DNA from: Zobellia alginiliquefaciens
GTDB lineage: Bacteria; Bacteroidota; Bacteroidia; Flavobacteriales; Flavobacteriaceae
DNA: 64,000 nucleotides
Assembly: GCF_029323795.1 (NCBI RefSeq)
Contig: NZ_CP119758.1
Location: 2,108,001-2,172,000, forward strand
Direction: 5' to 3'
Of the stretch, positions 1 to 64,000 are shown in pieces (position 1 is the stretch's first letter; each line of letters begins with the position of its first letter). The notes under the pieces were generated by a model. It was not told the DNA's origin. It worked only from the letters and a program-made list of their open reading frames with translations, and did no database searches. The translations under genes and the position numbers were made by a program.

Positions 1-1
1 A

Positions 2-1222
2 TCTTGGCTGATTATTACGTTTAGCCTCAATTTTTATCCCACAGAAAGGCGAGAGACATTTGAAACCAATCTTGGGAAATTCTTTAAGTTACTGGGTATT
101 TACGGACTGGCGTATTTTGCGCTTTATGGTCTTAGGAGTGATGGCATTTATACTTTTGAATATAGGGCCTCTGTCTTTTTGATAATCTGCTTTTTCATAA
201 CCGCCTATAGATCTCTTTTTTATTGGGTCAGAAAAAAATACAGGTTATATGGGGGTAACTTTAGAAATGTTGTTGTTATAGGCCGTGATAGGAATCTAAA
301 AAAAATAAGAAGGGTTTTTGATCAACCGGAACTGGGTTATCGTTATAAGGGTTTCTTTGATGATAAGCCTTCTGTTAGCCCAACCTATTTGGGTAAGATG
401 AACGATTGCTTTAAATACATTCTAGAAAACGATGTTGATTATATCTATTGTATCGCTTCTAAATTATCAAAAAAAGAACTGGAGTACTTGGTCACTTTTG
501 CCGACAATAATTTGAAGAAACTTAAAATCATTCCGGATAATAAGGAAATCTTTACACGCTCCATGTTCATTGAACTTTATGATACGATTCCCGTTCTTGC
601 TATGCGAAAATCGCCTCTTGAGGTAGAATATGCGCCTATAGTTAAACGTACTTTTGATATTTTGTTTTCATCAATGGTAATTCTTTTGGTACTTTCTTGG
701 CTTGCACCACTGCTGTATATTTTGATGAAATTTGAATCCAAAGGGCCTCTTTTTTTCAAACAAAAAAGGCATGGAGTAAATAGAAAAACATTTTGGTGCT
801 ACAAGTTTCGCTCTATGACGCAGAACGATAGTGCGGATACCGTTATGGCCACTAAAAATGATATGCGCGTAACCCGGATAGGTAAAATTATACGAAAAAC
901 AAGTATAGACGAACTACCGCAATTTATTAATGTTTTTCTAGGAGATATGAGCGTGGTGGGCCCTAGGCCCCATATGGAATCACATACGGAAATGTACGAA
1001 ACTTCAATTGATAAATATTTGGTTCGGCATTTTGTAAAACCTGGTATAACTGGCTTAGCTCAAATAAAAGGGTATAGAGGAGAGATTATTAAAAAGGCGG
1101 ATATCGTTAACCGCATTCGGTTCGATATTTTTTACACGGAAAGCTGGTCTCTAGGTCTAGATCTAAGCATTATATATCTAACTATAGTGAATGCTGTTCG
1201 TGGCGAGGAAAAGGCCTATTAG
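2..1222 (+). CDS. Polyprenyl glycosylphosphotransferase (undecaprenyl-phosphate sugar-1-P transferase), 5' truncated
   Basis: The reading frame is open from the first bases of the window, so the gene begins upstream; a TTG at 179 is internal and not the true start. About 406 residues are visible. The N-terminal part has hydrophobic segments, followed by a CoA-binding-like/Rossmann middle (NVVVIGRDRN...). A further membrane segment near 660-720 precedes the C-terminal bacterial sugar transferase domain, with KQKRHGVNRKTFWCYKFRSM and DELPQFINVFLGDMSVVGPRPH. This is the WbaP/WcaJ-type family that loads the first sugar phosphate onto undecaprenyl phosphate at the inner membrane, starting capsule or exopolysaccharide repeat units. 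The sugar cannot be told from sequence. No other polysaccharide genes follow, so it is probably the 3' end of a cluster to the left. Confidence 0.9.
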   Translation, partial: SWLIITFSLNFYPTERRETFETNLGKFFKLLGIYGLAYFALYGLRSDGIYTFEYRASVFLIICFFITAYRSLFYWVRKKYRLYGGNFRNVVVIGRDRNLKKIRRVFDQPELGYRYKGFFDDKPSVSPTYLGKMNDCFKYILENDVDYIYCIASKLSKKELEYLVTFADNNLKKLKIIPDNKEIFTRSMFIELYDTIPVLAMRKSPLEVEYAPIVKRTFDILFSSMVILLVLSWLAPLLYILMKFESKGPLFFKQKRHGVNRKTFWCYKFRSMTQNDSADTVMATKNDMRVTRIGKIIRKTSIDELPQFINVFLGDMSVVGPRPHMESHTEMYETSIDKYLVRHFVKPGITGLAQIKGYRGEIIKKADIVNRIRFDIFYTESWSLGLDLSIIYLTIVNAVRGEEKAY

Positions 1223-1286
1223 GGGATAGGACGGTAACTCATGTATGTAGCATATATGAACTGTTGGTCCATGTGGTTTAGCATAA

Positions 1287-1305
1287 ATTTTTCACTGTGA
1301 AAAAT
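1287..1305. promoter_or_regulatory. Perfect 19-bp palindrome, candidate operator of the metal-uptake operon
   Basis: The sequence ATTTTTCACTGTGAAAAAT is a perfect dyad around one central base. It ends 7 nt before a TATCTTTG box (1313-1320), so it would cover the upstream promoter region. The centre is too tight for an RNA hairpin loop, so a protein operator is more likely than a terminator. The regulator is unknown; a Fur/Zur-type or other metal sensor is an inference from the downstream genes. Confidence 0.55.
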
Positions 1306-1312
1306 AGTTTTA

Positions 1313-1320
1313 TATCTTTG
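1313..1320 (+). promoter_or_regulatory. -7 promoter box (TAnnTTTG type)
   Basis: TATCTTTG matches the Bacteroidetes -7 consensus TAnnTTTG. It predicts transcription starting around 1325 with a leader of about 40 nt before the ATG at 1368. No clean -33 TTTG is visible; the 19-bp palindrome occupies that zone. Confidence 0.5.
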
Positions 1321-1367
1321 CGCCTTAGAAAAAACGACTCCTATTTTAAGAGGATGGTGAAATTTCA

Positions 1368-1700
1368 ATGAAGACAAGAAAACAAATAGGACAGAATATT
1401 GTCGCATTATTGCTCATGTCAGCACTAATGTTGCCTATGCTTGTAAAGTTCACTCATGTCTTTGAAGCACACGAACACGAGATTTGCCATGAGCAGACTA
1501 CTCACATTCATGCAGATGTTGCCGATTGTCAAATTTGTCATTTTCAATTGGTCTCATTTGACTATAAAGTACCTGAGTATGTGGATTTTTTCGTTGCATC
1601 TGTTCCGCAACGGTTAGAAAGTTCATTTTCTTCCTTACTGTTTCACTCATTTAAAATAACCAATACCCAATTAAGAGCACCCCCACATTTTCTTAGTTAA
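1368..1700 (+). CDS. Small His/Cys-rich membrane-anchored protein, putative metal binding
   Basis: A 110-residue protein with a basic N-terminus and one hydrophobic segment (about residues 11-28). A short His- and Cys-dense stretch follows (HEHEICHEQ, HIHADVADCQICHFQ), including a CxxCH. After the membrane segment this stretch would lie in the periplasm. Such clusters suit Zn, Cu or Ni binding, but no function is proven; the architecture recalls DUF2946-type proteins. It is the first gene of a run with a TonB receptor (33-nt gap) and a lipoprotein, behind a palindromic operator candidate, so a role in periplasmic handling or sensing of the metal imported by the receptor is inferred. Confidence 0.6.
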   Translation: MKTRKQIGQNIVALLLMSALMLPMLVKFTHVFEAHEHEICHEQTTHIHADVADCQICHFQLVSFDYKVPEYVDFFVASVPQRLESSFSSLLFHSFKITNTQLRAPPHFLS

Positions 1701-1733
1701 ACAAACACGGATTCCGTTTTATTTAATTTAAGA

Positions 1734-4139
1734 ATGTATATGCTTTTATATGCTATATCTATGCTGCTATTTGGCAGTATATCTCCTATTTCCCAAGATT
1801 GTGACAACACCCTTTCCGGAACAGTAATCGATTTGCACGATAGTTCTGTATTATCTGGTGCCTTGTTAATTGTAGCCGGAACCGAACAGGCCGTACAGAC
1901 AGATGTTGATGGTAACTATACTATTACCGGGCTTTGTGATGGTACCTATTCCATACAGGTTTCGCATCCTTACTGTCTAACTCAAGGGTATACCGTAAAG
2001 GTATCCGGTAACACCAGTAAGATTTTTCGGTTGGAACATCATTTAGAAGAACTTAATGAGGTAACCATTAAAGGAGAAACATATCAGCGTGAAGCTAAAA
2101 CCATTTTTAAGAACAAAATATCAACTGAAAAATTAGAGGACTTCAGTAACGGTTCTTTGGGTGATGCCCTAAACAGTCTTAGCGGCGTTTCTTCGTTGAA
2201 TACGGGTAATGCCGTTGTTAAGCCTATGGTTCACGGTTTGCATAGTAGCCGTGTAGTTATCGTTAATAATGGTGTTAGAATGGAAGATCAAGAATGGGGA
2301 GCGGAACACGCCCCTAATATTGATGTGAATTCTGTTGGAAACTTAACTCTAATAAAAGGTGCTGGAGCACTTCAGTACGGTGGTGGTGCGGTTGGTGGGG
2401 TTATTGTTGCTGACGCATTAAAAGTACCCGTAAAGGACAGCTTGTACGGAAAAACACTTTGGAACTTGGCCTCTAACGGCAGAGGTTCTTCGGTCACCTC
2501 ACAACTTACGAAAAGCTATCAAAATGGTTGGTATGCCACTGCCCAGGGAACGGTAAAACGTTACGGAGATTTTGAGACTCCGGATTATGTGTTGAGCAAT
2601 ACCGGTATTTTTGAACGTAGTGCGTCTTTGCATTTTGGTTTAAACCGTTTTAAATATGGATTAGAAGGGTATTATTCCTTCTTTAAAAACGAAATAGGAA
2701 TACTCCGTGCCTCTCACTTAGGAGGTGCTTCAGACCAATTAGCGGCAATCAATAGCAATAGGCCTTTAGTAATCGAAGATTTTACCTATGACATTGCAGA
2801 GCCCCGACAGGATGTTACGCATCATTTGGCTCGTCTTAAAATATTCTCACGTTTTGAAGGTCTCGGAAAACTAAGTCTACAGTATGATTTTCAACGAAAT
2901 AATAGGTTGGAATACGATATACGTGTAGGGGATGATGCAGATAAGGCATCTATTGATTTGGAACTGGATACACATACCGTTTTACTTGATTTGGATAGTG
3001 ACCTTACTGAAAAAATCAATTTAAAGACGGGTGTAATGGCGCGGTATCAAACCAATTTTGCTGATCCCACTACCGGTATTCGTAGATTAATACCAGACTA
3101 TGACAAATATGATTTGGGCGGATATGCCGTAGCAGATTATGACCTGAACGAGAATTTACTTATTGAAATCGGTGGCCGTTTTGACTACACATATATGGAC
3201 GCATTTAAATTCTATAGGACTTCAACTTGGGAAAGTCGTAATTATGATGAACTCTACCCAGATATCATTGTAGAGGAAACGGGCAATCAGATTTTGACCA
3301 ACCCACAATTAAGTTTTTACAATGCATCTGCAACCGCGGCGGCAACGTATGCATTTGATGACGAATACAAGATTTTCTTTAATTATTCATTGGCTTCACG
3401 GGCACCCAATCCTTCGGAATTGTTTAGTGAGGGCCTGCATCACTCGGCTTCGCGAATTGAGATGGGAGACCTTGGTTTTAAATCAGAAATTGCTCATAAG
3501 GGGGCTATGACATTTGAACGTCAGAATCCAATTTTCAGTTTTTCTATTAACCCTTTTATTAATAGTATCAATGATTTTATTGTTATTGAACCTACATCTA
3601 TAGAACAGACTATACGAGGTAACTTTCAAGTTTGGGAATACCGCCAGACCGATGCACTTTTATTAGGGTTTGATCTAGATGCCTCCTACGCGTTTACTGA
3701 AAACTTGCGTTTGGATCACCAGTTTTCTTTTGTTAAAGGCTATGATCAGAGTAGAGAAGAACCTTTAATAAGTATGCCCCCTGTCAACACAAAAAATAGT
3801 GTAGTATACCAAAACCCTAAGATTAATAACCTTCAATTGGCATTGCAAAGTGAATTTGTATTTCGCCAGAATGAATTTCCAAACAACAATTTTGAAGTAT
3901 ACATACCGCAAACGGAAACCAATGAAATTGTTGATGTCAGTACGTCGCCAGACGCGTATCACGTATTAAATTTTAATTCCAGTGTGGATTTCAATATTAC
4001 ACAAAAATCACAATTAACAGTAGGGTTTAAAGTTACCAACCTACTGGATAATTCATATAGAAATTACCTGAATCGTTTGCGCTACTATGCAGATGAGTTG
4101 GGTAGAAACTATTTGTTAAACCTTAAATTGAATTACTAA
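1734..4139 (+). CDS. TonB-dependent outer-membrane receptor, ZnuD-like
   Basis: 801 residues: signal peptide (about 1-20), carboxypeptidase-regulatory-like domain (about 24-95, SGTVIDLHDSSVLSGALL), TonB plug (about 110-225) with the conserved HGLHSSRVVIVNNGVRMEDQ and GAGALQYGGGAVGGVI, then a 22-strand-type barrel ending in an aromatic-rich C-terminus (LLNLKLNY). The plug region resembles the zinc/haem receptor ZnuD group rather than SusC, since there is no SusD partner. Upstream lies a His/Cys-rich membrane protein and downstream an acidic lipoprotein, which supports a metal substrate. The exact ligand (Zn, Cu or a metal complex) is inference. The ATG at 1734 has only a weak AT-rich leader typical for this phylum. 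Confidence 0.88.
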   Translation: MYMLLYAISMLLFGSISPISQDCDNTLSGTVIDLHDSSVLSGALLIVAGTEQAVQTDVDGNYTITGLCDGTYSIQVSHPYCLTQGYTVKVSGNTSKIFRLEHHLEELNEVTIKGETYQREAKTIFKNKISTEKLEDFSNGSLGDALNSLSGVSSLNTGNAVVKPMVHGLHSSRVVIVNNGVRMEDQEWGAEHAPNIDVNSVGNLTLIKGAGALQYGGGAVGGVIVADALKVPVKDSLYGKTLWNLASNGRGSSVTSQLTKSYQNGWYATAQGTVKRYGDFETPDYVLSNTGIFERSASLHFGLNRFKYGLEGYYSFFKNEIGILRASHLGGASDQLAAINSNRPLVIEDFTYDIAEPRQDVTHHLARLKIFSRFEGLGKLSLQYDFQRNNRLEYDIRVGDDADKASIDLELDTHTVLLDLDSDLTEKINLKTGVMARYQTNFADPTTGIRRLIPDYDKYDLGGYAVADYDLNENLLIEIGGRFDYTYMDAFKFYRTSTWESRNYDELYPDIIVEETGNQILTNPQLSFYNASATAAATYAFDDEYKIFFNYSLASRAPNPSELFSEGLHHSASRIEMGDLGFKSEIAHKGAMTFERQNPIFSFSINPFINSINDFIVIEPTSIEQTIRGNFQVWEYRQTDALLLGFDLDASYAFTENLRLDHQFSFVKGYDQSREEPLISMPPVNTKNSVVYQNPKINNLQLALQSEFVFRQNEFPNNNFEVYIPQTETNEIVDVSTSPDAYHVLNFNSSVDFNITQKSQLTVGFKVTNLLDNSYRNYLNRLRYYADELGRNYLLNLKLNY

Positions 4140-4156
4140 TTTTTAAACCTAAAAAA

Positions 4157-4717
4157 ATGAAAAAGATTAAATTATTAACCGCATTGCTTGTAGCCGGAAC
4201 CTTGTTTGTTTCTTGTTCAGATGATGATGACAATACGCCAGAAATAGTAAACGAAGAAGAGCTTATTACTACGGTTACGGTAACCCTCGCCCCTGAAGGG
4301 AATGGAGATGATATTACACTACAATTACAAGATTTAGACGGTGATGGTTCAGATAAACCGGTTTATACGGTGTCAGGAAGCCTAGCGGCCAACATGGTAT
4401 ATGATGGTAGTATAGTTCTTTGGAACGAAACCGAAAGCCCTGCTGAAAATATTACGGAAGAGGTTGAAGAAGAAGGTGATGAGCACCAGTTTTTCTACAG
4501 TGTAGGAACAGGTCTTGATCTTACAACGGAGTATGCTGATTTAGATGAGGACGGTAATCCAATAGGAATTGAATTTACCGTAACTACAGGAGAAGCTAGT
4601 ACAGGTACGCTTACATTTACTTTGCGTCACGAGCCGAGTAAACCAAATGATGGGTCCTTGGCCGATGCCGGTGGAGAAACGGACGTTGAAGCCAGTTTTG
4701 ATATTGAAATAGAATAG
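4157..4717 (+). CDS. Acidic surface lipoprotein linked to the ZnuD-like receptor
   Basis: 186 residues with a lipoprotein signal (lipobox ending FVSC, Cys about 20) followed by SDDDDN, which fits the Bacteroidetes lipoprotein export signal for surface display. The mature part is beta-rich and very acidic, with repeated D/E patches (ITEEVEEEGDEHQFFY, DLDEDGNP) and a closing T-rich region. No catalytic motif is seen. It starts 17 nt after the receptor stop and ends just before a strong terminator, so it is the last gene of the three-gene operon. From memory of flavobacterial genomes, this family recurs beside ZnuD-like receptors. A substrate-capture role is an inference. Confidence 0.7.
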   Translation: MKKIKLLTALLVAGTLFVSCSDDDDNTPEIVNEEELITTVTVTLAPEGNGDDITLQLQDLDGDGSDKPVYTVSGSLAANMVYDGSIVLWNETESPAENITEEVEEEGDEHQFFYSVGTGLDLTTEYADLDEDGNPIGIEFTVTTGEASTGTLTFTLRHEPSKPNDGSLADAGGETDVEASFDIEIE

Positions 4718-4748
4718 GTATAATTTATACAATCTTTTCTAATAAAAT

Positions 4749-4790
4749 AACCTCGGCAATCTACAGGTATGATTGCTGAGGTTTTGTTTT
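4749..4790 (+). terminator. Rho-independent terminator
   Basis: Arms at 4749-4761 (AACCTCGGCAATC) and 4771-4783 (GATTGCTGAGGTT) pair over 13 bp with one G-U, loop 9 nt, then a T-rich run. It closes the receptor/lipoprotein operon. Confidence 0.85.
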
Positions 4791-4973
4791 TTATCCGTGC
4801 GCATTTATATAAGTTCTCTCTGGGATTTTTATTAGTTTATATTTATGGATTTGCAACGCAATAACCTGCTCTACAATTACGTTGTAAACAATTATAAGTC
4901 AGTTAAATGTGATTTATTACGAAAGTATCCCCCTACATTTATTAAATTTATATGTTTCAATCCGTAGGATATT

Positions 4974-6176
4974 ATGCTAAAACCCGAAATACCATTTAAC
5001 GAAACCGATAGACTTAAAGCACTTGAAAGCTTTGAAGTCCTGAATACGTTGGAAGAAGAAGAGTACGATGCCATTACCCGTATTGCCGCAGACATATGTA
5101 ATACGCCAATGGCACTTATATCTTTAGTTGACGCAGATAGACAATGGTTTAAATCACATTATGGTATTGATGCTACCGAAACTCCCCGCGATTTGGCATT
5201 TTGTGCACACGCTATAAACACACCTGAAAATTTATTTATTGTAGAGGACTCAAGTAAGGATGAGCGCTTTGCAGATAATCCATTGGTTACAGGAGGACCA
5301 AATGTGCAGTTTTATGCGGGGGCCCCTTTAAATACTACAGATGGTTACTCAATAGGTACGCTATGCGTTATAGATGTACAGCCTAGAAATAATTTCACTA
5401 AAAGGCAACAAGATTGTTTAAGGTCACTCGCTAATCAAGTCATGGCTCAGTTAGAGCTTAGACGTCAGAATAGCCTACAACGAATAATAAATAACGAACT
5501 CAGTTTAAAAAACAATCAACTTAAACACTTTACATATCGGTTGGCACATGATATGAAGACACCCCTACAGGGCATTAGCTCTTTGGTTAGCTTTATTAAG
5601 TTGGATTATCTTCACTTATTAAAAGAAACGGAAGTTCCAGCGTGGTTGGATACTATTGAAGATCGTGTTAGCTATATGGAAGCGCTCATTAACGGTATTA
5701 CTAACTACACCAATATAATGAACAGTGAGGTTGAATTCTCTGAGTTTAATATAGAAGGGGAAATCCACAACATTGTAAAAAGGTTAAATGTTTCATCTGC
5801 TATAGAGTTGAAGCTTACCAATTGTGATAACGTAGTAAACCATTCCATAAAAAGCTTTGATCAAATAATTTCTGAGTTGATTACAAATTCCATAAAATTT
5901 TCAAGACAACCCATTACTTCTATTGACATTTCATTCTCTGAAACAGACGGTTTACATTCCTTTGAGTACCAAGATAATGGTCCGGGAATTCTTGAGCAGT
6001 TCTGGGAAAAAGTATTTATAATGTTCGAAACCCTGATCAAAGTAACCCCTACCGATACGGGAATAGGCCTTGCCACAATAAAAGCCATTATAGAAAAACT
6101 TGGCGGAACCATAACATTACAAAACAGACCGGATAGTTGTTCCGGAACTTACTTTAAGTTTACGTTGCCTAGGTGA
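4974..6176 (+). CDS. GAF-domain sensor histidine kinase, no transmembrane segment
   Basis: 400 residues. An N-terminal GAF domain (about 20-165, with PMALISLVDADRQWFKS and FYAGAPL...GTLCVID) is followed by a short coiled link and a HisKA-like helix with the phospho-acceptor in RLAHDMKTPLQ (His192). The C-terminal HATPase has an N-box (ELITNSIKFS), G1 (DNGPGI) and G2 (TGIGLATIKAIIEKLGG). No signal peptide or membrane span is evident, so it should sense a cytoplasmic signal or act with a partner. No response regulator is adjacent. The gene stands alone between a terminator and a convergent LacI gene. The first ATG after the gap fits the usual GAF-kinase N-terminus (RLKALESFEVLNT). Confidence 0.88.
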   Translation: MLKPEIPFNETDRLKALESFEVLNTLEEEEYDAITRIAADICNTPMALISLVDADRQWFKSHYGIDATETPRDLAFCAHAINTPENLFIVEDSSKDERFADNPLVTGGPNVQFYAGAPLNTTDGYSIGTLCVIDVQPRNNFTKRQQDCLRSLANQVMAQLELRRQNSLQRIINNELSLKNNQLKHFTYRLAHDMKTPLQGISSLVSFIKLDYLHLLKETEVPAWLDTIEDRVSYMEALINGITNYTNIMNSEVEFSEFNIEGEIHNIVKRLNVSSAIELKLTNCDNVVNHSIKSFDQIISELITNSIKFSRQPITSIDISFSETDGLHSFEYQDNGPGILEQFWEKVFIMFETLIKVTPTDTGIGLATIKAIIEKLGGTITLQNRPDSCSGTYFKFTLPR

Positions 6177-6204
6177 TGGATGCTAAATTCTTTCTGAAAT
6201 ACGC

Positions 6205-6236
6205 AAAACTATTTCGGACCAATATTGGATAGTTTT
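6205..6236. terminator. Inverted repeat between convergent genes, probable bidirectional terminator
   Basis: Arms AAAACTAT (6205-6212) and ATAGTTTT (6229-6236) enclose a small inner palindrome CCAATATTGG. It lies in the 68-nt gap between the convergent kinase and LacI stop codons. The T runs are short, so efficiency is uncertain. Confidence 0.5.
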
Positions 6237-6244
6237 ACTTAATG

Positions 6245-7297
6245 TTAAGTTAGATATTGAGAATAGTTTTCGGCATTGACAATATCAATCGGTAATAACT
6301 GTTCCTCTCGCAACGGATTGTCAAAAAGAAAATGTTCTATCAAATAAGTTAGACTCAAATAGACCTGTTTTTTAGGGTCTTGATGAATTAGAAAAGATAT
6401 GTTCTGGTTCGTCAAATGAGTAATATTATCCGCAACAAGGTCGTAACCTATTATTATAGTTTTGTTGGTGTGGTTAGCGATTTGATCGGCTAACAAGTAG
6501 GCCTTAGAAGTGGTAACAAATATACCATCTAACGCGTTTGCATTTGTCTTTACAAAATGTTCTATAGTGTTTTCAAACGGCCGTCCTGATTCTTTTTTAA
6601 GATTATGTACCTGTATCCTAAAGTTTTTGATGTTTTTAGTGCTAAAATAACCCTTGAACCCACATTCTTTCTCTTGCATATGTGAAGCATTTTGAAATAC
6701 TTCGTCAATATGAAGAACGGCAATAGTTGAATTTTTTTGCAAAAGCACATTAAATAGACTTGCGGCGACTCTTCCACTTTGGTTCAGGTCTTGTCCAATA
6801 AATAAATCAACTTTACTCTGTTTAATATAATTATTAAAGGTGGCTACTTTAATCTTTGCTTCCGAACATTTTTTTATCAGGTTTTCGGCTTCATTGAAAA
6901 AAAGGGGAACCATTAATATGGCAACAGGTTTGGACTTAATAGCTTTTAATCCTGCAGTAATGAATGTTTGGGTGTCCTCTGGGTTAAAATGCCACTGCTC
7001 TAGTTTTATGCCAAAGTGTCCAAACTCTTTTTCTACCTGTGTTATGGCCGAGTAGCAGGGTTGCCAAAACGGGTCCGTATCAGCCTTAGGCAAAAGTATG
7101 GATATCCTGTATACCTTGTTGTTCTTTAAACTTTTGGCAATCGGATTTGGCTTATATTCAATTTTAGCCAAAACGGCATTCACCTTATCGGCCGCTTTTG
7201 TAGACACTCTACCACGTTTATGAATAACACGGTCTACGGTTCCTTTAGAGACACCGGCAAGTTGTGCTATGTCTTTTATGGTATAATTTTTTTCCAT
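6245..7297 (-). CDS. LacI-family transcriptional regulator of the N-acetylhexosamine locus
   Basis: 350 residues: LacI helix-turn-helix at 5-25 (TIKDIAQLAGVSKGTVDRVI) and hinge helix (about 50-60, KPNPIAKSLKNN), then a type 1 periplasmic-binding-fold ligand domain (about 65-345). Family members bind palindromic operators with a central CG and release on binding a sugar or sugar phosphate. The gene is divergent from the catabolic run. The palindrome TGTGTTCGAACACA lies in the shared gap and again before susC, so this protein is the natural candidate to bind both. Its own promoter looks complete and nearly leaderless. The effector, probably a GlcNAc/GalNAc derivative, is inferred from the neighbours. 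Confidence 0.9.
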   Translation of the reverse strand: MEKNYTIKDIAQLAGVSKGTVDRVIHKRGRVSTKAADKVNAVLAKIEYKPNPIAKSLKNNKVYRISILLPKADTDPFWQPCYSAITQVEKEFGHFGIKLEQWHFNPEDTQTFITAGLKAIKSKPVAILMVPLFFNEAENLIKKCSEAKIKVATFNNYIKQSKVDLFIGQDLNQSGRVAASLFNVLLQKNSTIAVLHIDEVFQNASHMQEKECGFKGYFSTKNIKNFRIQVHNLKKESGRPFENTIEHFVKTNANALDGIFVTTSKAYLLADQIANHTNKTIIIGYDLVADNITHLTNQNISFLIHQDPKKQVYLSLTYLIEHFLFDNPLREEQLLPIDIVNAENYSQYLT

Positions 7298-7302
7298 TTT
7301 AA

Positions 7303-7335
7303 CAAATATAAGAATCTATTTTAATTTGAAACAAA
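7303..7335 (-). promoter_or_regulatory. Canonical Bacteroidetes promoter of the LacI gene
   Basis: On the minus strand TTTG (7335-7332) is followed after 21 nt by TATATTTG (7310-7303), matching TTTG-N19-21-TAnnTTTG. The ATG begins only 5 nt after the -7 box, so the predicted transcript is leaderless or nearly so. Confidence 0.7.
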
Positions 7336-7336
7336 A

Positions 7337-7349
7337 TGTGCTCGATAAC
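7337..7349. promoter_or_regulatory. 13-mer shared with the susC 5' coding region, candidate auxiliary operator
   Basis: TGTGCTCGATAAC is found here, adjoining the LacI -33 element, and identically at 20268-20280. It keeps the TGTG half and TCGA core of the perfect palindrome 11 bp away but with altered spacing. Confidence 0.35.
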
Positions 7350-7359
7350 GCAATTATTG

Positions 7360-7373
7360 TGTGTTCGAACACA
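7360..7373. promoter_or_regulatory. LacI-type operator 1 (perfect palindrome)
   Basis: TGTGTTCGAACACA is a perfect 14-bp dyad with a central CG, the usual form of LacI-family operators. It sits in the divergent gap between the LacI gene and the nucleotidyltransferase-led operon. The identical site at 19924-19937 precedes susC. Confidence 0.8.
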
Positions 7374-7583
7374 TTTTTATTGATTTTTCTTTTTTATGGA
7401 GTTTATTTTAGATAAATTGTACCAGAATTTAAGATTGTAGTTTAGAAATTTATGTTCTTTATTTAATATAATAACCTGAAAAACAAGATTTAACGGGTTT
7501 TAGTGCGGTCTGGTTCCTTTTAAATTTTTAAGAGTAATAATTCAGCGATAGCGTTGAGAACTCCAAATAATAAAATAATAGTT

Positions 7584-8510
7584 ATGTCAAAATTTAATAA
7601 CAGTTCAGAGGGACCTACTTTGGTTATTCTTGCTGCAGGTATCGGAAGTCGTTATGGCGGTCTAAAACAACTGGATACTTTTTCGCCAGAAGGAGACAGT
7701 ATTATTGATTTTTCAATATATGATGCCATAGAGGCTGGATTCAAAAAAATTGTTTTTGTAATAAGGAAGAATTTGTTGAAAGAGTTTGATGAGACTTTTA
7801 GGCCTAAACTTAAAGGGCGTGCAAAAATGGAGTTTGTTTTTCAGGAATTGGACCGAGTGCCCGATGCTTACATCAATGAAAGTCGTACAAAGCCATGGGG
7901 TACAGGTCACGCATTATTGCTTACCAAAGATGTGGTCAAAGAAAACTTTGCGATTATCAATGCAGACGACTTTTATGGTCGTAAAGCTTTTGAAACCATG
8001 GCCAGTTCATTGAGAGAGACGGATCCAAAATCCTATACTTTTCATATGGTGGCCTACAAACTAAAGAATACAGTTTCGGATTACGGATATGTTTCTAGAG
8101 GAGAATGCAAGGTTTCTACCGATAATTTTCTTCAAGACGTTACGGAACGTACTCATATAGAGAAAAAAGATGGAGGTATTGTAGTTGAAAATGAAGAGGG
8201 GGATTTGCAACCAATAGATGCGGATACCAATGTCTCTATGAACTTTTGGGGCTTCACACCAAAATGCTTTGAGTTTGGGTGGGAATTGTTTGTTGATTTT
8301 CTTGAAAGCAACAAAGAAAATAGTAAGGCCGAATTCTATATCCCCACAGTGGTAAATGAAATGCTGAAGTCTGATAAAGTGAAGGTGAACGTGCTTACTA
8401 CTAATGAAAAATGGTTTGGGGTAACGTACAAAGAGGACAAGGCTATCGTTCAAAATGAGATTATGAAACTCAAGGAAAACGGAGTATACCCCAAAAAACT
8501 ATGGGAATGA
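7584..8510 (+). CDS. Sugar-1-phosphate nucleotidyltransferase (likely UTP:N-acetylhexosamine-1-P)
   Basis: 308 residues from the ATG at 7584 (MSKFNNS); an in-frame TTG at 7554 is less likely because the AT-rich leader just before 7584 fits a flavobacterial ribosome site. A single NTP_transferase domain carries the nucleotide-binding loop LAAGIGSRYGGLKQ near residues 17-30 and a metal-binding INADDFYG. The following genes encode a sugar 1-kinase and a UDP-sugar 4-epimerase. It therefore probably makes UDP-GalNAc/UDP-GlcNAc from the 1-phosphates, as the uridylyltransferase does in the bifidobacterial lacto-N-biose route. Substrate is inferred from context. First gene of the operon behind operator 1. 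Confidence 0.85.
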   Translation: MSKFNNSSEGPTLVILAAGIGSRYGGLKQLDTFSPEGDSIIDFSIYDAIEAGFKKIVFVIRKNLLKEFDETFRPKLKGRAKMEFVFQELDRVPDAYINESRTKPWGTGHALLLTKDVVKENFAIINADDFYGRKAFETMASSLRETDPKSYTFHMVAYKLKNTVSDYGYVSRGECKVSTDNFLQDVTERTHIEKKDGGIVVENEEGDLQPIDADTNVSMNFWGFTPKCFEFGWELFVDFLESNKENSKAEFYIPTVVNEMLKSDKVKVNVLTTNEKWFGVTYKEDKAIVQNEIMKLKENGVYPKKLWE

Positions 8511-9616
8511 GAAATGAAGAAAATATAGTAGCTGTTTTTGGGGCATTTAATCATCAGGCTACCCTAAAGTGCATTCAAGAATTTTCAAGCGGACATATCA
8601 ATGACACGTATTTAATCGAAACAGAACAGGAACGAGATTTTGTTTTACAGCGCATCAACGGAGAGGTGTTCAAAAATATTCCGGCCTTGGTAGAAAACAA
8701 AGTCAAAATCAGTAAGCACCTGTTGAGTAAATTACCGGTGATGGCCGATTGTGAAAAGTATAGAAGGGTGTTGTCTTTTGTTCCTGCTGTGAATGGGAGC
8801 TACCATCATAGGGATGTTAATGGTCAGTATTGGAATCTCTCTTACTACATACCTAAAAGTATTTCGTTCGATACGGTAACAGAGAAAGAAGTTGCGTATG
8901 AAGGCGGTAAACTGTTCGGGAATTTTATCAATCAGACCAGCGATTTTGATGCATCGGAGCTAGTTGAGGTTATACCTGGTTTTCATGATATGAACTGTAG
9001 ATTGGTGCAATTTGAAAACGCTAAGGAAAAAGCTACTCAAGAGCGTTTGAAGAAAGCTAGAACATGCATTGAAAGCATCTACGAATTGAAGGAGGAGATG
9101 TTGATTTTGCAAAACCTAAAGGATAAAGGCAAAATAGCCGTACGTGTTACCCACAATGACACTAAAATTTCCAACGCGCTTTTTAATCAGCAGAATAAAG
9201 GACTTTGTGTTATTGATACGGATACTGTAATGCCCGGTATTGTACACAACGATTTTGGCGATGCCATTCGAACCATTTGCAATACCGCTGAGGAAGATGA
9301 GAAAGATTTAAGCTTGGTAAGTTTTAATGTGCCCTATTATAAGGCGTATTTTAAAGGTTTTCTTGAAGAACTTCGATTCTCCCTTAGTCCACTTGAGAAA
9401 GAACATCTACCGCTTGGGGCTAAAACGATTATTTACATTATGGCACTTCGTTTTCTAACGGATTACCTGAACGGTGACGTGTACTACAAGACAAACTACG
9501 ACGATCATAACCTGAATCGTTCTAAAAATCAGCTGAAACTCATTGATAGCTTTGAAGAGCAATATGACCAAATTCTTGAAATAAGCAACGATATCATAAA
9601 ATTGAAAGAAGCATGA
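8507..9616 (+). CDS. N-acetylhexosamine 1-kinase-like phosphotransferase (NahK-type, APH/choline kinase fold)
   Basis: 369 residues from the ATG at 8507, which overlaps the upstream TGA as ATGA; an ATG at 8501 is also possible. The aminoglycoside-phosphotransferase fold is shown by the catalytic loop RVTHNDTKISNALF (His, Asp, Asn of the HxDxxxxN motif) and the metal-binding IDTDTVMPG. NahK enzymes phosphorylate GlcNAc and GalNAc at C1 with ATP. Position between a nucleotidyltransferase and an epimerase, both with ATGA overlaps, strongly supports this over antibiotic or choline kinase roles. Sugar preference is not visible in the sequence. Confidence 0.83.
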   Translation: MRNEENIVAVFGAFNHQATLKCIQEFSSGHINDTYLIETEQERDFVLQRINGEVFKNIPALVENKVKISKHLLSKLPVMADCEKYRRVLSFVPAVNGSYHHRDVNGQYWNLSYYIPKSISFDTVTEKEVAYEGGKLFGNFINQTSDFDASELVEVIPGFHDMNCRLVQFENAKEKATQERLKKARTCIESIYELKEEMLILQNLKDKGKIAVRVTHNDTKISNALFNQQNKGLCVIDTDTVMPGIVHNDFGDAIRTICNTAEEDEKDLSLVSFNVPYYKAYFKGFLEELRFSLSPLEKEHLPLGAKTIIYIMALRFLTDYLNGDVYYKTNYDDHNLNRSKNQLKLIDSFEEQYDQILEISNDIIKLKEA

Positions 9617-10545
9617 AATATGTAGTAACCGGAGGTGCGGGATTTATAGGAAGCCATATTGTTGAGCATTTAACAAGTGAGGGTCACGAAGTGGTCGTGG
9701 TAGACAATCTACGCACCGGATTTAAAAAAAATCTCGCCCAAATGAACGTTCAGTACAGCAATACTGATATTCGCGATGAACAAAAGATAACCGAACTAAT
9801 TGACGGGGCTTCTGCTGTTTTTCATTTGGCTGCATTAGTGAGTGTGCCCGAGTCAATAGAGAAAATAAACGAGTGCAACTCAATAAATACAATAGGTACC
9901 ATAAACATTTTAGAAGCTGCCAAGAAAACAGGTAATTGTAAGGTGGTGCTTTCATCGTCGGCAGCTAATTATGGAAACAACCCTGTGTCTCCAAAAGTAG
10001 AGACAATGGTGCCGGAGCCTTTGACTCCTTATGCAATTACAAAGTTAGACGGGGAGTATTATCTAGATATGTACCGGAACGAGTTTGAGGTGCCCACTAC
10101 GTCATTGCGGTATTTTAATGTGTTCGGCCCACGTCAAAACCCAAAGTCTGCCTATGCGGCCGTAGTACCTATTTTTATTATGAATGCATTGCAAAATAAG
10201 CCTTTGGTTATTTACGGAGATGGAAAGCAAACCAGAGATTTTGTTTATGTGAAAGATGTCGTGTCCGCAAATCTTTTGGCAGCCGGTCAGGGTGAAGGGG
10301 TGTATAATGTGGCCTTGGGAAAAGGGACTTCGGTCTTAGAGTTGGCACAAAATATTATTGAAATTACCAATTCTAAATCAGCTATTGAGTTTCTAGATCA
10401 AAGACCTGGGGATATCAAGCATTCTGTGGCCAAAACTCAAAAAATTAATCAAATAGGTTTTACACCAAAGTTTACAATTGAACAAGGTCTCAAAGAAACG
10501 ATTGCCTTTTATGAAGGACAGTTGGTACAGCAAACAAACGCGTAA
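9613..10545 (+). CDS. NAD-dependent UDP-N-acetylhexosamine 4-epimerase-like SDR
   Basis: 310 residues, an extended short-chain dehydrogenase. The NAD loop GGAGFIGSHI lies at 7-16, the serine motif is SSSAANYG, the catalytic YxxxK is YAITK, and RYFNVFGPRQNPKSAYAAVVPIF is typical of the WbpP/Gne group acting on UDP-GlcNAc/UDP-GalNAc. The start overlaps the kinase stop (ATGA), indicating translational coupling. Inferred job: convert UDP-GalNAc to UDP-GlcNAc so GalNAc can enter the GlcNAc route. A role in making GalNAc or galactose for surface glycans cannot be excluded, but the catabolic neighbours argue against it. Confidence 0.85.
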   Translation: MKYVVTGGAGFIGSHIVEHLTSEGHEVVVVDNLRTGFKKNLAQMNVQYSNTDIRDEQKITELIDGASAVFHLAALVSVPESIEKINECNSINTIGTINILEAAKKTGNCKVVLSSSAANYGNNPVSPKVETMVPEPLTPYAITKLDGEYYLDMYRNEFEVPTTSLRYFNVFGPRQNPKSAYAAVVPIFIMNALQNKPLVIYGDGKQTRDFVYVKDVVSANLLAAGQGEGVYNVALGKGTSVLELAQNIIEITNSKSAIEFLDQRPGDIKHSVAKTQKINQIGFTPKFTIEQGLKETIAFYEGQLVQQTNA

Positions 10546-10550
10546 TAACT

Positions 10551-11885
10551 ATGAATACAACCTCTTCGCCCACAAAAAAATCAGATTCTAAAAAAATCTC
10601 CATCGCTATTATTGCGGGTATGTTCTTTATTTTGGGTTTTGTTACATGGGTGAACGGAGCGCTTATTCCTTTCATGAAGGCTATTAACGAGTTAAGTGAT
10701 CAACAATCCTATCTTGTGGCATCTGCTTCGTACATATCTTTTGTGGTCATGGCACTTCCGGCGTCATATATACTTAAGAGAATAGGGTACTGTAAAGGTA
10801 TGTCGCTTGGTCTTTTGATCATGGGCTTGGGAGCTCTGGTTTTTATACCTGCAGCAGGAGCACGTACCTATAGCTATTTCTTGATAGGAATCTTCATACA
10901 AGGCGCAGGAATGACATTGCTGCAAACCGCGGTAAATCCGTATATAACCATATTGGGGCCGATTGAAAGTGCAGCTAAACGTATTGCAATAATGGGTATT
11001 TCCAATAAAGTTGCCGGTGCTCTTGGGTCACTGATTTTCGGAGCACTTTTACTATCGGGTATCGAAGCGACAGAGCAAAGATTGAGTGTCGTTAGCGATG
11101 AAGAAAAAAACCAGCTGTTGGATCAAATGGCAGATAGTGTGGTTTTGCCCTATATTATTATGGCAATATGCCTGTTTATAGGTGCATTTTTAATACGGAA
11201 AGCTCCTCTTCCTGAGCTTCAAGTTGAAAGTACGCAAGAAGAAACAACAACAGTAACAAAAAGTTCAATATTTCAATATCCTCATTTATTCTTGGGAGTC
11301 ATTACTCTGTTCGTCTACATAGGAATAGAGGTAATAGCCGGAGATAGTATTATAGCGTATGGCTTGGCTATGGGTTTTCCTGCAAGCCAGGCAAAATATT
11401 TTGCTTCGTTTACCCTGTTGACAATGGTGGCGTGTTATGGTTTGGGAATTTTCTTGGTGCCCAAATATGTTAAGCAACGAGACGCATTGGTTGGCAGTGG
11501 GGTTTTAGGTATTGTCCTGAGCATTTGTATCATCTCTACCCAGGGATTAACTTCTATATTGTTTGTAGCTGCTCTTGGAATGGCAAATGCAATGGTGTGG
11601 CCAGCAATTTGGCCGCTTGCTTTGAGTGATTTGGGCAAGCACACCAAGACCGGGGCGGCCCTGTTGGTCATGGGTATTTCAGGTGGGGCTATCATTCCGC
11701 CTCTCTATGGGAAAATTGTGGATGTGAACAAGGCGGAATTAATAAATCAAGGAGTATCAGCTTCGGAAGCAGTTGGAAGTGCGGCAACATCGGGCTATAT
11801 AATTTTGATTCCCTGTTACTTCATCATTTTGTTTTTTGCTATTTGGGGTTATAAGTTTAAAAGTTGGTCGAGAAAAAAATATTAA
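10551..11885 (+). CDS. Sugar MFS permease (FucP/NagP-like), inner membrane
   Basis: 444 residues with about 12 predicted membrane spans. The N-terminus FFILGFVTWVNGALIPFMKAI and the stretch QTAVNPYITILGP mark the FucP/GluP/NagP branch of the major facilitator superfamily, proton-coupled sugar importers. It starts 5 nt after the epimerase stop and lies directly before nagB, so N-acetylhexosamine uptake from the periplasm is inferred (NagP-type). The cytoplasmic loop after TM6 carries a polar insertion with several T/E residues. No phosphotransferase-system genes are present, which fits import of the unphosphorylated sugar and use of a separate kinase. Confidence 0.85.
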   Translation: MNTTSSPTKKSDSKKISIAIIAGMFFILGFVTWVNGALIPFMKAINELSDQQSYLVASASYISFVVMALPASYILKRIGYCKGMSLGLLIMGLGALVFIPAAGARTYSYFLIGIFIQGAGMTLLQTAVNPYITILGPIESAAKRIAIMGISNKVAGALGSLIFGALLLSGIEATEQRLSVVSDEEKNQLLDQMADSVVLPYIIMAICLFIGAFLIRKAPLPELQVESTQEETTTVTKSSIFQYPHLFLGVITLFVYIGIEVIAGDSIIAYGLAMGFPASQAKYFASFTLLTMVACYGLGIFLVPKYVKQRDALVGSGVLGIVLSICIISTQGLTSILFVAALGMANAMVWPAIWPLALSDLGKHTKTGAALLVMGISGGAIIPPLYGKIVDVNKAELINQGVSASEAVGSAATSGYIILIPCYFIILFFAIWGYKFKSWSRKKY

Positions 11886-11906
11886 TTAAAAAGGATATAT
11901 AATATA

Positions 11907-13835
11907 ATGTTGACAAGTGTAATTGATAACGCAACAGAGCTTGAAAAACGGTTCGAGAAAATTAATACCCATGTATTTAACAATTCGTTGGATGCATCAA
12001 AGGAAGTAGCTGCAGCGGTCGCTTCTTTAATTAGGGAAAAACAGGCACAACAGAAAATGTGTGTTTTAGGTTTGGCAACGGGCTCTTCTCCAAAAAGCCT
12101 GTATGCAGAGCTTGTACGATTGCACAAAGAAGAGAACTTGAGCTTCAAGAATGTGATTTCCTTCAATCTTGACGAGTACTACCCTATGAAGGCCGAATCT
12201 ATACATAGTTATGTTCGTTTTATGAATGAACAATTGTTCGACCATGTAGATATTAATGCAGAAAATGTCCACATTCCCGATGGAACTCTTTCAAAACAAG
12301 AGATTGCGGAATATTGTAATTCCTACGAATCAAAAATAGAAGAATTGGGAGGCATTGACCTTCAGATTTTAGGTATAGGAGGTAATGGACACATCGGTTT
12401 TAATGAGTCCGGTTCATTACAAAACTCTAAAACACGTTTAGTTGCTTTAGACCATAGTACACGTATTGCTGCGAGTAAGGATTTTAAAGGCCTGAAAAAT
12501 ACGCCACGTACCGCTATCACTCTTGGGGTCAGCAAAATTATGGAGGCCAAGCGTGTCATTCTATTGGCATGGGGCGAAGCTAAATCGGCAATCGTTAGAA
12601 AGGCAGTAGAAGAAGAATTTACCAATCAGGTACCGGCTTCCTTCTTACAAGAACACAACGCTGTTGATTTTGTGGTGGATAAAGAAGCTGCATCTCAACT
12701 TACCCGCTTAAAAAAGCCATGGTTGGTAGAGGAAGTAGAATGGACCAACAAGTTAATCAGCAAAGCTGTTTTGGGGTTGGCGTTAGAATTGAAAAAACCC
12801 ATTCTAATGCTTACCGATGCGGATTATATAGAGAACGGAATGAGCGACTTATTGGCAGAAAAAGGTCCGGCTTATGACATCAATATTCGTATTTTCAACA
12901 AACTTCAAAATACAATTACGGGTTGGCCGGGAGGTAAACCCAATGCAGATGACAGCAAACGACCTGAGCGTTCTGAGCCAGCTAAAAAGCGCGTCTTGAT
13001 ATTTAGCCCACATCCGGATGACGATATTATTAGTATGGGAGGTACTTTCAAGCGATTGCGAGAACAGGGCCATGAGGTACACGTCGCATATCAGACGTCC
13101 GGTAATATTGCCGTTGCTGACGATGAAGCTATTCGGTTTGCAAAATTTATAACTGATTTCAACGAGGCTTTTAATATATCTAGTGATGGTGCAAAGGAAA
13201 TTTATGACAAGAGCAGGCAGTTTATAAAAAACAAGGAAGTTGGTGGGATAGACATTCCTGAACTAAGAAAAATTAAAGGTATTATAAGAAGAGGAGAGGC
13301 TCGGGCTACGAGTCATTTTGTAGGCTTGCCAGATGCTCAGATTCACTTTATGAACCTTCCGTTCTATGAGACCGGGGCTATTGAAAAGAATCCATTAGGT
13401 GAAGATGATATTGCTTTGACCATAGATTTAATAGAAAAAATAAAACCACATCAAATTTATGCCGCTGGAGACCTTGCTGATCCACATGGCACCCATAAGG
13501 TGTGTCTTGATGCTGTTTTTGCGGCGCTAAAATCAATAAAGCATAAAGACTTTATGCAAGATTGTTGGTTGTGGTTGTATAGAGGTGCTTGGCAAGAATG
13601 GGGTATTGATGAAATTGATATGGCAGTGCCTATGAGCCCTGATCAGGTCATCGAAAAGCGATTGGGTATTTTTAAACATCAATCACAAAAAGATGGGGTT
13701 GTTTTTCAAGGATCTGATAGCCGTGAATTCTGGCAAAGGGCAGAAGACCGAAATAGAGAAACCGCCACTCTGTACGATCAGCTGGGGTTGGCACATTATG
13801 CGGCAATGGAGGCATTTGTACGTTGGGAATATTAA
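11907..13835 (+). CDS. nagB: Glucosamine-6-phosphate deaminase fused to a PIG-L/LmbE deacetylase domain
   Basis: 642 residues, more than twice the length of a plain NagB. Residues about 1-280 are the deaminase/isomerase (GLATGSSPKSLY, FNLDEYYPM, GIGGNGHIGFNE). Residues about 355-640 are a PIG-L domain with the zinc motif SPHPDDDI (His369, Asp371, Asp372) and a late PHGTHK (His527, His530). PIG-L proteins remove acetyl groups from GlcNAc moieties. The two halves together could turn GlcNAc-6-P into fructose-6-P without a separate NagA, which is absent from this locus. This long architecture is known in Bacteroidetes, but I know of no assigned role for the second half. The ATG at 11907 lies 21 nt after the permease stop. 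Confidence 0.9.
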   Translation: MLTSVIDNATELEKRFEKINTHVFNNSLDASKEVAAAVASLIREKQAQQKMCVLGLATGSSPKSLYAELVRLHKEENLSFKNVISFNLDEYYPMKAESIHSYVRFMNEQLFDHVDINAENVHIPDGTLSKQEIAEYCNSYESKIEELGGIDLQILGIGGNGHIGFNESGSLQNSKTRLVALDHSTRIAASKDFKGLKNTPRTAITLGVSKIMEAKRVILLAWGEAKSAIVRKAVEEEFTNQVPASFLQEHNAVDFVVDKEAASQLTRLKKPWLVEEVEWTNKLISKAVLGLALELKKPILMLTDADYIENGMSDLLAEKGPAYDINIRIFNKLQNTITGWPGGKPNADDSKRPERSEPAKKRVLIFSPHPDDDIISMGGTFKRLREQGHEVHVAYQTSGNIAVADDEAIRFAKFITDFNEAFNISSDGAKEIYDKSRQFIKNKEVGGIDIPELRKIKGIIRRGEARATSHFVGLPDAQIHFMNLPFYETGAIEKNPLGEDDIALTIDLIEKIKPHQIYAAGDLADPHGTHKVCLDAVFAALKSIKHKDFMQDCWLWLYRGAWQEWGIDEIDMAVPMSPDQVIEKRLGIFKHQSQKDGVVFQGSDSREFWQRAEDRNRETATLYDQLGLAHYAAMEAFVRWEY

Positions 13836-13848
13836 AATTTAATATCAT

Positions 13849-15234
13849 ATGACATTAATAAAATCTATATCGGGAATAAGGGGTACGATCGGAGGAATTC
13901 CTGGAGACAACCTAACACCTATAGATACAGTGAAATTCGCTGCCGCTTATGGTACGTGGTTAAAAAAACAATCGAACGGTGAAGTTGTCCAAGTTGTGAT
14001 AGGCCGAGATGCCCGAGTATCCGGTTCTTTGATCAGCGGTCTAGTTGCTGATACACTTATGGCTCTAGGTATTGATATAGTCGATTTAGGGTTGTCCACT
14101 ACCCCAACCGTTGAAGTAATGGTAGTGACCCAAAAGGCGCAAGGAGGCATTGTGGTAACGGCAAGCCATAATCCTGGACATTGGAATGCTTTAAAATTAT
14201 TGGATTATAAAGGTGAGTTTCTAAACGCGGAACAAGGTGAAGCAATTATTGAGCTTGCGCGCAACGATGATTTTAGTTTTGTTGAGGTTGATGACCTAGG
14301 AAAAACCACTTCCAAGCACAACGCCATAGAAGAGCATGTAGAACAGGTATTAGCTCTTGATGTAGTTGCGATAGAAGCTATTAAGCGGAAAAAATATAAG
14401 GTGGTTTTAGATGCGGTAAACTCTACCGGGGGTATAGCCATACCCGCTTTGTTAGAAAAGCTAGGTGTTGAATGTGTAGAATTATATTGTGATCCATCAG
14501 GAAATTTTCCTCATAACCCTGAACCGCTAGAAGAACATTTAACAGAAATATCTTCTTTGGTAGCCAAAGAAAAGGCGGATTTTGGTATCGTGGTAGATCC
14601 AGATGTAGATCGCTTGGCATTGGTAAATCAAGACGGCACCATGTTTGGTGAAGAGTATACTTTAGTGGCTTGCGCAGATTATGTTTTGGGAAAAAAATCA
14701 GGAAATACTGTTTCTAATTTATCTTCTACAAGAGCATTAAAAGATATTGCCTTAAAGCATGGTGGACAGCATTTTTCAAGCGCTGTAGGAGAGGTTAATG
14801 TGGTAAAGAAAATGAAGTCGGTGAATGCTGTTATTGGCGGTGAAGGTAATGGTGGAGTGATTTATCCTGAAGCGCACTACGGTCGGGACGCGCTGGTAGG
14901 GGTTGCGCTATTCTTATCCTTATTGGCAGAGTCCAATATGTCATGTAAAGAATTGCGGGCATCATATCCTTCTTATTTTATAGCGAAAGAAAAAATAGAG
15001 CTTCCGCCGGATTCAGATATTGATGCTGTTTTTGTTCAGATTCAAAAGGTATACGCAAATGAAAAGCTCGATTTGATCGATGGAACAAAAATAAATTTCA
15101 AAAATGGAGAATGGGTGCACATGCGCAAATCGAATACCGAACCCATTATCCGAATTTATGCCGAAAGTACATCAATTAAAAAAGCATCAGATTTGGCGCA
15201 ATTAATGATTGAAACTATAATAGACTTAATTTAA
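13849..15234 (+). CDS. glmM: Phosphoglucosamine/phosphohexosamine mutase (GlmM-like)
   Basis: 461 residues of the alpha-D-phosphohexomutase family: N-terminal GIRGTIGG, active-site phosphoserine loop TASHNPGHWNALK, metal loop DPDVDRLAL, sugar-binding GEGNGG, and C-terminal phosphate-binding RKSNTEPIIRIYAE. The loop GHWNALK resembles the archaeal-type GlmM branch rather than E. coli GlmM. In this operon it would interconvert GlcNAc-1-P or GlcN-1-P and the 6-phosphates, joining the kinase/epimerase arm to the NagB/PIG-L protein. Direction and acetylation state of the substrate are inferred. It starts 13 nt after nagB. Whether this is also the cell's only GlmM for wall synthesis cannot be judged here. 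Confidence 0.82.
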   Translation: MTLIKSISGIRGTIGGIPGDNLTPIDTVKFAAAYGTWLKKQSNGEVVQVVIGRDARVSGSLISGLVADTLMALGIDIVDLGLSTTPTVEVMVVTQKAQGGIVVTASHNPGHWNALKLLDYKGEFLNAEQGEAIIELARNDDFSFVEVDDLGKTTSKHNAIEEHVEQVLALDVVAIEAIKRKKYKVVLDAVNSTGGIAIPALLEKLGVECVELYCDPSGNFPHNPEPLEEHLTEISSLVAKEKADFGIVVDPDVDRLALVNQDGTMFGEEYTLVACADYVLGKKSGNTVSNLSSTRALKDIALKHGGQHFSSAVGEVNVVKKMKSVNAVIGGEGNGGVIYPEAHYGRDALVGVALFLSLLAESNMSCKELRASYPSYFIAKEKIELPPDSDIDAVFVQIQKVYANEKLDLIDGTKINFKNGEWVHMRKSNTEPIIRIYAESTSIKKASDLAQLMIETIIDLI

Positions 15235-15245
15235 AATTTTTCATC

Positions 15246-16319
15246 TTGAGAATAGCGCGGGATACATTCAGACGTTTGGCAATAATGGGTATATTTCTAC
15301 TGATTGTTGTACAATTTTTGGCGTATACTGTACCGGAGAATTTTCAAGAAAAAAGGGGTGAGCCTGTTTTTACGGCCTATATAAAAGATTCTATACCTGT
15401 AACCGTAGATTTGATTTATGATACAGATTCTTTGCCAGATAAATATTACGCTTATATTGAAAGTCCGGTTTGTGAAGATGGTGTTTGTTATGATTTGAAG
15501 TTTCACCTCTATTGGGATTTGCTCGGTAATTTTATAGAGTACAAGGAGGTAGCTTCAGACCCTTTTACAAAGTTTGAACATGATTTGTTTACAGCTGAGG
15601 ATCATATAAAGTTGCAGAAAATATTGGCCGATAAAACATCGCCGCTCGCTAATTATGCTCCCGTAGATTTAATAGACAAAAATAAATCGGTCTACTCGTC
15701 TGTAATAGATGGTATGGCAGGTGCAACCTTTCCTGCGTTAAAGGACGAAGTTGTTCAAGGGGCGGTTTACAGTACACATACATTATGGAATATTGTAAAC
15801 GGTACAATTGCGAGTAAAATTGAAAATTATACTGCTACCGTACAGAACGAAGAACTGTTTGTAAAGATGATTCGTTCAAATAGGCATGCGCTACAAATGT
15901 ATGGTATGCGACACATAACCCCAGATGTTGAAGAATACCCGGATCTGTTGGTTTCCCTTGTTAAAAATGGTCAAGAATATGTGCCCTTTTTTGCCATAGC
16001 AAAATTGACGCCCCATATGTGGGCAGATGCCCAAATTCAAAGCCAGTTGATCGATCTGCTCGACTCACAAAATTTTGAGATGCAAAACGAAATTTTAAAC
16101 GGGTTAAGCTCAACAAAACTTGTTTCCGGCAATGTTACGAAACTCTTAGATAAACTGTCGGCTTTGAAAGAAAGTCAATATAAGAAGTTGAGCTCAATCA
16201 TAAGTGGCAGTACATCAGCTTTAACAAAGGAAGATATAACATATCTCAAGAAAATTTCTGAAAGCGATATGGAGTTTGCCCCTTATGCAAGAAAACTAGT
16301 TGAGGGTGCTAAAAATTAA
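15246..16319 (+). CDS. Membrane-anchored periplasmic protein with a flavinylation-like DGMAGAT motif; function unknown
   Basis: 357 residues from a TTG at 15246; the Arg-rich start (RIARDTFRRLA) before the membrane helix (about 13-29) makes TTG more convincing than the ATG at 15285. The region after the anchor holds ESPVCEDGVCYDLKFHLYWD. At residues 155-161 there is DGMAGAT, close to the D-x-x-S/T-G-A-T signal where FMN is covalently attached to Thr in NqrC/RnfG-type proteins. The S-to-A change weakens the match. The C-terminal half looks like an alpha-helical repeat. It is next to an exported FAD oxidoreductase, so an electron-transfer partnership is conceivable. I do not recognise the family firmly. 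Confidence 0.6.
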   Translation: MRIARDTFRRLAIMGIFLLIVVQFLAYTVPENFQEKRGEPVFTAYIKDSIPVTVDLIYDTDSLPDKYYAYIESPVCEDGVCYDLKFHLYWDLLGNFIEYKEVASDPFTKFEHDLFTAEDHIKLQKILADKTSPLANYAPVDLIDKNKSVYSSVIDGMAGATFPALKDEVVQGAVYSTHTLWNIVNGTIASKIENYTATVQNEELFVKMIRSNRHALQMYGMRHITPDVEEYPDLLVSLVKNGQEYVPFFAIAKLTPHMWADAQIQSQLIDLLDSQNFEMQNEILNGLSSTKLVSGNVTKLLDKLSALKESQYKKLSSIISGSTSALTKEDITYLKKISESDMEFAPYARKLVEGAKN

Positions 16320-16352
16320 AAAGAGGATAATAACGGTTTAAAAACAGATACG

Positions 16353-18299
16353 ATGAATAAAAGGAGAGGGTTTTTAAAAAAATTAGGTGTAAGTTCCGGA
16401 GCAATGGCCCTGGGCGGCCCTATTACTACACTTTTTGCCAACAGCAACACAGGCTTCCCGCTTGATGGTGAGGAAGAGATCAAAACGTTAGAATTTCTAA
16501 CGAAGACAAAAGCCTACGAGAAGGTGCAGTATAATGTTGATGTATGCATAGTGGGCGGTGGTATGTCCGGTATTTGTGCGGCAATAGCTGCTGCCCGTAA
16601 CGGCAGCAAAGTTCTTTTAATGCAAGACCGTTCACGATTAGGTGGTAACGCCAGTAGTGAGATTCGTATGCACATATCAGGCGCAAGCCAGCTGAAACAG
16701 GTTTGGCGCGAGACTGGAATATTAGAGGAATTGGTGCTTACCGAAGCCGTAACAAATCCGCAACGTTCATATGAAATGTGGGATTTTGTACTCTATGACA
16801 AGATTGTCTCAGAACCGAATATTACCCTTTTATTGGACACCTCTTTCTATGATGTAGAAGTATCTAATGGAAAAATTAAAAAGGTATGGGGATTGTGTTC
16901 CCCTACCGAAGAAATTTCGGAGATAACAGCCACCTATTTTTCCGATTGTACGGGTGATGGTTCCTTAGCGGCCAAGGCAGGGGCGAATTATATGCGTGGG
17001 CGCGAAGCGAAATCTACCTTTAATGAATCTTTGGCAGTAGATGTGGCCGATCAAAAAACTATGGGAAACAGCCTCTTGTTCATGGCGCAGCCGCATGAGA
17101 AAGCAATGCCATATACACCGCCGGTATGGGCTAGAAAATATACCACAAAAGACTTTGTTCATCGTAATATTGGGTCTTATGAGTATGGATATTGGTGGTT
17201 AGAACTTGGTGGTTCTATTGATATTGTAAGGGATGGACAACAGAACCGGCATGATTTATTGGCTACACTCTTTGGTGTTTGGGATTATATCAAAAACTCT
17301 GGCAACCACCCCGAATCTGAAAATTGGGCATTGTCTTGGGTAGGCATGATTCCTGGAAAACGGGAGAGTCGTCGTATTGAAGGTCCTTATATAATGAAGC
17401 AACAAGATGTACAAGCGGCAACCCTCTTTGAAGATAGAGTAGCTTATGGAGGATGGCCTCTAGATGACCATCCACCTGGGGGTATGGACACTACCGGAGA
17501 TGTGCCGTATGTTTCTATTCCTTTAAAAGAACCGTATTCTATTCCGTTCCGCTCTTTGTATAGTAATAGTATTTCTAATTTGCTTTTTGCGGGACGAAAT
17601 ATAAGCGTTTCACATGTAGCGCTTTCATCTACGCGTGTTATGGCTACCTGTGCTCTTTTGGGGCAGGCCATAGGTACTGCAATGGCGTATTGTTTAAATA
17701 AGAAAATAACCCCACAAAATTTGACTGCAAGTACTGATGAGATAAAGCGTCTGCAGCAACTTCTTTTAAAACAAGACCAAGGTATTTTAGGGGTTAAAAA
17801 TGAAGATGAGGATGATTTGGCCAGAGCTGCAAAGGTGAAAAGCTCATCGCAAACAAAAAATGGTAAGGACACGAACATTCTAGATGGTATAAACCGTGAT
17901 ATTGCCGATGGGAAGGTACACCAGTGGCAAGCTTCAATGAAAGAAGGCGAGCAATGGATTTCCTTAAATTGGAAAAAACCGGTAACCGTCAATACCGTGC
18001 AACTCACTTTTGACACTGGTTTAGACAGATTTTTACGCATGTCTCCTCAAGATTGGGTCTATAACGATCAAGTACGCGGCCCACAACCCGAAACGATTGC
18101 GGATTACAGCATTGAAATAGAAACTGCAAGCGGTAACAAGAAAGTGGTAGCGGAAGTCAATGATAATTACTTGAGATTGGCCAAGCATACTTTTGGGCAG
18201 GAAACGATCAAGTCAATGCGTATTCGTGTAAGTAGAACTAACGGAGATGATTTGGCTAGACTATTTGAGGTGCGGTGCTATCTTGAAGAAATGGCATAG
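16353..18299 (+). CDS. Tat-exported FAD-dependent oxidoreductase with C-terminal discoidin-like domain
   Basis: 648 residues. N-terminal twin-arginine signal (NKRRGFLKKLGVSSGAMALGG) predicts export of the folded, cofactor-loaded protein. The FAD-binding Rossmann segment is VDVCIVGGGMSGICAAIAAARNG (about 62-84), followed by RLGGNASSEIRMHISGA, which marks the FAD_oxidored family. A late FAD contact is LLFAGRNISVSHVALSSTRV. Residues about 490-645 form a beta-rich region (WISLNWKKPVTVNTVQLTFD) like F5/8-type C sugar-binding modules. Substrate is unknown; oxidation of a glycan or a released amino sugar is an inference. It lies 33 nt after the DGMAGAT protein and before GH109. Confidence 0.8.
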   Translation: MNKRRGFLKKLGVSSGAMALGGPITTLFANSNTGFPLDGEEEIKTLEFLTKTKAYEKVQYNVDVCIVGGGMSGICAAIAAARNGSKVLLMQDRSRLGGNASSEIRMHISGASQLKQVWRETGILEELVLTEAVTNPQRSYEMWDFVLYDKIVSEPNITLLLDTSFYDVEVSNGKIKKVWGLCSPTEEISEITATYFSDCTGDGSLAAKAGANYMRGREAKSTFNESLAVDVADQKTMGNSLLFMAQPHEKAMPYTPPVWARKYTTKDFVHRNIGSYEYGYWWLELGGSIDIVRDGQQNRHDLLATLFGVWDYIKNSGNHPESENWALSWVGMIPGKRESRRIEGPYIMKQQDVQAATLFEDRVAYGGWPLDDHPPGGMDTTGDVPYVSIPLKEPYSIPFRSLYSNSISNLLFAGRNISVSHVALSSTRVMATCALLGQAIGTAMAYCLNKKITPQNLTASTDEIKRLQQLLLKQDQGILGVKNEDEDDLARAAKVKSSSQTKNGKDTNILDGINRDIADGKVHQWQASMKEGEQWISLNWKKPVTVNTVQLTFDTGLDRFLRMSPQDWVYNDQVRGPQPETIADYSIEIETASGNKKVVAEVNDNYLRLAKHTFGQETIKSMRIRVSRTNGDDLARLFEVRCYLEEMA

Positions 18300-18349
18300 C
18301 GTTTATCTAGGGTCAATATTTTATTAATAATTTAAAATCTTTTTATTTC

Positions 18350-19765
18350 ATGGAAAATAAAAGAAGAAAATTCATGAAGATGTCCTCTGTAGGCGCTTTG
18401 GGTTTAGTTGGGGGCAACGTATTTTCGGCACCGTCCATTGAGAGTATATCATCTAATTCAAAATTGTTCGGTACGTCAGAGGCCTCTTTTAATATGTCGG
18501 GTTATAGCGCCCCAAAACTTAATGAGGTACGTATTGGTTTTATAGGTTTGGGAATGCGCGGCCCAGGAGCGGTTAAACGCATGAGTCTTATTGAAGGAGT
18601 TTCGATTAAAGCTTTATGCGACCTTAGAGAAGAAAGTGTTATGAAATCTAAGGAGCTACTTAAGGGAACCGATCATGACCCCGATTTATATTATGGTAGC
18701 GCTTATGCCTGGAAAGAAATGGTGGATCGTGACGATATAGATTTAATATATATTGCTACGCCTTGGGATTGGCATACTCCTATGGCCGTTTATGCAATGG
18801 AATCCGATAAGCATGTGGCAGTTGAAGTGCCAGCTGCAAAAACGATAGATGAAGCCTGGGAATTGGTGGAGACTTCTGAGCGTACCAAGAAGCATTGTAT
18901 GATGCTGGAAAATTGCTGTTATGACTTTTTTGAATTGCTTACTCTAAATATGGCCCGTCAAAATTACTTTGGCGAAATAATTCATGGTGAAGGGGCTTAT
19001 ATTCACAATCTTTTAGACCTTAACTTTGATAAAAATGAGGGCTATGAGAGCATGTGGAGACTGGAGGAGAATGCCGCTCGTAACGGGAATTTATACCCTA
19101 CCCATGGTTTGGGCCCGATATGTCAGATAATGAACATCAACAGAGGTGATCGAATGGATTATCTGAACTCTTTGTCATCTGCAGATTTTGATATGCAGAA
19201 CAGAGCGAAACAATATGCTAAGGATGATGCGTTTTTTTCAGAGTACGCGAACAGAACTTTTAGAGGCAATATGAATACTACGCTTATAAAAACTAGTTTG
19301 GGAAGAAGTATTATGGTACAGCATGACGTTAGTTCACCTAGACCGTATTCACGTATTCACATGATAAGTGGTACGAAAGCTTTTGCCCAAAAGTGGCCTA
19401 CACCTGGAAAAATTGCAGTAAACGATGAATGGCTGAAGGATGCTGAAATGAAAAGTGTTGAAAAGAAGTACACACCAGAGCTTATAAAGAAAGTTGGTAA
19501 ACTTGCCAAGAAAATTGGTGGACATGGTGGAATGGACTTTATTATGGATTGGCGCTTGATCGATTGCCTGCGAAACGGACTTCCACTTGATCAAGATGTA
19601 TACGATGCAGCGTTGTGGAGTGCAATAGGACCCTTAAGCGAACAGTCTATAGCGAATAGATCTAACGCCATTGATGTACCCGATTTTACAAGAGGGAACT
19701 GGAAATCGAATGAACCGGTAGATATCGGTTTAAAGGGAGCAGGAAATACTTCTGTGAATATGTAA
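18350..19765 (+). CDS. GH109 alpha-N-acetylgalactosaminidase-like (Gfo/Idh/MocA fold), Tat-exported
   Basis: 471 residues. A Tat-like signal (ENKRRKFMKMSSVGALGLVGG) is followed by the dinucleotide loop RIGFIGLGMRGPG (about 61-73), YIATPWDWHTPMA, the EVPAAKTIDEAWELV lysine region and NGNLYPTHGLGPICQIMNI, all hallmarks of GH109. These glycosidases use bound NAD in an oxidation/elimination mechanism, which explains Tat export of the folded enzyme. The known activity is release of alpha-linked GalNAc from glycans. Last gene of the first operon; a 332-nt gap with the second operator follows. A non-GH109 oxidoreductase is possible but the PTHGLGP segment argues against it. Confidence 0.85.
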   Translation: MENKRRKFMKMSSVGALGLVGGNVFSAPSIESISSNSKLFGTSEASFNMSGYSAPKLNEVRIGFIGLGMRGPGAVKRMSLIEGVSIKALCDLREESVMKSKELLKGTDHDPDLYYGSAYAWKEMVDRDDIDLIYIATPWDWHTPMAVYAMESDKHVAVEVPAAKTIDEAWELVETSERTKKHCMMLENCCYDFFELLTLNMARQNYFGEIIHGEGAYIHNLLDLNFDKNEGYESMWRLEENAARNGNLYPTHGLGPICQIMNINRGDRMDYLNSLSSADFDMQNRAKQYAKDDAFFSEYANRTFRGNMNTTLIKTSLGRSIMVQHDVSSPRPYSRIHMISGTKAFAQKWPTPGKIAVNDEWLKDAEMKSVEKKYTPELIKKVGKLAKKIGGHGGMDFIMDWRLIDCLRNGLPLDQDVYDAALWSAIGPLSEQSIANRSNAIDVPDFTRGNWKSNEPVDIGLKGAGNTSVNM

Positions 19766-20097
19766 TCCTAAAAAAGAAGAAAGTACCCAATGTTTAGGGA
19801 TGAACACGTACTTGAAGACCCCCTATTTGCTGTAGTAAAATTTGGAAATTGGTAAGAGTAGATAGGTAATAGTATCAGTATTGAGATATATTTATGATTT
19901 TATGATAAATTTTAAATTATTAGTGTGTTCGAACACATTATTCAATAATTTTTGTATTTTAGTAAAAGATTAAGAAAGTATGGGCCATTTTTCAGAGCCT
20001 ATTATAACCTCGGAAAGGACAACTTCTAAAATTGTGCTTTCCATTTGTTACTCGATTATTCGTCAAGCTCACTAATTCAAATTATAATCACAATTTT
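19766..20097 (+). other. Intergenic region with operator 2 and the susC leader
   Basis: No gene is seen. It holds the TGTGTTCGAACACA palindrome (19924-19937), a weak -7-like TAATTTTTG (19946-19954) and a TATTTTAG also found after operator 1 (7404-7411; here 19955-19962), then about 140 nt of leader up to the ATG at 20098. No clear terminator for the upstream operon was found. Confidence 0.6.
19924..19937. promoter_or_regulatory. LacI-type operator 2 upstream of susC
   Basis: A perfect copy of the 14-bp palindrome at 7360-7373 (TGTGTTCGAACACA), placed about 160 nt before the susC ATG. Its presence at both promoters ties the SusC/SusD/GH20 operon to the catabolic operon under one regulator. 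Confidence 0.8.
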
Positions 20098-23000
20098 ATG
20101 AATCAACAATCAAAGTTTAGTTCGCTATGCCCTGGTGGTATAGGTAAAGTAGAGGGGGGTAAATGGCTCAGTTTCATTTTAATCTTCTTAGTTTTTAATT
20201 ATCAGTCTTTTGCCTTTTCTGAAAAACTTGAGCTTTCACCGAGCCAAGATTTCTCTATCTCTGGAAGTGTGCTCGATAACACTGGGCTGCCTTTGCCAGG
20301 AGCCTCTGTTGTAGAAAAAGGAACCGACAATGGAACCCAGACCGATTTTGACGGAAATTTTGTCCTTGACCTTTCTTCCGGTGATGCCATATTAGTAGTG
20401 ACATACATGGGTTTCTCAACAAAAGAAATAGCGGTAGACAATCAGGAACAAGTTAAGATTGTCCTTGAAGAAAATGTTTCAGCTTTAGATGAAATTGTTG
20501 TTGTAGGCTACGGAACCCAATCCAAAAAAGATATTACCGGATCAATTAGTGTAGTTGATGGTGATGATGTAACCTCAAGAAATGTAACCAATGTATCTAA
20601 CGCGTTGCAAGGTGCGGTAGCTGGGGTTAGCGTAACTCGTAGTAGTGGTGCTCCTGGAGCAGGGAACACAATCAACATACGTGGTATAACCACCTTACAA
20701 GGCGATAGTTCTCCTTTAATATTGGTAGATGATGTTCCCGTAGATGATATTAACGACGTAAATCCTGATCAGATTGAAAGTATTTCGGTTCTTAAAGATG
20801 GTGCCTCGTCTTCCCTCTACGGATCCAGAGCAGCGGCAGGAGTTATTATAATTACCACTAAACGAGGAAAAGAAGGTGTCTATAGGGTGTCTTATAGTGG
20901 AGAAGTTATAGTTAATACCCCTACCGAGACCAGAGAAAATGTAAGTGTCTCTCGTTATCTTCAAATGGATAATGAGAAAGCATGGAACGATAATGGAAAT
21001 ACAGGAGTAGAAGACCCAACTTGGTCAAATGATTATATTTCTAATTACGATGCAAACCACTTGGCAAACCCTGATCAATATCCAGATACGGATTGGCAAG
21101 ATCTTATTTTAAAAAATGCATCGTTCGGTTACCGTCATAATATAAGTATTAGCGGAGGTTCTGAACGTATTAAATCTAACCTTACCATGGGTTACGAATA
21201 CCAAGATGCCATATACGACAATAGTGATTGGGATAGGTACACTGCACGTATAAATAATGATATTAAAATTTCTGATAAAATAGGAGCCAATATTGATTTC
21301 GCCTTAAAATTGACAACGAACAACAACCCTGTTGTAGATCCTACTGACTTGGCCTTAAATTCAGGTCCTAATTATCCTGCGGTATGGGAAGATGGACGTC
21401 TTGCCGGTGGAAAATCTGGGGAAAACGCTTATGCGGTATTGCAAAGCGGAGGATTTCAGACCAGTGAGTCCTATTTGTTTTATGGTAAAGTAGGGGCTTA
21501 TTATAAACCTGTTGAAGGCTTAAAGCTATCAGTAAATGTAGCTCCTAATTTTAACTTCAATAAATACAAGTTTTTCAATAAAGCAATTCCATATTGGGAT
21601 TATGATGACCCTAATCAAACAGGCGTTCCTAATTATATTTCGGGCCATAATGATAGTCAGAACTACCTCTTGGAAAATAGAACTAATGACAAAACATTAA
21701 CCACACAGGCGCTCGTAAATTATGACAAGGAGTTTGGAAACCATTCCGTAAGCGGGGTTCTTGGTTATGAAGAATTTTCTGCGGATTATGAAACCCTAAG
21801 TGTGCGAGGAAATGAATTCGTAAGCGCTGAATACCCTTACTTAAGTCAAGCACCTATAGATGGAGTGTTCGATAATGGATCAACGATATCTGAGAACGCA
21901 TACACCTCTTATTTTGGTAGATTGGCTTATGACTATAAAGACACCTACTATTTACAGGCCAATGTACGTAGAGATGGGTCGTCTCGTTTTGGTAAAGATC
22001 ATAGATGGGGATCGTTCCCATCTATTTCAGCAGGCTGGGTCTTGTCCAACGAAAAGTTTATGAATTCGTTGAGCGAAACCATTTCATTCTTAAAATTTAG
22101 AGCTTCCTACGGTTCTTTAGGAAACGATCGCTTAGGTAACTACTTATACCTTTCCGTACTTCAATTTAGCAATGCATTAATTGCAAATGGTAATGATGTG
22201 GAAGCCGTTCGTTCTGCCGCCCAAAGATACTTGGCGGTAGAGGATGTTACTTGGGAAACTACAATTTCAAAAAACGTAGGTATTGACCTTTCCATGTTCA
22301 ACAGTTCTTTGTCCTTAACGGCGGACTATTATATAAAGGATACGGAAGATATGTTACTTAGTTTAAGTATACCTTCTTTAATAGGTTATGAAGATCCTAC
22401 CGTAAATGTCGGGAGTATGAAGACCGAAGGATGGGAAATGGCCCTATCGTATAAAAATAGTATTGGTGATTTCAATTATTCCGTCTCTGCCAACATATTT
22501 GATTCAAAGTCAACCGTAGGCGATATTAACGATAAACGACTTATTTCCGGTAATGTCATTTCGGAAGAAGGTGAAGAGTTTAGGTCTTGGTATGGATACG
22601 TATCGGACGGTATATACCAGTCTCAAGAAGAAATAGACAATTCTGCTGTTACCAGTGCTTCAGTAATGCCAGGTGATGTGCGCTATAAAGATATTAGTGG
22701 CCCAGATGGTGTTCCAGATGGTGTTATCAATGAGCTTGATAAGCAACATTTAGGAGGGTCATTACCTAGATATCAATATGGAGGAACCATAAACCTTAAG
22801 TACAAGAATTTTGATTTTGGGGTTACCGTTCAAGGTGTAGGCAAGCAAAAGTTCTATCTAGATCAAAGTTACATTCGTCCTTTCTTGTATAACTGGCAAG
22901 CTGTCAATAGCATCTATGACAACAACTACTACAGTAATTACAATACACCTGCGCAAAATATGAGTGCTGAGTATCCACGTTTATCCGAAAGTTCATCTAG

Positions 23001-23247
23001 CAATAATTACCGATTCTCTGACTTTTGGCTTAAAGATGGATCTTACACAAGAATAAAGAATATCACCTTGGGTTATACCTTGCCTTCTGACTTTATGCAG
23101 AGTTCACCGTTTACAAGTTTAAGGGTGTATGCCTCCGGTAACGACCTATTCTCTTTTGACAGTTTGCCGGATGGAATTGATCCTGAGCAACAGAGTGGAT
23201 ACTTGATTACTAAATCATTCATTTTAGGTCTAAAAGCTAACTTCTAA
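20098..23247 (+). CDS. SusC-family TonB-dependent glycan transporter
   Basis: 1049 residues from the ATG at 20098 (MNQQSKFSS); an upstream in-frame TTG at 20032 is not needed. A signal segment (about 22-40, LSFILIFLVFNYQSFAF) is followed by a carboxypeptidase-like domain (ISGSVLDNTGLPLPGASV), the TonB-box region DEIVVVGYGTQSKKDITGS, a plug with INIRGITTLQGDSSPLILVDDVPVDD, and a long barrel ending SFILGLKANF. SusC proteins import oligosaccharides through a SusD-capped channel. SusD follows after 11 nt. The likely ligands are GlcNAc/GalNAc-containing oligosaccharides, inferred from the neighbouring GH20 and GH109. The early coding region contains a 13-mer shared with the LacI promoter. Confidence 0.95.
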   Translation: MNQQSKFSSLCPGGIGKVEGGKWLSFILIFLVFNYQSFAFSEKLELSPSQDFSISGSVLDNTGLPLPGASVVEKGTDNGTQTDFDGNFVLDLSSGDAILVVTYMGFSTKEIAVDNQEQVKIVLEENVSALDEIVVVGYGTQSKKDITGSISVVDGDDVTSRNVTNVSNALQGAVAGVSVTRSSGAPGAGNTINIRGITTLQGDSSPLILVDDVPVDDINDVNPDQIESISVLKDGASSSLYGSRAAAGVIIITTKRGKEGVYRVSYSGEVIVNTPTETRENVSVSRYLQMDNEKAWNDNGNTGVEDPTWSNDYISNYDANHLANPDQYPDTDWQDLILKNASFGYRHNISISGGSERIKSNLTMGYEYQDAIYDNSDWDRYTARINNDIKISDKIGANIDFALKLTTNNNPVVDPTDLALNSGPNYPAVWEDGRLAGGKSGENAYAVLQSGGFQTSESYLFYGKVGAYYKPVEGLKLSVNVAPNFNFNKYKFFNKAIPYWDYDDPNQTGVPNYISGHNDSQNYLLENRTNDKTLTTQALVNYDKEFGNHSVSGVLGYEEFSADYETLSVRGNEFVSAEYPYLSQAPIDGVFDNGSTISENAYTSYFGRLAYDYKDTYYLQANVRRDGSSRFGKDHRWGSFPSISAGWVLSNEKFMNSLSETISFLKFRASYGSLGNDRLGNYLYLSVLQFSNALIANGNDVEAVRSAAQRYLAVEDVTWETTISKNVGIDLSMFNSSLSLTADYYIKDTEDMLLSLSIPSLIGYEDPTVNVGSMKTEGWEMALSYKNSIGDFNYSVSANIFDSKSTVGDINDKRLISGNVISEEGEEFRSWYGYVSDGIYQSQEEIDNSAVTSASVMPGDVRYKDISGPDGVPDGVINELDKQHLGGSLPRYQYGGTINLKYKNFDFGVTVQGVGKQKFYLDQSYIRPFLYNWQAVNSIYDNNYYSNYNTPAQNMSAEYPRLSESSSSNNYRFSDFWLKDGSYTRIKNITLGYTLPSDFMQSSPFTSLRVYASGNDLFSFDSLPDGIDPEQQSGYLITKSFILGLKANF
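20268..20280. promoter_or_regulatory. Intragenic copy of the TGTGCTCGATAAC 13-mer, candidate auxiliary operator
   Basis: Identical to 7337-7349. Here the flanks extend it to GTGT-gc-TCGA-ta-ACAC, an imperfect dyad (6 of 8 pairs), about 340 bp downstream of operator 2 and inside susC. A looping partner, like lac O2 within lacZ, is a hypothesis; coding coincidence is possible. Confidence 0.3.
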
Positions 23248-23258
23248 AAAATATAAAG

Positions 23259-25019
23259 ATGAAAGAATATATTCATAAAATAGGCTATACATTATTTCTT
23301 GTTGTAGGTTTTCTCTTCAACTCTTGTACTGAACTCGATTTGGTTCAAGAAGATGCGGCGAGCTCTGCAACTTGGTATCAAACCAAAGACCAGTTTAGAC
23401 AATCTTTAAATGAAGGTTACCGAGAAGTGTTCTGGCCCTTGGATGAAGTTTATGAGGGTATGGACGATGATTGGCAACGTCGAGACGTTCTTAATGCCAT
23501 AAAAGCTGGTAATATTTCTTCTGAATACCCCAAGTCAAATACAGATTGGTCAAATCTTTATAAGGCTATCGCCCGGGTTTTAGTTGTTGTAGGTCAGTTA
23601 GAGAACCAAACCGTTTTGAGCGCAGAAGAAGCCGAACAATATAGGGGTGAGGCCGATTTTTTGAGGGCTTCGTACTATTCTTATCTTATTACTCATTTTG
23701 GTGATGTGCCTTTCTATGAAGATGAGTTAAGTATAGATGAATCTTTTGAAATTGAACGTACTTCAAAAGAGACCATTAAACAGAAATTATATACCTATTA
23801 TGACAATGCAGCAGCATCCCTTCCGTTGTCCTATAACGGGTTAGAATATGCAACAAAAGGGGCAGCTTATGCAATGAAAGCTCGTTTGGCATTATATATG
23901 GGGGATTATGAAATAGCTGCGGAAGCATCTAAAAACGTCATAGACTTAGGCTTGTATGAGCTGTACCCAAACTACGCTGAGCTTTTTGAACCGACCACGA
24001 AGAATTCGGTTGAAACTATTTTTCATATTGCTAGAAATACAGATCTGAACGTTATCAGAAACGATAATGTCCGAGACTTTTTACCTAGAAATCATGGTGG
24101 ATATGCGGGACGAAACCCAACTTGGGAGCTTTTGGCATCTTATGAATGTGTAGACGGTATGCCAGTAGACGAATCGCCTCTTTTTGACCCTCAGAACCCA
24201 TTTAAGAATAGGGATCCGCGTTTGTTGGCTACCATTGCCCCGTTTGGTTCTTTGGAAGATGGAGATGGTCTAGAGCCCAAGGACGGCTCCAATTTTATGG
24301 ATATTGAGTACAATCCGCATCCGGAAAGTAAAGAGGTGTTTGATTTTGAAAACAATGTTGAAATTAAAAACCAAGACACTAGGTCTATTGGGGCATTTGC
24401 GGCATTCAATGGTCTTTTATTTAAAAAGGGTGTTACTAAAGATTGGAAAGATTACCGAACAGATCCAGATTTAATCGTAATAAGATATGCGGATGTGCTT
24501 CTTATGTATGCCGAAGCTAAAATTGAGTTGAACGAAATAGATCAATCTGTTTTAGATGCTATGAATGCCGTAAGAGACAGAGCTTATGCGAATTCTAATT
24601 TTGAAAATCCTGCAATATCAACTACGGACCAAACCGAATTGCGGTACAAGGTCCGTAATGAGCGAAGGGCAGAACTTGCGTTTGAGGGTCGTAGATATAT
24701 GGATTTGATTAGATGGAGGTTGGCAGAGAAAGCGCTTACGGGTTTCACTTATGGTCTTTTAAATGTTACTGCAGATGCAGAAGTTAGTGTGGCGCCAACA
24801 GGCCCATTAATGGATGACTTGGTGAATGAAGGACTATGGTTTTGGGGTCAAACACCGGAAATAGGAGAAGACGGGCTTCCCGATTTCTCTAATTTATTGA
24901 ATGCCGGGTATTGCCGTACGTTAAACGTTACAACATTTCCGGAGCGTCAATATCTTTTTCCTATTCCAGAAGAAGATAGGTTGTTGAATTCTAATCTTAC
25001 CCAAAATCCTGGGTATTAA
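23259..25019 (+). CDS. SusD/RagB-family surface glycan-binding lipoprotein
   Basis: 586 residues with a lipoprotein signal (lipobox FLFNSC, Cys about 22, then TELD) and the SusD helical TPR-like core (DFLRASYYSYLITHFGDVPFYED, AAYAMKARLALYMGDYEIAAE). The conserved C-terminal part has IRYADVLLMYAEAKIELNE, VRNERRAELAFEGRRYMDLIRWRLAEKAL and YLFPIPEEDRLLNSNLTQNPGY. It forms the lid on SusC at the outer membrane and captures oligosaccharides at the cell surface. It follows susC by 11 nt and precedes the GH20 gene by 37 nt, the usual arrangement in a polysaccharide utilisation locus. Confidence 0.95.
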   Translation: MKEYIHKIGYTLFLVVGFLFNSCTELDLVQEDAASSATWYQTKDQFRQSLNEGYREVFWPLDEVYEGMDDDWQRRDVLNAIKAGNISSEYPKSNTDWSNLYKAIARVLVVVGQLENQTVLSAEEAEQYRGEADFLRASYYSYLITHFGDVPFYEDELSIDESFEIERTSKETIKQKLYTYYDNAAASLPLSYNGLEYATKGAAYAMKARLALYMGDYEIAAEASKNVIDLGLYELYPNYAELFEPTTKNSVETIFHIARNTDLNVIRNDNVRDFLPRNHGGYAGRNPTWELLASYECVDGMPVDESPLFDPQNPFKNRDPRLLATIAPFGSLEDGDGLEPKDGSNFMDIEYNPHPESKEVFDFENNVEIKNQDTRSIGAFAAFNGLLFKKGVTKDWKDYRTDPDLIVIRYADVLLMYAEAKIELNEIDQSVLDAMNAVRDRAYANSNFENPAISTTDQTELRYKVRNERRAELAFEGRRYMDLIRWRLAEKALTGFTYGLLNVTADAEVSVAPTGPLMDDLVNEGLWFWGQTPEIGEDGLPDFSNLLNAGYCRTLNVTTFPERQYLFPIPEEDRLLNSNLTQNPGY

Positions 25020-25056
25020 TTTCTACCAAAACCAAATTTTCCAAATAAATGAAAAT

Positions 25057-26757
25057 ATGAAAAAAATTCTCCTGTTGAGCATTGTACTCTTAAGCTTTAG
25101 TTGTGCAGAAAATTATGATAGATATAAAGATGTTACTGCTAGCGAAAAGGCTTACGGTATTATTCCCAAACCCAATAATTTAACCAAGAATTCAGGTGTT
25201 TTTGCTCTGGACGAAAACGTTGTTATCAATAGTTCTGCGTCGCTTGAAAATGAGGCTAATTATTTAGCGGGAATATTAGGTGTTGTAGAAGGGCTTTCTG
25301 CCGATGATATATTGAATAATTCCGAAGGTCAACATCTTATTGAGCTAAAAATCTCCGATGAGGTAAGTGAAGAAGAAGGTTATGTACTTGAAGTAGGGTA
25401 CGACAAAATAACTATCAAGGGAAAAACCTCGACCGGAATATTCTATGGTATTGAAACTTTAAGGCAATTAATTACCAAGCAAACGGTAGAAGGGGAAGAA
25501 ATGTTTGTGGTACCTGCTACAAAAATCGAAGACGCACCTCGGTTTGCGTATAGAGGTATGATGCTGGATACGGGCCGTTATTTTTATGACGTTGCTTTCG
25601 TAAAGCAATTCATTGATTTAATAGCTTTACATAAAATGAATATATTTCATTGGCATCTAACGGAAGATCAAGGTTGGCGAATCGAGATTAAGAAATACCC
25701 TAAACTTACAGAGGTAGGCGCATGGCGAAACGGTACGGAAATAGGCCAAACTCCCGGAACGGAAAGTGATAACAAAAAGCACGGCGGATTCTATACTCAA
25801 GAACAAATAAAAGAGGTAATCGAATATGCCAAAAAGAAGCACATTACGATTATACCCGAGATAGATATGCCCGGTCATAATGGTGCGGCCATAGCCTCAT
25901 ATCCCTTTTTGAGTTGTTTCCCGGAAGAGAAAACCCCAATGAACGAGAACATAATTTCCGAAGCCACAAAGAAGCTTATGTCAAGTGGCACAAAAAAGGT
26001 TGTTCAAGAATCTTGGGGCGTTAAAACGGATGTACTATGCGCTGGAAAGGAGAGCACCTATGCATTCTATGAAGATGTTTTAAGTGAAGTAATAGACCTT
26101 TTTACTTCGGAATATATTCATATCGGCGGGGACGAGTGCAGAAAAGATAACTGGAAGCGTTGCCCTAATTGTCAACAGAAAATTGCCGAAAATGATTTAG
26201 AAGGTGAAAACGGTCTTCAAAGTTATTTTATTAATCATATGGAAAAGTTTGTCAACAGCAAAGGCAAGCGAATCATAGGTTGGGACGAGATTCTGGAAGG
26301 TGGTTTGGCACCTAATGCTACCGTTATGTCATGGCGCGGACTTACAGGTGGAATAGAGGCGGCAAAGCAAGGCCACCCCGTTATTATTTCACCTAGGGAG
26401 CCTTGCTATTTTGACTATTATCAAGATAAAGACTTTGCTAGCGAACCATTAGCTATTGGAGGCAGAGGACCCAACACGGTGAAAGATGTTTATACTTTTG
26501 ATCCTTTACCAAAAGAACTTTCAAGCGATGAGCAAAAGCATATTTGGGGAGTTCAGGCCAATTTATGGACAGAATATATAGGTACACCTGACTATGCAGA
26601 ATATATGTTGCTACCGCGAATGACTGCAATTTCTGAAGTTGCTTGGTCTTCACCAAATGCTGATAAAGACTACCATGAATTTCTTCAAAGGCTTGATGGT
26701 TTCAAAGATATATATGATGAAAAAGGATTGAATTATGCCAAACATGTGTTTGAATAG
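25057..26757 (+). CDS. GH20 beta-N-acetylhexosaminidase lipoprotein
   Basis: 566 residues. Lipobox SFSC (Cys about 16) predicts membrane anchoring. The N-terminal GH20b domain (about 35-165) is followed by the catalytic TIM barrel (about 168-545) with RGMMLDTGRYFYDV, HWHLTEDQGWRIEIKKYP, IPEIDMPGH and the catalytic pair in HIGGDEC (Asp359-Glu360). The C-terminal acceptor-site tryptophans lie in WGVQANLWTEYI. Family enzymes cleave terminal beta-GlcNAc or beta-GalNAc by substrate-assisted catalysis through the N-acetyl group. It is the last gene of the SusC/SusD operon and supplies the monosaccharides that the upstream kinase/epimerase/NagB operon would consume. A bidirectional terminator follows. 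Confidence 0.95.
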   Translation: MKKILLLSIVLLSFSCAENYDRYKDVTASEKAYGIIPKPNNLTKNSGVFALDENVVINSSASLENEANYLAGILGVVEGLSADDILNNSEGQHLIELKISDEVSEEEGYVLEVGYDKITIKGKTSTGIFYGIETLRQLITKQTVEGEEMFVVPATKIEDAPRFAYRGMMLDTGRYFYDVAFVKQFIDLIALHKMNIFHWHLTEDQGWRIEIKKYPKLTEVGAWRNGTEIGQTPGTESDNKKHGGFYTQEQIKEVIEYAKKKHITIIPEIDMPGHNGAAIASYPFLSCFPEEKTPMNENIISEATKKLMSSGTKKVVQESWGVKTDVLCAGKESTYAFYEDVLSEVIDLFTSEYIHIGGDECRKDNWKRCPNCQQKIAENDLEGENGLQSYFINHMEKFVNSKGKRIIGWDEILEGGLAPNATVMSWRGLTGGIEAAKQGHPVIISPREPCYFDYYQDKDFASEPLAIGGRGPNTVKDVYTFDPLPKELSSDEQKHIWGVQANLWTEYIGTPDYAEYMLLPRMTAISEVAWSSPNADKDYHEFLQRLDGFKDIYDEKGLNYAKHVFE

Positions 26758-26790
26758 AAAATAGTTTTATTCCCAAAATGTAGTACATAA

Positions 26791-26817
26791 AAAACCACCA
26801 ATAAAATTGGTGGTTTT
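26791..26817. terminator. Bidirectional rho-independent terminator
   Basis: Arms AAAACCACCAAT (26791-26802) and ATTGGTGGTTTT (26806-26817) around an AAA loop, with T runs on both strands. It lies between the GH20 gene (+) and the tRNA gene (-) and serves both. Confidence 0.9.
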
Positions 26818-26820
26818 TTT

Positions 26821-26896
<76 letters not shown>

Positions 26897-26969
26897 TTTT
26901 GGCTGCAGGCAAAGAAAATACATTTTGCCCTAGTAACAAAATACTTAAGCAAGTAAATGTTGTTATCCG

Positions 26970-27764
26970 CTAATCCTTTTTTACACTTAGTACAAGTACA
27001 GGTATGCGGGCAGAAAATTCAGATTTTAATATGGTGTTCTTTTCCCAAAGCTTCTTGAAAAAACCTCTTTTATGTCTAAAAACACACAGCAAATCTGGTT
27101 GTTGAGATTGAAAACGTTCTAAAACTCCCAAATAAGTGGTTGGAGCTTCGGTCATGGTTACTTGGGAGCTAATGTCCATTAACGCTGTGTTAATTCGTAA
27201 ATCGGCATCAGTGTAACCGGGTGTTTTTACCATTAATAGATTCACGGTGGAGCGAAACTTGTTTTTAATCTGTATCAGCGGATTAAGGATGCGGTTTCTT
27301 TTTAGAATGCCCGATTTAAAAGCGGTCAAAATTACAGCTGGTGGTGCAAATACACTCCCTTTTGGTACAATTAGGGTAGGTATATCCGTTTGTTTTATAA
27401 TTTTCCCTGAAGTATTGCCCAAATACACCTCTTCTGTAACGTCGTTACTTCTTGGGGCCATAATGATCAGGTCAACTCCCAACTCTCTATCAATATCTTT
27501 CAGTCCATCTACAATACCACCGTTGTAGGTAGCTATTTTTATTTCAATAGATTTTGTATCTACTTTTTCTATGACTTCCTTTACACGTTCTTTGCTACTC
27601 TCGGCTACTTTTTGTGGAACATTGGCCAAGGTAGCTCCTGCAGAAATATTGTAAACTTCCATAACATAGATTTCGGAAGAAAATTGAGAGGCAAAATCTA
27701 CCGCATATTGTAAAGTTTGGTGTGCATCGGGAGATGTCCCAATAGGTACTAATATATGTTTCAT
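26970..27764 (-). CDS. Universal stress protein, tandem UspA domains
   Basis: 264 residues. The first UspA domain (about 1-135) has the start KHILVPIGTSPDAHQTLQYAVDFA and the conserved LIIMAPRSNDVTEEVYLGNTSGKIIKQTDIPTLIVP, close to the nucleotide-binding G-x-x-x-x-G-S/T pattern. The second (about 140-264) is more divergent and lacks an obvious ATP loop. Such proteins are cytoplasmic and accumulate in stress or stasis; the specific role is unknown. The gene stands alone on the minus strand, divergent from the GNAT gene 52 nt away. Confidence 0.85.
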   Translation of the reverse strand: MKHILVPIGTSPDAHQTLQYAVDFASQFSSEIYVMEVYNISAGATLANVPQKVAESSKERVKEVIEKVDTKSIEIKIATYNGGIVDGLKDIDRELGVDLIIMAPRSNDVTEEVYLGNTSGKIIKQTDIPTLIVPKGSVFAPPAVILTAFKSGILKRNRILNPLIQIKNKFRSTVNLLMVKTPGYTDADLRINTALMDISSQVTMTEAPTTYLGVLERFQSQQPDLLCVFRHKRGFFKKLWEKNTILKSEFSARIPVLVLSVKKD

Positions 27765-27815
27765 ATATCTTTGAATTTATCTTTTAAATTTACAATTAAA
27801 TTAAACTAATCAAAA

Positions 27816-28316
27816 ATGATCAGGCCGGCAAAATTAACTGATATCCCTCAAATACTCACGGTTACCAAGGCTTGTGCTACGGCAATGATACAGCAGGGTA
27901 TTTACCAATGGAATGAAAATTACCCGTCAAAACAAGCATTTGAAACTGATATTGAACGAGGGGAGTTGTACATTTTGCAGGAAGATAATCAAATTATTGG
28001 CAGTATAGTACTCTCTACTTTAATGGATGAAGAATATGTGCCCATAAAATGGTTAACGCCCACAGGTAAGAACATTTATATACATCGGGTGGCGGTTCAT
28101 CCGGATTATCAAGGTAAAGGCTACGCCCAAAAAATGATGGCTTTTGCAGAGAATTATGCCAGAGAAAACAGGTTTGAGTCTATTCGTTTGGATACCTTCA
28201 GCCAAAACAAACGCAACCAAAGGTTTTATGAAGCCAGAGGGTTTCAGCGTTTGGGAGATATTTTCTTTCCAAAACAGAGTGAATATCCCTTTCATTGTTA
28301 TGAATTAGTGTTGTAA
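27816..28316 (+). CDS. GNAT-family N-acetyltransferase
   Basis: 166 residues. The GNAT fold is shown by the N-terminal IRPAKLTDIPQILTV, a beta4 strand ending IYIHRVAVHPDYQGKGYAQKMM with the acetyl-CoA pyrophosphate loop Q-G-K-G-Y-A, and the C-terminal IRLDTFSQNKRNQRFYEARGFQRLG. The acceptor (amine, peptide or small molecule) cannot be deduced. It lies 10 nt before the MATE transporter gene, so the two are probably co-transcribed and might act on a common compound, but this is only a suggestion. Confidence 0.85.
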   Translation: MIRPAKLTDIPQILTVTKACATAMIQQGIYQWNENYPSKQAFETDIERGELYILQEDNQIIGSIVLSTLMDEEYVPIKWLTPTGKNIYIHRVAVHPDYQGKGYAQKMMAFAENYARENRFESIRLDTFSQNKRNQRFYEARGFQRLGDIFFPKQSEYPFHCYELVL

Positions 28317-28326
28317 TTTCGCCCTC

Positions 28327-29661
28327 TTGAAGGCGGAAATCAATTTTAAGTCCATTAATAAGTTAGCTATACCAGCAACGGTTGCGGGTATTGCGGAACC
28401 GCTATTGTCCATTACCGATACCGCTATTGTGGGTAATATTCCCGTAGACGGATTGGAATCGCTGGCTGCAGCGGGAATCGTCGGTTCTTTTCTATCAATG
28501 TTGATATGGATATTAGGTCAGACGCGCAGCGCTATATCAGCTATAATCTCACAATATTTGGGTGCAGGTCGCATAGAGGAAGTGAAAACCTTGCCAGCAC
28601 AAGCTATATTCCTGAATATCGGGCTGAGTATTCTAGTTCTGCTGTCTACTATTTTTATAGTAGAAGATATTTTTAAACTTCTAAACGCCACGGGAAAGAT
28701 TCTCCAGTATTGTGTTTCGTATTATTCTATTCGTGTGTGGGGCTTTCCGTTAACCCTTTTTGTATTTGCTGTAATGGGTATTTTTCGTGGTTTGCAGAAT
28801 ACGTATTACCCTATGTTGATTGCTATTGTTGGGGCCGTTCTTAATGTGGTGTTGGACTTTATTTTTGTGTACGGAATAGAAGGTGTTCTTGAGCCTATGT
28901 ATTTAGAAGGTGCCGCATGGGCAAGCCTTTTGGCACAGGGTGTTATGGCTATTATTGCTTTTGTATTGTTGATTACAAAGACTAATATAAACCTACGCTT
29001 ACAATTACCCGTTCATAATGAATTGGGTAGATTGGTCATTATGAGCCTGAATCTTTTTGTACGGGCATTGGCTCTAAATACTGCTTTGATCTTGGCGGTT
29101 CGCGAAGCTACTGAACTGGGGCCAAAATATATTGGAGCACACACCATAGCGGTCAATATCTGGTTGTTTTCCGCCTTTTTTATTGATGGATATGCCGCTG
29201 CGGGAAATATTATGGGCGGTAGGCTTCTGGGCGCTAAAGATTATGATGGCTTATGGTTACTTGCCAAGAAAATATTGAAGTACGGACTTCTAGTAAGTGT
29301 GGCATTGGTTGCCGCAGGATTTCTGTTCTATAAACCGATCGGACTTATTTTTTCAAAGGAAACGGTGGTGCTTCATGCTTTTTATGCCGTGTTTTTTATT
29401 GTGATTTTAGGGTTGCCCATGAATACCGTTGCTTTTATTTTTGATGGAATTTTTAAAGGGATGGGAGAAATGAAATACCTAAGAAATACCCTTTTGGCAG
29501 CTACCTTCTTGGGTTTTGTTCCTGTTCTTTTCTTTGGAATATATATGAATTGGGGTCTTTACGGAATTTGGATAGCTTTCACCGTTTGGATGGCCATTCG
29601 TGGCGGTGCCCTGGTCGTTAAGTTTATAAGAAAGTTTCGGCCGCTCTTGAAAAACCCCTAA
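28327..29661 (+). CDS. MATE-family efflux transporter
   Basis: 444 residues with about 12 membrane helices in two MatE halves (IPATVAGIAEPLLSITDTAIVG near the start; FVRALALNTALILAVREATELG at the second half). It begins with TTG at 28327; the next ATG lies deep inside the first half, so TTG is needed to retain helix 1. Family members export cationic drugs, dyes or metabolites in exchange for Na+ or H+. The substrate is unknown. It follows the GNAT gene by 10 nt. Confidence 0.88.
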   Translation: MKAEINFKSINKLAIPATVAGIAEPLLSITDTAIVGNIPVDGLESLAAAGIVGSFLSMLIWILGQTRSAISAIISQYLGAGRIEEVKTLPAQAIFLNIGLSILVLLSTIFIVEDIFKLLNATGKILQYCVSYYSIRVWGFPLTLFVFAVMGIFRGLQNTYYPMLIAIVGAVLNVVLDFIFVYGIEGVLEPMYLEGAAWASLLAQGVMAIIAFVLLITKTNINLRLQLPVHNELGRLVIMSLNLFVRALALNTALILAVREATELGPKYIGAHTIAVNIWLFSAFFIDGYAAAGNIMGGRLLGAKDYDGLWLLAKKILKYGLLVSVALVAAGFLFYKPIGLIFSKETVVLHAFYAVFFIVILGLPMNTVAFIFDGIFKGMGEMKYLRNTLLAATFLGFVPVLFFGIYMNWGLYGIWIAFTVWMAIRGGALVVKFIRKFRPLLKNP

Positions 29662-29700
29662 TTTTAAAAGTACATTTGCTCAACTTTTAAACTTGAATTT

Positions 29701-30468
29701 ATGGGAACCAATCGTGAAAACGGAAGTCTTTATACTAAAATAGATAATAAAGTAGCCACAATTGAATTTGGCCATCCGGCAAGTAATTCTTTTGTTGCCG
29801 AACTGTTAGATCGCTTAACTGCCGAGTTCGATAAGCTTTCGGAAAATGATGCTATTTCTGTAATTGTCCTTAGGTCTGAAGGTGACCGAGCTTTTTGTGC
29901 TGGCGCATCTTTTGATGAGCTTATGGCAGTGTCTAATTTGGAAGAAGGCAAGGTGTTTTTTAGTGGTTTTGCCAATGTCATCAATGCCATGCGCAAATGT
30001 AAAAAAGTAATTGTTGGCCGTATTCAAGGTAAAACAGTAGGTGGAGGTGTGGGTCTTGCTGCTGCGTGTGATTATGCGTATGCGTCCGAAGCGGCATCCA
30101 TACGTTTGTCCGAACTTACTATAGGCATTGCACCTTTGGTTATAGCCCCCGCTGTGGAACGAAAAATTGGTACTAGTGCTATTTCTGATTTGTCTTTGTC
30201 TCCAACCGAATGGAAAAACGCCTATTGGGCACAGGAAAAAGGACTTTTTTCCAAGGTTTTTGATGATATAAAGGAGTTGGACAAGGAACTCGATTTTCAT
30301 GTACAGAAACTAGCCAGCTACAACCCTGAAGCGCTAGAAGAGTGGAAAAAAGTACTTTGGCAAGGAACGGACCATTGGAATGAGCTTTTGGTCGATCGTG
30401 CTGCTATAACAGGCAGATTGGTATTGTCTGAATTTACCCGAAATGCATTGTCCAAATTCAAAAAATAA
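29701..30468 (+). CDS. Enoyl-CoA hydratase/isomerase family protein
   Basis: 255 residues with the crotonase fold: strand ATIEFGHPASNSF, first oxyanion-hole segment RSEGDRAFCAGASFDELM, and second segment GRIQGKTVGGGVGLAAACDYAYASEAASIRLSELTIGIAP. A glutamate in SELTIG is near the usual catalytic position, but the exact reaction (hydration, isomerisation or hydrolysis) cannot be set. Cytoplasmic. It stands 39 nt after the MATE gene without other fatty-acid genes nearby. Confidence 0.85.
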   Translation: MGTNRENGSLYTKIDNKVATIEFGHPASNSFVAELLDRLTAEFDKLSENDAISVIVLRSEGDRAFCAGASFDELMAVSNLEEGKVFFSGFANVINAMRKCKKVIVGRIQGKTVGGGVGLAAACDYAYASEAASIRLSELTIGIAPLVIAPAVERKIGTSAISDLSLSPTEWKNAYWAQEKGLFSKVFDDIKELDKELDFHVQKLASYNPEALEEWKKVLWQGTDHWNELLVDRAAITGRLVLSEFTRNALSKFKK

Positions 30469-30513
30469 CAATAACCGTCTGTTGTAGACGTTCTACTTTT
30501 TTAAATCCTAGTT

Positions 30514-30627
30514 ATGAATATTTTAAATTTCTTGAATGGTGATCTTGTTTTTCCCATTCTTGCCCTTTTTGTAGTGGTTATTTACTTCGTAAACCGCGTT
30601 CGCACCAAAAGAAAGTATAAAAGATAA
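30514..30627 (+). CDS. 37-residue single-pass membrane microprotein
   Basis: ATG at 30514 begins MNILNFLNGDLVFPILALF, followed by a hydrophobic stretch and a strongly basic end (NRVRTKRKYKR), then TAA. One transmembrane helix (about 10-27) with a positive cytoplasmic tail is predicted. It lies 45 nt after the enoyl-CoA hydratase-like gene with an AT-rich leader (ttaaatcctagtt). Function unknown. The reading frame could be chance, but the clean helix plus basic tail is typical of real small membrane proteins. Confidence 0.45.
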   Translation: MNILNFLNGDLVFPILALFVVVIYFVNRVRTKRKYKR

Positions 30628-30646
30628 TTTTCAGGTCTATTCTAGA

Positions 30647-31288
30647 TCAACGGGTTTTCAACCAACCGGTAATGCTCAACCGTTCGCGTTTTGCAGGCTT
30701 TACCTCATGCTCTAAATCGCGACTTTCAAAAATAACCGCTCTCCCTGGGAATGGATAAATAGTTTTTGGCTCTTCGCCATTTTTACCATTAAGGTAGAGT
30801 ACTAGTTCACCACCATGTTCGGGTATCCAGTCGTCTTCATTCAAATAACAAACTATGGAAAGCTTCCGCCTATCGTCATTTTGAAAAGTGTCCAAATGTC
30901 TTTCGTAGAATTTCCCTTCCGGATAAACGGCGTAATGAAATTCTTTCCTAAGTATTCCTAAAAAGCAAGTGCGGTTCAAATAGGCCGCTAAATCATTGAT
31001 TCGGTCAAAAAACAATTTTTGGATTGCGGTACTATTTGTTTCTTCCATCCAAAGGATAAAATCTCCACGTTTTCCCGATTGTATAACCTCGTTGGTACGG
31101 TTTCCAATAGCAGCTTTCTTGAAAAGGTCATCCTCGTATTTGTTCAGAAGGTCTGTACGCAGGGCGTTTACCGTACTTTCGGAAAGTAAATCGTCTACAA
31201 TACTATAGCCATCTCTTAAGATGTCATCAATAACTTTTTCGTACGTATCATTTACGACAAAGTCCAGTTGTTCATATAATTCTGTCAC
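30647..31288 (-). CDS. 2-oxoglutarate/Fe(II)-dependent oxygenase (prolyl 4-hydroxylase-like)
   Basis: 213 residues. The double-stranded beta-helix fold carries the iron ligands in RHLDTFQNDDRRKLSIVCYLNEDDW (HxD) and RDLEHEVKPAKRERLSITGWLK (distal His, with the Arg that binds the 2-oxoglutarate carboxylate). A preceding helix region (IDDLLSESTVNALR) is typical of P4Hc-type proteins. The substrate, protein or small molecule, is unknown. It is divergent from queD. Confidence 0.85.
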   Translation of the reverse strand: MTELYEQLDFVVNDTYEKVIDDILRDGYSIVDDLLSESTVNALRTDLLNKYEDDLFKKAAIGNRTNEVIQSGKRGDFILWMEETNSTAIQKLFFDRINDLAAYLNRTCFLGILRKEFHYAVYPEGKFYERHLDTFQNDDRRKLSIVCYLNEDDWIPEHGGELVLYLNGKNGEEPKTIYPFPGRAVIFESRDLEHEVKPAKRERLSITGWLKTR

Positions 31289-31350
31289 CTCAAAAAAATT
31301 AAAAAAGCCGGCAAATGTAATCTAAAAACGAATTGGTTTTACAAATTGAA

Positions 31351-31358
31351 TACCTTTG
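31351..31358 (+). promoter_or_regulatory. -7 box of queD
   Basis: TACCTTTG matches TAnnTTTG and lies 17 nt before the queD ATG at 31376. The best -33 candidate (TTG at 31333) is closer than usual, so the promoter call is moderate. Confidence 0.5.
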
Positions 31359-31375
31359 CAGAACAATTGTATTTC

Positions 31376-31825
31376 ATGAGTAAAATTAGAATCACCAAAC
31401 AGTTCAATTTTGAGACCGGTCACGCACTTTATGGCTATGACGGAAAGTGTAGAAATGTGCATGGACACAGCTATAAATTATCGGTAACGGTAATAGGTAC
31501 GCCCATTACGGACACCACCCATGTAAAACTAGGGATGGTCATTGACTTTGGGGATCTGAAAAAAATTGTAAAAGAAGAAATTGTAGATCAGTTTGATCAT
31601 GCTACGGTTTTTAATAAAAATACACCTCATGTAGAGTTGGCAAAAGAGCTAACGGATAGAGGGCACAATGTTATTTTAGCCGATTATCAGCCGACCAGTG
31701 AAAATATGGTCATCGACTTTTCAAAAAAGATTCGTGCTAGACTACCCGAAAATATAAGTCTACATTCATTAAGACTTCAAGAAACAGATACTTCGTTTGC
31801 CGAGTGGTACGCATCCGATAATTAG
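31376..31825 (+). CDS. queD: 6-carboxy-5,6,7,8-tetrahydropterin synthase (QueD/PTPS family)
   Basis: 149 residues from the ATG at 31376 (MSKIRITKQFNFETGHAL); an upstream in-frame start would read through the -7 box. Zinc ligands are supplied by His in FETGHAL and by VHGHSYKL. The catalytic Cys is in GKCRNVHGH, and the VIDFGDLK and QFDHATVFN motifs follow. QueD converts dihydroneopterin triphosphate to carboxytetrahydropterin in queuosine synthesis; a pterin-synthase role is the alternative. No other queuosine genes adjoin it. Confidence 0.85.
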   Translation: MSKIRITKQFNFETGHALYGYDGKCRNVHGHSYKLSVTVIGTPITDTTHVKLGMVIDFGDLKKIVKEEIVDQFDHATVFNKNTPHVELAKELTDRGHNVILADYQPTSENMVIDFSKKIRARLPENISLHSLRLQETDTSFAEWYASDN

Positions 31826-31867
31826 TAACTCCTTTCTAAAAAGGGTATTCGTTATATTTACGATCAG

Positions 31868-32644
31868 ATGAAAACCATTACCGTTCCTCAGGGCAAAAAA
31901 GTCTATTTCTCCAGTGATAATCACCTTGGTGCGCCTACTATGGCCGATAGCCGACCACGTGAAAAGAAATTCGTTGCTTGGCTGGACACCATAAAGGAAG
32001 ATGCTGCGGCTATTTTTTTAATGGGTGATCTGTTTGATTTTTGGATGGAATACAAAACGGTAGTTCCCAAAGGATTCACCCGTACTTTGGGGAAACTTGC
32101 GGAAATATCCGACTCAGGAATACCCATTTATTTTTTTGTGGGAAACCATGATTTATGGATGAACGGTTATTTTGAGGAGGAACTGAATATCCCCGTTTTT
32201 CATAAACCCCAGCAGTACAACATAAACGGAGTTACTTTTTTTGTAGGCCATGGCGATGGTCTTGGCCCTGATGATTTGGGTTTTAAACGTATGAAAAAGG
32301 TGTTTACCAATCCTTTTGCGAAATGGCTCTTCAGATGGTTGCATCCAGATATTGGAGTGCGTATGGCACAGCATTTATCCGTTAAGAACAAGTTGATTTC
32401 AGGAGATGATGATGCTAAATTCTTAGGGGAAGACAAAGAGTGGTTGGTTCAATACGCCAAGCGAAAATTAGAAACGCAGCATTATGACCATTTTATTTTC
32501 GGTCACCGTCACTTGCCTATGGAGGTAGAAGTGGGAGAGAATTCAAGATACACCAATCTCGGGGATTGGATTCATTATTACACCTATGCCGTTTTTGATG
32601 GGGAGAAGTTAAGCTTAGAAAAATACGAGCCTACTCATCATTAG
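31868..32644 (+). CDS. lpxH: UDP-2,3-diacylglucosamine hydrolase (LpxH-type metallophosphoesterase)
   Basis: 258 residues of the calcineurin-like phosphoesterase fold: FSSDNHLGAP (DxH), LMGDLFDFWMEY (GDxxD), FVGNHD, HGDGLGP and HFIFGHRHLP (GHxH). The order and the FDFW segment match LpxH, which cleaves UDP-2,3-diacylglucosamine to lipid X in lipid A synthesis at the cytoplasmic membrane face. Its 3' end overlaps the convergent MFS gene by 14 bp. Start ATG at 31868 directly before MKTITVPQGKKVYFSSDNH. Confidence 0.88.
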   Translation: MKTITVPQGKKVYFSSDNHLGAPTMADSRPREKKFVAWLDTIKEDAAAIFLMGDLFDFWMEYKTVVPKGFTRTLGKLAEISDSGIPIYFFVGNHDLWMNGYFEEELNIPVFHKPQQYNINGVTFFVGHGDGLGPDDLGFKRMKKVFTNPFAKWLFRWLHPDIGVRMAQHLSVKNKLISGDDDAKFLGEDKEWLVQYAKRKLETQHYDHFIFGHRHLPMEVEVGENSRYTNLGDWIHYYTYAVFDGEKLSLEKYEPTHH

Positions 32645-33899
32645 CCTCGTGCTCATCAATATCTTTCTGCAAATCCAGTTTTCTGAACGTTGGGGAAACA
32701 ATAGCTGTGGCGCCTACTGTGATTAAAGTCATTGCTCCTCCAAATACTACAGCGGTAACCGTACCCATAAGTTTTGCCGTCAAGCCACTTTCAAAAGCAC
32801 CTAACTCATTGGATGAGCCTACAAACATTGAATTAACCGATGCTACTCGCCCACGCATGTTATCAGGAGTTTTAAGTTGTAAAATGGTCTGACGGATAAT
32901 CATGGAAACGCCATCTACGGCACCGCTCACGAATAAGGCAATAACCGAAAGCCAGAAATAGGTTGAAAGACCAAAAACTATCATACAAATACCGAAACCA
33001 AAAACTGCGAACAGTAATTTCTTTCCAGCATTCTTATGTAACGGAAAACGCGTAGAACCTAACATGGTCAGTGCCGCGCCCACTGCTGGAGTTGCACGAA
33101 GAACGCCAAACCCTTGGGAACCCACATGTAAAATATCTTGTGCGAATATTGGCAGTAAGGCAACCGCTCCACCAAAAAGTACGGCGATCATATCCAACGT
33201 TAATGCGCCAAAAACAGCTTTGGTGTTAAAAACAAATCGGAGGCCTTCGCGTAGGCTTTCAAAAACAGGTTCCCCAATTTTAGGGTTAAGAATCGGTTTT
33301 CTTTTGATTTGAGACAGGGCCATCAGTGCCAATACCGAGAAACCAAAAATAAGGCACATGGACCAATGCACACCTATCCAACTTATTGAAAACCCTGCCA
33401 ATGCCGGACCTAGAACTGCTGCCAATTGCCAAGTGGTACTACTCCAGGTAGCAGCGTTAGGATATATTTTTTTAGGAACGATTAAAGCGATTAAAGAAAA
33501 GATTGTTGGCCCAAGAAAAGAACGTACAATTCCGCCCAAGAAAACTAAAAAATAGATGGCGTATAAGATGGTCTTGGAGTCTACTTTTTCTTCCATGGAA
33601 GGCCAACTCAGCATAAACAATCCAAAGCTGATTACCGAGAAACCAAAAATGCATTTTATAAGAAGATTACGCTTTTCTTTCTGGTCTACAATATGCCCTG
33701 CAAATAGTGCCATGGAGACAGCGGGTATCACTTCCATTAGCCCTATTATCCCCAAAGAAAGCGGGTCTTTTGTCATTGAATATACTTGCCATTCTATGAC
33801 TATGAACTGCATGGACCATGCAAAAACCATAGCAAAACGAACCAATAAAAAGATATTGAATTCTTTGAAACGTAAGGCAGCATAGGGATCCATAAACAT
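32631..33899 (-). CDS. MFS transporter, EntS/Tet-like
   Basis: 422 residues with about 12 helices. The N-terminal FAMVFAWSMQFIVIEWQVYSMTKDPLSLGIIGLMEVIPAVSMALFAGHIVDQKEKRN contains the loop 2-3 motif (GxxxDxxxRR-like). ASVNSMFVGSSNELGAFESG in the second half marks the MFS_3/EntS-type branch, exporters of siderophores or drugs. Substrate unknown. A second Met two residues in (33893) could be the start. TACCTTTG at 33930-33923 is a candidate -7 box. Convergent with lpxH, with a 14-bp overlap of 3' ends. Confidence 0.85.
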   Translation of the reverse strand: MFMDPYAALRFKEFNIFLLVRFAMVFAWSMQFIVIEWQVYSMTKDPLSLGIIGLMEVIPAVSMALFAGHIVDQKEKRNLLIKCIFGFSVISFGLFMLSWPSMEEKVDSKTILYAIYFLVFLGGIVRSFLGPTIFSLIALIVPKKIYPNAATWSSTTWQLAAVLGPALAGFSISWIGVHWSMCLIFGFSVLALMALSQIKRKPILNPKIGEPVFESLREGLRFVFNTKAVFGALTLDMIAVLFGGAVALLPIFAQDILHVGSQGFGVLRATPAVGAALTMLGSTRFPLHKNAGKKLLFAVFGFGICMIVFGLSTYFWLSVIALFVSGAVDGVSMIIRQTILQLKTPDNMRGRVASVNSMFVGSSNELGAFESGLTAKLMGTVTAVVFGGAMTLITVGATAIVSPTFRKLDLQKDIDEHEANDE

Positions 33900-34224
33900 G
33901 CTTCTTAAAGAGAAATAAGGGGCAAAGGTATTATTATAAACCGATGAACGGTATACCGAAAAGCTTTAATTTTATATTGGGCCCTATTTACTTAAACAAA
34001 CCGGGTAGTCTGTTATTTTAAGCTTTGGATTTAAGGTATATTGGGACTTTATCGATAATCGGTTGTTTTTTATGTGGGAAAAGTGATGATTAAATAGCGC
34101 TTGGATTAAATAAAAACCATAACCGACCGTATAGTTTGTAGCGTGTTTTTGGATAAACGTAGAAAAGAATGGAAAACGAATTGGCTAAAATCCATTTCTA
34201 TTGCAAATAGGATGAAGAAAATCG
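33900..34224. other. Intergenic region without a gene
   Basis: 325 nt of AT-rich sequence upstream of the MFS gene. Apart from the TACCTTTG -7 box (minus strand, 33923-33930), nothing beyond very short frames and no strong hairpin was seen. Confidence 0.5.
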
Positions 34225-34605
34225 TTAAACGGTAATCTCTATTCGGTTGCCTTCCGGATCAAGTATGACGCTTTCATAATACCCGTCTCCTGTTGTTCTA
34301 GGTTCGCCCGCAACTTGAAATCCATCTGTTCTCAGTTGTTCGGTGAGGGAATCTACTTTTTCTTTCGTGCCTATAGAAATAGCGATATGGGCGTAGCCTA
34401 AATGTTCGCCATTTGCGATGTTTTTAACTTCAGGTTTGTGCATCAATTCCAATCGTGTTCCTTCACTAAAACTAAGAAAATAAGAGGTGAAATTTTTAGT
34501 TGGGTTGTGATGGCGTTCTCCTGCAATAGCATCAAAATAATTCTCGTAAAATTGACGCATGGTTTCAAGGTCGGATACCCAAATGGCGAGATGTTCTATT
34601 TTCAT
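34225..34605 (-). CDS. VOC-family (glyoxalase/bleomycin resistance) protein
   Basis: 126 residues from the ATG at 34605, which overlaps the recJ stop as ATGA; a longer upstream start would lie inside recJ. The vicinal-oxygen-chelate fold has KIEHLAIWVSDLETMRQFYENYF at the start and IRTDGFQVAGEPRTTGDGYYESVILDPEGNRIEITV-type C-terminal repeat. Possible metal ligands are His4, Glu in RLELMHKP, His in GYAHIAIS and Glu in NRIEI. The order resembles lactoylglutathione lyase-like proteins, but the substrate is not certain. Translational coupling with recJ is probable. Confidence 0.83.
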   Translation of the reverse strand: MKIEHLAIWVSDLETMRQFYENYFDAIAGERHHNPTKNFTSYFLSFSEGTRLELMHKPEVKNIANGEHLGYAHIAISIGTKEKVDSLTEQLRTDGFQVAGEPRTTGDGYYESVILDPEGNRIEITV

Positions 34606-36290
34606 TGTATGTCTTTCAATTTCATTTGTAAGTTGATGTTGCCTTGCCATTCATTTTCATCCAAAGAAAAAACAGCATTGAAAGGCTGTCTGTTAGCTAC
34701 AAGAGAAAGTTTATCACCCATATTAAAACCGATTCCGCCAATAGGGCCAATGCCATTTTGTGTAGCTGCAAGTTTCAAATGGGCCTCATCTTCACCTACT
34801 CCTTTTGCATAACCCGTATCTTTCAGGTTTTCGGCCATAAATACCGGAGTCATATTTCCAGGGCCAAAAGGTGCGAACTGTTTAATGATCCGCATAAGTT
34901 TTGGGGTAATATTTTTAAAATCTATTAGAGTATCTACTGAAATCTCAGGGGTAAGAAGATTTGGATCTATGGTTTCAGAAACTATTTTTTCAAATTGAGT
35001 CTTGAAATTCTCAAACTGTTCTTCAAGCATGGTAAGACCTGCGGCATATTTATGCCCGCCAAACTGCTCAATACATTCCGAACATCCCATCAGGGCATTA
35101 TAAACATCAAAACCTTTTACAGAGCGAGCCGAAGCTGCTAGTTTATTACCACTTTTGGTAAATACCAGTGTTGGACGGTAGTACGTTTCGGTAAGTCGGG
35201 AAGCCACAATACCGATAACACCTTTGTGCCAGGAATCTTTGTAGACCACGGAAGTAAAACGTTCTTCCTCTTTGTTTTGTAGAATTTGGTCCAACGCTTC
35301 TTGGGTAATTTCCTTATCCAATCCGCGACGGTCTAGGTTGAATTGCTCAATCTGACTTGCAAATATTTCCGCTTGTGATAAGTCGGTTTCGGTGAGGAGG
35401 TTTACAGCGTGCTGTCCATGTTCCATACGACCGGCGGCATTTATCCGAGGAGCAATTATAAAAACCACATCGGTTATGGTGAGCACGGACTTCTTAATCT
35501 GGTTGATAATTGCTTTAAACCCCATTCTAGGGTTGGTATTGATAACTTGAAGCCCAAAATAGGCGAGCACTCGGTTTTCCCCAGTAATGGGTACAATATC
35601 GGCACCAATAGCTGTTGCGACTAAATCTAAATAAAGTAGGAGATCATCAATAGTCTGTCCTTGTCTAGAACCTAAAGCTTGAATAAGTTTAAAACCAACT
35701 CCGCAACCACAAAGTTCATCATAAGGGTAACTACAATCCTCTCGTTTAGGGTCAAGAACCGCAATGGCATCCGGGAGTTGGTTACCAGGTCTGTGGTGGT
35801 CGCAAATAACAAAATCAATGCCTTTTTCTTTGGCGTAGGCAACCTTATCAATAGCCTTTACACCACAGTCTAACGCTATTATCAATGAAAAACCATTGTC
35901 TTCCGCAAAATCTATTCCCTTAAAAGAAACACCATACCCTTCGGTATATCTATCGGGAATATAGGTGGCTACATTCGGGTAATAACTCAGTAAATAAGAA
36001 GAAACCAAGGCTACGGATGTTGTTCCGTCTACATCATAATCACCATAAACAAGAATATTTTCGTTGTTGGATATGGCCTTTTCAATGCGTTCTACGGCTA
36101 ATTGCATATCCTTCATTAAAAAGGGATCGTGCAGATGACTTAATTCAGGTCTAAAAAAACGCTTGGCCTCATCATAGGTAGATATGCCGCGTTGCAATAG
36201 CAATTGAGCCACTAAATCATCTACCTTAAGTGCTTTGGCCAATTGGTCAATAGCCTCTTGTTCAGGTTTAGGTTTAATGGTCCAGCGCAT
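34602..36290 (-). CDS. recJ: Single-stranded-DNA-specific exonuclease RecJ
   Basis: 562 residues. DHH domain motifs NILVYGDYDVDGTTSVAL, DCGVKAIDKV and ICDHHRPG supply the metal-binding aspartates and histidines. The DHHA1 domain has SARSVKGFDVYNAL and FGGHKYAAGLT, and the C-terminal OB-like part has FAPFGPGNMTPVF. RecJ degrades single-stranded DNA 5' to 3' in RecF-type recombination and mismatch repair. Length is normal. It is followed by the coupled VOC gene. Confidence 0.95.
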   Translation of the reverse strand: MRWTIKPKPEQEAIDQLAKALKVDDLVAQLLLQRGISTYDEAKRFFRPELSHLHDPFLMKDMQLAVERIEKAISNNENILVYGDYDVDGTTSVALVSSYLLSYYPNVATYIPDRYTEGYGVSFKGIDFAEDNGFSLIIALDCGVKAIDKVAYAKEKGIDFVICDHHRPGNQLPDAIAVLDPKREDCSYPYDELCGCGVGFKLIQALGSRQGQTIDDLLLYLDLVATAIGADIVPITGENRVLAYFGLQVINTNPRMGFKAIINQIKKSVLTITDVVFIIAPRINAAGRMEHGQHAVNLLTETDLSQAEIFASQIEQFNLDRRGLDKEITQEALDQILQNKEEERFTSVVYKDSWHKGVIGIVASRLTETYYRPTLVFTKSGNKLAASARSVKGFDVYNALMGCSECIEQFGGHKYAAGLTMLEEQFENFKTQFEKIVSETIDPNLLTPEISVDTLIDFKNITPKLMRIIKQFAPFGPGNMTPVFMAENLKDTGYAKGVGEDEAHLKLAATQNGIGPIGGIGFNMGDKLSLVANRQPFNAVFSLDENEWQGNINLQMKLKDIQ

Positions 36291-36346
36291 AGGGTTCGTA
36301 TGAAATCTTTAACTTGAATTTAGGTCTTGAACTTTAACTTTAAAAC

Positions 36347-36775
36347 TTACTCTTTATGAAAAATAGTCTTGATTTCCAATTTAGCAAACTGCCTGAACAT
36401 TTCCATAACTCCACAGTATTTCTCTACGGATAGGTCTACCGCTCTTTGCAATTTTTTTTCAGCTAGATTGTTTCCGTGAAAATGATATTCGATAGTTACG
36501 GCATCATAAAATTTTGGATGCTCATCAGTAAGGTTAGCAATGGTTTCAATGTGAAAATCATCTACCTCTAATTTCATTTTTTTAATAAGAGCAGCCACAT
36601 CAAGACCAGAACAGCCTGCCAGTCCGGATAACATTAAAGCTTTTGGGCGCAATCCTTTTCCTTCACCGCCATCATCTGGGCCGGCATCTATGTTTAACGT
36701 TAGGCCAGATGGGTTGGTGCTTTCGAATTGCATGTTACCCAGCCATTTAGTTGTAATATGATTTGTAGTAGCCAT
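36347..36775 (-). CDS. OsmC/Ohr-family protein
   Basis: 142 residues from the ATG at 36775 (MATTNHITTKWLGNMQFES); a longer frame upstream lacks a credible N-terminus. The OsmC fold has GLRPKALMLSGLAGCSGLDVAALIKKMK, containing the peroxidatic Cys, and a C-terminal segment with SVEKYCGVMEMFRQFA holding the second Cys. Members reduce organic hydroperoxides. Probable role: peroxide defence in the cytoplasm. The electron donor is unknown. Confidence 0.87.
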   Translation of the reverse strand: MATTNHITTKWLGNMQFESTNPSGLTLNIDAGPDDGGEGKGLRPKALMLSGLAGCSGLDVAALIKKMKLEVDDFHIETIANLTDEHPKFYDAVTIEYHFHGNNLAEKKLQRAVDLSVEKYCGVMEMFRQFAKLEIKTIFHKE

Positions 36776-36978
36776 AATTTTTATGTTTCTTGTAGGAATC
36801 AAAAATACGATTAATTGATAGATTTTAAGCTTGTATTCTATCTTGTCTTTTAAAAAGAGGGAAAACCAATAAGTCGTAATTCTCCCCAAAAAATAACGCG
36901 CTGTAGTTGTATAGTGCAATTGAAAAAGCACGCATTACACATAGAGATAATAAATGTTTCAAGTCTAAAAATTTGGTT

Positions 36979-37824
36979 ATGAATTGTCCCCTTTGTGCTT
37001 CGGAATCAAAATTTGTTTTTAAAATAAATGGTTTTGATATACACGACTGTGTGTCTTGCGATCATCGGTTCGCCAATATTAAAACAGACGAAAAGCATGT
37101 TGATAAGACTTATGATGATTCTTATTTTAATGATGGAGGTGCCGGTTACTCGGATTATTTATTGGAATCCGATTTGCTTTACGAACGTGGTAAGCGGTAT
37201 GCAAAACAAATGGAACATATTATCGGTAAAAAGGGAAGGGTGTTAGATGTTGGGGCAGCGGCAGGATGCATTTTAAAAGGTTATGTTGATGAAGGTTGGA
37301 ACGGCGTAGGAATAGAACCTAACCGGCAAATGGCACAATACGGCCGAAAACAATATAACTTGAAAATTGAGCAAGGTGCGTTTGAAAATTTCAGGCCCCA
37401 AGATAAGTTTGACCTTATTTCGATGATACAAGTAGTTCCTCACTTTTATGAACAACACAAAGCATTTTTGAATGCTTCCAAGGTGTTAAAAGACGATGGT
37501 TTTTTACTTATAGAATCTTGGAATAGGCAAAGTATTTCTGCTAAAATCTTTGGGAAGAACTGGCATGAATATGCGCCTCCAAGTGTTTTGCACTGGTATT
37601 CTTTGGAAGGGCTAACAGTTTTCTTAAAAAACTTTGGGTTTGAGCGCGTTTCTCACGGAAGGCCATCAAAAAAAATCTCAGGGAGACACATTAAGTCGCT
37701 ACTCGAATACAAATTAGGAAAGAATTTTATGTTGAATATGATTCCTGAGAAGGTTAAATTTCCATACCCATCTGAAGATTTGTTTTGGGCTTTGTTCCGT
37801 AAAAAAGCGTCGTTAAAAAATTAA
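36979..37824 (+). CDS. Class I SAM-dependent methyltransferase with N-terminal zinc ribbon
   Basis: 281 residues from the ATG at 36979. The N-terminus has a zinc-ribbon-like pattern CPLCAS...DCVSCDHRF (two CxxC). The methyltransferase domain has the SAM loop RVLDVGAAAGCILKGY (about 95-110), the acidic GIEPNRQMA and the motif DLISMIQVVPHFYEQHKAFL. This is the Methyltransf_23-type architecture common for sugar or quinone-like substrates; the target is unknown. The stop is 2 nt from the convergent uracil-DNA glycosylase-like gene. Confidence 0.83.
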   Translation: MNCPLCASESKFVFKINGFDIHDCVSCDHRFANIKTDEKHVDKTYDDSYFNDGGAGYSDYLLESDLLYERGKRYAKQMEHIIGKKGRVLDVGAAAGCILKGYVDEGWNGVGIEPNRQMAQYGRKQYNLKIEQGAFENFRPQDKFDLISMIQVVPHFYEQHKAFLNASKVLKDDGFLLIESWNRQSISAKIFGKNWHEYAPPSVLHWYSLEGLTVFLKNFGFERVSHGRPSKKISGRHIKSLLEYKLGKNFMLNMIPEKVKFPYPSEDLFWALFRKKASLKN

Positions 37825-37826
37825 GA

Positions 37827-38402
37827 TTAAGTCGCAAGAATTTTTGCAACTTCGGTTTGTAATGTGGGAACCACTTCAGTTTCAAACCAAGGATTTTTTG
37901 ACATCCAAAACCGATTTACCGGAGAAGGGTGAGGCAAAGGAAAATACTTCGGTAAAAATTCGTGGTAATTAGCAACGTTTGCAGTCAGATTTCGTTTAGA
38001 TAGGTCTTTTAGATATCTATCTTGTGCGTATTTACCTATTACAAGAATGAGTTTCACTTCTTTTAGCTGTTTCCAGAACAGGTCGTGCCAAAGAGGTGCA
38101 CATTCTTTACGAGGAGGCAAATCGCCCGTTTTACCTTTTCCCGGAAAACAGAATCCCATTGGTAAGACCGCAAAATTATTGGGATTATAAAATTGTTCGT
38201 CGGTAACGCCTAACCACTCCCTAAGCTTTCTTCCGCTAGGGTCGTCCCAAGCTTTATTATGGTCATGGGCTTTTTTACCAGGAGCTTGGCTTACAAGTAT
38301 AATTTTGGACTTACTGGTGCCGGCAACAATAGGTTTTGGGCCTAAAGGGAGATGCTCACTACAAACTTGACACGAACGTATTTCGGAAAGTAGCTTTTGC
38401 AT
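37827..38402 (-). CDS. Uracil-DNA glycosylase superfamily protein
   Basis: 191 residues. The UDG-like fold has SKIILVSQAPGKKAHDHNKAWDDPSGRKLREWLGV near the start, which matches the family-4/5 type GxxP loop (QAPGKKA). The C-terminal motif is LPHPSPVNRFW, where HPSP is the DNA-intercalation region. N-terminal cysteines CQVC are present but a complete FeS-cluster set is not obvious. Predicted to act on damaged bases or be a diverged uracil glycosylase. First gene order on the minus strand: rsmI, hopJ-family gene, this gene, all closely spaced. Confidence 0.83.
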   Translation of the reverse strand: MQKLLSEIRSCQVCSEHLPLGPKPIVAGTSKSKIILVSQAPGKKAHDHNKAWDDPSGRKLREWLGVTDEQFYNPNNFAVLPMGFCFPGKGKTGDLPPRKECAPLWHDLFWKQLKEVKLILVIGKYAQDRYLKDLSKRNLTANVANYHEFLPKYFPLPHPSPVNRFWMSKNPWFETEVVPTLQTEVAKILAT

Positions 38403-38408
38403 GTTAGC

Positions 38409-38753
38409 TTATTTCTTTTTTAAAGGAGCTTGGACGAAGGATAGCCCGTCAAAACCCGTTTTCATAAAATTTCGGATGTTTTGGTGTCCCGTTCCATCTG
38501 GGTCTTTCAGTACATCTTCAAAATAATAATTCCCAAAACAAGCTAAAGTCTCTTCTTTGCTAAAACCTTGGTCTTTTGCAAAGGCAAACAGCTTGCATGA
38601 ACCTGAGTTTTGTCCTTCAGCGTTCTCTAGGTTTCCGTTGGTGAAAGCCGTTGGTTCAAAGCTGTAGTTTTCTTCTATGACAGCCATAGTCTCGGTGAAT
38701 TCTATTCCTTTTGGGTTGGCTTGTAGCTTTTGTTTAAAATCTTTCAATGTCAT
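38409..38753 (-). CDS. HopJ-family protein
   Basis: 114 residues matching the HopJ family pattern: LKDFKQKLQANPKGIEFTET, IEENYSFEPTAFTNGNLEN, GSCKLFAFAKDQGFSKEETLACFGNYYFEDVL and DGTGHQNIRNFM. The name comes from a Pseudomonas type III effector candidate, but the family is widespread in free-living bacteria without type III secretion. Nothing here suggests an effector. Function unknown, likely cytoplasmic. It is 5 nt from rsmI and 6 nt from the UDG gene. Confidence 0.85.
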   Translation of the reverse strand: MTLKDFKQKLQANPKGIEFTETMAVIEENYSFEPTAFTNGNLENAEGQNSGSCKLFAFAKDQGFSKEETLACFGNYYFEDVLKDPDGTGHQNIRNFMKTGFDGLSFVQAPLKKK

Positions 38754-38758
38754 TTATA

Positions 38759-39430
38759 TTATTTTTTTCCTGCAACAATAATTACTATTTCGCCCTTTGG
38801 AGGTTTCTCGGTAAAGTGCAGTACTAATTCTTCCGCTGTTCCCCTAATTGTTTCTTCGTAGAGTTTGGTAAGCTCCCGTGAAACGGAAACTTGTCTGTCC
38901 GCACCAAAATATTCAGCAAATTGCCCTAAAGTCTTCATCAATTTATAAGGCGATTCATAAAAAATAATGGTTCTGGTTTCTTCCGCCAGTAATTTTAGTC
39001 GCGTTTGTCGGCCTTTTTTTGGAGGAAGAAATCCTTCAAAAACAAATTTGTCGTTAGGCAGGCCACTGTTGACCAAAGCAGGTACAAATGCGGTAGCACC
39101 GGGAAGGCAGTCTACCTCTATGTTTTTTTCAACACAAGCTCGGGTCAATAAAAACCCGGGATCCGATATGGCGGGTGTGCCTGCATCGGAAATCAATGCA
39201 ATAGTTTCACCGGCCTGCAAGCGCTTTACCAAAGCATCTACTGTTTTGTGTTCGTTATGCATATGGTGGCTTTGCATTTGAGTAGTGATTTCAAAATGCT
39301 GAAGTAGCTTTCCGCTGGTACGTGTGTCTTCCGCTAAAATACAATCTACTTCTTTTAAAACACGAATGGCCCGTAAGGTCATATCCTCTAGGTTGCCAAT
39401 AGGTGTTGGTACCAAATATAATTTTCCCAT
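38759..39430 (-). CDS. rsmI: 16S rRNA (cytidine(1402)-2'-O)-methyltransferase RsmI
   Basis: 223 residues of the tetrapyrrole-methylase fold: LYLVPTPIGNLEDMTLRAIRVLKEVDCILAEDTRTSGKLL, the conserved ALISDAGTPAISDPGFLL, PNDKFVFEGFLPPKKGRQ and SRELTKLYEETIRG. RsmI methylates the ribose of C1402 in 16S rRNA and tunes decoding. At 223 residues it is shorter than E. coli RsmI, lacking the C-terminal helical tail, as is usual in Bacteroidetes. Confidence 0.95.
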   Translation of the reverse strand: MGKLYLVPTPIGNLEDMTLRAIRVLKEVDCILAEDTRTSGKLLQHFEITTQMQSHHMHNEHKTVDALVKRLQAGETIALISDAGTPAISDPGFLLTRACVEKNIEVDCLPGATAFVPALVNSGLPNDKFVFEGFLPPKKGRQTRLKLLAEETRTIIFYESPYKLMKTLGQFAEYFGADRQVSVSRELTKLYEETIRGTAEELVLHFTEKPPKGEIVIIVAGKK

Positions 39431-39435
39431 AAAAT

Positions 39436-39792
39436 TTAAGGTCGTAGCTCCCTGTCTACAAAATAAGCGATCAAGGTGGCTATAAGTGCAACAAAGGCGA
39501 ACAAGTAATCTTGGCCGTCCGTAATGTAATGTGCAAAGAACGCTAAAAGTGTATCAAAAAAGAAACCTGCATAGGCCCATTCTTTTAACCAAGATGAGAA
39601 ATTGGTCCATACCGCTATAAGACCCAATATTTTGGCTATTGCCAAGGGGTAAATAAGGTAGGTAGGGTAGCCAAGATGTTCAAAAAATCCGGCAATCATT
39701 TCGTAGTTGGTGAAATAATTGTAAACGGAGAATAGTATTATTGCGGTCAAAACCCCAAGGGCTGACCAGTAAATTCGTTTTTGAGTTTTCAT
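39436..39792 (-). CDS. DoxX-like four-helix membrane protein
   Basis: 118 residues with four hydrophobic helices (about 8-27, 45-62, 70-88, 95-112). The pattern HLGYPTYLIYPLAIAKILGLIAVW and WAYAGFFFDTLLAFFAHY matches DoxX-like proteins (DoxX_2 type). Function is generally unknown; some relatives act in redox or thiol homeostasis. It precedes rsmI by 5 nt on the same strand. Confidence 0.78.
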   Translation of the reverse strand: MKTQKRIYWSALGVLTAIILFSVYNYFTNYEMIAGFFEHLGYPTYLIYPLAIAKILGLIAVWTNFSSWLKEWAYAGFFFDTLLAFFAHYITDGQDYLFAFVALIATLIAYFVDRELRP

Positions 39793-39853
39793 GGCGGGGC
39801 AATTTTTACCCTAAAATAAAGGTTTAGCTTTAATACTTGGCTAATTTTTCACC

Positions 39854-39880
39854 AAAAAAACCCTTTACGTATCGCAAAGG
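39854..39880 (-). terminator. Rho-independent terminator on the minus strand
   Basis: Read on the minus strand, CCTTTGCG-ATA-CGTAAAGG forms an 8-bp stem (one G-U) followed by GTTTTTTT (plus-strand A run at 39854-39860). It ends transcription of the hypothetical gene that stops at 39908. Confidence 0.8.
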
Positions 39881-39907
39881 ACTTCATTTTTATGGATAAA
39901 TGGCTTA

Positions 39908-40618
39908 TTATGAAAATTTACGCTCAATAAATTGCATAAATCGCTCCGCGTATTCTTCTTTTCCAGCCCAATTATTGTAATCTGGCTTTACCATATTTTC
40001 TATAAATGATATGGAACGCTCCTCACTATCGATTGTGTTTAATTGTGAAAGTACGCGGTTGTAATCTTCCATGCTACCATTAAAAAGATGCTTTACAAAA
40101 GCTAGCCTGTTGTTAAGGTCAACCTTAAGCTCTTTGTTGGATATTTTGTCGTTTAAAGACTTAGGATCTACTTCCTTTGAAGGCGTTACACCATTAGATT
40201 TTGGTACCACCGGTTGTTGAGGTTCAAAAAGCTCTTTGTCATTTTTCATGTAATCCGGTTGGGACAAGAACTCTTTTAAAACTTCATCCACATGTTCTTC
40301 GTGACTTGGCATTTCGGAAATAAAACCTTTTATCGTATCCATGCCGGGTGTAATTATGTCTTCTTCATGCGGGTTGCTCTCGGGCACAGAAGAATTTTCA
40401 TTTAAAACGGCATTGGCCATCGCTTCAAATTTACTGGCGATTACGTTTTTGGAAACGTCTATTTCTATATCGTGTAATTTTTCTTCTATGAATTTGAGAA
40501 CGGCTAATTTTTCATAAAGATTTTTGGCAGCCTCGTACATTTCGCTAATATCCGCATCGCGAGCAGTAATAATATCAGTAGATAATTTTCGTAACTCTTC
40601 TTTTAGTTTTTTCTTCAT
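39908..40618 (-). CDS. Conserved hypothetical, coiled-coil rich protein
   Basis: 236 residues from the ATG at 40618 (MKKKLKEELRKLSTDIIT); an upstream extension to 40729 has no sensible N-terminus. The first 75 residues and the last 90 are predicted helical (YEAAKNLYEKLAVLKFIEEKL; LKVDLNNRLAFVKHLFNGSMEDYNRVLSQLNTI), and the acidic middle is probably disordered (NPHEEDIITPGMD, PQQPVVPKSNG). No enzyme motif, signal peptide or membrane span. From memory similar proteins occur next to tdk/alr in flavobacteria. Function unknown. Confidence 0.7.
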   Translation of the reverse strand: MKKKLKEELRKLSTDIITARDADISEMYEAAKNLYEKLAVLKFIEEKLHDIEIDVSKNVIASKFEAMANAVLNENSSVPESNPHEEDIITPGMDTIKGFISEMPSHEEHVDEVLKEFLSQPDYMKNDKELFEPQQPVVPKSNGVTPSKEVDPKSLNDKISNKELKVDLNNRLAFVKHLFNGSMEDYNRVLSQLNTIDSEERSISFIENMVKPDYNNWAGKEEYAERFMQFIERKFS

Positions 40619-40785
40619 CTGACAATTTTTTCTAATTCTACTGGGTTGGGGTAAAAATGGTATCTCTATCTTTGCTAACTTTAAAATCTGAACTTTGGTG
40701 GAATGTTTTAATGAAAATGACGGTTCCACTTTAGTTCTGCAATATTAAGAACGAAAAACCCCATATTTTCGTCTAAAATTACAAA

Positions 40786-41439
40786 ATGTTTCTCGAAAAT
40801 ACTGTTAATCATAAAGAACAATTCGGTTGGATAGAAGTCATCTGCGGTTCTATGTTCTCGGGCAAGACCGAAGAGTTAATCCGTAGATTAAAGCGTGCTC
40901 AATTCGCCAAACAAAAGGTAGAAATCTTTAAACCGATGGTAGATGTTCGGTATGACGAGAACATGGTTGTATCCCACGATGCCAATGAAATACGTTCTAC
41001 GCCTGTGCCTGCTGCCGCCAATATTAGAATTCTAGGCGACACCTGTGATGTTATAGGAATTGATGAAGCACAATTTTTTGATGATGAGATCGTAACGGTT
41101 TGTAATGATTTGGCCAACAAAGGGGTACGTGTTGTTGTAGCGGGATTGGATATGGATTTTAAGGGAAATCCGTTTGGGCCAATGCCGGCATTAATGGCCA
41201 CCGCAGAATATGTAACCAAGGTCCACGCTATATGTACACGCACGGGAAATCTAGCTCACTATAGCCATAGAAAATCCAGTAATGATAATCTGGTTTTATT
41301 GGGTGAGACGGAAGAATATGAGCCGTTGAGCCGTGGTGCTTACTATAAGGCAAGATTAAAGGAAAAAGTAAAGCACTTAGATGTAAAGGGTGAGGAAATA
41401 ACTACTAATGATAAGAAAGCGGATGGCGAAAGCAAGTGA
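40786..41439 (+). CDS. tdk: Thymidine kinase, zinc-site cysteines missing
   Basis: 217 residues. The P-loop GSMFSGKTEELIRRLKRAQ lies near 21-39, the lid/DEAQ motif is CDVIGIDEAQFFD, and the substrate region is VVVAGLDMDFKGNPFGPM. Thymidine kinases of this type usually have a zinc ribbon of four cysteines. Here it reads HAICTRTGNLAHYSH and EPLSRGAYY, so at most one Cys remains and zinc binding looks lost, as I recall for other flavobacteria. It salvages thymidine to dTMP in the cytoplasm. The 3' end overlaps the alr start. Confidence 0.92.
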   Translation: MFLENTVNHKEQFGWIEVICGSMFSGKTEELIRRLKRAQFAKQKVEIFKPMVDVRYDENMVVSHDANEIRSTPVPAAANIRILGDTCDVIGIDEAQFFDDEIVTVCNDLANKGVRVVVAGLDMDFKGNPFGPMPALMATAEYVTKVHAICTRTGNLAHYSHRKSSNDNLVLLGETEEYEPLSRGAYYKARLKEKVKHLDVKGEEITTNDKKADGESK

Positions 41440-42535
41440 GACCGTTCTAGAAATTGACCTTTTGGCCTTAGAACATAATTACAGGTTTTTAAAATCAAGA
41501 ATAAAGCAAACCACTAAATTCCTGGGAGTCGTAAAGGCATTTGCCTATGGTAGTGATTCAGTGGCTATTGCTAGAAAGTTAGAGGTTTTAGGTGCAGATT
41601 ATCTTGCTGTTGCCTATGTTAGTGAAGGGGTGGTGTTGCGACAAGCAGGAATTAAGTTGCCAATTTTAGTGTTGCATCCGCTACCTGTGAGTTTTGATAA
41701 TTTAGTGACCTATGATCTGGAGCCTAATATCTATTCGATTAAAATATTGAAAGATTTTCTGCAAGTCGCTCAAGAAAGGGGACTCAACCAATATCCTATA
41801 CATCTAAAATTCAATACCGGGCTCAATAGATTAGGTTTTACAGAGAATGAGGTTGAGACTTTGGCGGAAATGCTTAAGGGACAAAATCAAGTTAAGGTCG
41901 TTTCTCTTTTTTCACATTTGGCAGCATCTGAGGATTTGAACGAGCGCGAGTTTACGGAAAACCAAATTGCAAGGTTCGAAGGTATTGTGAATGCACTTGT
42001 AAAACATCTGAAGCATAAGCCTATGCTGCATTTATTGAATACGTCAGGTATTATAAACTATGCGGCCCAATCTCAATATGATATGGTACGTAGTGGTATA
42101 GGGCTTTATGGTTTTGGTAATGAAGCTGCTATAGACGCTCAGCTTAAACCGGTAGCAACTTTAAAGACGGTTATTTCTCAGATTCATACCATTATAAAGG
42201 GGCAGAGCATAGGGTACAACATGGCCTATAGGGCACAAGAAGATATTGTAACAGCTACCTTGCCTGTTGGGCATGCAGATGGTATTGGTAGACAGTATGG
42301 TAATGGTAAAGCCTATGTGACAATTAACGGGCAAAAGGCACCAATTATTGGGAATGTGTGTATGGATATGATTATGGTGAACATTACAGGAATAGATTGT
42401 AAAGAAGGTGATGAGGTTATTGTTTTTGGGAAAAGTCCTACTGCCGAAGCGTTTGCGAGTGGAGCCAAAACTATATCATATGAAATACTAACAGGTATAT
42501 CGCAACGGGTAACACGCCTTGTGGTTGATAATTAA
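41423..42535 (+). CDS. alr: Alanine racemase
   Basis: 370 residues from the ATG at 41423 (MAKASETVLEIDLLALEHNY), overlapping the tdk end by 17 nt; an ATG at 41408 is possible. The PLP lysine is in FLGVVKAFAYGSD and the barrel motifs include HLKFNTGLNRLGF and VRSGIGLYGFG. The C-terminal catalytic tyrosine is in SIGYNMAYRAQED, followed by PVGHADGIGRQYGNG and GNVCMDMIMVNITG. It makes D-alanine for peptidoglycan. Confidence 0.95.
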   Translation: MAKASETVLEIDLLALEHNYRFLKSRIKQTTKFLGVVKAFAYGSDSVAIARKLEVLGADYLAVAYVSEGVVLRQAGIKLPILVLHPLPVSFDNLVTYDLEPNIYSIKILKDFLQVAQERGLNQYPIHLKFNTGLNRLGFTENEVETLAEMLKGQNQVKVVSLFSHLAASEDLNEREFTENQIARFEGIVNALVKHLKHKPMLHLLNTSGIINYAAQSQYDMVRSGIGLYGFGNEAAIDAQLKPVATLKTVISQIHTIIKGQSIGYNMAYRAQEDIVTATLPVGHADGIGRQYGNGKAYVTINGQKAPIIGNVCMDMIMVNITGIDCKEGDEVIVFGKSPTAEAFASGAKTISYEILTGISQRVTRLVVDN

Positions 42536-42630
42536 AACGTGACTCTAAATCTTAGAAGTAAGCCTTTTTTTGTTAATTTGCAATGCATTAAGTTGCGCTA
42601 TAAATTAATTAACCATTAAAAACACTAATC

Positions 42631-43035
42631 ATGTTAAAAGATTTTAGAAATTTTATTATGACCGGCAATGTCATTGAATTTGCTGTTGCAGTCATAATGG
42701 CCGGAGCCGTAGGCCTTGTAGTAAACGGATTTGTAAATGACATCGTTATGCCAGTTGTTGGTGAATTTACGGGTGGAGTGGATTTTGCCAATTTGAAGCA
42801 CATACTTACTCCAGCCTCAGGTGTAGAAGGAGAACCAGGTTACGTAGCTGAAAATGCTATCCGTTACGGTGCATGGATCAATACAATTGTAAACTTATTG
42901 ATCGTTGGTTTCGTTATGTTCCTTATTGTGAAGGCTTATGCTAAAGCAAAAGGCCCAGAGCCAGAACCAGCTCCAACAGGTCCATCTCAAGAAGATTTAT
43001 TAGGTGAAATTAGAGATTTGCTTAAAAAGCAATAA
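42631..43035 (+). CDS. mscL: Large-conductance mechanosensitive channel MscL
   Basis: 134 residues: N-terminal helix LKDFRNFIMTGNVIEFAVAVIMAGAVGLVVNGFVNDIVMP is TM1, TM2 is WINTIVNLLIVGFVMFLIVKAYAKAK, and the C-terminal bundle is EDLLGEIRDLLKKQ. The homopentameric inner-membrane channel opens under osmotic downshock. The gene has its own terminator. Confidence 0.95.
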   Translation: MLKDFRNFIMTGNVIEFAVAVIMAGAVGLVVNGFVNDIVMPVVGEFTGGVDFANLKHILTPASGVEGEPGYVAENAIRYGAWINTIVNLLIVGFVMFLIVKAYAKAKGPEPEPAPTGPSQEDLLGEIRDLLKKQ

Positions 43036-43091
43036 ATAATATAGGTACTCTAAAAGGAGTGCCACCGCTGCACTGCAGTTTAATCTTAAAG

Positions 43092-43132
43092 CCGTCATTG
43101 AAGTTCGCTACTTCTTTGACGGTTCTTTTTTT
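43092..43132 (+). terminator. Rho-independent terminator of mscL
   Basis: Arms CCGTCATTGAAG (43092-43103) and CTTCTTTGACGG (43111-43122), with a T-T mismatch inside, loop TTCGCTA, then TTCTTTTTTT. Confidence 0.8.
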
Positions 43133-43190
43133 ATTGAAATGTTATATTTAAAACAATTTGTTAAATAATGATTATACGAATTTAAAATGC

Positions 43191-43221
43191 TTGTCCAGTC
43201 AATAGGGTTGCACTACATTTG
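43191..43221 (+). promoter_or_regulatory. Canonical promoter of asd
   Basis: TTG at 43191-43193 and TACATTTG at 43214-43221 are separated by 20 nt, matching the Bacteroidetes -33/-7 arrangement. The asd ATG is 21 nt downstream of the -7 box. Confidence 0.7.
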
Positions 43222-43242
43222 TGCTTCTAAAATTAATTAAAG

Positions 43243-44232
43243 ATGAAAGTAGCCGTTGTAGGTGCCACCGGTATGGTTGGCGAGGTGATGCTTAAGGTGT
43301 TGAGTGAACGTAACTTCCCCGTTACAGAGTTGCTGTTGGTAGCTTCTGAGCGTTCGGTAGGTAAAAAACTCTCATACAAAGACAAAGAATATACAATTAT
43401 TGGTTTGGCCGATGCTGTTGCAGCAAAGCCAGAGATTGCCATATTTTCTGCTGGAGGAGATACTTCATTGGAATGGGCGCCTAAATTTGCAGAGGCTGGT
43501 ACTACAGTTATAGATAACTCTTCTGCATGGCGGATGGACCCGACCAAGAAATTGGTGGTTCCTGAAATCAATGCAGGTGAATTAACTAAAGAAGACAAGA
43601 TTATAGCCAATCCTAATTGTTCTACAATTCAATTGGTAATGGCTTTAGCTCCATTGCATGAAAAGTACAAGATGAAGCGGGTGGTTATTTCAACATACCA
43701 ATCGGTATCAGGAACTGGGGTTAAGGCGGTGCGCCAGTTAGAAAATGAAATAGCGGGTATAGAAGGTGAAATGGCCTATCCTTATCCTATTGGTAGAAAT
43801 GCATTACCACATTGTGATGTTTTCTTGGAGAACGGGTATACGAAAGAAGAGATGAAATTGGCTCGTGAGCCACAAAAGATTTTAGATGACCGTAGCTTTT
43901 CTATCAGTGCTACCGCTGTACGTATTCCAACGGCAGGAGGACATTCAGAATCAGTAAATGTGGAGTTTCACAATGATTTTGATTTGAACGATGTTCGAGG
44001 TTTGTTGAATGAAACTTCAGGTGTTACCGTACAGGATAACCCGGATACGAATACCTACCCAATGCCAATTTATGCGCATGATAAAGATGAAGTTTTCGTA
44101 GGACGTATTCGTAGGGACGAGTCGCAACGTAATACGCTAAATATGTGGATTGTTGCGGATAACTTGCGCAAAGGTGCTGCTACAAATGCGGTGCAAATTG
44201 CTGAGTATCTAGTAGAAAACCACTTGGTATAA
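43243..44232 (+). CDS. asd: Aspartate-semialdehyde dehydrogenase
   Basis: 329 residues. The NADP loop is VGATGMVGEVMLKVL and the catalytic Cys is in IIANPNCSTIQLVMAL. TYQSVSGTGVKAVRQLENE and the His region RIPTAGGHSESVNVEF follow. It reduces aspartyl phosphate to the semialdehyde for lysine/diaminopimelate, threonine and methionine synthesis. It is a monocistronic unit with a clear promoter and a following terminator. Confidence 0.96.
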   Translation: MKVAVVGATGMVGEVMLKVLSERNFPVTELLLVASERSVGKKLSYKDKEYTIIGLADAVAAKPEIAIFSAGGDTSLEWAPKFAEAGTTVIDNSSAWRMDPTKKLVVPEINAGELTKEDKIIANPNCSTIQLVMALAPLHEKYKMKRVVISTYQSVSGTGVKAVRQLENEIAGIEGEMAYPYPIGRNALPHCDVFLENGYTKEEMKLAREPQKILDDRSFSISATAVRIPTAGGHSESVNVEFHNDFDLNDVRGLLNETSGVTVQDNPDTNTYPMPIYAHDKDEVFVGRIRRDESQRNTLNMWIVADNLRKGAATNAVQIAEYLVENHLV

Positions 44233-44262
44233 AAGTTAAGACCTTTCTAAATTTTTAGTTAA

Positions 44263-44297
44263 AACCTATGCTGGGCACTGCCGGCATAGGTTTTTTT
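44263..44297 (+). terminator. Rho-independent terminator of asd
   Basis: Arms AACCTATGC (44263-44271) and GCATAGGTT (44284-44292), loop 12 nt, then TTTTT. An ATG at 44268 lies in the left arm and is therefore not the start of the next gene. Confidence 0.85.
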
Positions 44298-44301
44298 ATG
44301 G

Positions 44302-44309
44302 TACTTTTG
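44302..44309 (+). promoter_or_regulatory. -7 box of the prolyl oligopeptidase gene
   Basis: TACTTTTG matches TAnnTTTG and begins 5 nt after the terminator T run. It predicts a leader of about 17 nt to the ATG at 44331. Confidence 0.45.
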
Positions 44310-44330
44310 GCGAATTTCAATCGCTACATC

Positions 44331-46460
44331 ATGAAGAAATACCTTGTATTGTTTTCATTGGCTTCGGCTACTTTGGCTGGTCAGGCATTACCTAAAACAG
44401 AGACTATTATTGTGAAATATCCTAAGACACATAAATCAGAAACCGTTGACACTTATTTTGGAACTCCCGTAGCGGACCCGTACCGCTGGTTAGAAGATGA
44501 TATGAGTGATGAAACGGGTGCTTGGGTAAAGGCTCAGAATGAGGTTACTTTTAAGTACTTGGAAAAAATTCCGTTCCGTGAGGCGTTAAAGCAGCGTTTG
44601 GAAAAACTGTGGAATTACGAAAAGTTAGGTTCTCCTTTTAAAGAAGGAGACTATACTTATTTCTATAAAAACGATGGTTTGCAGAACCAGTATGTCATAT
44701 ACAGAAAAAAAGGGGAAGGTAAAGAAGAAACGTTTTTGGATCCTAATACGTTTTCAGAAGATGGTACTACCTCCCTTGCGGGATTAAGTTTTACAAAAGA
44801 TGGCTCACTTGCTGCATATTTAATATCCGAAGGCGGTAGTGATTGGCGTAAGGCCATTGTAATCAAGGCCGATACCAAACAAATTGTTGAAGACACGCTT
44901 ACCGATATAAAATTCAGCGGCATTTCCTGGAAAGGAAATGAAGGTTTCTATTACTCTAGTTATGACAAACCGGAGGGTAGTGAGCTTTCTGCAAAGACCG
45001 ATCAGCACAAGGTTTATTACCACAAATTAGGTACTTCTCAAAAAGAAGACCAATTGGTATATGGGGGAACTGAAACAGAAAAACATAGGTATATAGGGGC
45101 TTCTGTTTCCGAAGACCAACGTTACCTTCAGATTTCTGCGGCAGTTTCCACTTCAGGGAATAAACTTTTTATAAAGGACCTTTCAAACGAAAACAGTCCA
45201 TTGGTGCCCATAGTGGAGGATACGGATTCTGACAATTACATTATAGAGAATATAGGTTCTAAACTTTATATTGTAACCAATAGAAATGCTCCCAATAAGA
45301 AAATTGTAACGGTAGATGCCGAAAACCCGAGCGAAGAAAATTGGGTGGATTTTATTCCTGAGACAGAAAATGTATTGACTGTTGGTACCGGTGGTGGTTA
45401 TTTCTTTGCGGAATATATGGTGGATGCCATTAGTAAAGTGCTCCAATACGATTATGAAGGAAATTTAATCCGTGAAGTAAAGCTTCCAGGTGTGGGTACT
45501 GCTTCCGGTTTTGGTGGTAAGAAAGAAAATAAGGAGTTTTATTTTTCCTTTACCAATTATACCATTCCAGGTTCATCTTATAAATACAATGTTGAGACAG
45601 GCGAATATACATCGTATTGGACGCCAAACATCGATTTTAATTCTGATGAATACGAATCTAACCAGGTGTTTTATACCTCTAAGGATGGTACAAAGGTGCC
45701 TATGATCATTACACATAAAAAGGGATTGAAACTAAACGGTAAAAACCCGACTATTTTATATGGTTATGGAGGGTTCAATATCAGCTTAACTCCTGCTTTT
45801 AGTATAGCAAATGCTGTATGGTTAGAGCAAGGAGGTATCTATGCCGTGCCTAATTTAAGGGGTGGCGGTGAGTATGGTAAAAAATGGCATGATGCGGGCA
45901 CAAAAATGCAAAAGCAGAATGTTTTTGATGACTTTATCGCCGCAGGGGAATATTTGATTGAAAACAACTATACTTCATCTGAATATCTTGCTATTCGAGG
46001 AGGAAGTAACGGTGGATTATTAGTGGGGGCTACAATGACGCAAAGACCAGATCTAATGAAGGTAGCATTGCCTGCAGTTGGCGTTTTGGATATGTTACGT
46101 TACCATACATTTACCGCGGGTGCAGGATGGGCATATGATTACGGTACGTCCGAAGATAGTAAAGAAATGTTTGAATACTTAAAAGGATATTCACCCGTTC
46201 ATACTATTAAGAAGGGAGTGGAGTACCCTGCTACTTTGGTTACTACCGGAGATCATGATGATCGCGTGGTGCCTGCGCATAGTTTTAAGTTCGCAGCTGA
46301 TCTGCAGGCCAAACAAACCGGAAATAACCCTACCTTGATTAGAATCGAGACAAATGCGGGTCATGGAGCAGGTACGCCCGTAAGTAAGACCATTGAACAG
46401 TATGCTGATATTTTTGCGTTTACACTGTATAATATGGGTTTTGAAGCTCTTTCTAATTAA
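44331..46460 (+). CDS. Prolyl oligopeptidase (S9A serine peptidase), exported
   Basis: 709 residues from the ATG at 44331 ([19 protein letters not shown]), which gives a clean signal peptide; the earlier in-frame ATG lies within the asd terminator. The N-terminal blades begin [22 protein letters not shown]. The alpha/beta-hydrolase domain has the nucleophile in [12 protein letters not shown] (Ser559), the Asp in [16 protein letters not shown] and the His in NAGHGAGTP. It cleaves peptides after proline, probably in the periplasm, for peptide nutrition. Confidence 0.93.
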
Positions 46461-46531
46461 ATAGGAATTGAAGAACACAAGTGTAATACCGATTGGACTT
46501 TTTGGTCCTCTGGTTTTTTGAATATGAATAT

Positions 46532-47512
46532 ATGTTACAAGTAGATCATGTTTCTTTTGGCTATGAAGATGGTACTCCCGTTTTGGAAAATATCAACTTA
46601 AAAGTCGCTAAAGGGGAACATGTGTCCATTATAGGTGAAAGTGGATGCGGTAAAAGCACACTTCTTAAAATTATATACGGACTCTTACATATTGAGGTGG
46701 GTGAGGTATATTGGAACGAAACTCAAGTTTTGGGGCCACAGCATAATCTTGTGCCGGGTGAACCGTACATGAAATACCTTTCTCAAGATTTTGATTTGAT
46801 GCCTTTTACTACGGTAGAAGAGAACATCAGTCAATTTTTATCGGTTTTTGAACCTGAGGAGATGGAAGAACGTACCTACGAGCTTCTTGAAATGATAGAA
46901 ATGACCAAGTTTGCCAAAACTAAGGTGAAATTGCTTAGTCGTGGCCAACAGCAGCGCGTGGCATTGGCAAGGGTCTTGGCTCAGGAACCTAAAGTGCTCT
47001 TATTGGACGAGCCTTTTAGCAATATTGATAATTTTAGAAAGAATAGTTTACGGCGTAACCTTTTCGGTTATTTAAAACGCCAAAAAATTACCGTACTTAC
47101 GGCTACGCATGACCATATGGATATGCTTCCGTTTGCGGATAGGGTGGTTGTACTTAAAAATCGGTTTATTATTGCTAAGGACAGCCCTAAAAACCTGTAT
47201 GAGCATCCTAAGGATCTATATGTGGCATCTCTCTTCGGCGAAGCCAATAAAATTCCCATAAATATTGTAAAATCATACGCAGATACCAAAAGACGTATTA
47301 TAGTATATGCACACGAATTTAAGGTTTCCGGGAAATCTGGTCTGGAGTGCGTGGTCAAGGGAGCGTACTATATGGGAAGCCATTTTATGATCGTAGGTGT
47401 TTATGAAGGTGAGGATATTTATTTTCATCACGATAAACCTTTGGAGGTCGGAAAAGTGATTTTTCTAAATATAGCGCTGGAGACCATTAACCAGCGTATG
47501 TCAGATTCCTAA
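46532..47512 (+). CDS. ABC transporter ATP-binding protein with TOBE-like C-terminus
   Basis: 326 residues from the ATG at 46532 (MLQVDHVSFGYEDG). Walker A is GESGCGKSTLLKI, the signature is LLSRGQQQRVALARVLAQEPK, Walker B is VLLLDEPFSNID, the switch His is in TATHDH. The C-terminal part (about 225-326) resembles a TOBE regulatory fold, typical of importers of ions, polyamines or sugars. No permease gene adjoins, so its partner is encoded elsewhere. The release-factor-like gene begins 4 nt after. Confidence 0.88.
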   Translation: MLQVDHVSFGYEDGTPVLENINLKVAKGEHVSIIGESGCGKSTLLKIIYGLLHIEVGEVYWNETQVLGPQHNLVPGEPYMKYLSQDFDLMPFTTVEENISQFLSVFEPEEMEERTYELLEMIEMTKFAKTKVKLLSRGQQQRVALARVLAQEPKVLLLDEPFSNIDNFRKNSLRRNLFGYLKRQKITVLTATHDHMDMLPFADRVVVLKNRFIIAKDSPKNLYEHPKDLYVASLFGEANKIPINIVKSYADTKRRIIVYAHEFKVSGKSGLECVVKGAYYMGSHFMIVGVYEGEDIYFHHDKPLEVGKVIFLNIALETINQRMSDS

Positions 47513-47515
47513 AAC

Positions 47516-47920
47516 ATGAATAAGGACCAATTACTTCAAGAACTGAATTTTAAAGCTGTGAGGAGTAGTGGGGCGGGCGGTCAGCATGTTAATAAAGTAT
47601 CGACTAAAATAGAACTTAGTTTTTCCGTTGAAAACTCTTCCGGACTTACCGAGGTTGAGAAATCACGCATTCAGAGAAAAATAGGAAAGAGACTTACCAA
47701 AGAGGGTATCTTACAGATGCAATGCGATGAAAGTAGGAGTCAGCACAAAAATAAGGAACTAGCCATATCCAGGTTTTTTAATCTTATTGAAGAAGCTCTT
47801 AAAGTTCGTAAAAAGCGTAGAAAAACAAAACCTTCTAGATCTTCTATAGAAAAACGGCTAAAGCACAAAAAGAACAACGCCCAGAAAAAGGCAAATAGAG
47901 GAAAGCCCCGAATAGACTAG
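47516..47920 (+). CDS. arfB: Peptidyl-tRNA hydrolase ArfB/YaeJ-like ribosome rescue factor
   Basis: 134 residues. The GGQ motif is in VRSSGAGGQHVNKVSTKIEL. The C-terminal tail is highly basic (KVRKKRRKTKPSRSSIEKRLKHKKN), which in ArfB enters the empty mRNA channel of stalled ribosomes. It lacks the codon-recognition domains of release factors, so it is a rescue factor rather than RF1/RF2. A terminator hairpin overlaps its stop codon. Confidence 0.92.
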   Translation: MNKDQLLQELNFKAVRSSGAGGQHVNKVSTKIELSFSVENSSGLTEVEKSRIQRKIGKRLTKEGILQMQCDESRSQHKNKELAISRFFNLIEEALKVRKKRRKTKPSRSSIEKRLKHKKNNAQKKANRGKPRID

Positions 47921-47945
47921 CTGTCATTGGGGCTTTCTCTTTTAG
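47902..47945 (+). terminator. Terminator overlapping the arfB stop codon
   Basis: Arms GAAAGCCCC (47902-47910) and GGGGCTTTC (47930-47938), loop 19 nt containing the TAG stop, followed by TCTTTTA. Confidence 0.65.
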
Positions 47946-47985
47946 GCTCTCGCCTACTACTCAACTAAACATCAACTATGAAAAA

Positions 47986-50466
47986 CTAAAATTCTTGTTT
48001 CCCGAATTCACTATCGATGAATTTAGATTTGTTTTTGTTCTGATTGAAATTGTACGACAGGTTAAGTAACACCATATCTACCTCATAAATGTAATTTGTT
48101 GTGGTGTAAAATTCCCCTTCACGATATGTGGTAATTCGTTGTTCGTTGGTATCCAATAATCCTAAATCTATATTCTGCCATTGCAAGGTTGCCGTCAAAC
48201 GATTGTCTAGAAATGACTTTTTAAAGGTTAGATTAGGCGAATAGAAACGAGAATCTTCTCCTTGTGCCGTAATTCTTTCCGATAGATAGTTGAAAGTCAA
48301 TTGCAACGAAGCGGTCTCCGAAAAATCGTAGGTACTGTTCGCATTAATAGAGTAGACAAAAGAGCTGCTATCTACATCCCTACCATCATATTCCCCATCA
48401 ATAGCATAATTGTAAAGATTGGCGCCAATGAAATTGGACCAGTTATTAGTGGGTTTTAATTGCGTTCCTATTTCCACACCTATGGATTTTGCCTTACCTA
48501 CATTGGAGTAGATACGATTTAGAATAGTATCGTTATAGACGGTATTTACCCTATTTACCAAGTTTTTGGTATCGCGGTAATAAGCGGTGGCAAAAAGGGA
48601 ATTACCATTGCCAAAGTTTTTACTAAGCCCTACTTCTAACAAGTCTATGAATTCTGGTTTAAGGGTTGGGTCACCTTGCTCTAAAGTTTCGGAGTGCTCA
48701 CGTTCAGGAAAAGGATTCATTTTAAAAGTAGCCGTTCTTTCTACCCTTTTACTATAAGCCGCTTTTAATTTTGTATTGTTTTCAAAGGTATATTGTACGG
48801 ATGCGGATGGAAACGGTTTTACGTAATCGTAAGAGTATGTAGTATCGATTAGACCTTGCTTGTCTCTCAGGTCAAGTTCACGGTCCATTGCTTCAATACG
48901 AACCCCAGCGGCGTACTCCCATTTGTCTTTGGCACCGGTTAGTTGTGCATAGCCGGAATGAATACTTCTTTTCAGATCAACTTCACTCGAAAATTCAGGA
49001 ACAAGTTCAAAAGCGCCACCAGTAGTATCATCTTTTCGCTCGTAAACAAAATCACCCGTATGGTCTAAGTTTCGGAATTGGTAACCTGTTTCAAGCTGAC
49101 CTATAGCAAAAGGCTTCCAAGCATAATCTAATGATAAGCGAACACCATTTAAAGGATTGTCGTTTGTGTTATATTCCTGCTGGTAGATAATACTCCTATC
49201 AGGTTCACCTAAATTATCACTCTCGGTAGGGCCACCTAATAGCGTGTATTCATATAAGAATGAGGTAGATAGTTTTGATGTGTTCTCAAAAATATGGGAA
49301 TAGTCAAAGCTTCCAAGGATGAAATCACTTTTTCTAGTTCTTAAATTGTGGTTATAGTACTGAAAAGTATAATCTCGGTCTCCGCCATCGGCAGGGGTAA
49401 TACTATGGTTGTCATAATATACAATATCCGCTAAACGGTCTTTTTCTCTTTTCCCCCCGTAAAAACCTAATGAATAGGCATTTTTCTCGTCCGGAGCATA
49501 ATCTACCGTAAAGCGACCACTATAATTTGTTTCATCAAAACTACGCTCTCCGGTTGACGGAAATTGGGTGCGGGTATCGTCAATAATAGTATAAACATCA
49601 CCTTCTCGCCTTCCACCAAGGTCGTTACGTTGGTAGCTGGCACCCATAGAAATATTCCAATCTCCTTGGCGAATGTTATAGGTAGCATCTGCGCCGTAGC
49701 GTTGGTGAGCCTCATCATTACCGTACGTTTCAAAAGAAGGCAATCCTCCTTTGATATTTACTTGTGCAAACGTGCCATCTGCAGCACCTTTTTTAGTGAT
49801 GATATTCATTATGCCCGCTTTCCCTTCAGGGTCATATTTTGCAGAGGGAGCGGTAATAACTTCAACACGTTCTATGGCATTGGCAGGAAGCTGGTTCAAT
49901 AGATTGGAAGCATTCCCCTGCACCGGATTTCCATTAAGCAAAACAACGAAACCTGTACTTCCACGAACACTTATTTCTCCTTGACCATCAACACTGACCG
50001 AGGGTATATTTTTAACAATATCCGTGGCACTCCCGCCAAGGCTATTCTGAAATTTTTTAGTGTCAAAAACTTGGCGATCAATTTTATTGATAACCGTAGC
50101 ACGTTCTCCTTTAATTACAACCTCTTCAAGTTGGGTGCCACCAATAGAAAGGGCTATTGTGCCCAGATCTACTGCTTTTCTGTTTTGTACTGTAATGTCC
50201 CTAACGGTTTTGGTTTCAAAACCGATAAAAGATGCTTCTAGGTAGTAGGTCCCGTTTTTAACGTCTTCAATGGTGAAGAATCCGTTTAGGTCTGTAATGA
50301 CTCCGGTAACCAATTCACCGTTTTCTTGATTAAAGATGGCGGCAGTTGCATATTCCAGTGGATAATCATTGTCTGCATCAGTTATTTTTCCTGAAATCTG
50401 GGCAGATGTAACTATCGGGATTAGTGCAAATAATACTAATAATGCGCGATAAAACTTCATGTTCAA
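47986..50466 (-). CDS. TonB-dependent receptor-like outer-membrane beta-barrel protein (OMP_b-brl_3 type)
   Basis: 826 residues: signal peptide (about 1-22), carboxypeptidase-like domain (ISGKITDADNDYPLEYATAAIF), plug (ATDIVKNIPSVSVDGQGEISVRGSTGFVVLLNG...ERVEVITAPSAKYDPEGKAGIMNIITKK) and a long barrel. The plug is TonB-receptor-like, but the barrel type is the outer-membrane beta-barrel family of Bacteroidetes with unknown ligands. Met at +3 is an alternative start. It lies 69 nt after the AraC gene on the same strand; the gap holds a long inverted repeat. Confidence 0.85.
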   Translation of the reverse strand: MNMKFYRALLVLFALIPIVTSAQISGKITDADNDYPLEYATAAIFNQENGELVTGVITDLNGFFTIEDVKNGTYYLEASFIGFETKTVRDITVQNRKAVDLGTIALSIGGTQLEEVVIKGERATVINKIDRQVFDTKKFQNSLGGSATDIVKNIPSVSVDGQGEISVRGSTGFVVLLNGNPVQGNASNLLNQLPANAIERVEVITAPSAKYDPEGKAGIMNIITKKGAADGTFAQVNIKGGLPSFETYGNDEAHQRYGADATYNIRQGDWNISMGASYQRNDLGGRREGDVYTIIDDTRTQFPSTGERSFDETNYSGRFTVDYAPDEKNAYSLGFYGGKREKDRLADIVYYDNHSITPADGGDRDYTFQYYNHNLRTRKSDFILGSFDYSHIFENTSKLSTSFLYEYTLLGGPTESDNLGEPDRSIIYQQEYNTNDNPLNGVRLSLDYAWKPFAIGQLETGYQFRNLDHTGDFVYERKDDTTGGAFELVPEFSSEVDLKRSIHSGYAQLTGAKDKWEYAAGVRIEAMDRELDLRDKQGLIDTTYSYDYVKPFPSASVQYTFENNTKLKAAYSKRVERTATFKMNPFPEREHSETLEQGDPTLKPEFIDLLEVGLSKNFGNGNSLFATAYYRDTKNLVNRVNTVYNDTILNRIYSNVGKAKSIGVEIGTQLKPTNNWSNFIGANLYNYAIDGEYDGRDVDSSSFVYSINANSTYDFSETASLQLTFNYLSERITAQGEDSRFYSPNLTFKKSFLDNRLTATLQWQNIDLGLLDTNEQRITTYREGEFYTTTNYIYEVDMVLLNLSYNFNQNKNKSKFIDSEFGKQEF

Positions 50467-50515
50467 TAGGTTTGGTATTAATTAGGTGTCGAAATTACCC
50501 TTAACCCCTATTGAA
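50462..50515. repeat. 9-bp inverted repeat spanning the leader of the outer-membrane receptor gene
   Basis: Arms TTCAATAGG (50462-50470) and CCTATTGAA (50507-50515) are perfect, separated by 36 nt. The arm at 50462-50470 abuts the start codon on the minus strand, so in RNA it could mask the translation start; a DNA operator pair is the alternative. Confidence 0.45.
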
Positions 50516-50535
50516 TTATGGTCTGTTTGAAAAAG

Positions 50536-51357
50536 TTAAGGTACGATCGCTACTTTTTTAAATTGTAATGGCGTTTGACCTTCATGACGCTTAAAATATT
50601 TGACAAAATGAGAAACATCGGTAAAGTCAAATTTGTATGCAATTTCGGTAACGGAAAGGTCGGTGTAAAGTAAAAGGCGTTTTGTTTCCTTCAATATATG
50701 GTCGGCAATCACAGTAGAAGCCGTTTTCTCATGTTTTCGTTTGCAAAGTGCATTTAGGTTCTGGGCGGTAGTATTCAGTTTTTCGGCATAATAAGCTACA
50801 TCGTTTTTAAGCTTGCGCGCTAATAGCTCATCAAAACGCTCCTCTAAATTATTGGTAGATACGGTTTCATCAACCTTTACGTAGGTCAATATTTTAGAGA
50901 ATAAGGCTTTGAGTACACCTTCTACCAAAATATCCCTACCGGCGCAATTTTCTTTTATTTCTTTTGATGCGATTTCAAAAAGGGATTGAATACTCGGGTC
51001 TGGCTCCGGATGGATAACCCGCATGTTCGTTAACTGCTTTAATTGAAGGTTGATGTGTTTATCTAATGTTTTTTCTAGAAATCCTTCTTTAATTATAATA
51101 ACGAACCCTTCTGGTATGGTGTCTATTTCCCAATGGTGGACTTCATCTTTCTTAATAATAAAAATAACGGGTGGCGTTATGGGATAACCTGTTTCATCCA
51201 TATAGTGCATACCGCTACCTGCACTAAAAAAGACCAGCTCCATGTACTTGTTGTGCCTATGCGGTTTGGTGTACCGCTTATTAACATCAAATGGTTCGAT
51301 CTTAATATCTGCCAAAGCAGAAATTTTAGTGTAGGTTCTAATTTTAGTTCGTATCAA
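50536..51357 (-). CDS. AraC-family transcriptional regulator
   Basis: 273 residues. An N-terminal cupin (about 20-100, NKRYTKPHRHNKYMELVFFSAGSGMHYMDE...FIIKKDEVHHWEID) is followed by two C-terminal helix-turn-helix units (DVAYYAEKLNTTAQNLNALCKRK and DLSVTEIAYKFDFTDVSHFVKYFKRHEGQTPLQFKK). The cupin is a ligand sensor. It lies upstream of the receptor gene on the same strand and probably controls it or itself; the inverted repeats in its own upstream region are candidate sites. Confidence 0.88.
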   Translation of the reverse strand: MIRTKIRTYTKISALADIKIEPFDVNKRYTKPHRHNKYMELVFFSAGSGMHYMDETGYPITPPVIFIIKKDEVHHWEIDTIPEGFVIIIKEGFLEKTLDKHINLQLKQLTNMRVIHPEPDPSIQSLFEIASKEIKENCAGRDILVEGVLKALFSKILTYVKVDETVSTNNLEERFDELLARKLKNDVAYYAEKLNTTAQNLNALCKRKHEKTASTVIADHILKETKRLLLYTDLSVTEIAYKFDFTDVSHFVKYFKRHEGQTPLQFKKVAIVP

Positions 51358-51385
51358 CTGGACAGGCTTTTAACTGAATACTCGT

Positions 51386-51434
51386 ATGAAAAAACGTCAA
51401 TTTGAAATGCACTTTTTTCATAGTGCAAATGACG
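51386..51434. repeat. Nested inverted repeats upstream of the AraC gene
   Basis: Three pairs nest or overlap: ATGAAAAAA (51386-51394)/TTTTTTCAT (51413-51421), CGTCA (51395-51399)/TGACG (51430-51434), and GCAC (51409-51412)/GTGC (51423-51426). The region starts 29 nt upstream of the AraC ATG. Role unknown; autoregulation is possible. Confidence 0.35.
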
Positions 51435-51591
51435 CCTAAGCTAGATATAAAGATAGTGGATTAAAGCGGAGGGAGTTGGCTTAGAAAGGTGTTGAAAGGC
51501 CAAAAATTCTAACACAAACTATCTAAATTGTAGCACTCTTGTGTAAACATTTAAAATCTTGTTAATTTTTTACGAAAAAAAGATGAATTTC

Positions 51592-52692
51592 TTAAAACTC
51601 AAACTTTAACTGTACCGAGACTGTTTCCTTGTTTATATCTTTCTGTTTTTTCTCCGTATTGAGATTTGCCAAGGAAATACCCAACAAGCGAACCGAGTTC
51701 TGTAATTTTTCTTGATACAAAAGTTCTTTGGCCGTTTCTAAAATTAATCCTTTAGAAGAGATGAAATAATTCAGGGTCTTACTACGTGTGTTTAGTGTAA
51801 AATCACTGTATTTAATTTTTAAAGTCACGGTTTTGCCGGCTATATTTGCTTTTTTGAGGCGTTTTTCAAGTTCTTCGGCAATATGCTCAAGTCGTTCTAG
51901 CATGAAGACCTCACTACTCAGGTTTTCATTAAAGGTACGTTCCGCACCAACGGATTTTGGAATGCGGTGCGGTTTAACCTCGCTTGTGTGAATACCACGG
52001 ACCACATGGTAATAATAGCTTCCGCTCTTGCCAAAATTTTCTTCTAGGAATTCCTCTGTTTTTAATTTCAAATCCCTGCCGGTAAAAATACCCAATCTGT
52101 ACATTTTCTCGGCTATAACCTTCCCTACACCATAAAATTTTCTGATTTCAAGCTCTTCCAAAAACTCTAATACTTCTTCTGGGTTTACTGTTTTCTGCCC
52201 ATTGGGTTTATTAATGTCGCTGGCAACTTTGGCGATGAACTTATTAATTGAAATTCCAGCAGATGCATTAAGTCCAGTAGTATCAAATATTTTTTGGCGT
52301 ATCTCTTTTGCCATTAATGAAGCAGAGGGATTTCCTTTTTTGTTTACGGTAACATCCAGATAGGCTTCATCTAGGGAAAGGGGTTCTACCAGATCCGTAT
52401 ATTCATGAAAAATGCCGCGTATAATTTTGGATATTTCCTTATAACGTTCAAAGCGTGCTTTTACAAAAATGAGTTCAGGGCAGTTGCGTTGTGCCACTAC
52501 ACTACTCATTGCACTGCGAACACCAAATTTTCTGGCTTCGTAACTGGCTGCCGCTACTACACCTCTTTTTGAGCTTCCGCCAACGGCAATGGGCTTTCCG
52601 CGTAAATCTGGATTGTCCAACTGCTCTACAGATGCATAGAAGGCATCCATATCCACATGAATAATTTTTCGCAATGGAAAATCGTTTGGCAT
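51592..52692 (-). CDS. dinB: DNA polymerase IV (Y-family translesion polymerase)
   Basis: 366 residues. Catalytic motifs are HVDMDAFYASVEQ (Asp14) and SLDEAYLDVT (Asp-Glu), with palm/finger segment GKPIAVGGSSKRGVVAAASYEARKFGVRSAM. The helix-hairpin-helix IRKFYGVGKVIAEKMYRLG and little-finger domain follow. It copies past DNA lesions with low fidelity. No LexA-like box was recognised in the short gap; a TAATTTTG lies 4 nt before the ATG. Confidence 0.94.
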   Translation of the reverse strand: MPNDFPLRKIIHVDMDAFYASVEQLDNPDLRGKPIAVGGSSKRGVVAAASYEARKFGVRSAMSSVVAQRNCPELIFVKARFERYKEISKIIRGIFHEYTDLVEPLSLDEAYLDVTVNKKGNPSASLMAKEIRQKIFDTTGLNASAGISINKFIAKVASDINKPNGQKTVNPEEVLEFLEELEIRKFYGVGKVIAEKMYRLGIFTGRDLKLKTEEFLEENFGKSGSYYYHVVRGIHTSEVKPHRIPKSVGAERTFNENLSSEVFMLERLEHIAEELEKRLKKANIAGKTVTLKIKYSDFTLNTRSKTLNYFISSKGLILETAKELLYQEKLQNSVRLLGISLANLNTEKKQKDINKETVSVQLKFEF

Positions 52693-52720
52693 ACTGCAAA
52701 ATTAGTTTATATTTAGTTGG

Positions 52721-53395
52721 ATGGAAACACAAAAAAAGACAGCGATTATTCTTGGGGCAACCGGTCTTACCGGAGGCATTTTGCTACAACTTTTACTTGA
52801 GGATGACCGCTACGAGAAAATTAAATTGTTCTCACGCTCCAGCGTTGGATCATCCCATGAAAAGATAGAAGAACATTTAGGGGATTTAATGAAGTTAGAG
52901 CAATTTAAATCTGATTTTACGGGTGATGAGGTCTTTTGTTGTATTGGTACTACAAAGTCAAAAACACCCAATAAAGAAGTGTACCGGAATATAGACTATG
53001 GTATTCCCGTAGCCGCTGCCAAGCTATCCGCTAAACATGCCATTTCATCTTTTTTAGTTATTTCTTCTATGGGGGCGAATGCTAAAAGTAGCGTCTTTTA
53101 TAATCGTGTAAAAGGCGAAATGGAAGCAGCGGTGCAAAAGGAACATTTAGGGAAGACCTATATGTTTAGACCATCGTTGATTGGCGGCAAACGCGAAGAA
53201 AAGCGGGCAGGCGAATGGCTATTTAAACAGTTAATGAAAGTAGTGAATCTGGTCTTAGCGGGGCCGCTTCAAAAATTCCGCTCAATACAACCAGAAACGA
53301 TAGCAACCGCTATGGTTAAGGTTGCCAACGACGGCTTTGAGTCGCATATTATAGAATCCGACACCATAAAGAAAATAGCAGCATCAAGTGATTGA
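52721..53395 (+). CDS. NAD(P)-binding SDR-like oxidoreductase (HTATIP2/TIP30-like)
   Basis: 224 residues with an atypical short-chain dehydrogenase fold: loop IILGATGLTGGILLQLLLED (about 9-28), VFCCIGTTKSKTPNKEVYRNIDYG, SSFLVISSMGANAKSSVFYNRVKGEMEAAV (YNRVK as the YxxxK equivalent) and FRPSLIGGKREEKR. Function unknown; relatives are putative quinone or nucleotide-sugar modifiers. It overlaps the CYTH gene by 8 nt. Confidence 0.83.
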   Translation: METQKKTAIILGATGLTGGILLQLLLEDDRYEKIKLFSRSSVGSSHEKIEEHLGDLMKLEQFKSDFTGDEVFCCIGTTKSKTPNKEVYRNIDYGIPVAAAKLSAKHAISSFLVISSMGANAKSSVFYNRVKGEMEAAVQKEHLGKTYMFRPSLIGGKREEKRAGEWLFKQLMKVVNLVLAGPLQKFRSIQPETIATAMVKVANDGFESHIIESDTIKKIAASSD

Positions 53396-53855
53396 GATTG
53401 AACGTAAATTCTTGGTTACGTCAGTAGCGTATCAAGAGCAGGCAACTTTAAAAGAACGGATTGTTCAAGGTTTTTTAAATACGGATAAAGAGCGTACCGT
53501 GCGTGTGCGTATAAAAGGGGAGCTGGGTTTTTTGACCGTAAAAGGAAAATCTAATGATGCGGGAACCGTCCGATTTGAATGGGAGAAGAAAATTTCCGTT
53601 TCCGATGCCGAGCAACTATTGCTGATTTGCGAGCCTGGAATTATAGATAAAGTACGCTACAATGTGCCGATAGGCAGTCACATTTACGAAATAGATGAAT
53701 TTCATGGTGATAATGAAGGTCTCGTTGTTGCGGAAGTAGAGCTACAATCTGAAAACCAAAACTTTAAAAAACCATTGTGGTTGGGAGAAGAAGTAACGGG
53801 CATTGTAAAATATTACAATTCACAATTGAGCAAGCACCCATATAAACTATGGTAA
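53388..53855 (+). CDS. CYTH-domain protein (triphosphate tunnel metalloenzyme)
   Basis: 155 residues starting with GTG at 53388, which places the diagnostic EIERKFLV at residues 3-10. Tunnel residues are ERTVRVRIKGELGFLTVKGK, RFEWEKKI, DKVRYNVPIGSHIYEIDEFHG and VVAEVELQSE. The family hydrolyses tripolyphosphate or organic triphosphates; a few make cAMP. The substrate is not resolved. It ends 1 nt from the convergent TetR gene. Confidence 0.88.
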   Translation: MIEIERKFLVTSVAYQEQATLKERIVQGFLNTDKERTVRVRIKGELGFLTVKGKSNDAGTVRFEWEKKISVSDAEQLLLICEPGIIDKVRYNVPIGSHIYEIDEFHGDNEGLVVAEVELQSENQNFKKPLWLGEEVTGIVKYYNSQLSKHPYKLW

Positions 53856-53856
53856 T

Positions 53857-54465
53857 CTAGGAAAGAAAAAAAGCATCGTTTTTGTCCAAATAGCTTTTTG
53901 TGGCAATACCCCTAATATTATTTATGATAAGGTGGTTCAGAAGCTCTTCTAGAGTGAAATCCTTATAAAAATTGTTGGGTGCGGCATGAAGAATATCTTC
54001 CATTCGGTTATAATAGAGCTCATAGGTCAGTTTTATATTCACATCTTTTCGGATATGACCTTTTTGTTGAGCACTGTGCAACAAGTCTTTTACAAGAACC
54101 GAAACTTCATTTTCCCTGAAATCGCTAAACATTTTATAAACTTCGGGATAGTACTTTTTTAAACTGCGTAAAAAGGTAGGATTAAAACTTTTAAGGGTAT
54201 CCAATCCTATTCTATATATTGAAATAACCGCTAGAATAGGATCGGATTTCTCCTTCTCTACACACTCATAAATGTTAGACCTTAATTTGGTAAGAAAAGC
54301 GGCCAGACTTTCTTTTATGATTTGTTCTTTGCCCGTAAAGTTCTTGTATATCGTTTTCTTAGATATGCCAAGTTCGTGGGCCAAATCATCAATAGTAAAG
54401 CGCTTGCTTCCAAATTTCAAGAATTTAGAAAGGGCAAATTCTAAAAATTGGTCTTTGTTTATCAT
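53857..54465 (-). CDS. TetR/AcrR-family regulator at the end of the efflux operon
   Basis: 202 residues. The N-terminal helix-turn-helix FTIDDLAHELGISKKTIYKNFTGKEQIIKESL lies at about 23-54, followed by an all-helical ligand domain. It starts 14 nt after the TolC-like gene stop, on the same strand, so it is probably co-transcribed with the efflux pump and may repress it. No palindrome could be assigned to it specifically. Confidence 0.87.
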   Translation of the reverse strand: MINKDQFLEFALSKFLKFGSKRFTIDDLAHELGISKKTIYKNFTGKEQIIKESLAAFLTKLRSNIYECVEKEKSDPILAVISIYRIGLDTLKSFNPTFLRSLKKYYPEVYKMFSDFRENEVSVLVKDLLHSAQQKGHIRKDVNIKLTYELYYNRMEDILHAAPNNFYKDFTLEELLNHLIINNIRGIATKSYLDKNDAFFLS

Positions 54466-54479
54466 GTGTCAGCAAATGT

Positions 54480-55883
54480 TTAGTGCCATCCGCCACCAAG
54501 GGAACGATATAGTTCTACTTTGGCAGATAATTGATCAAACTTGTTATTGACCAAATTAAGTTCTGCATTCAGTGAGTTTTCCCTTGCGGTCAAAAGGTCC
54601 AAATAGGTTAAGTATCCGCTGTTTAATAATTCTTCAGAGTTTGTTTCCGCTCTTTTTAGTGCAACCACTTGTTTGGTTACATACGCTTCTTTTTCTACAG
54701 AGATATCGTAATCATATAAAGCTTCCGACACTTCCGTACCTGCGGTTAAAAGTGCTTTTTTAAAGCTTAATAAGGATTGTTCTTGTTCTGCTTGCGCCAC
54801 TTCATAGGCCGTTCTTATTTTTCTACCGTTGAAAATAGGCTGTGTAAGTCCACCAACTAAATTGGCAAAAATAGAACTAGAGTCTATCCAGTTATCTATC
54901 TCCAAACTTTGTAAGCCACCTTGTGCCGAAAGGGTAATAGATGGGTAAAAGTTACTTCTTGCAACGTTGGTCAATTCAAAACTATTGACCAAGTCGTATT
55001 CAGCTTGCATAATATCCGGTCTGTTGCGCAACAATAGGGCCGGAACACCAAGTTGCAGTTCATTGGTTAAGGATTGCTCATCCAAAGAACCACGTGCGTA
55101 GGATTGTGGCTGTTCACTCAAAAGAAGACTTAAAGTATTCTCTGTCTGGTATAGTGTATTCTTAAGGTCTAATAACTGACTTTGAGCACTATACAGTTGA
55201 GCCGCTGTCTGGTCAACTCCCACTTGGTTTGCTTGTCCCGCTTCTTTTAAAGCAGAAATGGTTTCTAGACTTTTGGAACGGTTTTCTATGGTTTCTTCCG
55301 TTACCGAAATCTGTTTGTCCAAGGCTAAAATTTGATAATAGGTTGTGGCTATTTGTGCCACCAAACTAGTTTTTACAGCTTTATGGGCCGCTACGGTTTG
55401 TAGGTAACTTGCGTCACTAGCGCGTTTACTACTTCTAATTTTTCCCCAAATATCAGCTTCCCAAGAAACGGTACCCGACATTTCAAATTGATTGTAAGGC
55501 TGAGTAAAAAGAGCACCAAACTGTCCGTTTTCACTATTTTTTGCTGTTCTTGTAGCGCTTGCTGCACCATTTAAAGTTGGCAGGTAACCTGCTTTCCCTT
55601 GTTTTACATATGCCTCTGCTGCCGCAATGCTCTGTAAGGCAATGCGAATGTCAAGGTTGTTTTCCAACCCTCTTTGAATATAGGTCTTCAAATGAGAGTC
55701 GGTAAACAAGTCTTTGTAAGAAACCGATGCAAAAGAAACACTGTCCTGAGGTAGGTTATCGGTTCTATATAGATTTTCGGTTTCGACCTCTGGCCGCTCA
55801 TAATTTTTTGCTACAAAACAAGACTGCAGCAAGAGCGGAAACAGGGCCACCAATATGAATTTATTTGTTATAATAGTTTTCAT
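54480..55883 (-). CDS. TolC-like outer-membrane efflux lipoprotein (NodT type)
   Basis: 467 residues from the ATG at 55883 (MKTIITNKFILVALFPLLLQSC), 7 nt after the RND gene stop; an earlier Met would overlap that gene. Lipobox LLLQSC. The two OEP repeats form the alpha-helical barrel (RGLENNLDIRIALQSIAAAEAYVKQGKAGYLPTL; LVNSFELTNVARSNFYPSITLSAQGGLQ). It carries the substrates of the inner-membrane pump across the outer membrane. Confidence 0.93.
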   Translation of the reverse strand: MKTIITNKFILVALFPLLLQSCFVAKNYERPEVETENLYRTDNLPQDSVSFASVSYKDLFTDSHLKTYIQRGLENNLDIRIALQSIAAAEAYVKQGKAGYLPTLNGAASATRTAKNSENGQFGALFTQPYNQFEMSGTVSWEADIWGKIRSSKRASDASYLQTVAAHKAVKTSLVAQIATTYYQILALDKQISVTEETIENRSKSLETISALKEAGQANQVGVDQTAAQLYSAQSQLLDLKNTLYQTENTLSLLLSEQPQSYARGSLDEQSLTNELQLGVPALLLRNRPDIMQAEYDLVNSFELTNVARSNFYPSITLSAQGGLQSLEIDNWIDSSSIFANLVGGLTQPIFNGRKIRTAYEVAQAEQEQSLLSFKKALLTAGTEVSEALYDYDISVEKEAYVTKQVVALKRAETNSEELLNSGYLTYLDLLTARENSLNAELNLVNNKFDQLSAKVELYRSLGGGWH

Positions 55884-55890
55884 GATTTCT

Positions 55891-58800
55891 CTAGTTCTTT
55901 GGTTCTTCAATTACTTCTTGTTGTGGAGCACCGGTTATACGCTCTTGAATGGTCTGGAAAATGACATATAATGCCGGTATGACGAATACACCAAATATGG
56001 TACCTATCAACATACCCCCAACAGCACTCATACCAATAGATTGGTTACCCACGGCTCCAATACCTGATGATAATGCAAGTGGCATTAAACCAAGAATAAA
56101 AGCAAATGATGTCATTAATATAGGTCTAAGTCTTGCTTTTGCACCATCAATAGCAGAATCCATAATAGACATACCGTGCTTTCTACGCTGCAATGCAAAC
56201 TCTACAATCAGAATGGCATTTTTAGAGAGGAGACCAATAAGCATGATCAGGGCAATCTGGAAATAGATGTTGTTTTCAAGACCTGCCATACTAACGAACC
56301 CAATAGCACCTGCAATACCAACCGGTAGAGATAGTAATATTGATAATGGCAATATGTAAGATTCATACTGTGCACTTAATAAGAAGTATACAAACACCAA
56401 ACTCAACATAAATATGATAATAGTTTGGCTACCCGCACTATTTTCTTCTTTTGTTAAACCAGAATACTCATAGGTGTAATTGTTAGGTAGCACCTCTGCA
56501 GTTACTTCTTCAATAGCTTTAATAGCATCACCAGTAGAATAACCGGGGTTCATGGCTCCGTTAATTTTAACGGAACTCAATAAGTTAAATCTACTTACGA
56601 CTTCAGGGCCGTATATCTTCTTTAATGATACAAATTGAGATACGGCAACAGACTCACCATTGGCATTCGTTACAAAAATATGATTCAATGAATTTTCATC
56701 TGCTCTATCCTCAGGTTTTGCTTGGATCATTACACGGTATTGCTTACCAAACTTGTTAAAGTCTGTTGTGTACAACCCTCCGTAGTATCCTTGCATAGCG
56801 TTAAAGACATCCGTCACTGCTAGACCTGCCATTTTTGTTTTCTCAGCATCTACTTCTAACTCATATTGAGGGAAATTAGCGTTGAAGTTCGTAATGGCGT
56901 ATTGTACCTCTGGTCTAGCATTTATGGCAGCTAAAAATTCGTTAGTTACCTTATTTACCGTCTGCCAGTCATCTGCATCTTTACTTTGCAAATTCATTTC
57001 AAAACCGGTGGAGTTACCAAAACCACGCACACTTGGCGGAGTAAAGAAGAATATTTTGGCATCTTTGAGTCCTGCTGTTTTTGCGAACAAGCTGCCTACA
57101 ACTTCTTGAACAGATTCTCCTTCTCCTGTACGTTCACTCCAATCTTTTAGACGAAGTACTGAGAAACCATAAGAACCACCGTTTACACTATTCAAAATAC
57201 TGAAACCGGTAATGTTCATCCTAGCTTCTATAATATCCATAGATTGATAAATAGAATCTAATTTTTTCACGGTCTTCTGAGTCTGCTCTAAAGTAGTTCC
57301 AGGAGGCATGGTAACATCAGCAAATACAATTGCTTTATCTTCATTTGGAATAAATCCGGTAGGCGTTGATTGGAACAACAGGTATGCTACTACTCCAAAA
57401 ACTGCAATAGACCCCCATGTTAACCATTTTCTTTTGGCTATGAATTTTACGGAACCCACATATTTATCGGTTACGGCGTCAAAACCAGTGTTGAAAGCAG
57501 AAAAGAAACGTTTTGTAATTCCTTTTTTATGCTCTTCCGATGGGTTATGGGGCTTCAATAAAAGTGCTGCCAAAGCTGGACTCAAGGTTAATGCATTCAC
57601 CGCAGAAATAAGAATTGCAATGGCCAGCGTTATACCAAATTGTTGGTAGAAGACACCAGATGAACCACTAATAAAGGACACCGGAATAAATACGGCAGAC
57701 ATTACCAAGGTAATAGAGATAATGGCACCTGATATTTCCGACATGGCAGATTTAGTGGCCGTTTTTGCATGGGTTGCACCTTCTTCCATTTTAGCATGCA
57801 CCGCCTCTACTACCACAATGGCATCATCCACCACAATACCAATGGCGAGAATCATTGCAAATAGCGTTAACATGTTTATGGAGTATCCAAATAACGAGAG
57901 GAAGAAGAACGTACCGACAATTGCTACGGGAACAGCAATGGCTGGGATTAATGTTGACCTAAAATCCTGTAAGAATATAAATACCACTAAGAAAACCAAC
58001 AAGAAGGCCTCAATTAATGTCTGTACCACGTGTTCTATGGAGGCACTTAAGAAATCTTTTGTGTTATAAGGGATTACGTAATCCAATCCTTTAGGGAAAT
58101 CGGCTTCGCTTTCATCTAAAATGATTTGAATTTCATCAATAATGGCATTCGCATTGGAGCCGGAAGTTTGAAAAATACCAACAGCGGTACCGGGTTTACC
58201 CATACCTTCGTTTTTAGTACCATAATTAAAGGCGCCTAATTCAATTTCGGCAACATCTTTAAGACGTAAAAACTGTCCGTTTTCCTGAGCTCTAATAATA
58301 ATATCTTCGTACTCGGCTTCTTCAGAAAGACGACCTTTGTACTTTAATACGTATTCGTAAACTCCATCTGCATTTTCACCAATTTTACCGGTTGCCGCCT
58401 CAAGGTTTTGTTCGCTAAGGGCTGCCTGTATGTCTGATGGCATAAGTTTATAGGCCGCCATCTTTTCTGGGTTTAGCCATATACGCATCGAATAATCTTT
58501 AGATCCGAAAACGGTAACGTTACCCACACCTTCAATACGTTGTAGCTTAGGTACTATGTTAATTCTAGCATAGTTTTCCACGAACGTTGCATCATACTCA
58601 TCATTATCCGAGAATAATGAGAAAAACAGTAAAGCACTGGTCTGGGATTTTTGCGTAATTACACCAGTCTGTACAACCGTCTGCGGCAATACACTGTTAG
58701 CTCTCGCAACCCTATTCTGTACGTTTACCGCTGCAATATCTGGGTCCGTACCTAGTTTAAAAAATACATTTATTGTTGATGCACCGTCATTACTCGCGTT

Positions 58801-59040
58801 AGAGGTCATGTACAACATGTCTTCCACACCATTAATCTGTTCCTCTAACGGAATAACAACACTATTAAGTACCGTTTCTGCGTTTGCACCGGTATAGGTA
58901 CTTGTAACTTGCACCGTAGGTGGTGCTATTTCTGGATATTCTTCAATAGGTAGAGTAGTCAAACCTAAGATACCTAGAATAACTATGATGATCGATATTA
59001 CCGTAGAAAGTACGGGACGATCTATAAATTTTTGAAACAT
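55891..59040 (-). CDS. RND-family efflux pump, inner-membrane AcrB-type (HAE1)
   Basis: 1049 residues with 12 membrane helices and two large periplasmic loops. It starts MFQKFIDRPVLSTVISIIIVILGILGLTTLPIEEYPEIAPPTV. The proton-relay aspartates lie in GIVVDDAIVVVEAVHAKMEEG, and the C-terminal half has LLSKNAILIVEFALQRRKHG. AcrB-type pumps expel drugs, detergents and bile-like compounds using the proton gradient. Complete length for HAE1. It lies between the adaptor (37 nt) and outer-membrane (7 nt) genes. Confidence 0.96.
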   Translation of the reverse strand: MFQKFIDRPVLSTVISIIIVILGILGLTTLPIEEYPEIAPPTVQVTSTYTGANAETVLNSVVIPLEEQINGVEDMLYMTSNASNDGASTINVFFKLGTDPDIAAVNVQNRVARANSVLPQTVVQTGVITQKSQTSALLFFSLFSDNDEYDATFVENYARINIVPKLQRIEGVGNVTVFGSKDYSMRIWLNPEKMAAYKLMPSDIQAALSEQNLEAATGKIGENADGVYEYVLKYKGRLSEEAEYEDIIIRAQENGQFLRLKDVAEIELGAFNYGTKNEGMGKPGTAVGIFQTSGSNANAIIDEIQIILDESEADFPKGLDYVIPYNTKDFLSASIEHVVQTLIEAFLLVFLVVFIFLQDFRSTLIPAIAVPVAIVGTFFFLSLFGYSINMLTLFAMILAIGIVVDDAIVVVEAVHAKMEEGATHAKTATKSAMSEISGAIISITLVMSAVFIPVSFISGSSGVFYQQFGITLAIAILISAVNALTLSPALAALLLKPHNPSEEHKKGITKRFFSAFNTGFDAVTDKYVGSVKFIAKRKWLTWGSIAVFGVVAYLLFQSTPTGFIPNEDKAIVFADVTMPPGTTLEQTQKTVKKLDSIYQSMDIIEARMNITGFSILNSVNGGSYGFSVLRLKDWSERTGEGESVQEVVGSLFAKTAGLKDAKIFFFTPPSVRGFGNSTGFEMNLQSKDADDWQTVNKVTNEFLAAINARPEVQYAITNFNANFPQYELEVDAEKTKMAGLAVTDVFNAMQGYYGGLYTTDFNKFGKQYRVMIQAKPEDRADENSLNHIFVTNANGESVAVSQFVSLKKIYGPEVVSRFNLLSSVKINGAMNPGYSTGDAIKAIEEVTAEVLPNNYTYEYSGLTKEENSAGSQTIIIFMLSLVFVYFLLSAQYESYILPLSILLSLPVGIAGAIGFVSMAGLENNIYFQIALIMLIGLLSKNAILIVEFALQRRKHGMSIMDSAIDGAKARLRPILMTSFAFILGLMPLALSSGIGAVGNQSIGMSAVGGMLIGTIFGVFVIPALYVIFQTIQERITGAPQQEVIEEPKN

Positions 59041-59077
59041 TGTTCTTTATTTATACGTTATGATGATTGACGGATGC

Positions 59078-60166
59078 TTATTTAGCCGGACTAATTGCCA
59101 TTCCATCTTTTAGTTTAGACACTCCCTCTAGAACAATTGTGGTTCCTTCTTCAATTCCGTTTTTAGCAATAAAACCTTTTTGGGTAGTTGTGATAATATC
59201 TAAGGGCATAGTTGTAACCGTATTATCATCTTTTACTACATAAACCAGTTTTTTACCTTGTAGGTCTACCGTTGCGGACTGTGGTATTTCAAAAGCGTTT
59301 TTATAAACTGTAGGTATTTTTATTTTACCCGTACTGCCACTACTCAAAATATTGTTTTGATTGTTGAAATCTGCTCTTGCGGTAACACTACCTGTAGTGC
59401 TGTTTATAATAGTATTTATCATCGCAATCTTACCTGACTCAGGGTATTCTTCGCCGTTTATCATAATCAACTTTACTTCTGGTGCTTTCTCAAGATCCAT
59501 AAGATTTTTGGTGTTCTTAGGCATGGATTCTTTTAGTTGCAGTAGCTCTTTTTCATTTAAGGAAAAATAAGCACGTACTTGGCTAACATCGGAAACCGTG
59601 GTTAACGGTTGGGCCATATTAGAGCTAACCAAGGCACCAATTTTGAATGGAATTTCACCAATAAAACCATCTACAGGACTGGTAATACGCGAGTAACCAA
59701 TGTTTGAGGCAACACTTTCGTAATTAGCTTGTGCTTGAGCAAGTTGTGCTTTTGCAGTTTCTAATTGTACTTCACTGATAATATCTTTTTCTACTAAGGG
59801 TTTAAGTTTGTTAACTTCTACCTGAGCAACATTTACTGAAGCTTTTGCAGCATTTGCATCTTGGTTTAAGGTTTGGGTTTCCAGCTTAAAAAGAAGTTGT
59901 CCCTTTTTAATTTTTTGACCTTCTTCTACATATACTTCTTGTACAAACCCTGAAACTTTGGGCCAAATTTCTACGTTCTGTTTACCTTCTAAAGTGGTAG
60001 AGAATTCTTTATACACAGTAATATCCTGTGCTTTTAAATCACTCACTTCTAAACTGGGTGGCGGTGGGGCAGCAGCACCTTCTGCCGGTGATGATGGGGA
60101 TGTTCCAAAACAGGAACTCAGTAAAAGTCCTGCGCTTAATACTCCTATAATTGATAGCTTTTTCAT
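59078..60166 (-). CDS. RND efflux periplasmic adaptor (membrane-fusion) lipoprotein
   Basis: 362 residues. Lipobox LLLSSC (Cys about 19). The lipoyl-like halves are EIWPKVSGFVQEVYVEEGQKIKKGQLLFKLE and YSRITSPVDGFIGEIPFKIGALVSSN, flanking a coiled-coil hairpin (LNQDANAAKASVNVAQVEVNKLKPLVEKDIISEVQLETAKAQLAQAQANYES region). A beta-barrel domain follows. It links the AcrB-type pump to the TolC-type channel. A dyad operator lies 45-68 nt upstream of the start. Confidence 0.94.
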   Translation of the reverse strand: MKKLSIIGVLSAGLLLSSCFGTSPSSPAEGAAAPPPPSLEVSDLKAQDITVYKEFSTTLEGKQNVEIWPKVSGFVQEVYVEEGQKIKKGQLLFKLETQTLNQDANAAKASVNVAQVEVNKLKPLVEKDIISEVQLETAKAQLAQAQANYESVASNIGYSRITSPVDGFIGEIPFKIGALVSSNMAQPLTTVSDVSQVRAYFSLNEKELLQLKESMPKNTKNLMDLEKAPEVKLIMINGEEYPESGKIAMINTIINSTTGSVTARADFNNQNNILSSGSTGKIKIPTVYKNAFEIPQSATVDLQGKKLVYVVKDDNTVTTMPLDIITTTQKGFIAKNGIEEGTTIVLEGVSKLKDGMAISPAK

Positions 60167-60210
60167 TTTTAGATGGATGTTATATTGTTGTTAAGGTTTT
60201 GTTAATTCTA

Positions 60211-60234
60211 AATGTTCGGTACAAAACGAACTAA
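60211..60234. promoter_or_regulatory. Efflux-operon operator, copy 2
   Basis: AATGTTCG-gtacaaaa-CGAACTAA is an 8-8-8 dyad with 5 of 8 pairs at the core (GTTCG/CGAAC). The right half equals the reverse complement of the left half of copy 1. It lies between the MarR/GbsR and adaptor genes. Confidence 0.6.
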
Positions 60235-60248
60235 ATGTTTAAATTTTT

Positions 60249-60728
60249 TTAAAATAGTTTTCCTAAAGTCTCAATTGTTTTCTGATATGTCTTTTTGTTT
60301 TGATTCAGGCACTCTATATATACTTCTATTTTTTGCTTGTATTGTTCATATTTTTCTGGATTGTTTTCTTGGTCATAAGCGGCTACCTTTTGAATCATTT
60401 TTGACTCGTTACCGGCTTTTTTAAGAGCTTGTTCTAATTTTTTTATGAAGAAATCACTTTTATCTGCTATTTTAAAATATCTTCTTCTATCACCTGACTT
60501 AGTGAAGTAGGTAATCATGCCTAACTGTAGTAATAAGTTTAATGAGGTTGAAATTGAACTTTTGCTAGCACCTCTTTTTTCAAGACAATCTTCAAAAGTA
60601 AGTCCAAGTTCATCCGTTACTACAAGATTTGCAAAGATTCTAGCAGCTAATGGAGGAAGGCTATACTCTGTCTCAAAATGGACACCTAGCTCCTCTATTA
60701 ACCTTTGTTTACGTTCTTCTTTATCCAT
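60249..60728 (-). CDS. GbsR/MarR-family regulator of the efflux operon
   Basis: 159 residues with a winged helix-turn-helix (about 22-90): LPPLAARIFANLVVTDELGLTFEDCLEKRGASKSSISTSLNLLLQLGMITYFTKSGDRRRYF. A long C-terminal helical region (about 95-159) suits dimerisation. The GASKSSISTSLNLL recognition helix and overall shape fit the GbsR/MarR branch. It is the first gene of the RND operon, and both operator copies flank it, so autoregulation and control of the pump are strongly suggested. Confidence 0.87.
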   Translation of the reverse strand: MDKEERKQRLIEELGVHFETEYSLPPLAARIFANLVVTDELGLTFEDCLEKRGASKSSISTSLNLLLQLGMITYFTKSGDRRRYFKIADKSDFFIKKLEQALKKAGNESKMIQKVAAYDQENNPEKYEQYKQKIEVYIECLNQNKKTYQKTIETLGKLF

Positions 60729-60748
60729 TGTTCCAATTTTTGAAGGGA

Positions 60749-60779
60749 CAAAGGTAGTGTTAGTTCGGTAGTAGACAAA
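60749..60779 (-). promoter_or_regulatory. Canonical promoter of the regulator-efflux operon
   Basis: On the minus strand TTTG (60779-60776) and TACCTTTG (60756-60749) are separated by 19 nt, an exact Bacteroidetes -33/-7 match. The predicted leader to the ATG at 60728 is about 16 nt. Confidence 0.75.
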
Positions 60780-60783
60780 CTAA
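60760..60783. promoter_or_regulatory. Efflux-operon operator, copy 1 (over the -33 element)
   Basis: TTAGTTCG-gtagtaga-CAAACTAA is an 8-8-8 dyad with 7 of 8 pairs. It covers the -33 box and the spacer of the promoter, so binding would block RNA polymerase. Confidence 0.65.
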
Positions 60784-60985
60784 AAGAACTTAAATTTTGT
60801 TAAAACGAGTTAAAACTATGTTAGAAAGTGTCTTTTGAGGGCTTAACCAATTGGTTGTTAGCTTTTAATGTAATTTTTTGATAGGATTGTTTTTTAATAA
60901 ACTATATGTTTTTAGGTATTGTCAAGACGTAAAGGCTCCAAATATAATCTAAGGAATGGGTAAAAACGAAAAATGAAGGTGTAGC

Positions 60986-61381
60986 TTACTTAGCAAAAAT
61001 TCCGTCTTTTTCAATCAGTGGAATAGTAGTTAGACTTTTTTCTGAGACCGTGTTTTTTGGAAAGAGAAAACGTTTTTCAAAGAGTTTATCTTCTGCAAAG
61101 AAGGTCACAAAAAATTCATTGTCCAACGCAAGAACTTCTTCTTGTACCAATTCTATCTTTCTAAAAGTTTTGGACAGGATGGTACCAATACCATGCCGCA
61201 TGGTTGAGGTTTTGCGTTCCTGGTCAAAACCTTTGGACACTACTATGGTCATTTCAATTGGGTCTACTCGGTTGTTTATGATGTAGGCATTCCATTCTTT
61301 GGAAAGAAACTCGTCGTTCCATTCCCTTATAAGGACTACATGAACATCTTTTGCAACAGGTATTTCAATATCTTTCTTCAC
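60986..61381 (-). CDS. Conserved hypothetical protein upstream-linked to pheS
   Basis: 131 residues, predicted alpha/beta, without signal peptide or membrane span. Notable segments are VHVVLIREWNDEFLSKEWNAYIINN, KTSTMRHGIGTILSKTFRKIELV and FVTFFAEDKLFEKRFLFPKNTV. No known motif recognised. It starts 8 nt after the pheS stop on the same strand, so it is probably co-transcribed with it. Function unknown. Confidence 0.72.
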   Translation of the reverse strand: MKKDIEIPVAKDVHVVLIREWNDEFLSKEWNAYIINNRVDPIEMTIVVSKGFDQERKTSTMRHGIGTILSKTFRKIELVQEEVLALDNEFFVTFFAEDKLFEKRFLFPKNTVSEKSLTTIPLIEKDGIFAK

Positions 61382-61389
61382 ACCTTATC

Positions 61390-62409
61390 TTATAATGCAC
61401 TTTTAAACTGCTCTAAGAAGCGAACATCGTTTTCGCTCAATAGACGTATATCGGATATTTGGTGAAGCAACAATGCAATTCTGTCTATACCCATACCAAA
61501 AGCGAAACCGGAATATTCTTTTGAGTCAATACCACAGTTGTCCAATACATTGGGGTCAACCATGCCACAGCCCATAATCTCTAGCCACCCGGTACCTTTT
61601 GTCATTTTGTAGTCGGTTTCGGTTTCAAGGCCCCAGTATACATCTACTTCTGCACTAGGCTCCGTAAATGGAAAATATGATGGGCGTAAGCGAATCTTAG
61701 ATTTTCCAAACAGTTCGGTGGTAAAGAATTGAAGTGTTTGCTTTAGGTCTGCGAACGATACGTCTTTATCAATATATAAACCTTCCACTTGGTGGAAAAA
61801 GCAATGGGAACGTGCCGAAATAGCTTCGTTACGATATACTCTTCCTGGTGATATGGTACGTATAGGCGGTTGATTGTTTTCCATATAGCGCACTTGTACG
61901 GATGACGTATGCGTACGCAATAAAATATCTGGATCGGTCTGAACAAAAAATGTGTCCTGCATATCTCGGGCGGGGTGATATTCAGGTAAGTTCAAGGCGG
62001 TAAAATTATGCCAATCATCTTCAATTTCTGGTCCTTCGGATACATTGAAACCTATTCTGGAGAAAATCTCAATAATTTGGTTCTTAACGATGGAAATAGG
62101 ATGACGCGCCCCTAGTTCTATAGGTTCACCTGGCCGGGTTAAATCACCGTAGATGCCTTTTTCCTCAGTTTTACTTTCAAGTGCATCCCGTAAAGTATTT
62201 AGCTTTTCGTTCGCGGCTTGTTTTAACTGATTTATAGTCTGACCGAACTCCTTTTTTTGCTCATTGGGCACGTTTTTGAACTCCGCAAAGAAATCGTTCA
62301 AGAGGCCTTTTTTACCTAGGTATTTAATGCGGAAGCTTTCCAGTTCCTCTTTGGTGGTAGCAGTAAACGTTTCTACCTCTGTAATGTGCTTTTTTATGGT
62401 ATCGATCAT
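61390..62409 (-). CDS. pheS: Phenylalanyl-tRNA synthetase alpha subunit
   Basis: 339 residues. An N-terminal coiled coil (IKKHITEVETFTATTKEELESFRIKYLGKKGLLND) contacts tRNA. The class II core has RHPISIVKNQIIEIFSRIGFNVSEGPEIEDDWHNFTALNLPEYHPARDMQDTFF, RTHTSSVQVRYME, RNEAISARSHCFFHQVEGLYID and the closing GFAFGMGIDRIALLLHQISDIR (motif 3). It charges tRNA-Phe with the beta subunit, which is not adjacent here. Confidence 0.96.
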   Translation of the reverse strand: MIDTIKKHITEVETFTATTKEELESFRIKYLGKKGLLNDFFAEFKNVPNEQKKEFGQTINQLKQAANEKLNTLRDALESKTEEKGIYGDLTRPGEPIELGARHPISIVKNQIIEIFSRIGFNVSEGPEIEDDWHNFTALNLPEYHPARDMQDTFFVQTDPDILLRTHTSSVQVRYMENNQPPIRTISPGRVYRNEAISARSHCFFHQVEGLYIDKDVSFADLKQTLQFFTTELFGKSKIRLRPSYFPFTEPSAEVDVYWGLETETDYKMTKGTGWLEIMGCGMVDPNVLDNCGIDSKEYSGFAFGMGIDRIALLLHQISDIRLLSENDVRFLEQFKSAL

Positions 62410-62486
62410 GATGTTCGGCTAAAGCCGCAAATTTAGGACTTTTGCGGCATTACCAAATACATTATTGGTCATAAATTGCTTCGCAG

Positions 62487-64000
62487 TTACGCCGAAGCTT
62501 CAATTGACCTATCATTTTTGTTTTGTTGTAAGTATTTTATGCAATCATTAAAGGTGTCAAAAATATGGTCTGTAGGTATTAAATCCGGTATTAAGTCTAC
62601 ACGCTCCATCATATAACGTGGCTGTTCCAGTACGTCTACAAACAGGACTTCTATATCAGAATTATGTAAATCTATAAGCACATCTTCTAAAGTGTAAAGA
62701 CCGGATTGATCCATATACTGCATGCGATCCATTCTAATAATTACCGTTGATGCAGACCTAGGTATTTGATCGGCCAATATTTGAAATTCACTTGTAGAAC
62801 CAAAGAATAATGGACCTTTAAGGTGTTTGATGAAAATTTTCTCCCTCAGGCTTCTAGGAATGCCAGTTTCATCTGCCCATCCTTCTTCTTTTTCCAAGGA
62901 TTTTACATCCGATCTCTCAGCTGTAAGATCACCCATTTTCTTCATGAACATTAAAGAGGCAATTACCAAGCCAACACCTACTGCATAGACCAAATTCCAT
63001 ACGGAAGAAAGAACAAGTACAACCAGCATGATAACTACTTCCGAACTGAATTTGATAGGGCCTAAACTCATATCTTTAGGTAAACTAGGGATAGCTTTTA
63101 AACCTTTATAATCCATAACGCCAATACCTACGGTCACTAATATTCCAGCAAGTACCGCTGCCGGTATTTGAGAAGCTACGGGTCCTAATGCCAAAAGAAT
63201 TACCAATAGCAATACACCGGCTACCATACCGGATAGTTTGGTTTTACCACCTGCGTTAATATTAACAACGGTTCGTATAGTCGCACCGGCTCCCGGAATA
63301 CCTCCAAAAATGGCCGCAATACTATTTCCAATTCCCTGTCCCACTAATTCTTTATTGGGTTGATGCTTGGTTTTGGTCATATTATCAGCAACTACAGAGG
63401 TTAATAAGGAGTCAATAGCTCCTAGCAAGGCTAAAGTGAGGGCCGTGAAAATATAGGGTGTAACCGAGTTTAGTTCAAAACCGGTAAATATGTCTAGGTT
63501 GGGTACGGGAAAACCGCTTGGGATCTCTTCAATAGGTCTGTAGTTCAATCCAAAACCGTAAGCCACACCAGATACTACGATCAGTGCTACCAATGCACTG
63601 GGAATGGCTGTTGTTATTTTTTTGAACCCATAAATAATTGCAATGGTAGATAAGGCAAGAATAAGCTCTAACCAATTTATGTTCTGTAAAGCCCGGGGCA
63701 TCACTTTAATAGCTCCTAAAACTCCAGAAGCTTCACTTTTTGCCAAGGTACGTGCTTCTTTGAGCATATCTTCTTCTGTAATACCTTCTGCACGTTTAAT
63801 GGTTTCTTCAAAATTTTCTAGAACAAGAATGCCTTCTCCGGCTTCTTCTTTTAAGATATTGTCCAGAATAATCTCTTCTGCCATTGGTTTGTACTGATCA
63901 ACAAAGGCTTCATCCTCTTTTGGATAGTAGCCTATAGCGGGTAGAATCTGTGTTACCAATATAATAACGCCAATTGCGGTCATAAAACCAGAGACAACGG
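62487..64000 (-). CDS. SulP-family anion transporter with STAS domain, 5' truncated by the window
   Basis: The frame stays open to the window edge (VVSGFMTAIGVIIL), so the N-terminal helices lie outside. About 500 residues are visible: membrane helices, the signature NSIAAIFGGIPGAGATIRTVVNINAGGKTKLSGM, then a C-terminal STAS domain (about the last 110 residues, VIIRMDRMQYMDQSGLYTLEDVLIDLHNSDIEVLFVDV). An extra hydrophilic segment rich in E/D (DEAFVDQYKPMAEEIILDNILKEEAGEG region) interrupts the helices near the visible start. SulP proteins move sulfate, bicarbonate or dicarboxylates; the substrate is unknown. Confidence 0.93.
   Translation of the reverse strand, partial: VVSGFMTAIGVIILVTQILPAIGYYPKEDEAFVDQYKPMAEEIILDNILKEEAGEGILVLENFEETIKRAEGITEEDMLKEARTLAKSEASGVLGAIKVMPRALQNINWLELILALSTIAIIYGFKKITTAIPSALVALIVVSGVAYGFGLNYRPIEEIPSGFPVPNLDIFTGFELNSVTPYIFTALTLALLGAIDSLLTSVVADNMTKTKHQPNKELVGQGIGNSIAAIFGGIPGAGATIRTVVNINAGGKTKLSGMVAGVLLLVILLALGPVASQIPAAVLAGILVTVGIGVMDYKGLKAIPSLPKDMSLGPIKFSSEVVIMLVVLVLSSVWNLVYAVGVGLVIASLMFMKKMGDLTAERSDVKSLEKEEGWADETGIPRSLREKIFIKHLKGPLFFGSTSEFQILADQIPRSASTVIIRMDRMQYMDQSGLYTLEDVLIDLHNSDIEVLFVDVLEQPRYMMERVDLIPDLIPTDHIFDTFNDCIKYLQQNKNDRSIEASA

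Follow-up and report, generated by a model that had tools for sequence, protein, structure and literature searches.

A LacI-linked locus of Zobellia alginiliquefaciens with candidate genes for N-acetylhexosamine salvage through 1-phosphates and UDP-sugars

Gene content and regulation of the locus

The window, a 64,000-nucleotide stretch of Zobellia alginiliquefaciens DNA, was found to carry a glycan-related gene block at positions 6245-26757. Domain and family profile searches recovered every gene that a preliminary description had named there, from the LacI regulator through GH20, and in the same order. The LacI-family regulator (6245-7297; LacI HTH and Peripla_BP_4 domains) is encoded on the minus strand, and all of the other genes lie on the plus strand. 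Positions 7554-19765 comprise nine same-strand genes with intergenic gaps of -10 to +50 bases, probably one operon, which encode a sugar-1-phosphate nucleotidyltransferase, a NahK-like kinase, an epimerase-like SDR, a sugar MFS protein, a NagB-PIG-L fusion, a GlmM-type mutase, two proteins labeled here FMNx and FADox, and a GH109 enzyme. A second probable operon consists of susC (20032-23247) and susD (23259-25019), both assigned by profile match, and a GH20 gene; the true SusC start is likely the ATG near 20098.

We identified a 16-base LacI-type operator, GTGTGTTCGAACACAT, in two identical copies, one upstream of each operon (7359-7374 and 19923-19938), to which LacI is inferred to bind. No further perfect copies were found in the 5.07 Mb genome, and the control count was 0. 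Two further operator-like sites were noted, the first a second, weaker site between the LacI and nucleotidyltransferase genes (7336-7351, plus strand; one mismatch to RTGTGYTCGANMACAY) and the other within susC (20267-20282; one mismatch to RTGTGYTCGARMACAY). Among the best 80 of 567 confirmed relative loci (L042-L121), 7 of which had no usable region upstream of the nucleotidyltransferase, the putative operator was kept with at most two mismatches in all 42 LacI-adjacent relatives. The operator common to both operons is a new observation here, and searches with it could reveal the corresponding regulon of other genomes.

With its SusC/SusD pair, its glycoside hydrolases and a regulator site linked to them, the block has the features of a Sus-type polysaccharide utilization locus. 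The GH109 protein (18350-19765; PF21252) matched 6t2b (E 1.9e-101) and 2ixa (E 9.8e-67), and both its C-terminal domain and its NAD-binding fold are present; it is a predicted alpha-N-acetylgalactosaminidase, which would release alpha-linked GalNAc. A twin-arginine start could be read in the sequences of both GH109 and FADox. The GH20 protein (25057-26757) matched 6q63 and other hexosaminidases and carries the GGDE motif of a beta-N-acetylhexosaminidase. The gene-order comparison across Flavobacteriaceae that the preliminary description had proposed revealed a conserved core order in other members of the family, with the whole block, including SusCD and GH20, also present in Z. amurskyensis. 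This recurrence indicates that the arrangement is not due to chance.

Candidate enzymes for N-acetylhexosamine salvage

The kinase (8501-9616; APH family, PF01636) is by homology a NahK homolog. It aligned with NahK over its full length, matched the Bifidobacterium NahK structures in a PDB search (E 3.4e-63) and has the HND and IDxD catalytic motifs, so that ATP-dependent O1 phosphorylation of GalNAc/GlcNAc is predicted. A NahK paralog (36%) is located elsewhere in the same genome, and the window-type kinase was found in only 2/9 Zobellia genomes. The nucleotidyltransferase (7554-8510; PF00483) matched 3pnn (E 4.2e-94), also resembles GalU, and is a predicted GalY-like UTP:HexNAc-1-P uridylyltransferase. 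It adjoins the kinase in 17/17 loci of a first relative set, comprising the regions for 17 of 23 non-window kinase matches. The same was true of 72 of the 77 usable loci among the best 80 of 567, some of whose genomes overlap the first set (e.g. L042, L025); in the other three the kinase was too close to the edge or absent from the plus strand.

AmgK-MurU systems likewise pair an APH kinase with a PF00483-type enzyme, and the neighboring genes could thus serve peptidoglycan recycling through an anomeric kinase and a uridylyltransferase. This reading was considered highly improbable and was rejected, as NahK structures are what the kinase matches, and a cluster of AnmK, MurQ, AmpG-like MFS and GH3 genes lies elsewhere in the genome. 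The match of the nucleotidyltransferase to 3pnn and the placement of Sus genes under the same operator also argue against it.

The SDR (9613-10545) carries Ser271 within GDIKHS, YAAVVP at residues 181-186 and PYAITK. The SDR has in common with WbgU both YAAV(V/I)P and the Ser within GD(I/V)(K/R)HS. A Cys or Ser in the C5 pocket together with an Ala in the C2 pocket is linked to UDP-HexNAc in passages of PMC6668579. The SDR has the small C5-pocket residue, the C2-pocket Ala and the YxxxK motif of group-3 UDP-HexNAc 4-epimerases (WbpP/WbgU), the residue numbering being transferred by inference. The pocket Ser is not decisive, since it also occurs in 4zrm, the second PDB match of the SDR, which is annotated as a UDP-glucose 4-epimerase. 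None of the epimerase equivalog cut-offs was passed by the SDR (TviC model, 203 of 760 bits; galE, 193 of 262 bits), which resembles UDP-HexNAc epimerases and looks like a group-3 member.

Family models place the MFS protein (10551-11885) in the NagP/GluP/FucP group, with 396 bits for the NagP model, under its cut-off of 625, and a gluP subfamily score over cut-off. Both domains of the NagB-PIG-L fusion (11907-13835) were matched, with the motifs HPDDD, PHGTH and GHIGFNE, and it is predicted to combine a GlcNAc-6-P deacetylase with a GlcN-6-P deaminase. The genome encodes a second NagB-PIG-L within the AnmK/MurQ cluster, which has no exact GHIGFNE string, yet scores over the nagB cut-off. Peptidoglycan recycling of the AnmK/MurQ type delivers GlcNAc-6-P, and the position of this second copy therefore points to GlcNAc-6-P as the probable entry substrate of NagB-PIG-L. 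The mutase (13849-15234) scored 508 bits against the TIGR03990 cut-off of 439 and has a TASHNP motif; the model that it passed describes phosphoglucosamine mutase, not phospho-GlcNAc mutase. The other GlmM copy, 65% to the locus mutase, lies at C1:4495600.

We then considered alternative routes in profile searches of nine Zobellia genomes. NagA was over its cut-off (225.65) in 0/9, with matches of 198-225 bits in three genomes, whereas the present one gave no more than partial matches, of some 20-23 bits. AgaS was likewise over its cut-off (529.2) in 0/9, and the weak 39-41-bit matches in six genomes, including the present one, are probably other SIS proteins. GalT was over cut-off in 0/9 as well. 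With no galT match in any of the nine, it could be supposed that the kinase, the GalY-like enzyme and a GalE-like SDR act on galactose in place of GalT, as passages of PMC5583593 predict galY to replace GalT in gut genomes, and a galactokinase does lie near a related nucleotidyltransferase-kinase pair in L039. However, the L039 pair falls in a more remote set, at 42% and 34% to the pair of the window, and the latter is accompanied by NagB-PIG-L, GlmM, GH20 and GH109, making galactose salvage very unlikely.

Co-occurrence was assessed on the 57 of the 80 loci with at least 9 kb downstream. In 17 of these NagB-PIG-L was not in the run, although SDR was present in two of the 17 (L051 and L053). 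The 40 loci with NagB-PIG-L comprised 13 with both SDR and GlmM, 3 with SDR only, 2 with GlmM only and 22 with neither, counted with shared ancestry ignored; in L073, counted as SDR only, GlmM is present beyond the 700-base gap rule. Such co-occurrence of SDR with GlmM is what would be expected if epimerization at the UDP level yields a 1-phosphate that must be moved to C6. In the 22 loci with neither gene, the pathway must borrow both enzymes or differ. A cytosolic Gfo/Idh gene was noted in nine of these 22. It is tempting to regard Gfo/Idh as an SDR substitute, as it was found in 0/16 SDR loci; this is not claimed, as L049, a short contig outside the count, has both.

The absence of SDR from 24/40 NagB-PIG-L relatives is also compatible with a route for GlcNAc alone, of the chitobiose or chitin type, in which NahK together with the mutase would stand in for a GlcNAc 6-kinase and the nucleotidyltransferase and SDR would only feed UDP-GlcNAc and UDP-GalNAc to cell-surface polymers. 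GH20 and the NagP-like MFS would both suit GlcNAc. However, the same operon contains a GH109, a family in which alpha-GalNAc release is known for BT4243 (PMC11992087, in part), the SDR pocket fits HexNAc, and it would be odd for an anabolic pair to share its operator with susC. We thus regard a GlcNAc-only route as unlikely.

The locus probably serves, under LacI control, for growth on GalNAc/GlcNAc glycans, with GalNAc salvaged through 1-phosphates and UDP-sugars. In this scheme, whose reactions, directions and substrates are predicted from sequence, SusC/SusD would take up oligosaccharides, free HexNAc would be released by the exported enzymes GH20 (beta) and GH109 (alpha), and the MFS would carry it to the cytosol. 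NahK would form HexNAc-1-P, with GlcNAc joining directly as GlcNAc-1-P, while GalNAc-1-P and UTP would be converted to UDP-GalNAc by the nucleotidyltransferase and then to UDP-GlcNAc by the SDR. GlcNAc-1-P could be regained from UDP-GlcNAc by the nucleotidyltransferase in reverse or by another pyrophosphorylase. It was noted, as a point against the reverse pyrophosphorylase reaction, that it requires pyrophosphate. The GlmM paralog would next move the phosphate from C1 to C6, the PIG-L domain would remove acetate, and the NagB domain would deaminate GlcN-6-P to fructose-6-P. An effector sugar would free LacI from the operators ahead of both operons. The reading put forward in the preliminary description, salvage of GalNAc/GlcNAc coupled to Sus-type uptake with epimerization at the UDP level instead of an Aga pathway, has the support of homology, synteny, the shared operator and the lack of AgaS, NagA and GalT over cut-off in all nine Zobellia genomes.

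The FMNx and FADox genes

The preliminary description had listed an FMN-motif protein and an FAD oxidoreductase, both of which are present, and had left their role unexplained. The exported protein FMNx (15246-16319) has an N-terminal hydrophobic stretch, DGMAGAT at residues 155-161, C76 and C81, and a C-terminal helical repeat. It matched no Pfam or NCBIfam family, FMN_bind included, and two further members likewise had no Pfam FMN_bind match. Compared with the ApbE flavinylation motif D-x-x-[S/T]-G-A-[S/T], the window protein has a near-ApbE motif with Ala at the first S/T position; the strict motif occurs in 8 of the 13 members read. Profile comparison with five FMN_bind proteins, those for which a motif-bearing plus-strand frame was found among 24 loci, aligned only 34 columns around the motif (probability 16.7%). 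FADox (16353-18299) belongs to PF12831 (FAD_oxidored), with a partial C-terminal DUF7402 match. The PDB search yielded nothing below E 0.5 for FMNx and only short FAD/NAD-binding parts for FADox. AlphaFold2 modeling of FMNx (4-row alignment; mean pLDDT 59) was confident only in the C-terminal helical part, with residues 26-200, the motif domain, nearly all below 50, and the FADox model was poor (pLDDT 38).

A FADox-type PF12831 oxidoreductase was grouped with FMNx in 11 of 12 other FMNx loci, and apbE lay within the same gene run in two of the 12; the number of FMNx loci is a lower bound, as at most five candidates were scored per genome. Three matches of 21-25 bits that spanned only the helical C-terminal part were left out of the set. 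The genome has three apbE genes, all outside the window, and ApbE is thus available. We tentatively suggest that FMNx and FADox may form a periplasmic redox pair, as yet without a name, in glycan loci of Bacteroidota. The exported PF12831 flavoenzyme would oxidize or reduce a sugar outside the cytosol and exchange electrons with FMNx, a covalently flavinylated carrier whose family goes unrecognized by FMN_bind models; here the pair could act on HexNAc glycans with GH109. An exported FMN-motif protein likewise works with an exported FAD enzyme in the FMN-bind and fumarate/urocanate reductase systems flavinylated by ApbE (PMC8238504, PMC11334425, PMC12052999), whereas FMNx has no Pfam FMN_bind match, its partner is of the PF12831 type and the two are often found in glycan loci. 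If the pair is real, extracytosolic flavin electron transfer would be tied to glycan use.

Comparison with known systems

Among the open-licence papers listed in a literature search, none was found to describe this gene order or an FMNx-PF12831 pair. The bifidobacterial uridylyltransferase is of the GalT type, unlike the PF00483/3pnn-type enzyme of Zobellia. The analogy drawn in the preliminary description with the bifidobacterial lacto-N-biose/galacto-N-biose pathway (PMC6668579, in part) therefore holds for the chemistry, a 1-kinase and C4 epimerization at the UDP level, but not for the uridylyltransferase, which resembles 3pnn and GalU. The epimerases also differ, as that of Zobellia looks group-3 (WbpP/WbgU) and bGalE is group-2. 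As previously described, GH112 phosphorylase is absent among the locus genes. In GalY (Amuc_0031), passages of PMC5583593 similarly report an NTP_transferase predicted for hexose-1-phosphate where GalT is missing; GalY is predicted for galactose, whereas the candidate GalY-like gene of Zobellia is tied to a HexNAc kinase.

The closest characterized system is the B. thetaiotaomicron PUL BT4240-50 (PMC11992087). Its BT4240 is a NahK homolog and proven GalNAc 1-kinase that prefers GalNAc and is required for growth on it. The main text of that paper mentions no uridylyltransferase, nucleotidyl, epimerase or UDP, and the steps after the kinase are not defined in the portions consulted. Both loci have a NahK-type kinase, GH109, an MFS protein (inner-membrane in BT4240-50) and SusC/SusD. 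In contrast to BT4240-50, the Zobellia locus has no M60-like peptidase or GH2, and it includes GH20, FMNx-FADox and the LacI operator. It also places the nucleotidyltransferase before the kinase and SDR, NagB-PIG-L and GlmM after it in one operon, as candidates for the steps beyond GalNAc-1-P. The locus thus aligns candidate enzymes for each step beyond the GalNAc 1-kinase in one operon under one regulator, and could explain how Bacteroidota without AgaS and NagA use GalNAc after a 1-kinase step such as that of BT4240.

Gene content and order among relatives

Every gene named in the preliminary description, from LacI to GH20 at 6245-26757, was borne out by domain searches, and we infer the functions assigned to all locus genes. 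On the single 5.07-Mb contig of this genome, nine same-strand genes with intergenic gaps of -10 to +50 bases occupy 7554-19765 (probable operon 1), and a 266-base gap separates them from the downstream susC, susD and GH20 (probable operon 2). The lacI gene stands at the locus front, in the opposite orientation to the remaining genes. Of 567 named loci, the best 80 were compared; the order LacI-NTase (nucleotidyltransferase)-NahK-SDR-MFS-NagB-PIG-L-GlmM recurs there in loci of Zobellia, of Leeuwenhoekiella and of several Flavobacterium. The closest named record among the matches listed, from which records very near the window are perhaps absent, was Z. amurskyensis KMM 3526 (kinase 94% identical); a window-type kinase was found in two of nine Zobellia genomes. 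The nearest structures to GH109 were 6t2b and then the alpha-N-acetylgalactosaminidase 2ixa, while those to GH20 were beta-hexosaminidases. In L029, a locus from another genus, SusC (80%), SusD (78%) and GH20 (68%) adjoin the same core. It was noted that a tRNA-Ala(ggc) adjoins the locus both in the window (26821-26895) and in Leeuwenhoekiella polynyae (L046, 5237-5311), with Usp, GNAT and MATE genes near, which suggests a common insertion site.

Co-occurrence was assessed in 57 loci with 9 kb downstream, taken from the best 80 of 567, of which 40 carried NagB-PIG-L in the run. These 40 comprised 13 with both SDR and GlmM, 3 with SDR only, 2 with GlmM only and 22 with neither (Fisher exact test, uncorrected for ancestry; p = 3.9e-6); L073 was scored as SDR-only, yet has GlmM beyond the gap rule. 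A cytosolic Gfo/Idh gene was present in nine of the 40, none with SDR or GlmM. Such a Gfo/Idh/MocA protein might stand in for UDP-level epimerisation, but L049 carries this gene together with SDR, and we make no claim of replacement. Separately, a Gfo/Idh/MocA gene (Pfam support from L026) was observed between MFS and NagB-PIG-L in L026 (12860-13831), L029 (7144-8184) and L030 (12237-13235), where SDR and GlmM are absent.

Predicted operator sites and a putative regulon

Identical copies of an operator-type site, GTGTGTTCGAACACAT, were found at 7359-7374 and 19923-19938. Genome-wide, at up to one mismatch, the pattern occurred at both sites, inside susC (20267) and at C1:1771276, and nowhere else; the reversed pattern gave zero matches across the whole genome. 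A looser form, at up to two mismatches, gave seven strand matches at four places in the window, compared with 0.96 expected.

Among the best 80 of 567 loci, a first count placed the site in the annotated intergenic region before NTase in 35 of 46 loci with LacI and any operator-like site in 1 of 34 without it, with two matches to the reversed pattern across all 80. Because some lacI frames were called too long, the count was switched to the 300 bases upstream of NTase, at up to two mismatches. In the same best 80, a site was then found at 42/42 LacI-adjacent NTase genes versus 3/31 without LacI (shuffled control, 0.02 loci per shuffle). Operator-like sites were also found upstream of susC in 11 of the 80 loci. 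We regard this operator pattern as the strongest argument for a single regulon spanning both uptake and catabolism. In Z. amurskyensis, LacI is 66% identical versus 84-99% for other locus genes, and the sites before both operons are altered by two mismatches each (L042, 7754-8803 and 8862; L206); regulator and operator may possibly have co-evolved there.

It was also noted that an operator-like site lies upstream of a 617-635 aa protein beside a CBM9-like gene in 12 Flavobacterium-type loci (L051-L054, L058, L060, L068, L069, L072, L073, L077, L078). The L052 copy of this protein carries DUF1565 and a Por secretion tail.

A proposed route from the kinase to fructose-6-phosphate

In a PDB search the kinase matched Bifidobacterium NahK structures along its length. 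The top structure for NTase was 3pnn, titled just 'conserved domain protein', with UTP-glucose-1-phosphate uridylyltransferases ranking next. NTase and kinase were adjacent in 17/17 relatives' loci, the own genome's distant paralogue pair among them. In the named collection (best 80 of 567), the two were neighbours in 72 of the 77 loci counted. A second NTase-NahK pair of this genome (L032, G000:C1:1322505-1323488; 39% and 35-36% versus the window pair) has SusC/SusD-like genes near it. A kinase of that subfamily is present in all nine Zobellia genomes, with gene neighbours read in L032, L036 and L041.

The top structures for the SDR were 6dnt, 4zrm, 6wj9/6wjb and WbgU, of which we take 6dnt and 6wj9 to be UDP-GlcNAc 4-epimerases. 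SDR and WbgU both contain YAAV(V/I)P, and they also have in common the Ser within GD(I/V)(K/R)HS; GDIKHS was found in 23 of 24 SDR orthologues above 60% identity, and the pattern was not found in the remaining one. PMC6668579 links UDP-HexNAc use to two pocket residues: a small one (Cys or Ser) at C5 and an Ala at C2. Applied to the window SDR, this rule would depend on a residue numbering that we infer by transfer between sequences and, contrary to the UDP-HexNAc reading, the same pocket Ser occurs in 4zrm, annotated as a UDP-glucose 4-epimerase.

The mutase scores above the TIGR03990 cut-off, is a second copy in the genome (65% identical copy at C1:4495600) and would convert GlcNAc-1-P to GlcNAc-6-P at the window locus. 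A GlcNAc 6-kinase route may possibly run parallel to the kinase arm. On the proposed route through the 1-phosphate, the next protein is NagB-PIG-L, whose signatures HPDDD, PHGTH and GHIGFNE were all found in 44/44 homologues longer than 600 aa (best 80 of 567 loci). The genome's own NagB-PIG-L paralogue (62% identity) has HPDDD and PHGTH and passes the nagB cut-off; the exact GHIGFNE string is absent from it. Its neighbours are AnmK, GH3, an AmpG-like transporter (193 bits against a model cut-off of 350) and MurQ, which clears the subfamily cut-off and scores 297 against the 302 of the equivalog model. Because MurQ yields GlcNAc-6-P, this is the likely entry substrate of the paralogue.

No above-cut-off match to NagA, AgaS or GalT was found in any of the nine Zobellia genomes. 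As a caution against too plain a reading, NagA-like matches of 198-225 bits, just below the 225.65 cut-off, occurred in three (G001, G005, G008), and AgaS matches of 39-41 bits, far below 529.2, in six. A putative acetyl-CoA synthetase gene was present in 5 of the best 80 of 567 loci, directly after NagB-PIG-L in L061, L063, L079 and L103 and a few genes further in L091; such a neighbour would fit acetate release.

A putative flavoprotein pair and comparison with known systems

FMNx (15246-16319), which bears a near-ApbE flavinylation motif, matched no family in domain searches; FADox (16353-18299) is a PF12831 FAD oxidoreductase. With the own genome counted, FMNx occurs in at least 8 of 395 phylum genomes and, by profile, in at least 12 of 395 class genomes, three only through weak C-terminal matches. 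A FADox homologue directly adjoins in 10 of 12 other FMNx loci; L146 has apbE in between and L170 is without FADox. Among these 12, L139 and L142 probably represent the same locus in two different Zobellia, and a single genome carries both L138 and L144. PF12831 was assigned by Pfam in the three FADox-type partners tested, and the rest were identified by BLAST to the window protein or relatives. An apbE gene lies within the same gene run in two of the 12 (L141, L146). The partnership is well supported; the structure models of both proteins were too poor for a comparison of folds.

In its strict form, given in PMC12052999 as D-x-x-[S/T]-G-A-[S/T], the flavinylation motif is present in 8 of 13 FMNx members (window plus 12 others). 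Its first S/T is Ala in the window protein and L141, and other departures are GST in L145, SEPT in L169 and His in place of Asp in L171; two Leeuwenhoekiella proteins outside the 13 have Val at the first S/T. The window protein is thus a possible target of covalent flavinylation. At other loci the pair is accompanied by, among others, sulfatases, GH2, GH43 and a DUF7133-cytochrome c protein, so it has a wider distribution among glycan loci. Among the best 80 of 567 loci, FMNx-FADox-GH109 was found only in L042 (Zobellia) and in L043 and L045 (Leeuwenhoekiella), and L044 and L046 (Leeuwenhoekiella) have susC at that position. It was noted that a CstA-type carbon starvation transporter gene adjoins FMNx in L139 (Pfam), with look-alike genes in L138 and L142.

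BT4240 of B. theta is a proven GalNAc 1-kinase whose locus also has GH109, MFS and SusCD, and the following steps are termed 'downstream metabolism' in the relevant passages of PMC11992087. According to PMC5583593, which predicts galY for galactose, one GalNAc pathway was on record, leading through tagatose 6-phosphate. The window locus appears alike in chemistry to the bifidobacterial pathway but different in its uridylyltransferase, and its setting is similar to that of the BT4240 locus. On these published accounts of BT4240, GalNAc and galY, with galY and BT4240 compared by description, it would therefore be new as a combination: bifidobacterial-like chemistry in a B. theta-type setting, with a different uridylyltransferase and a regulon.
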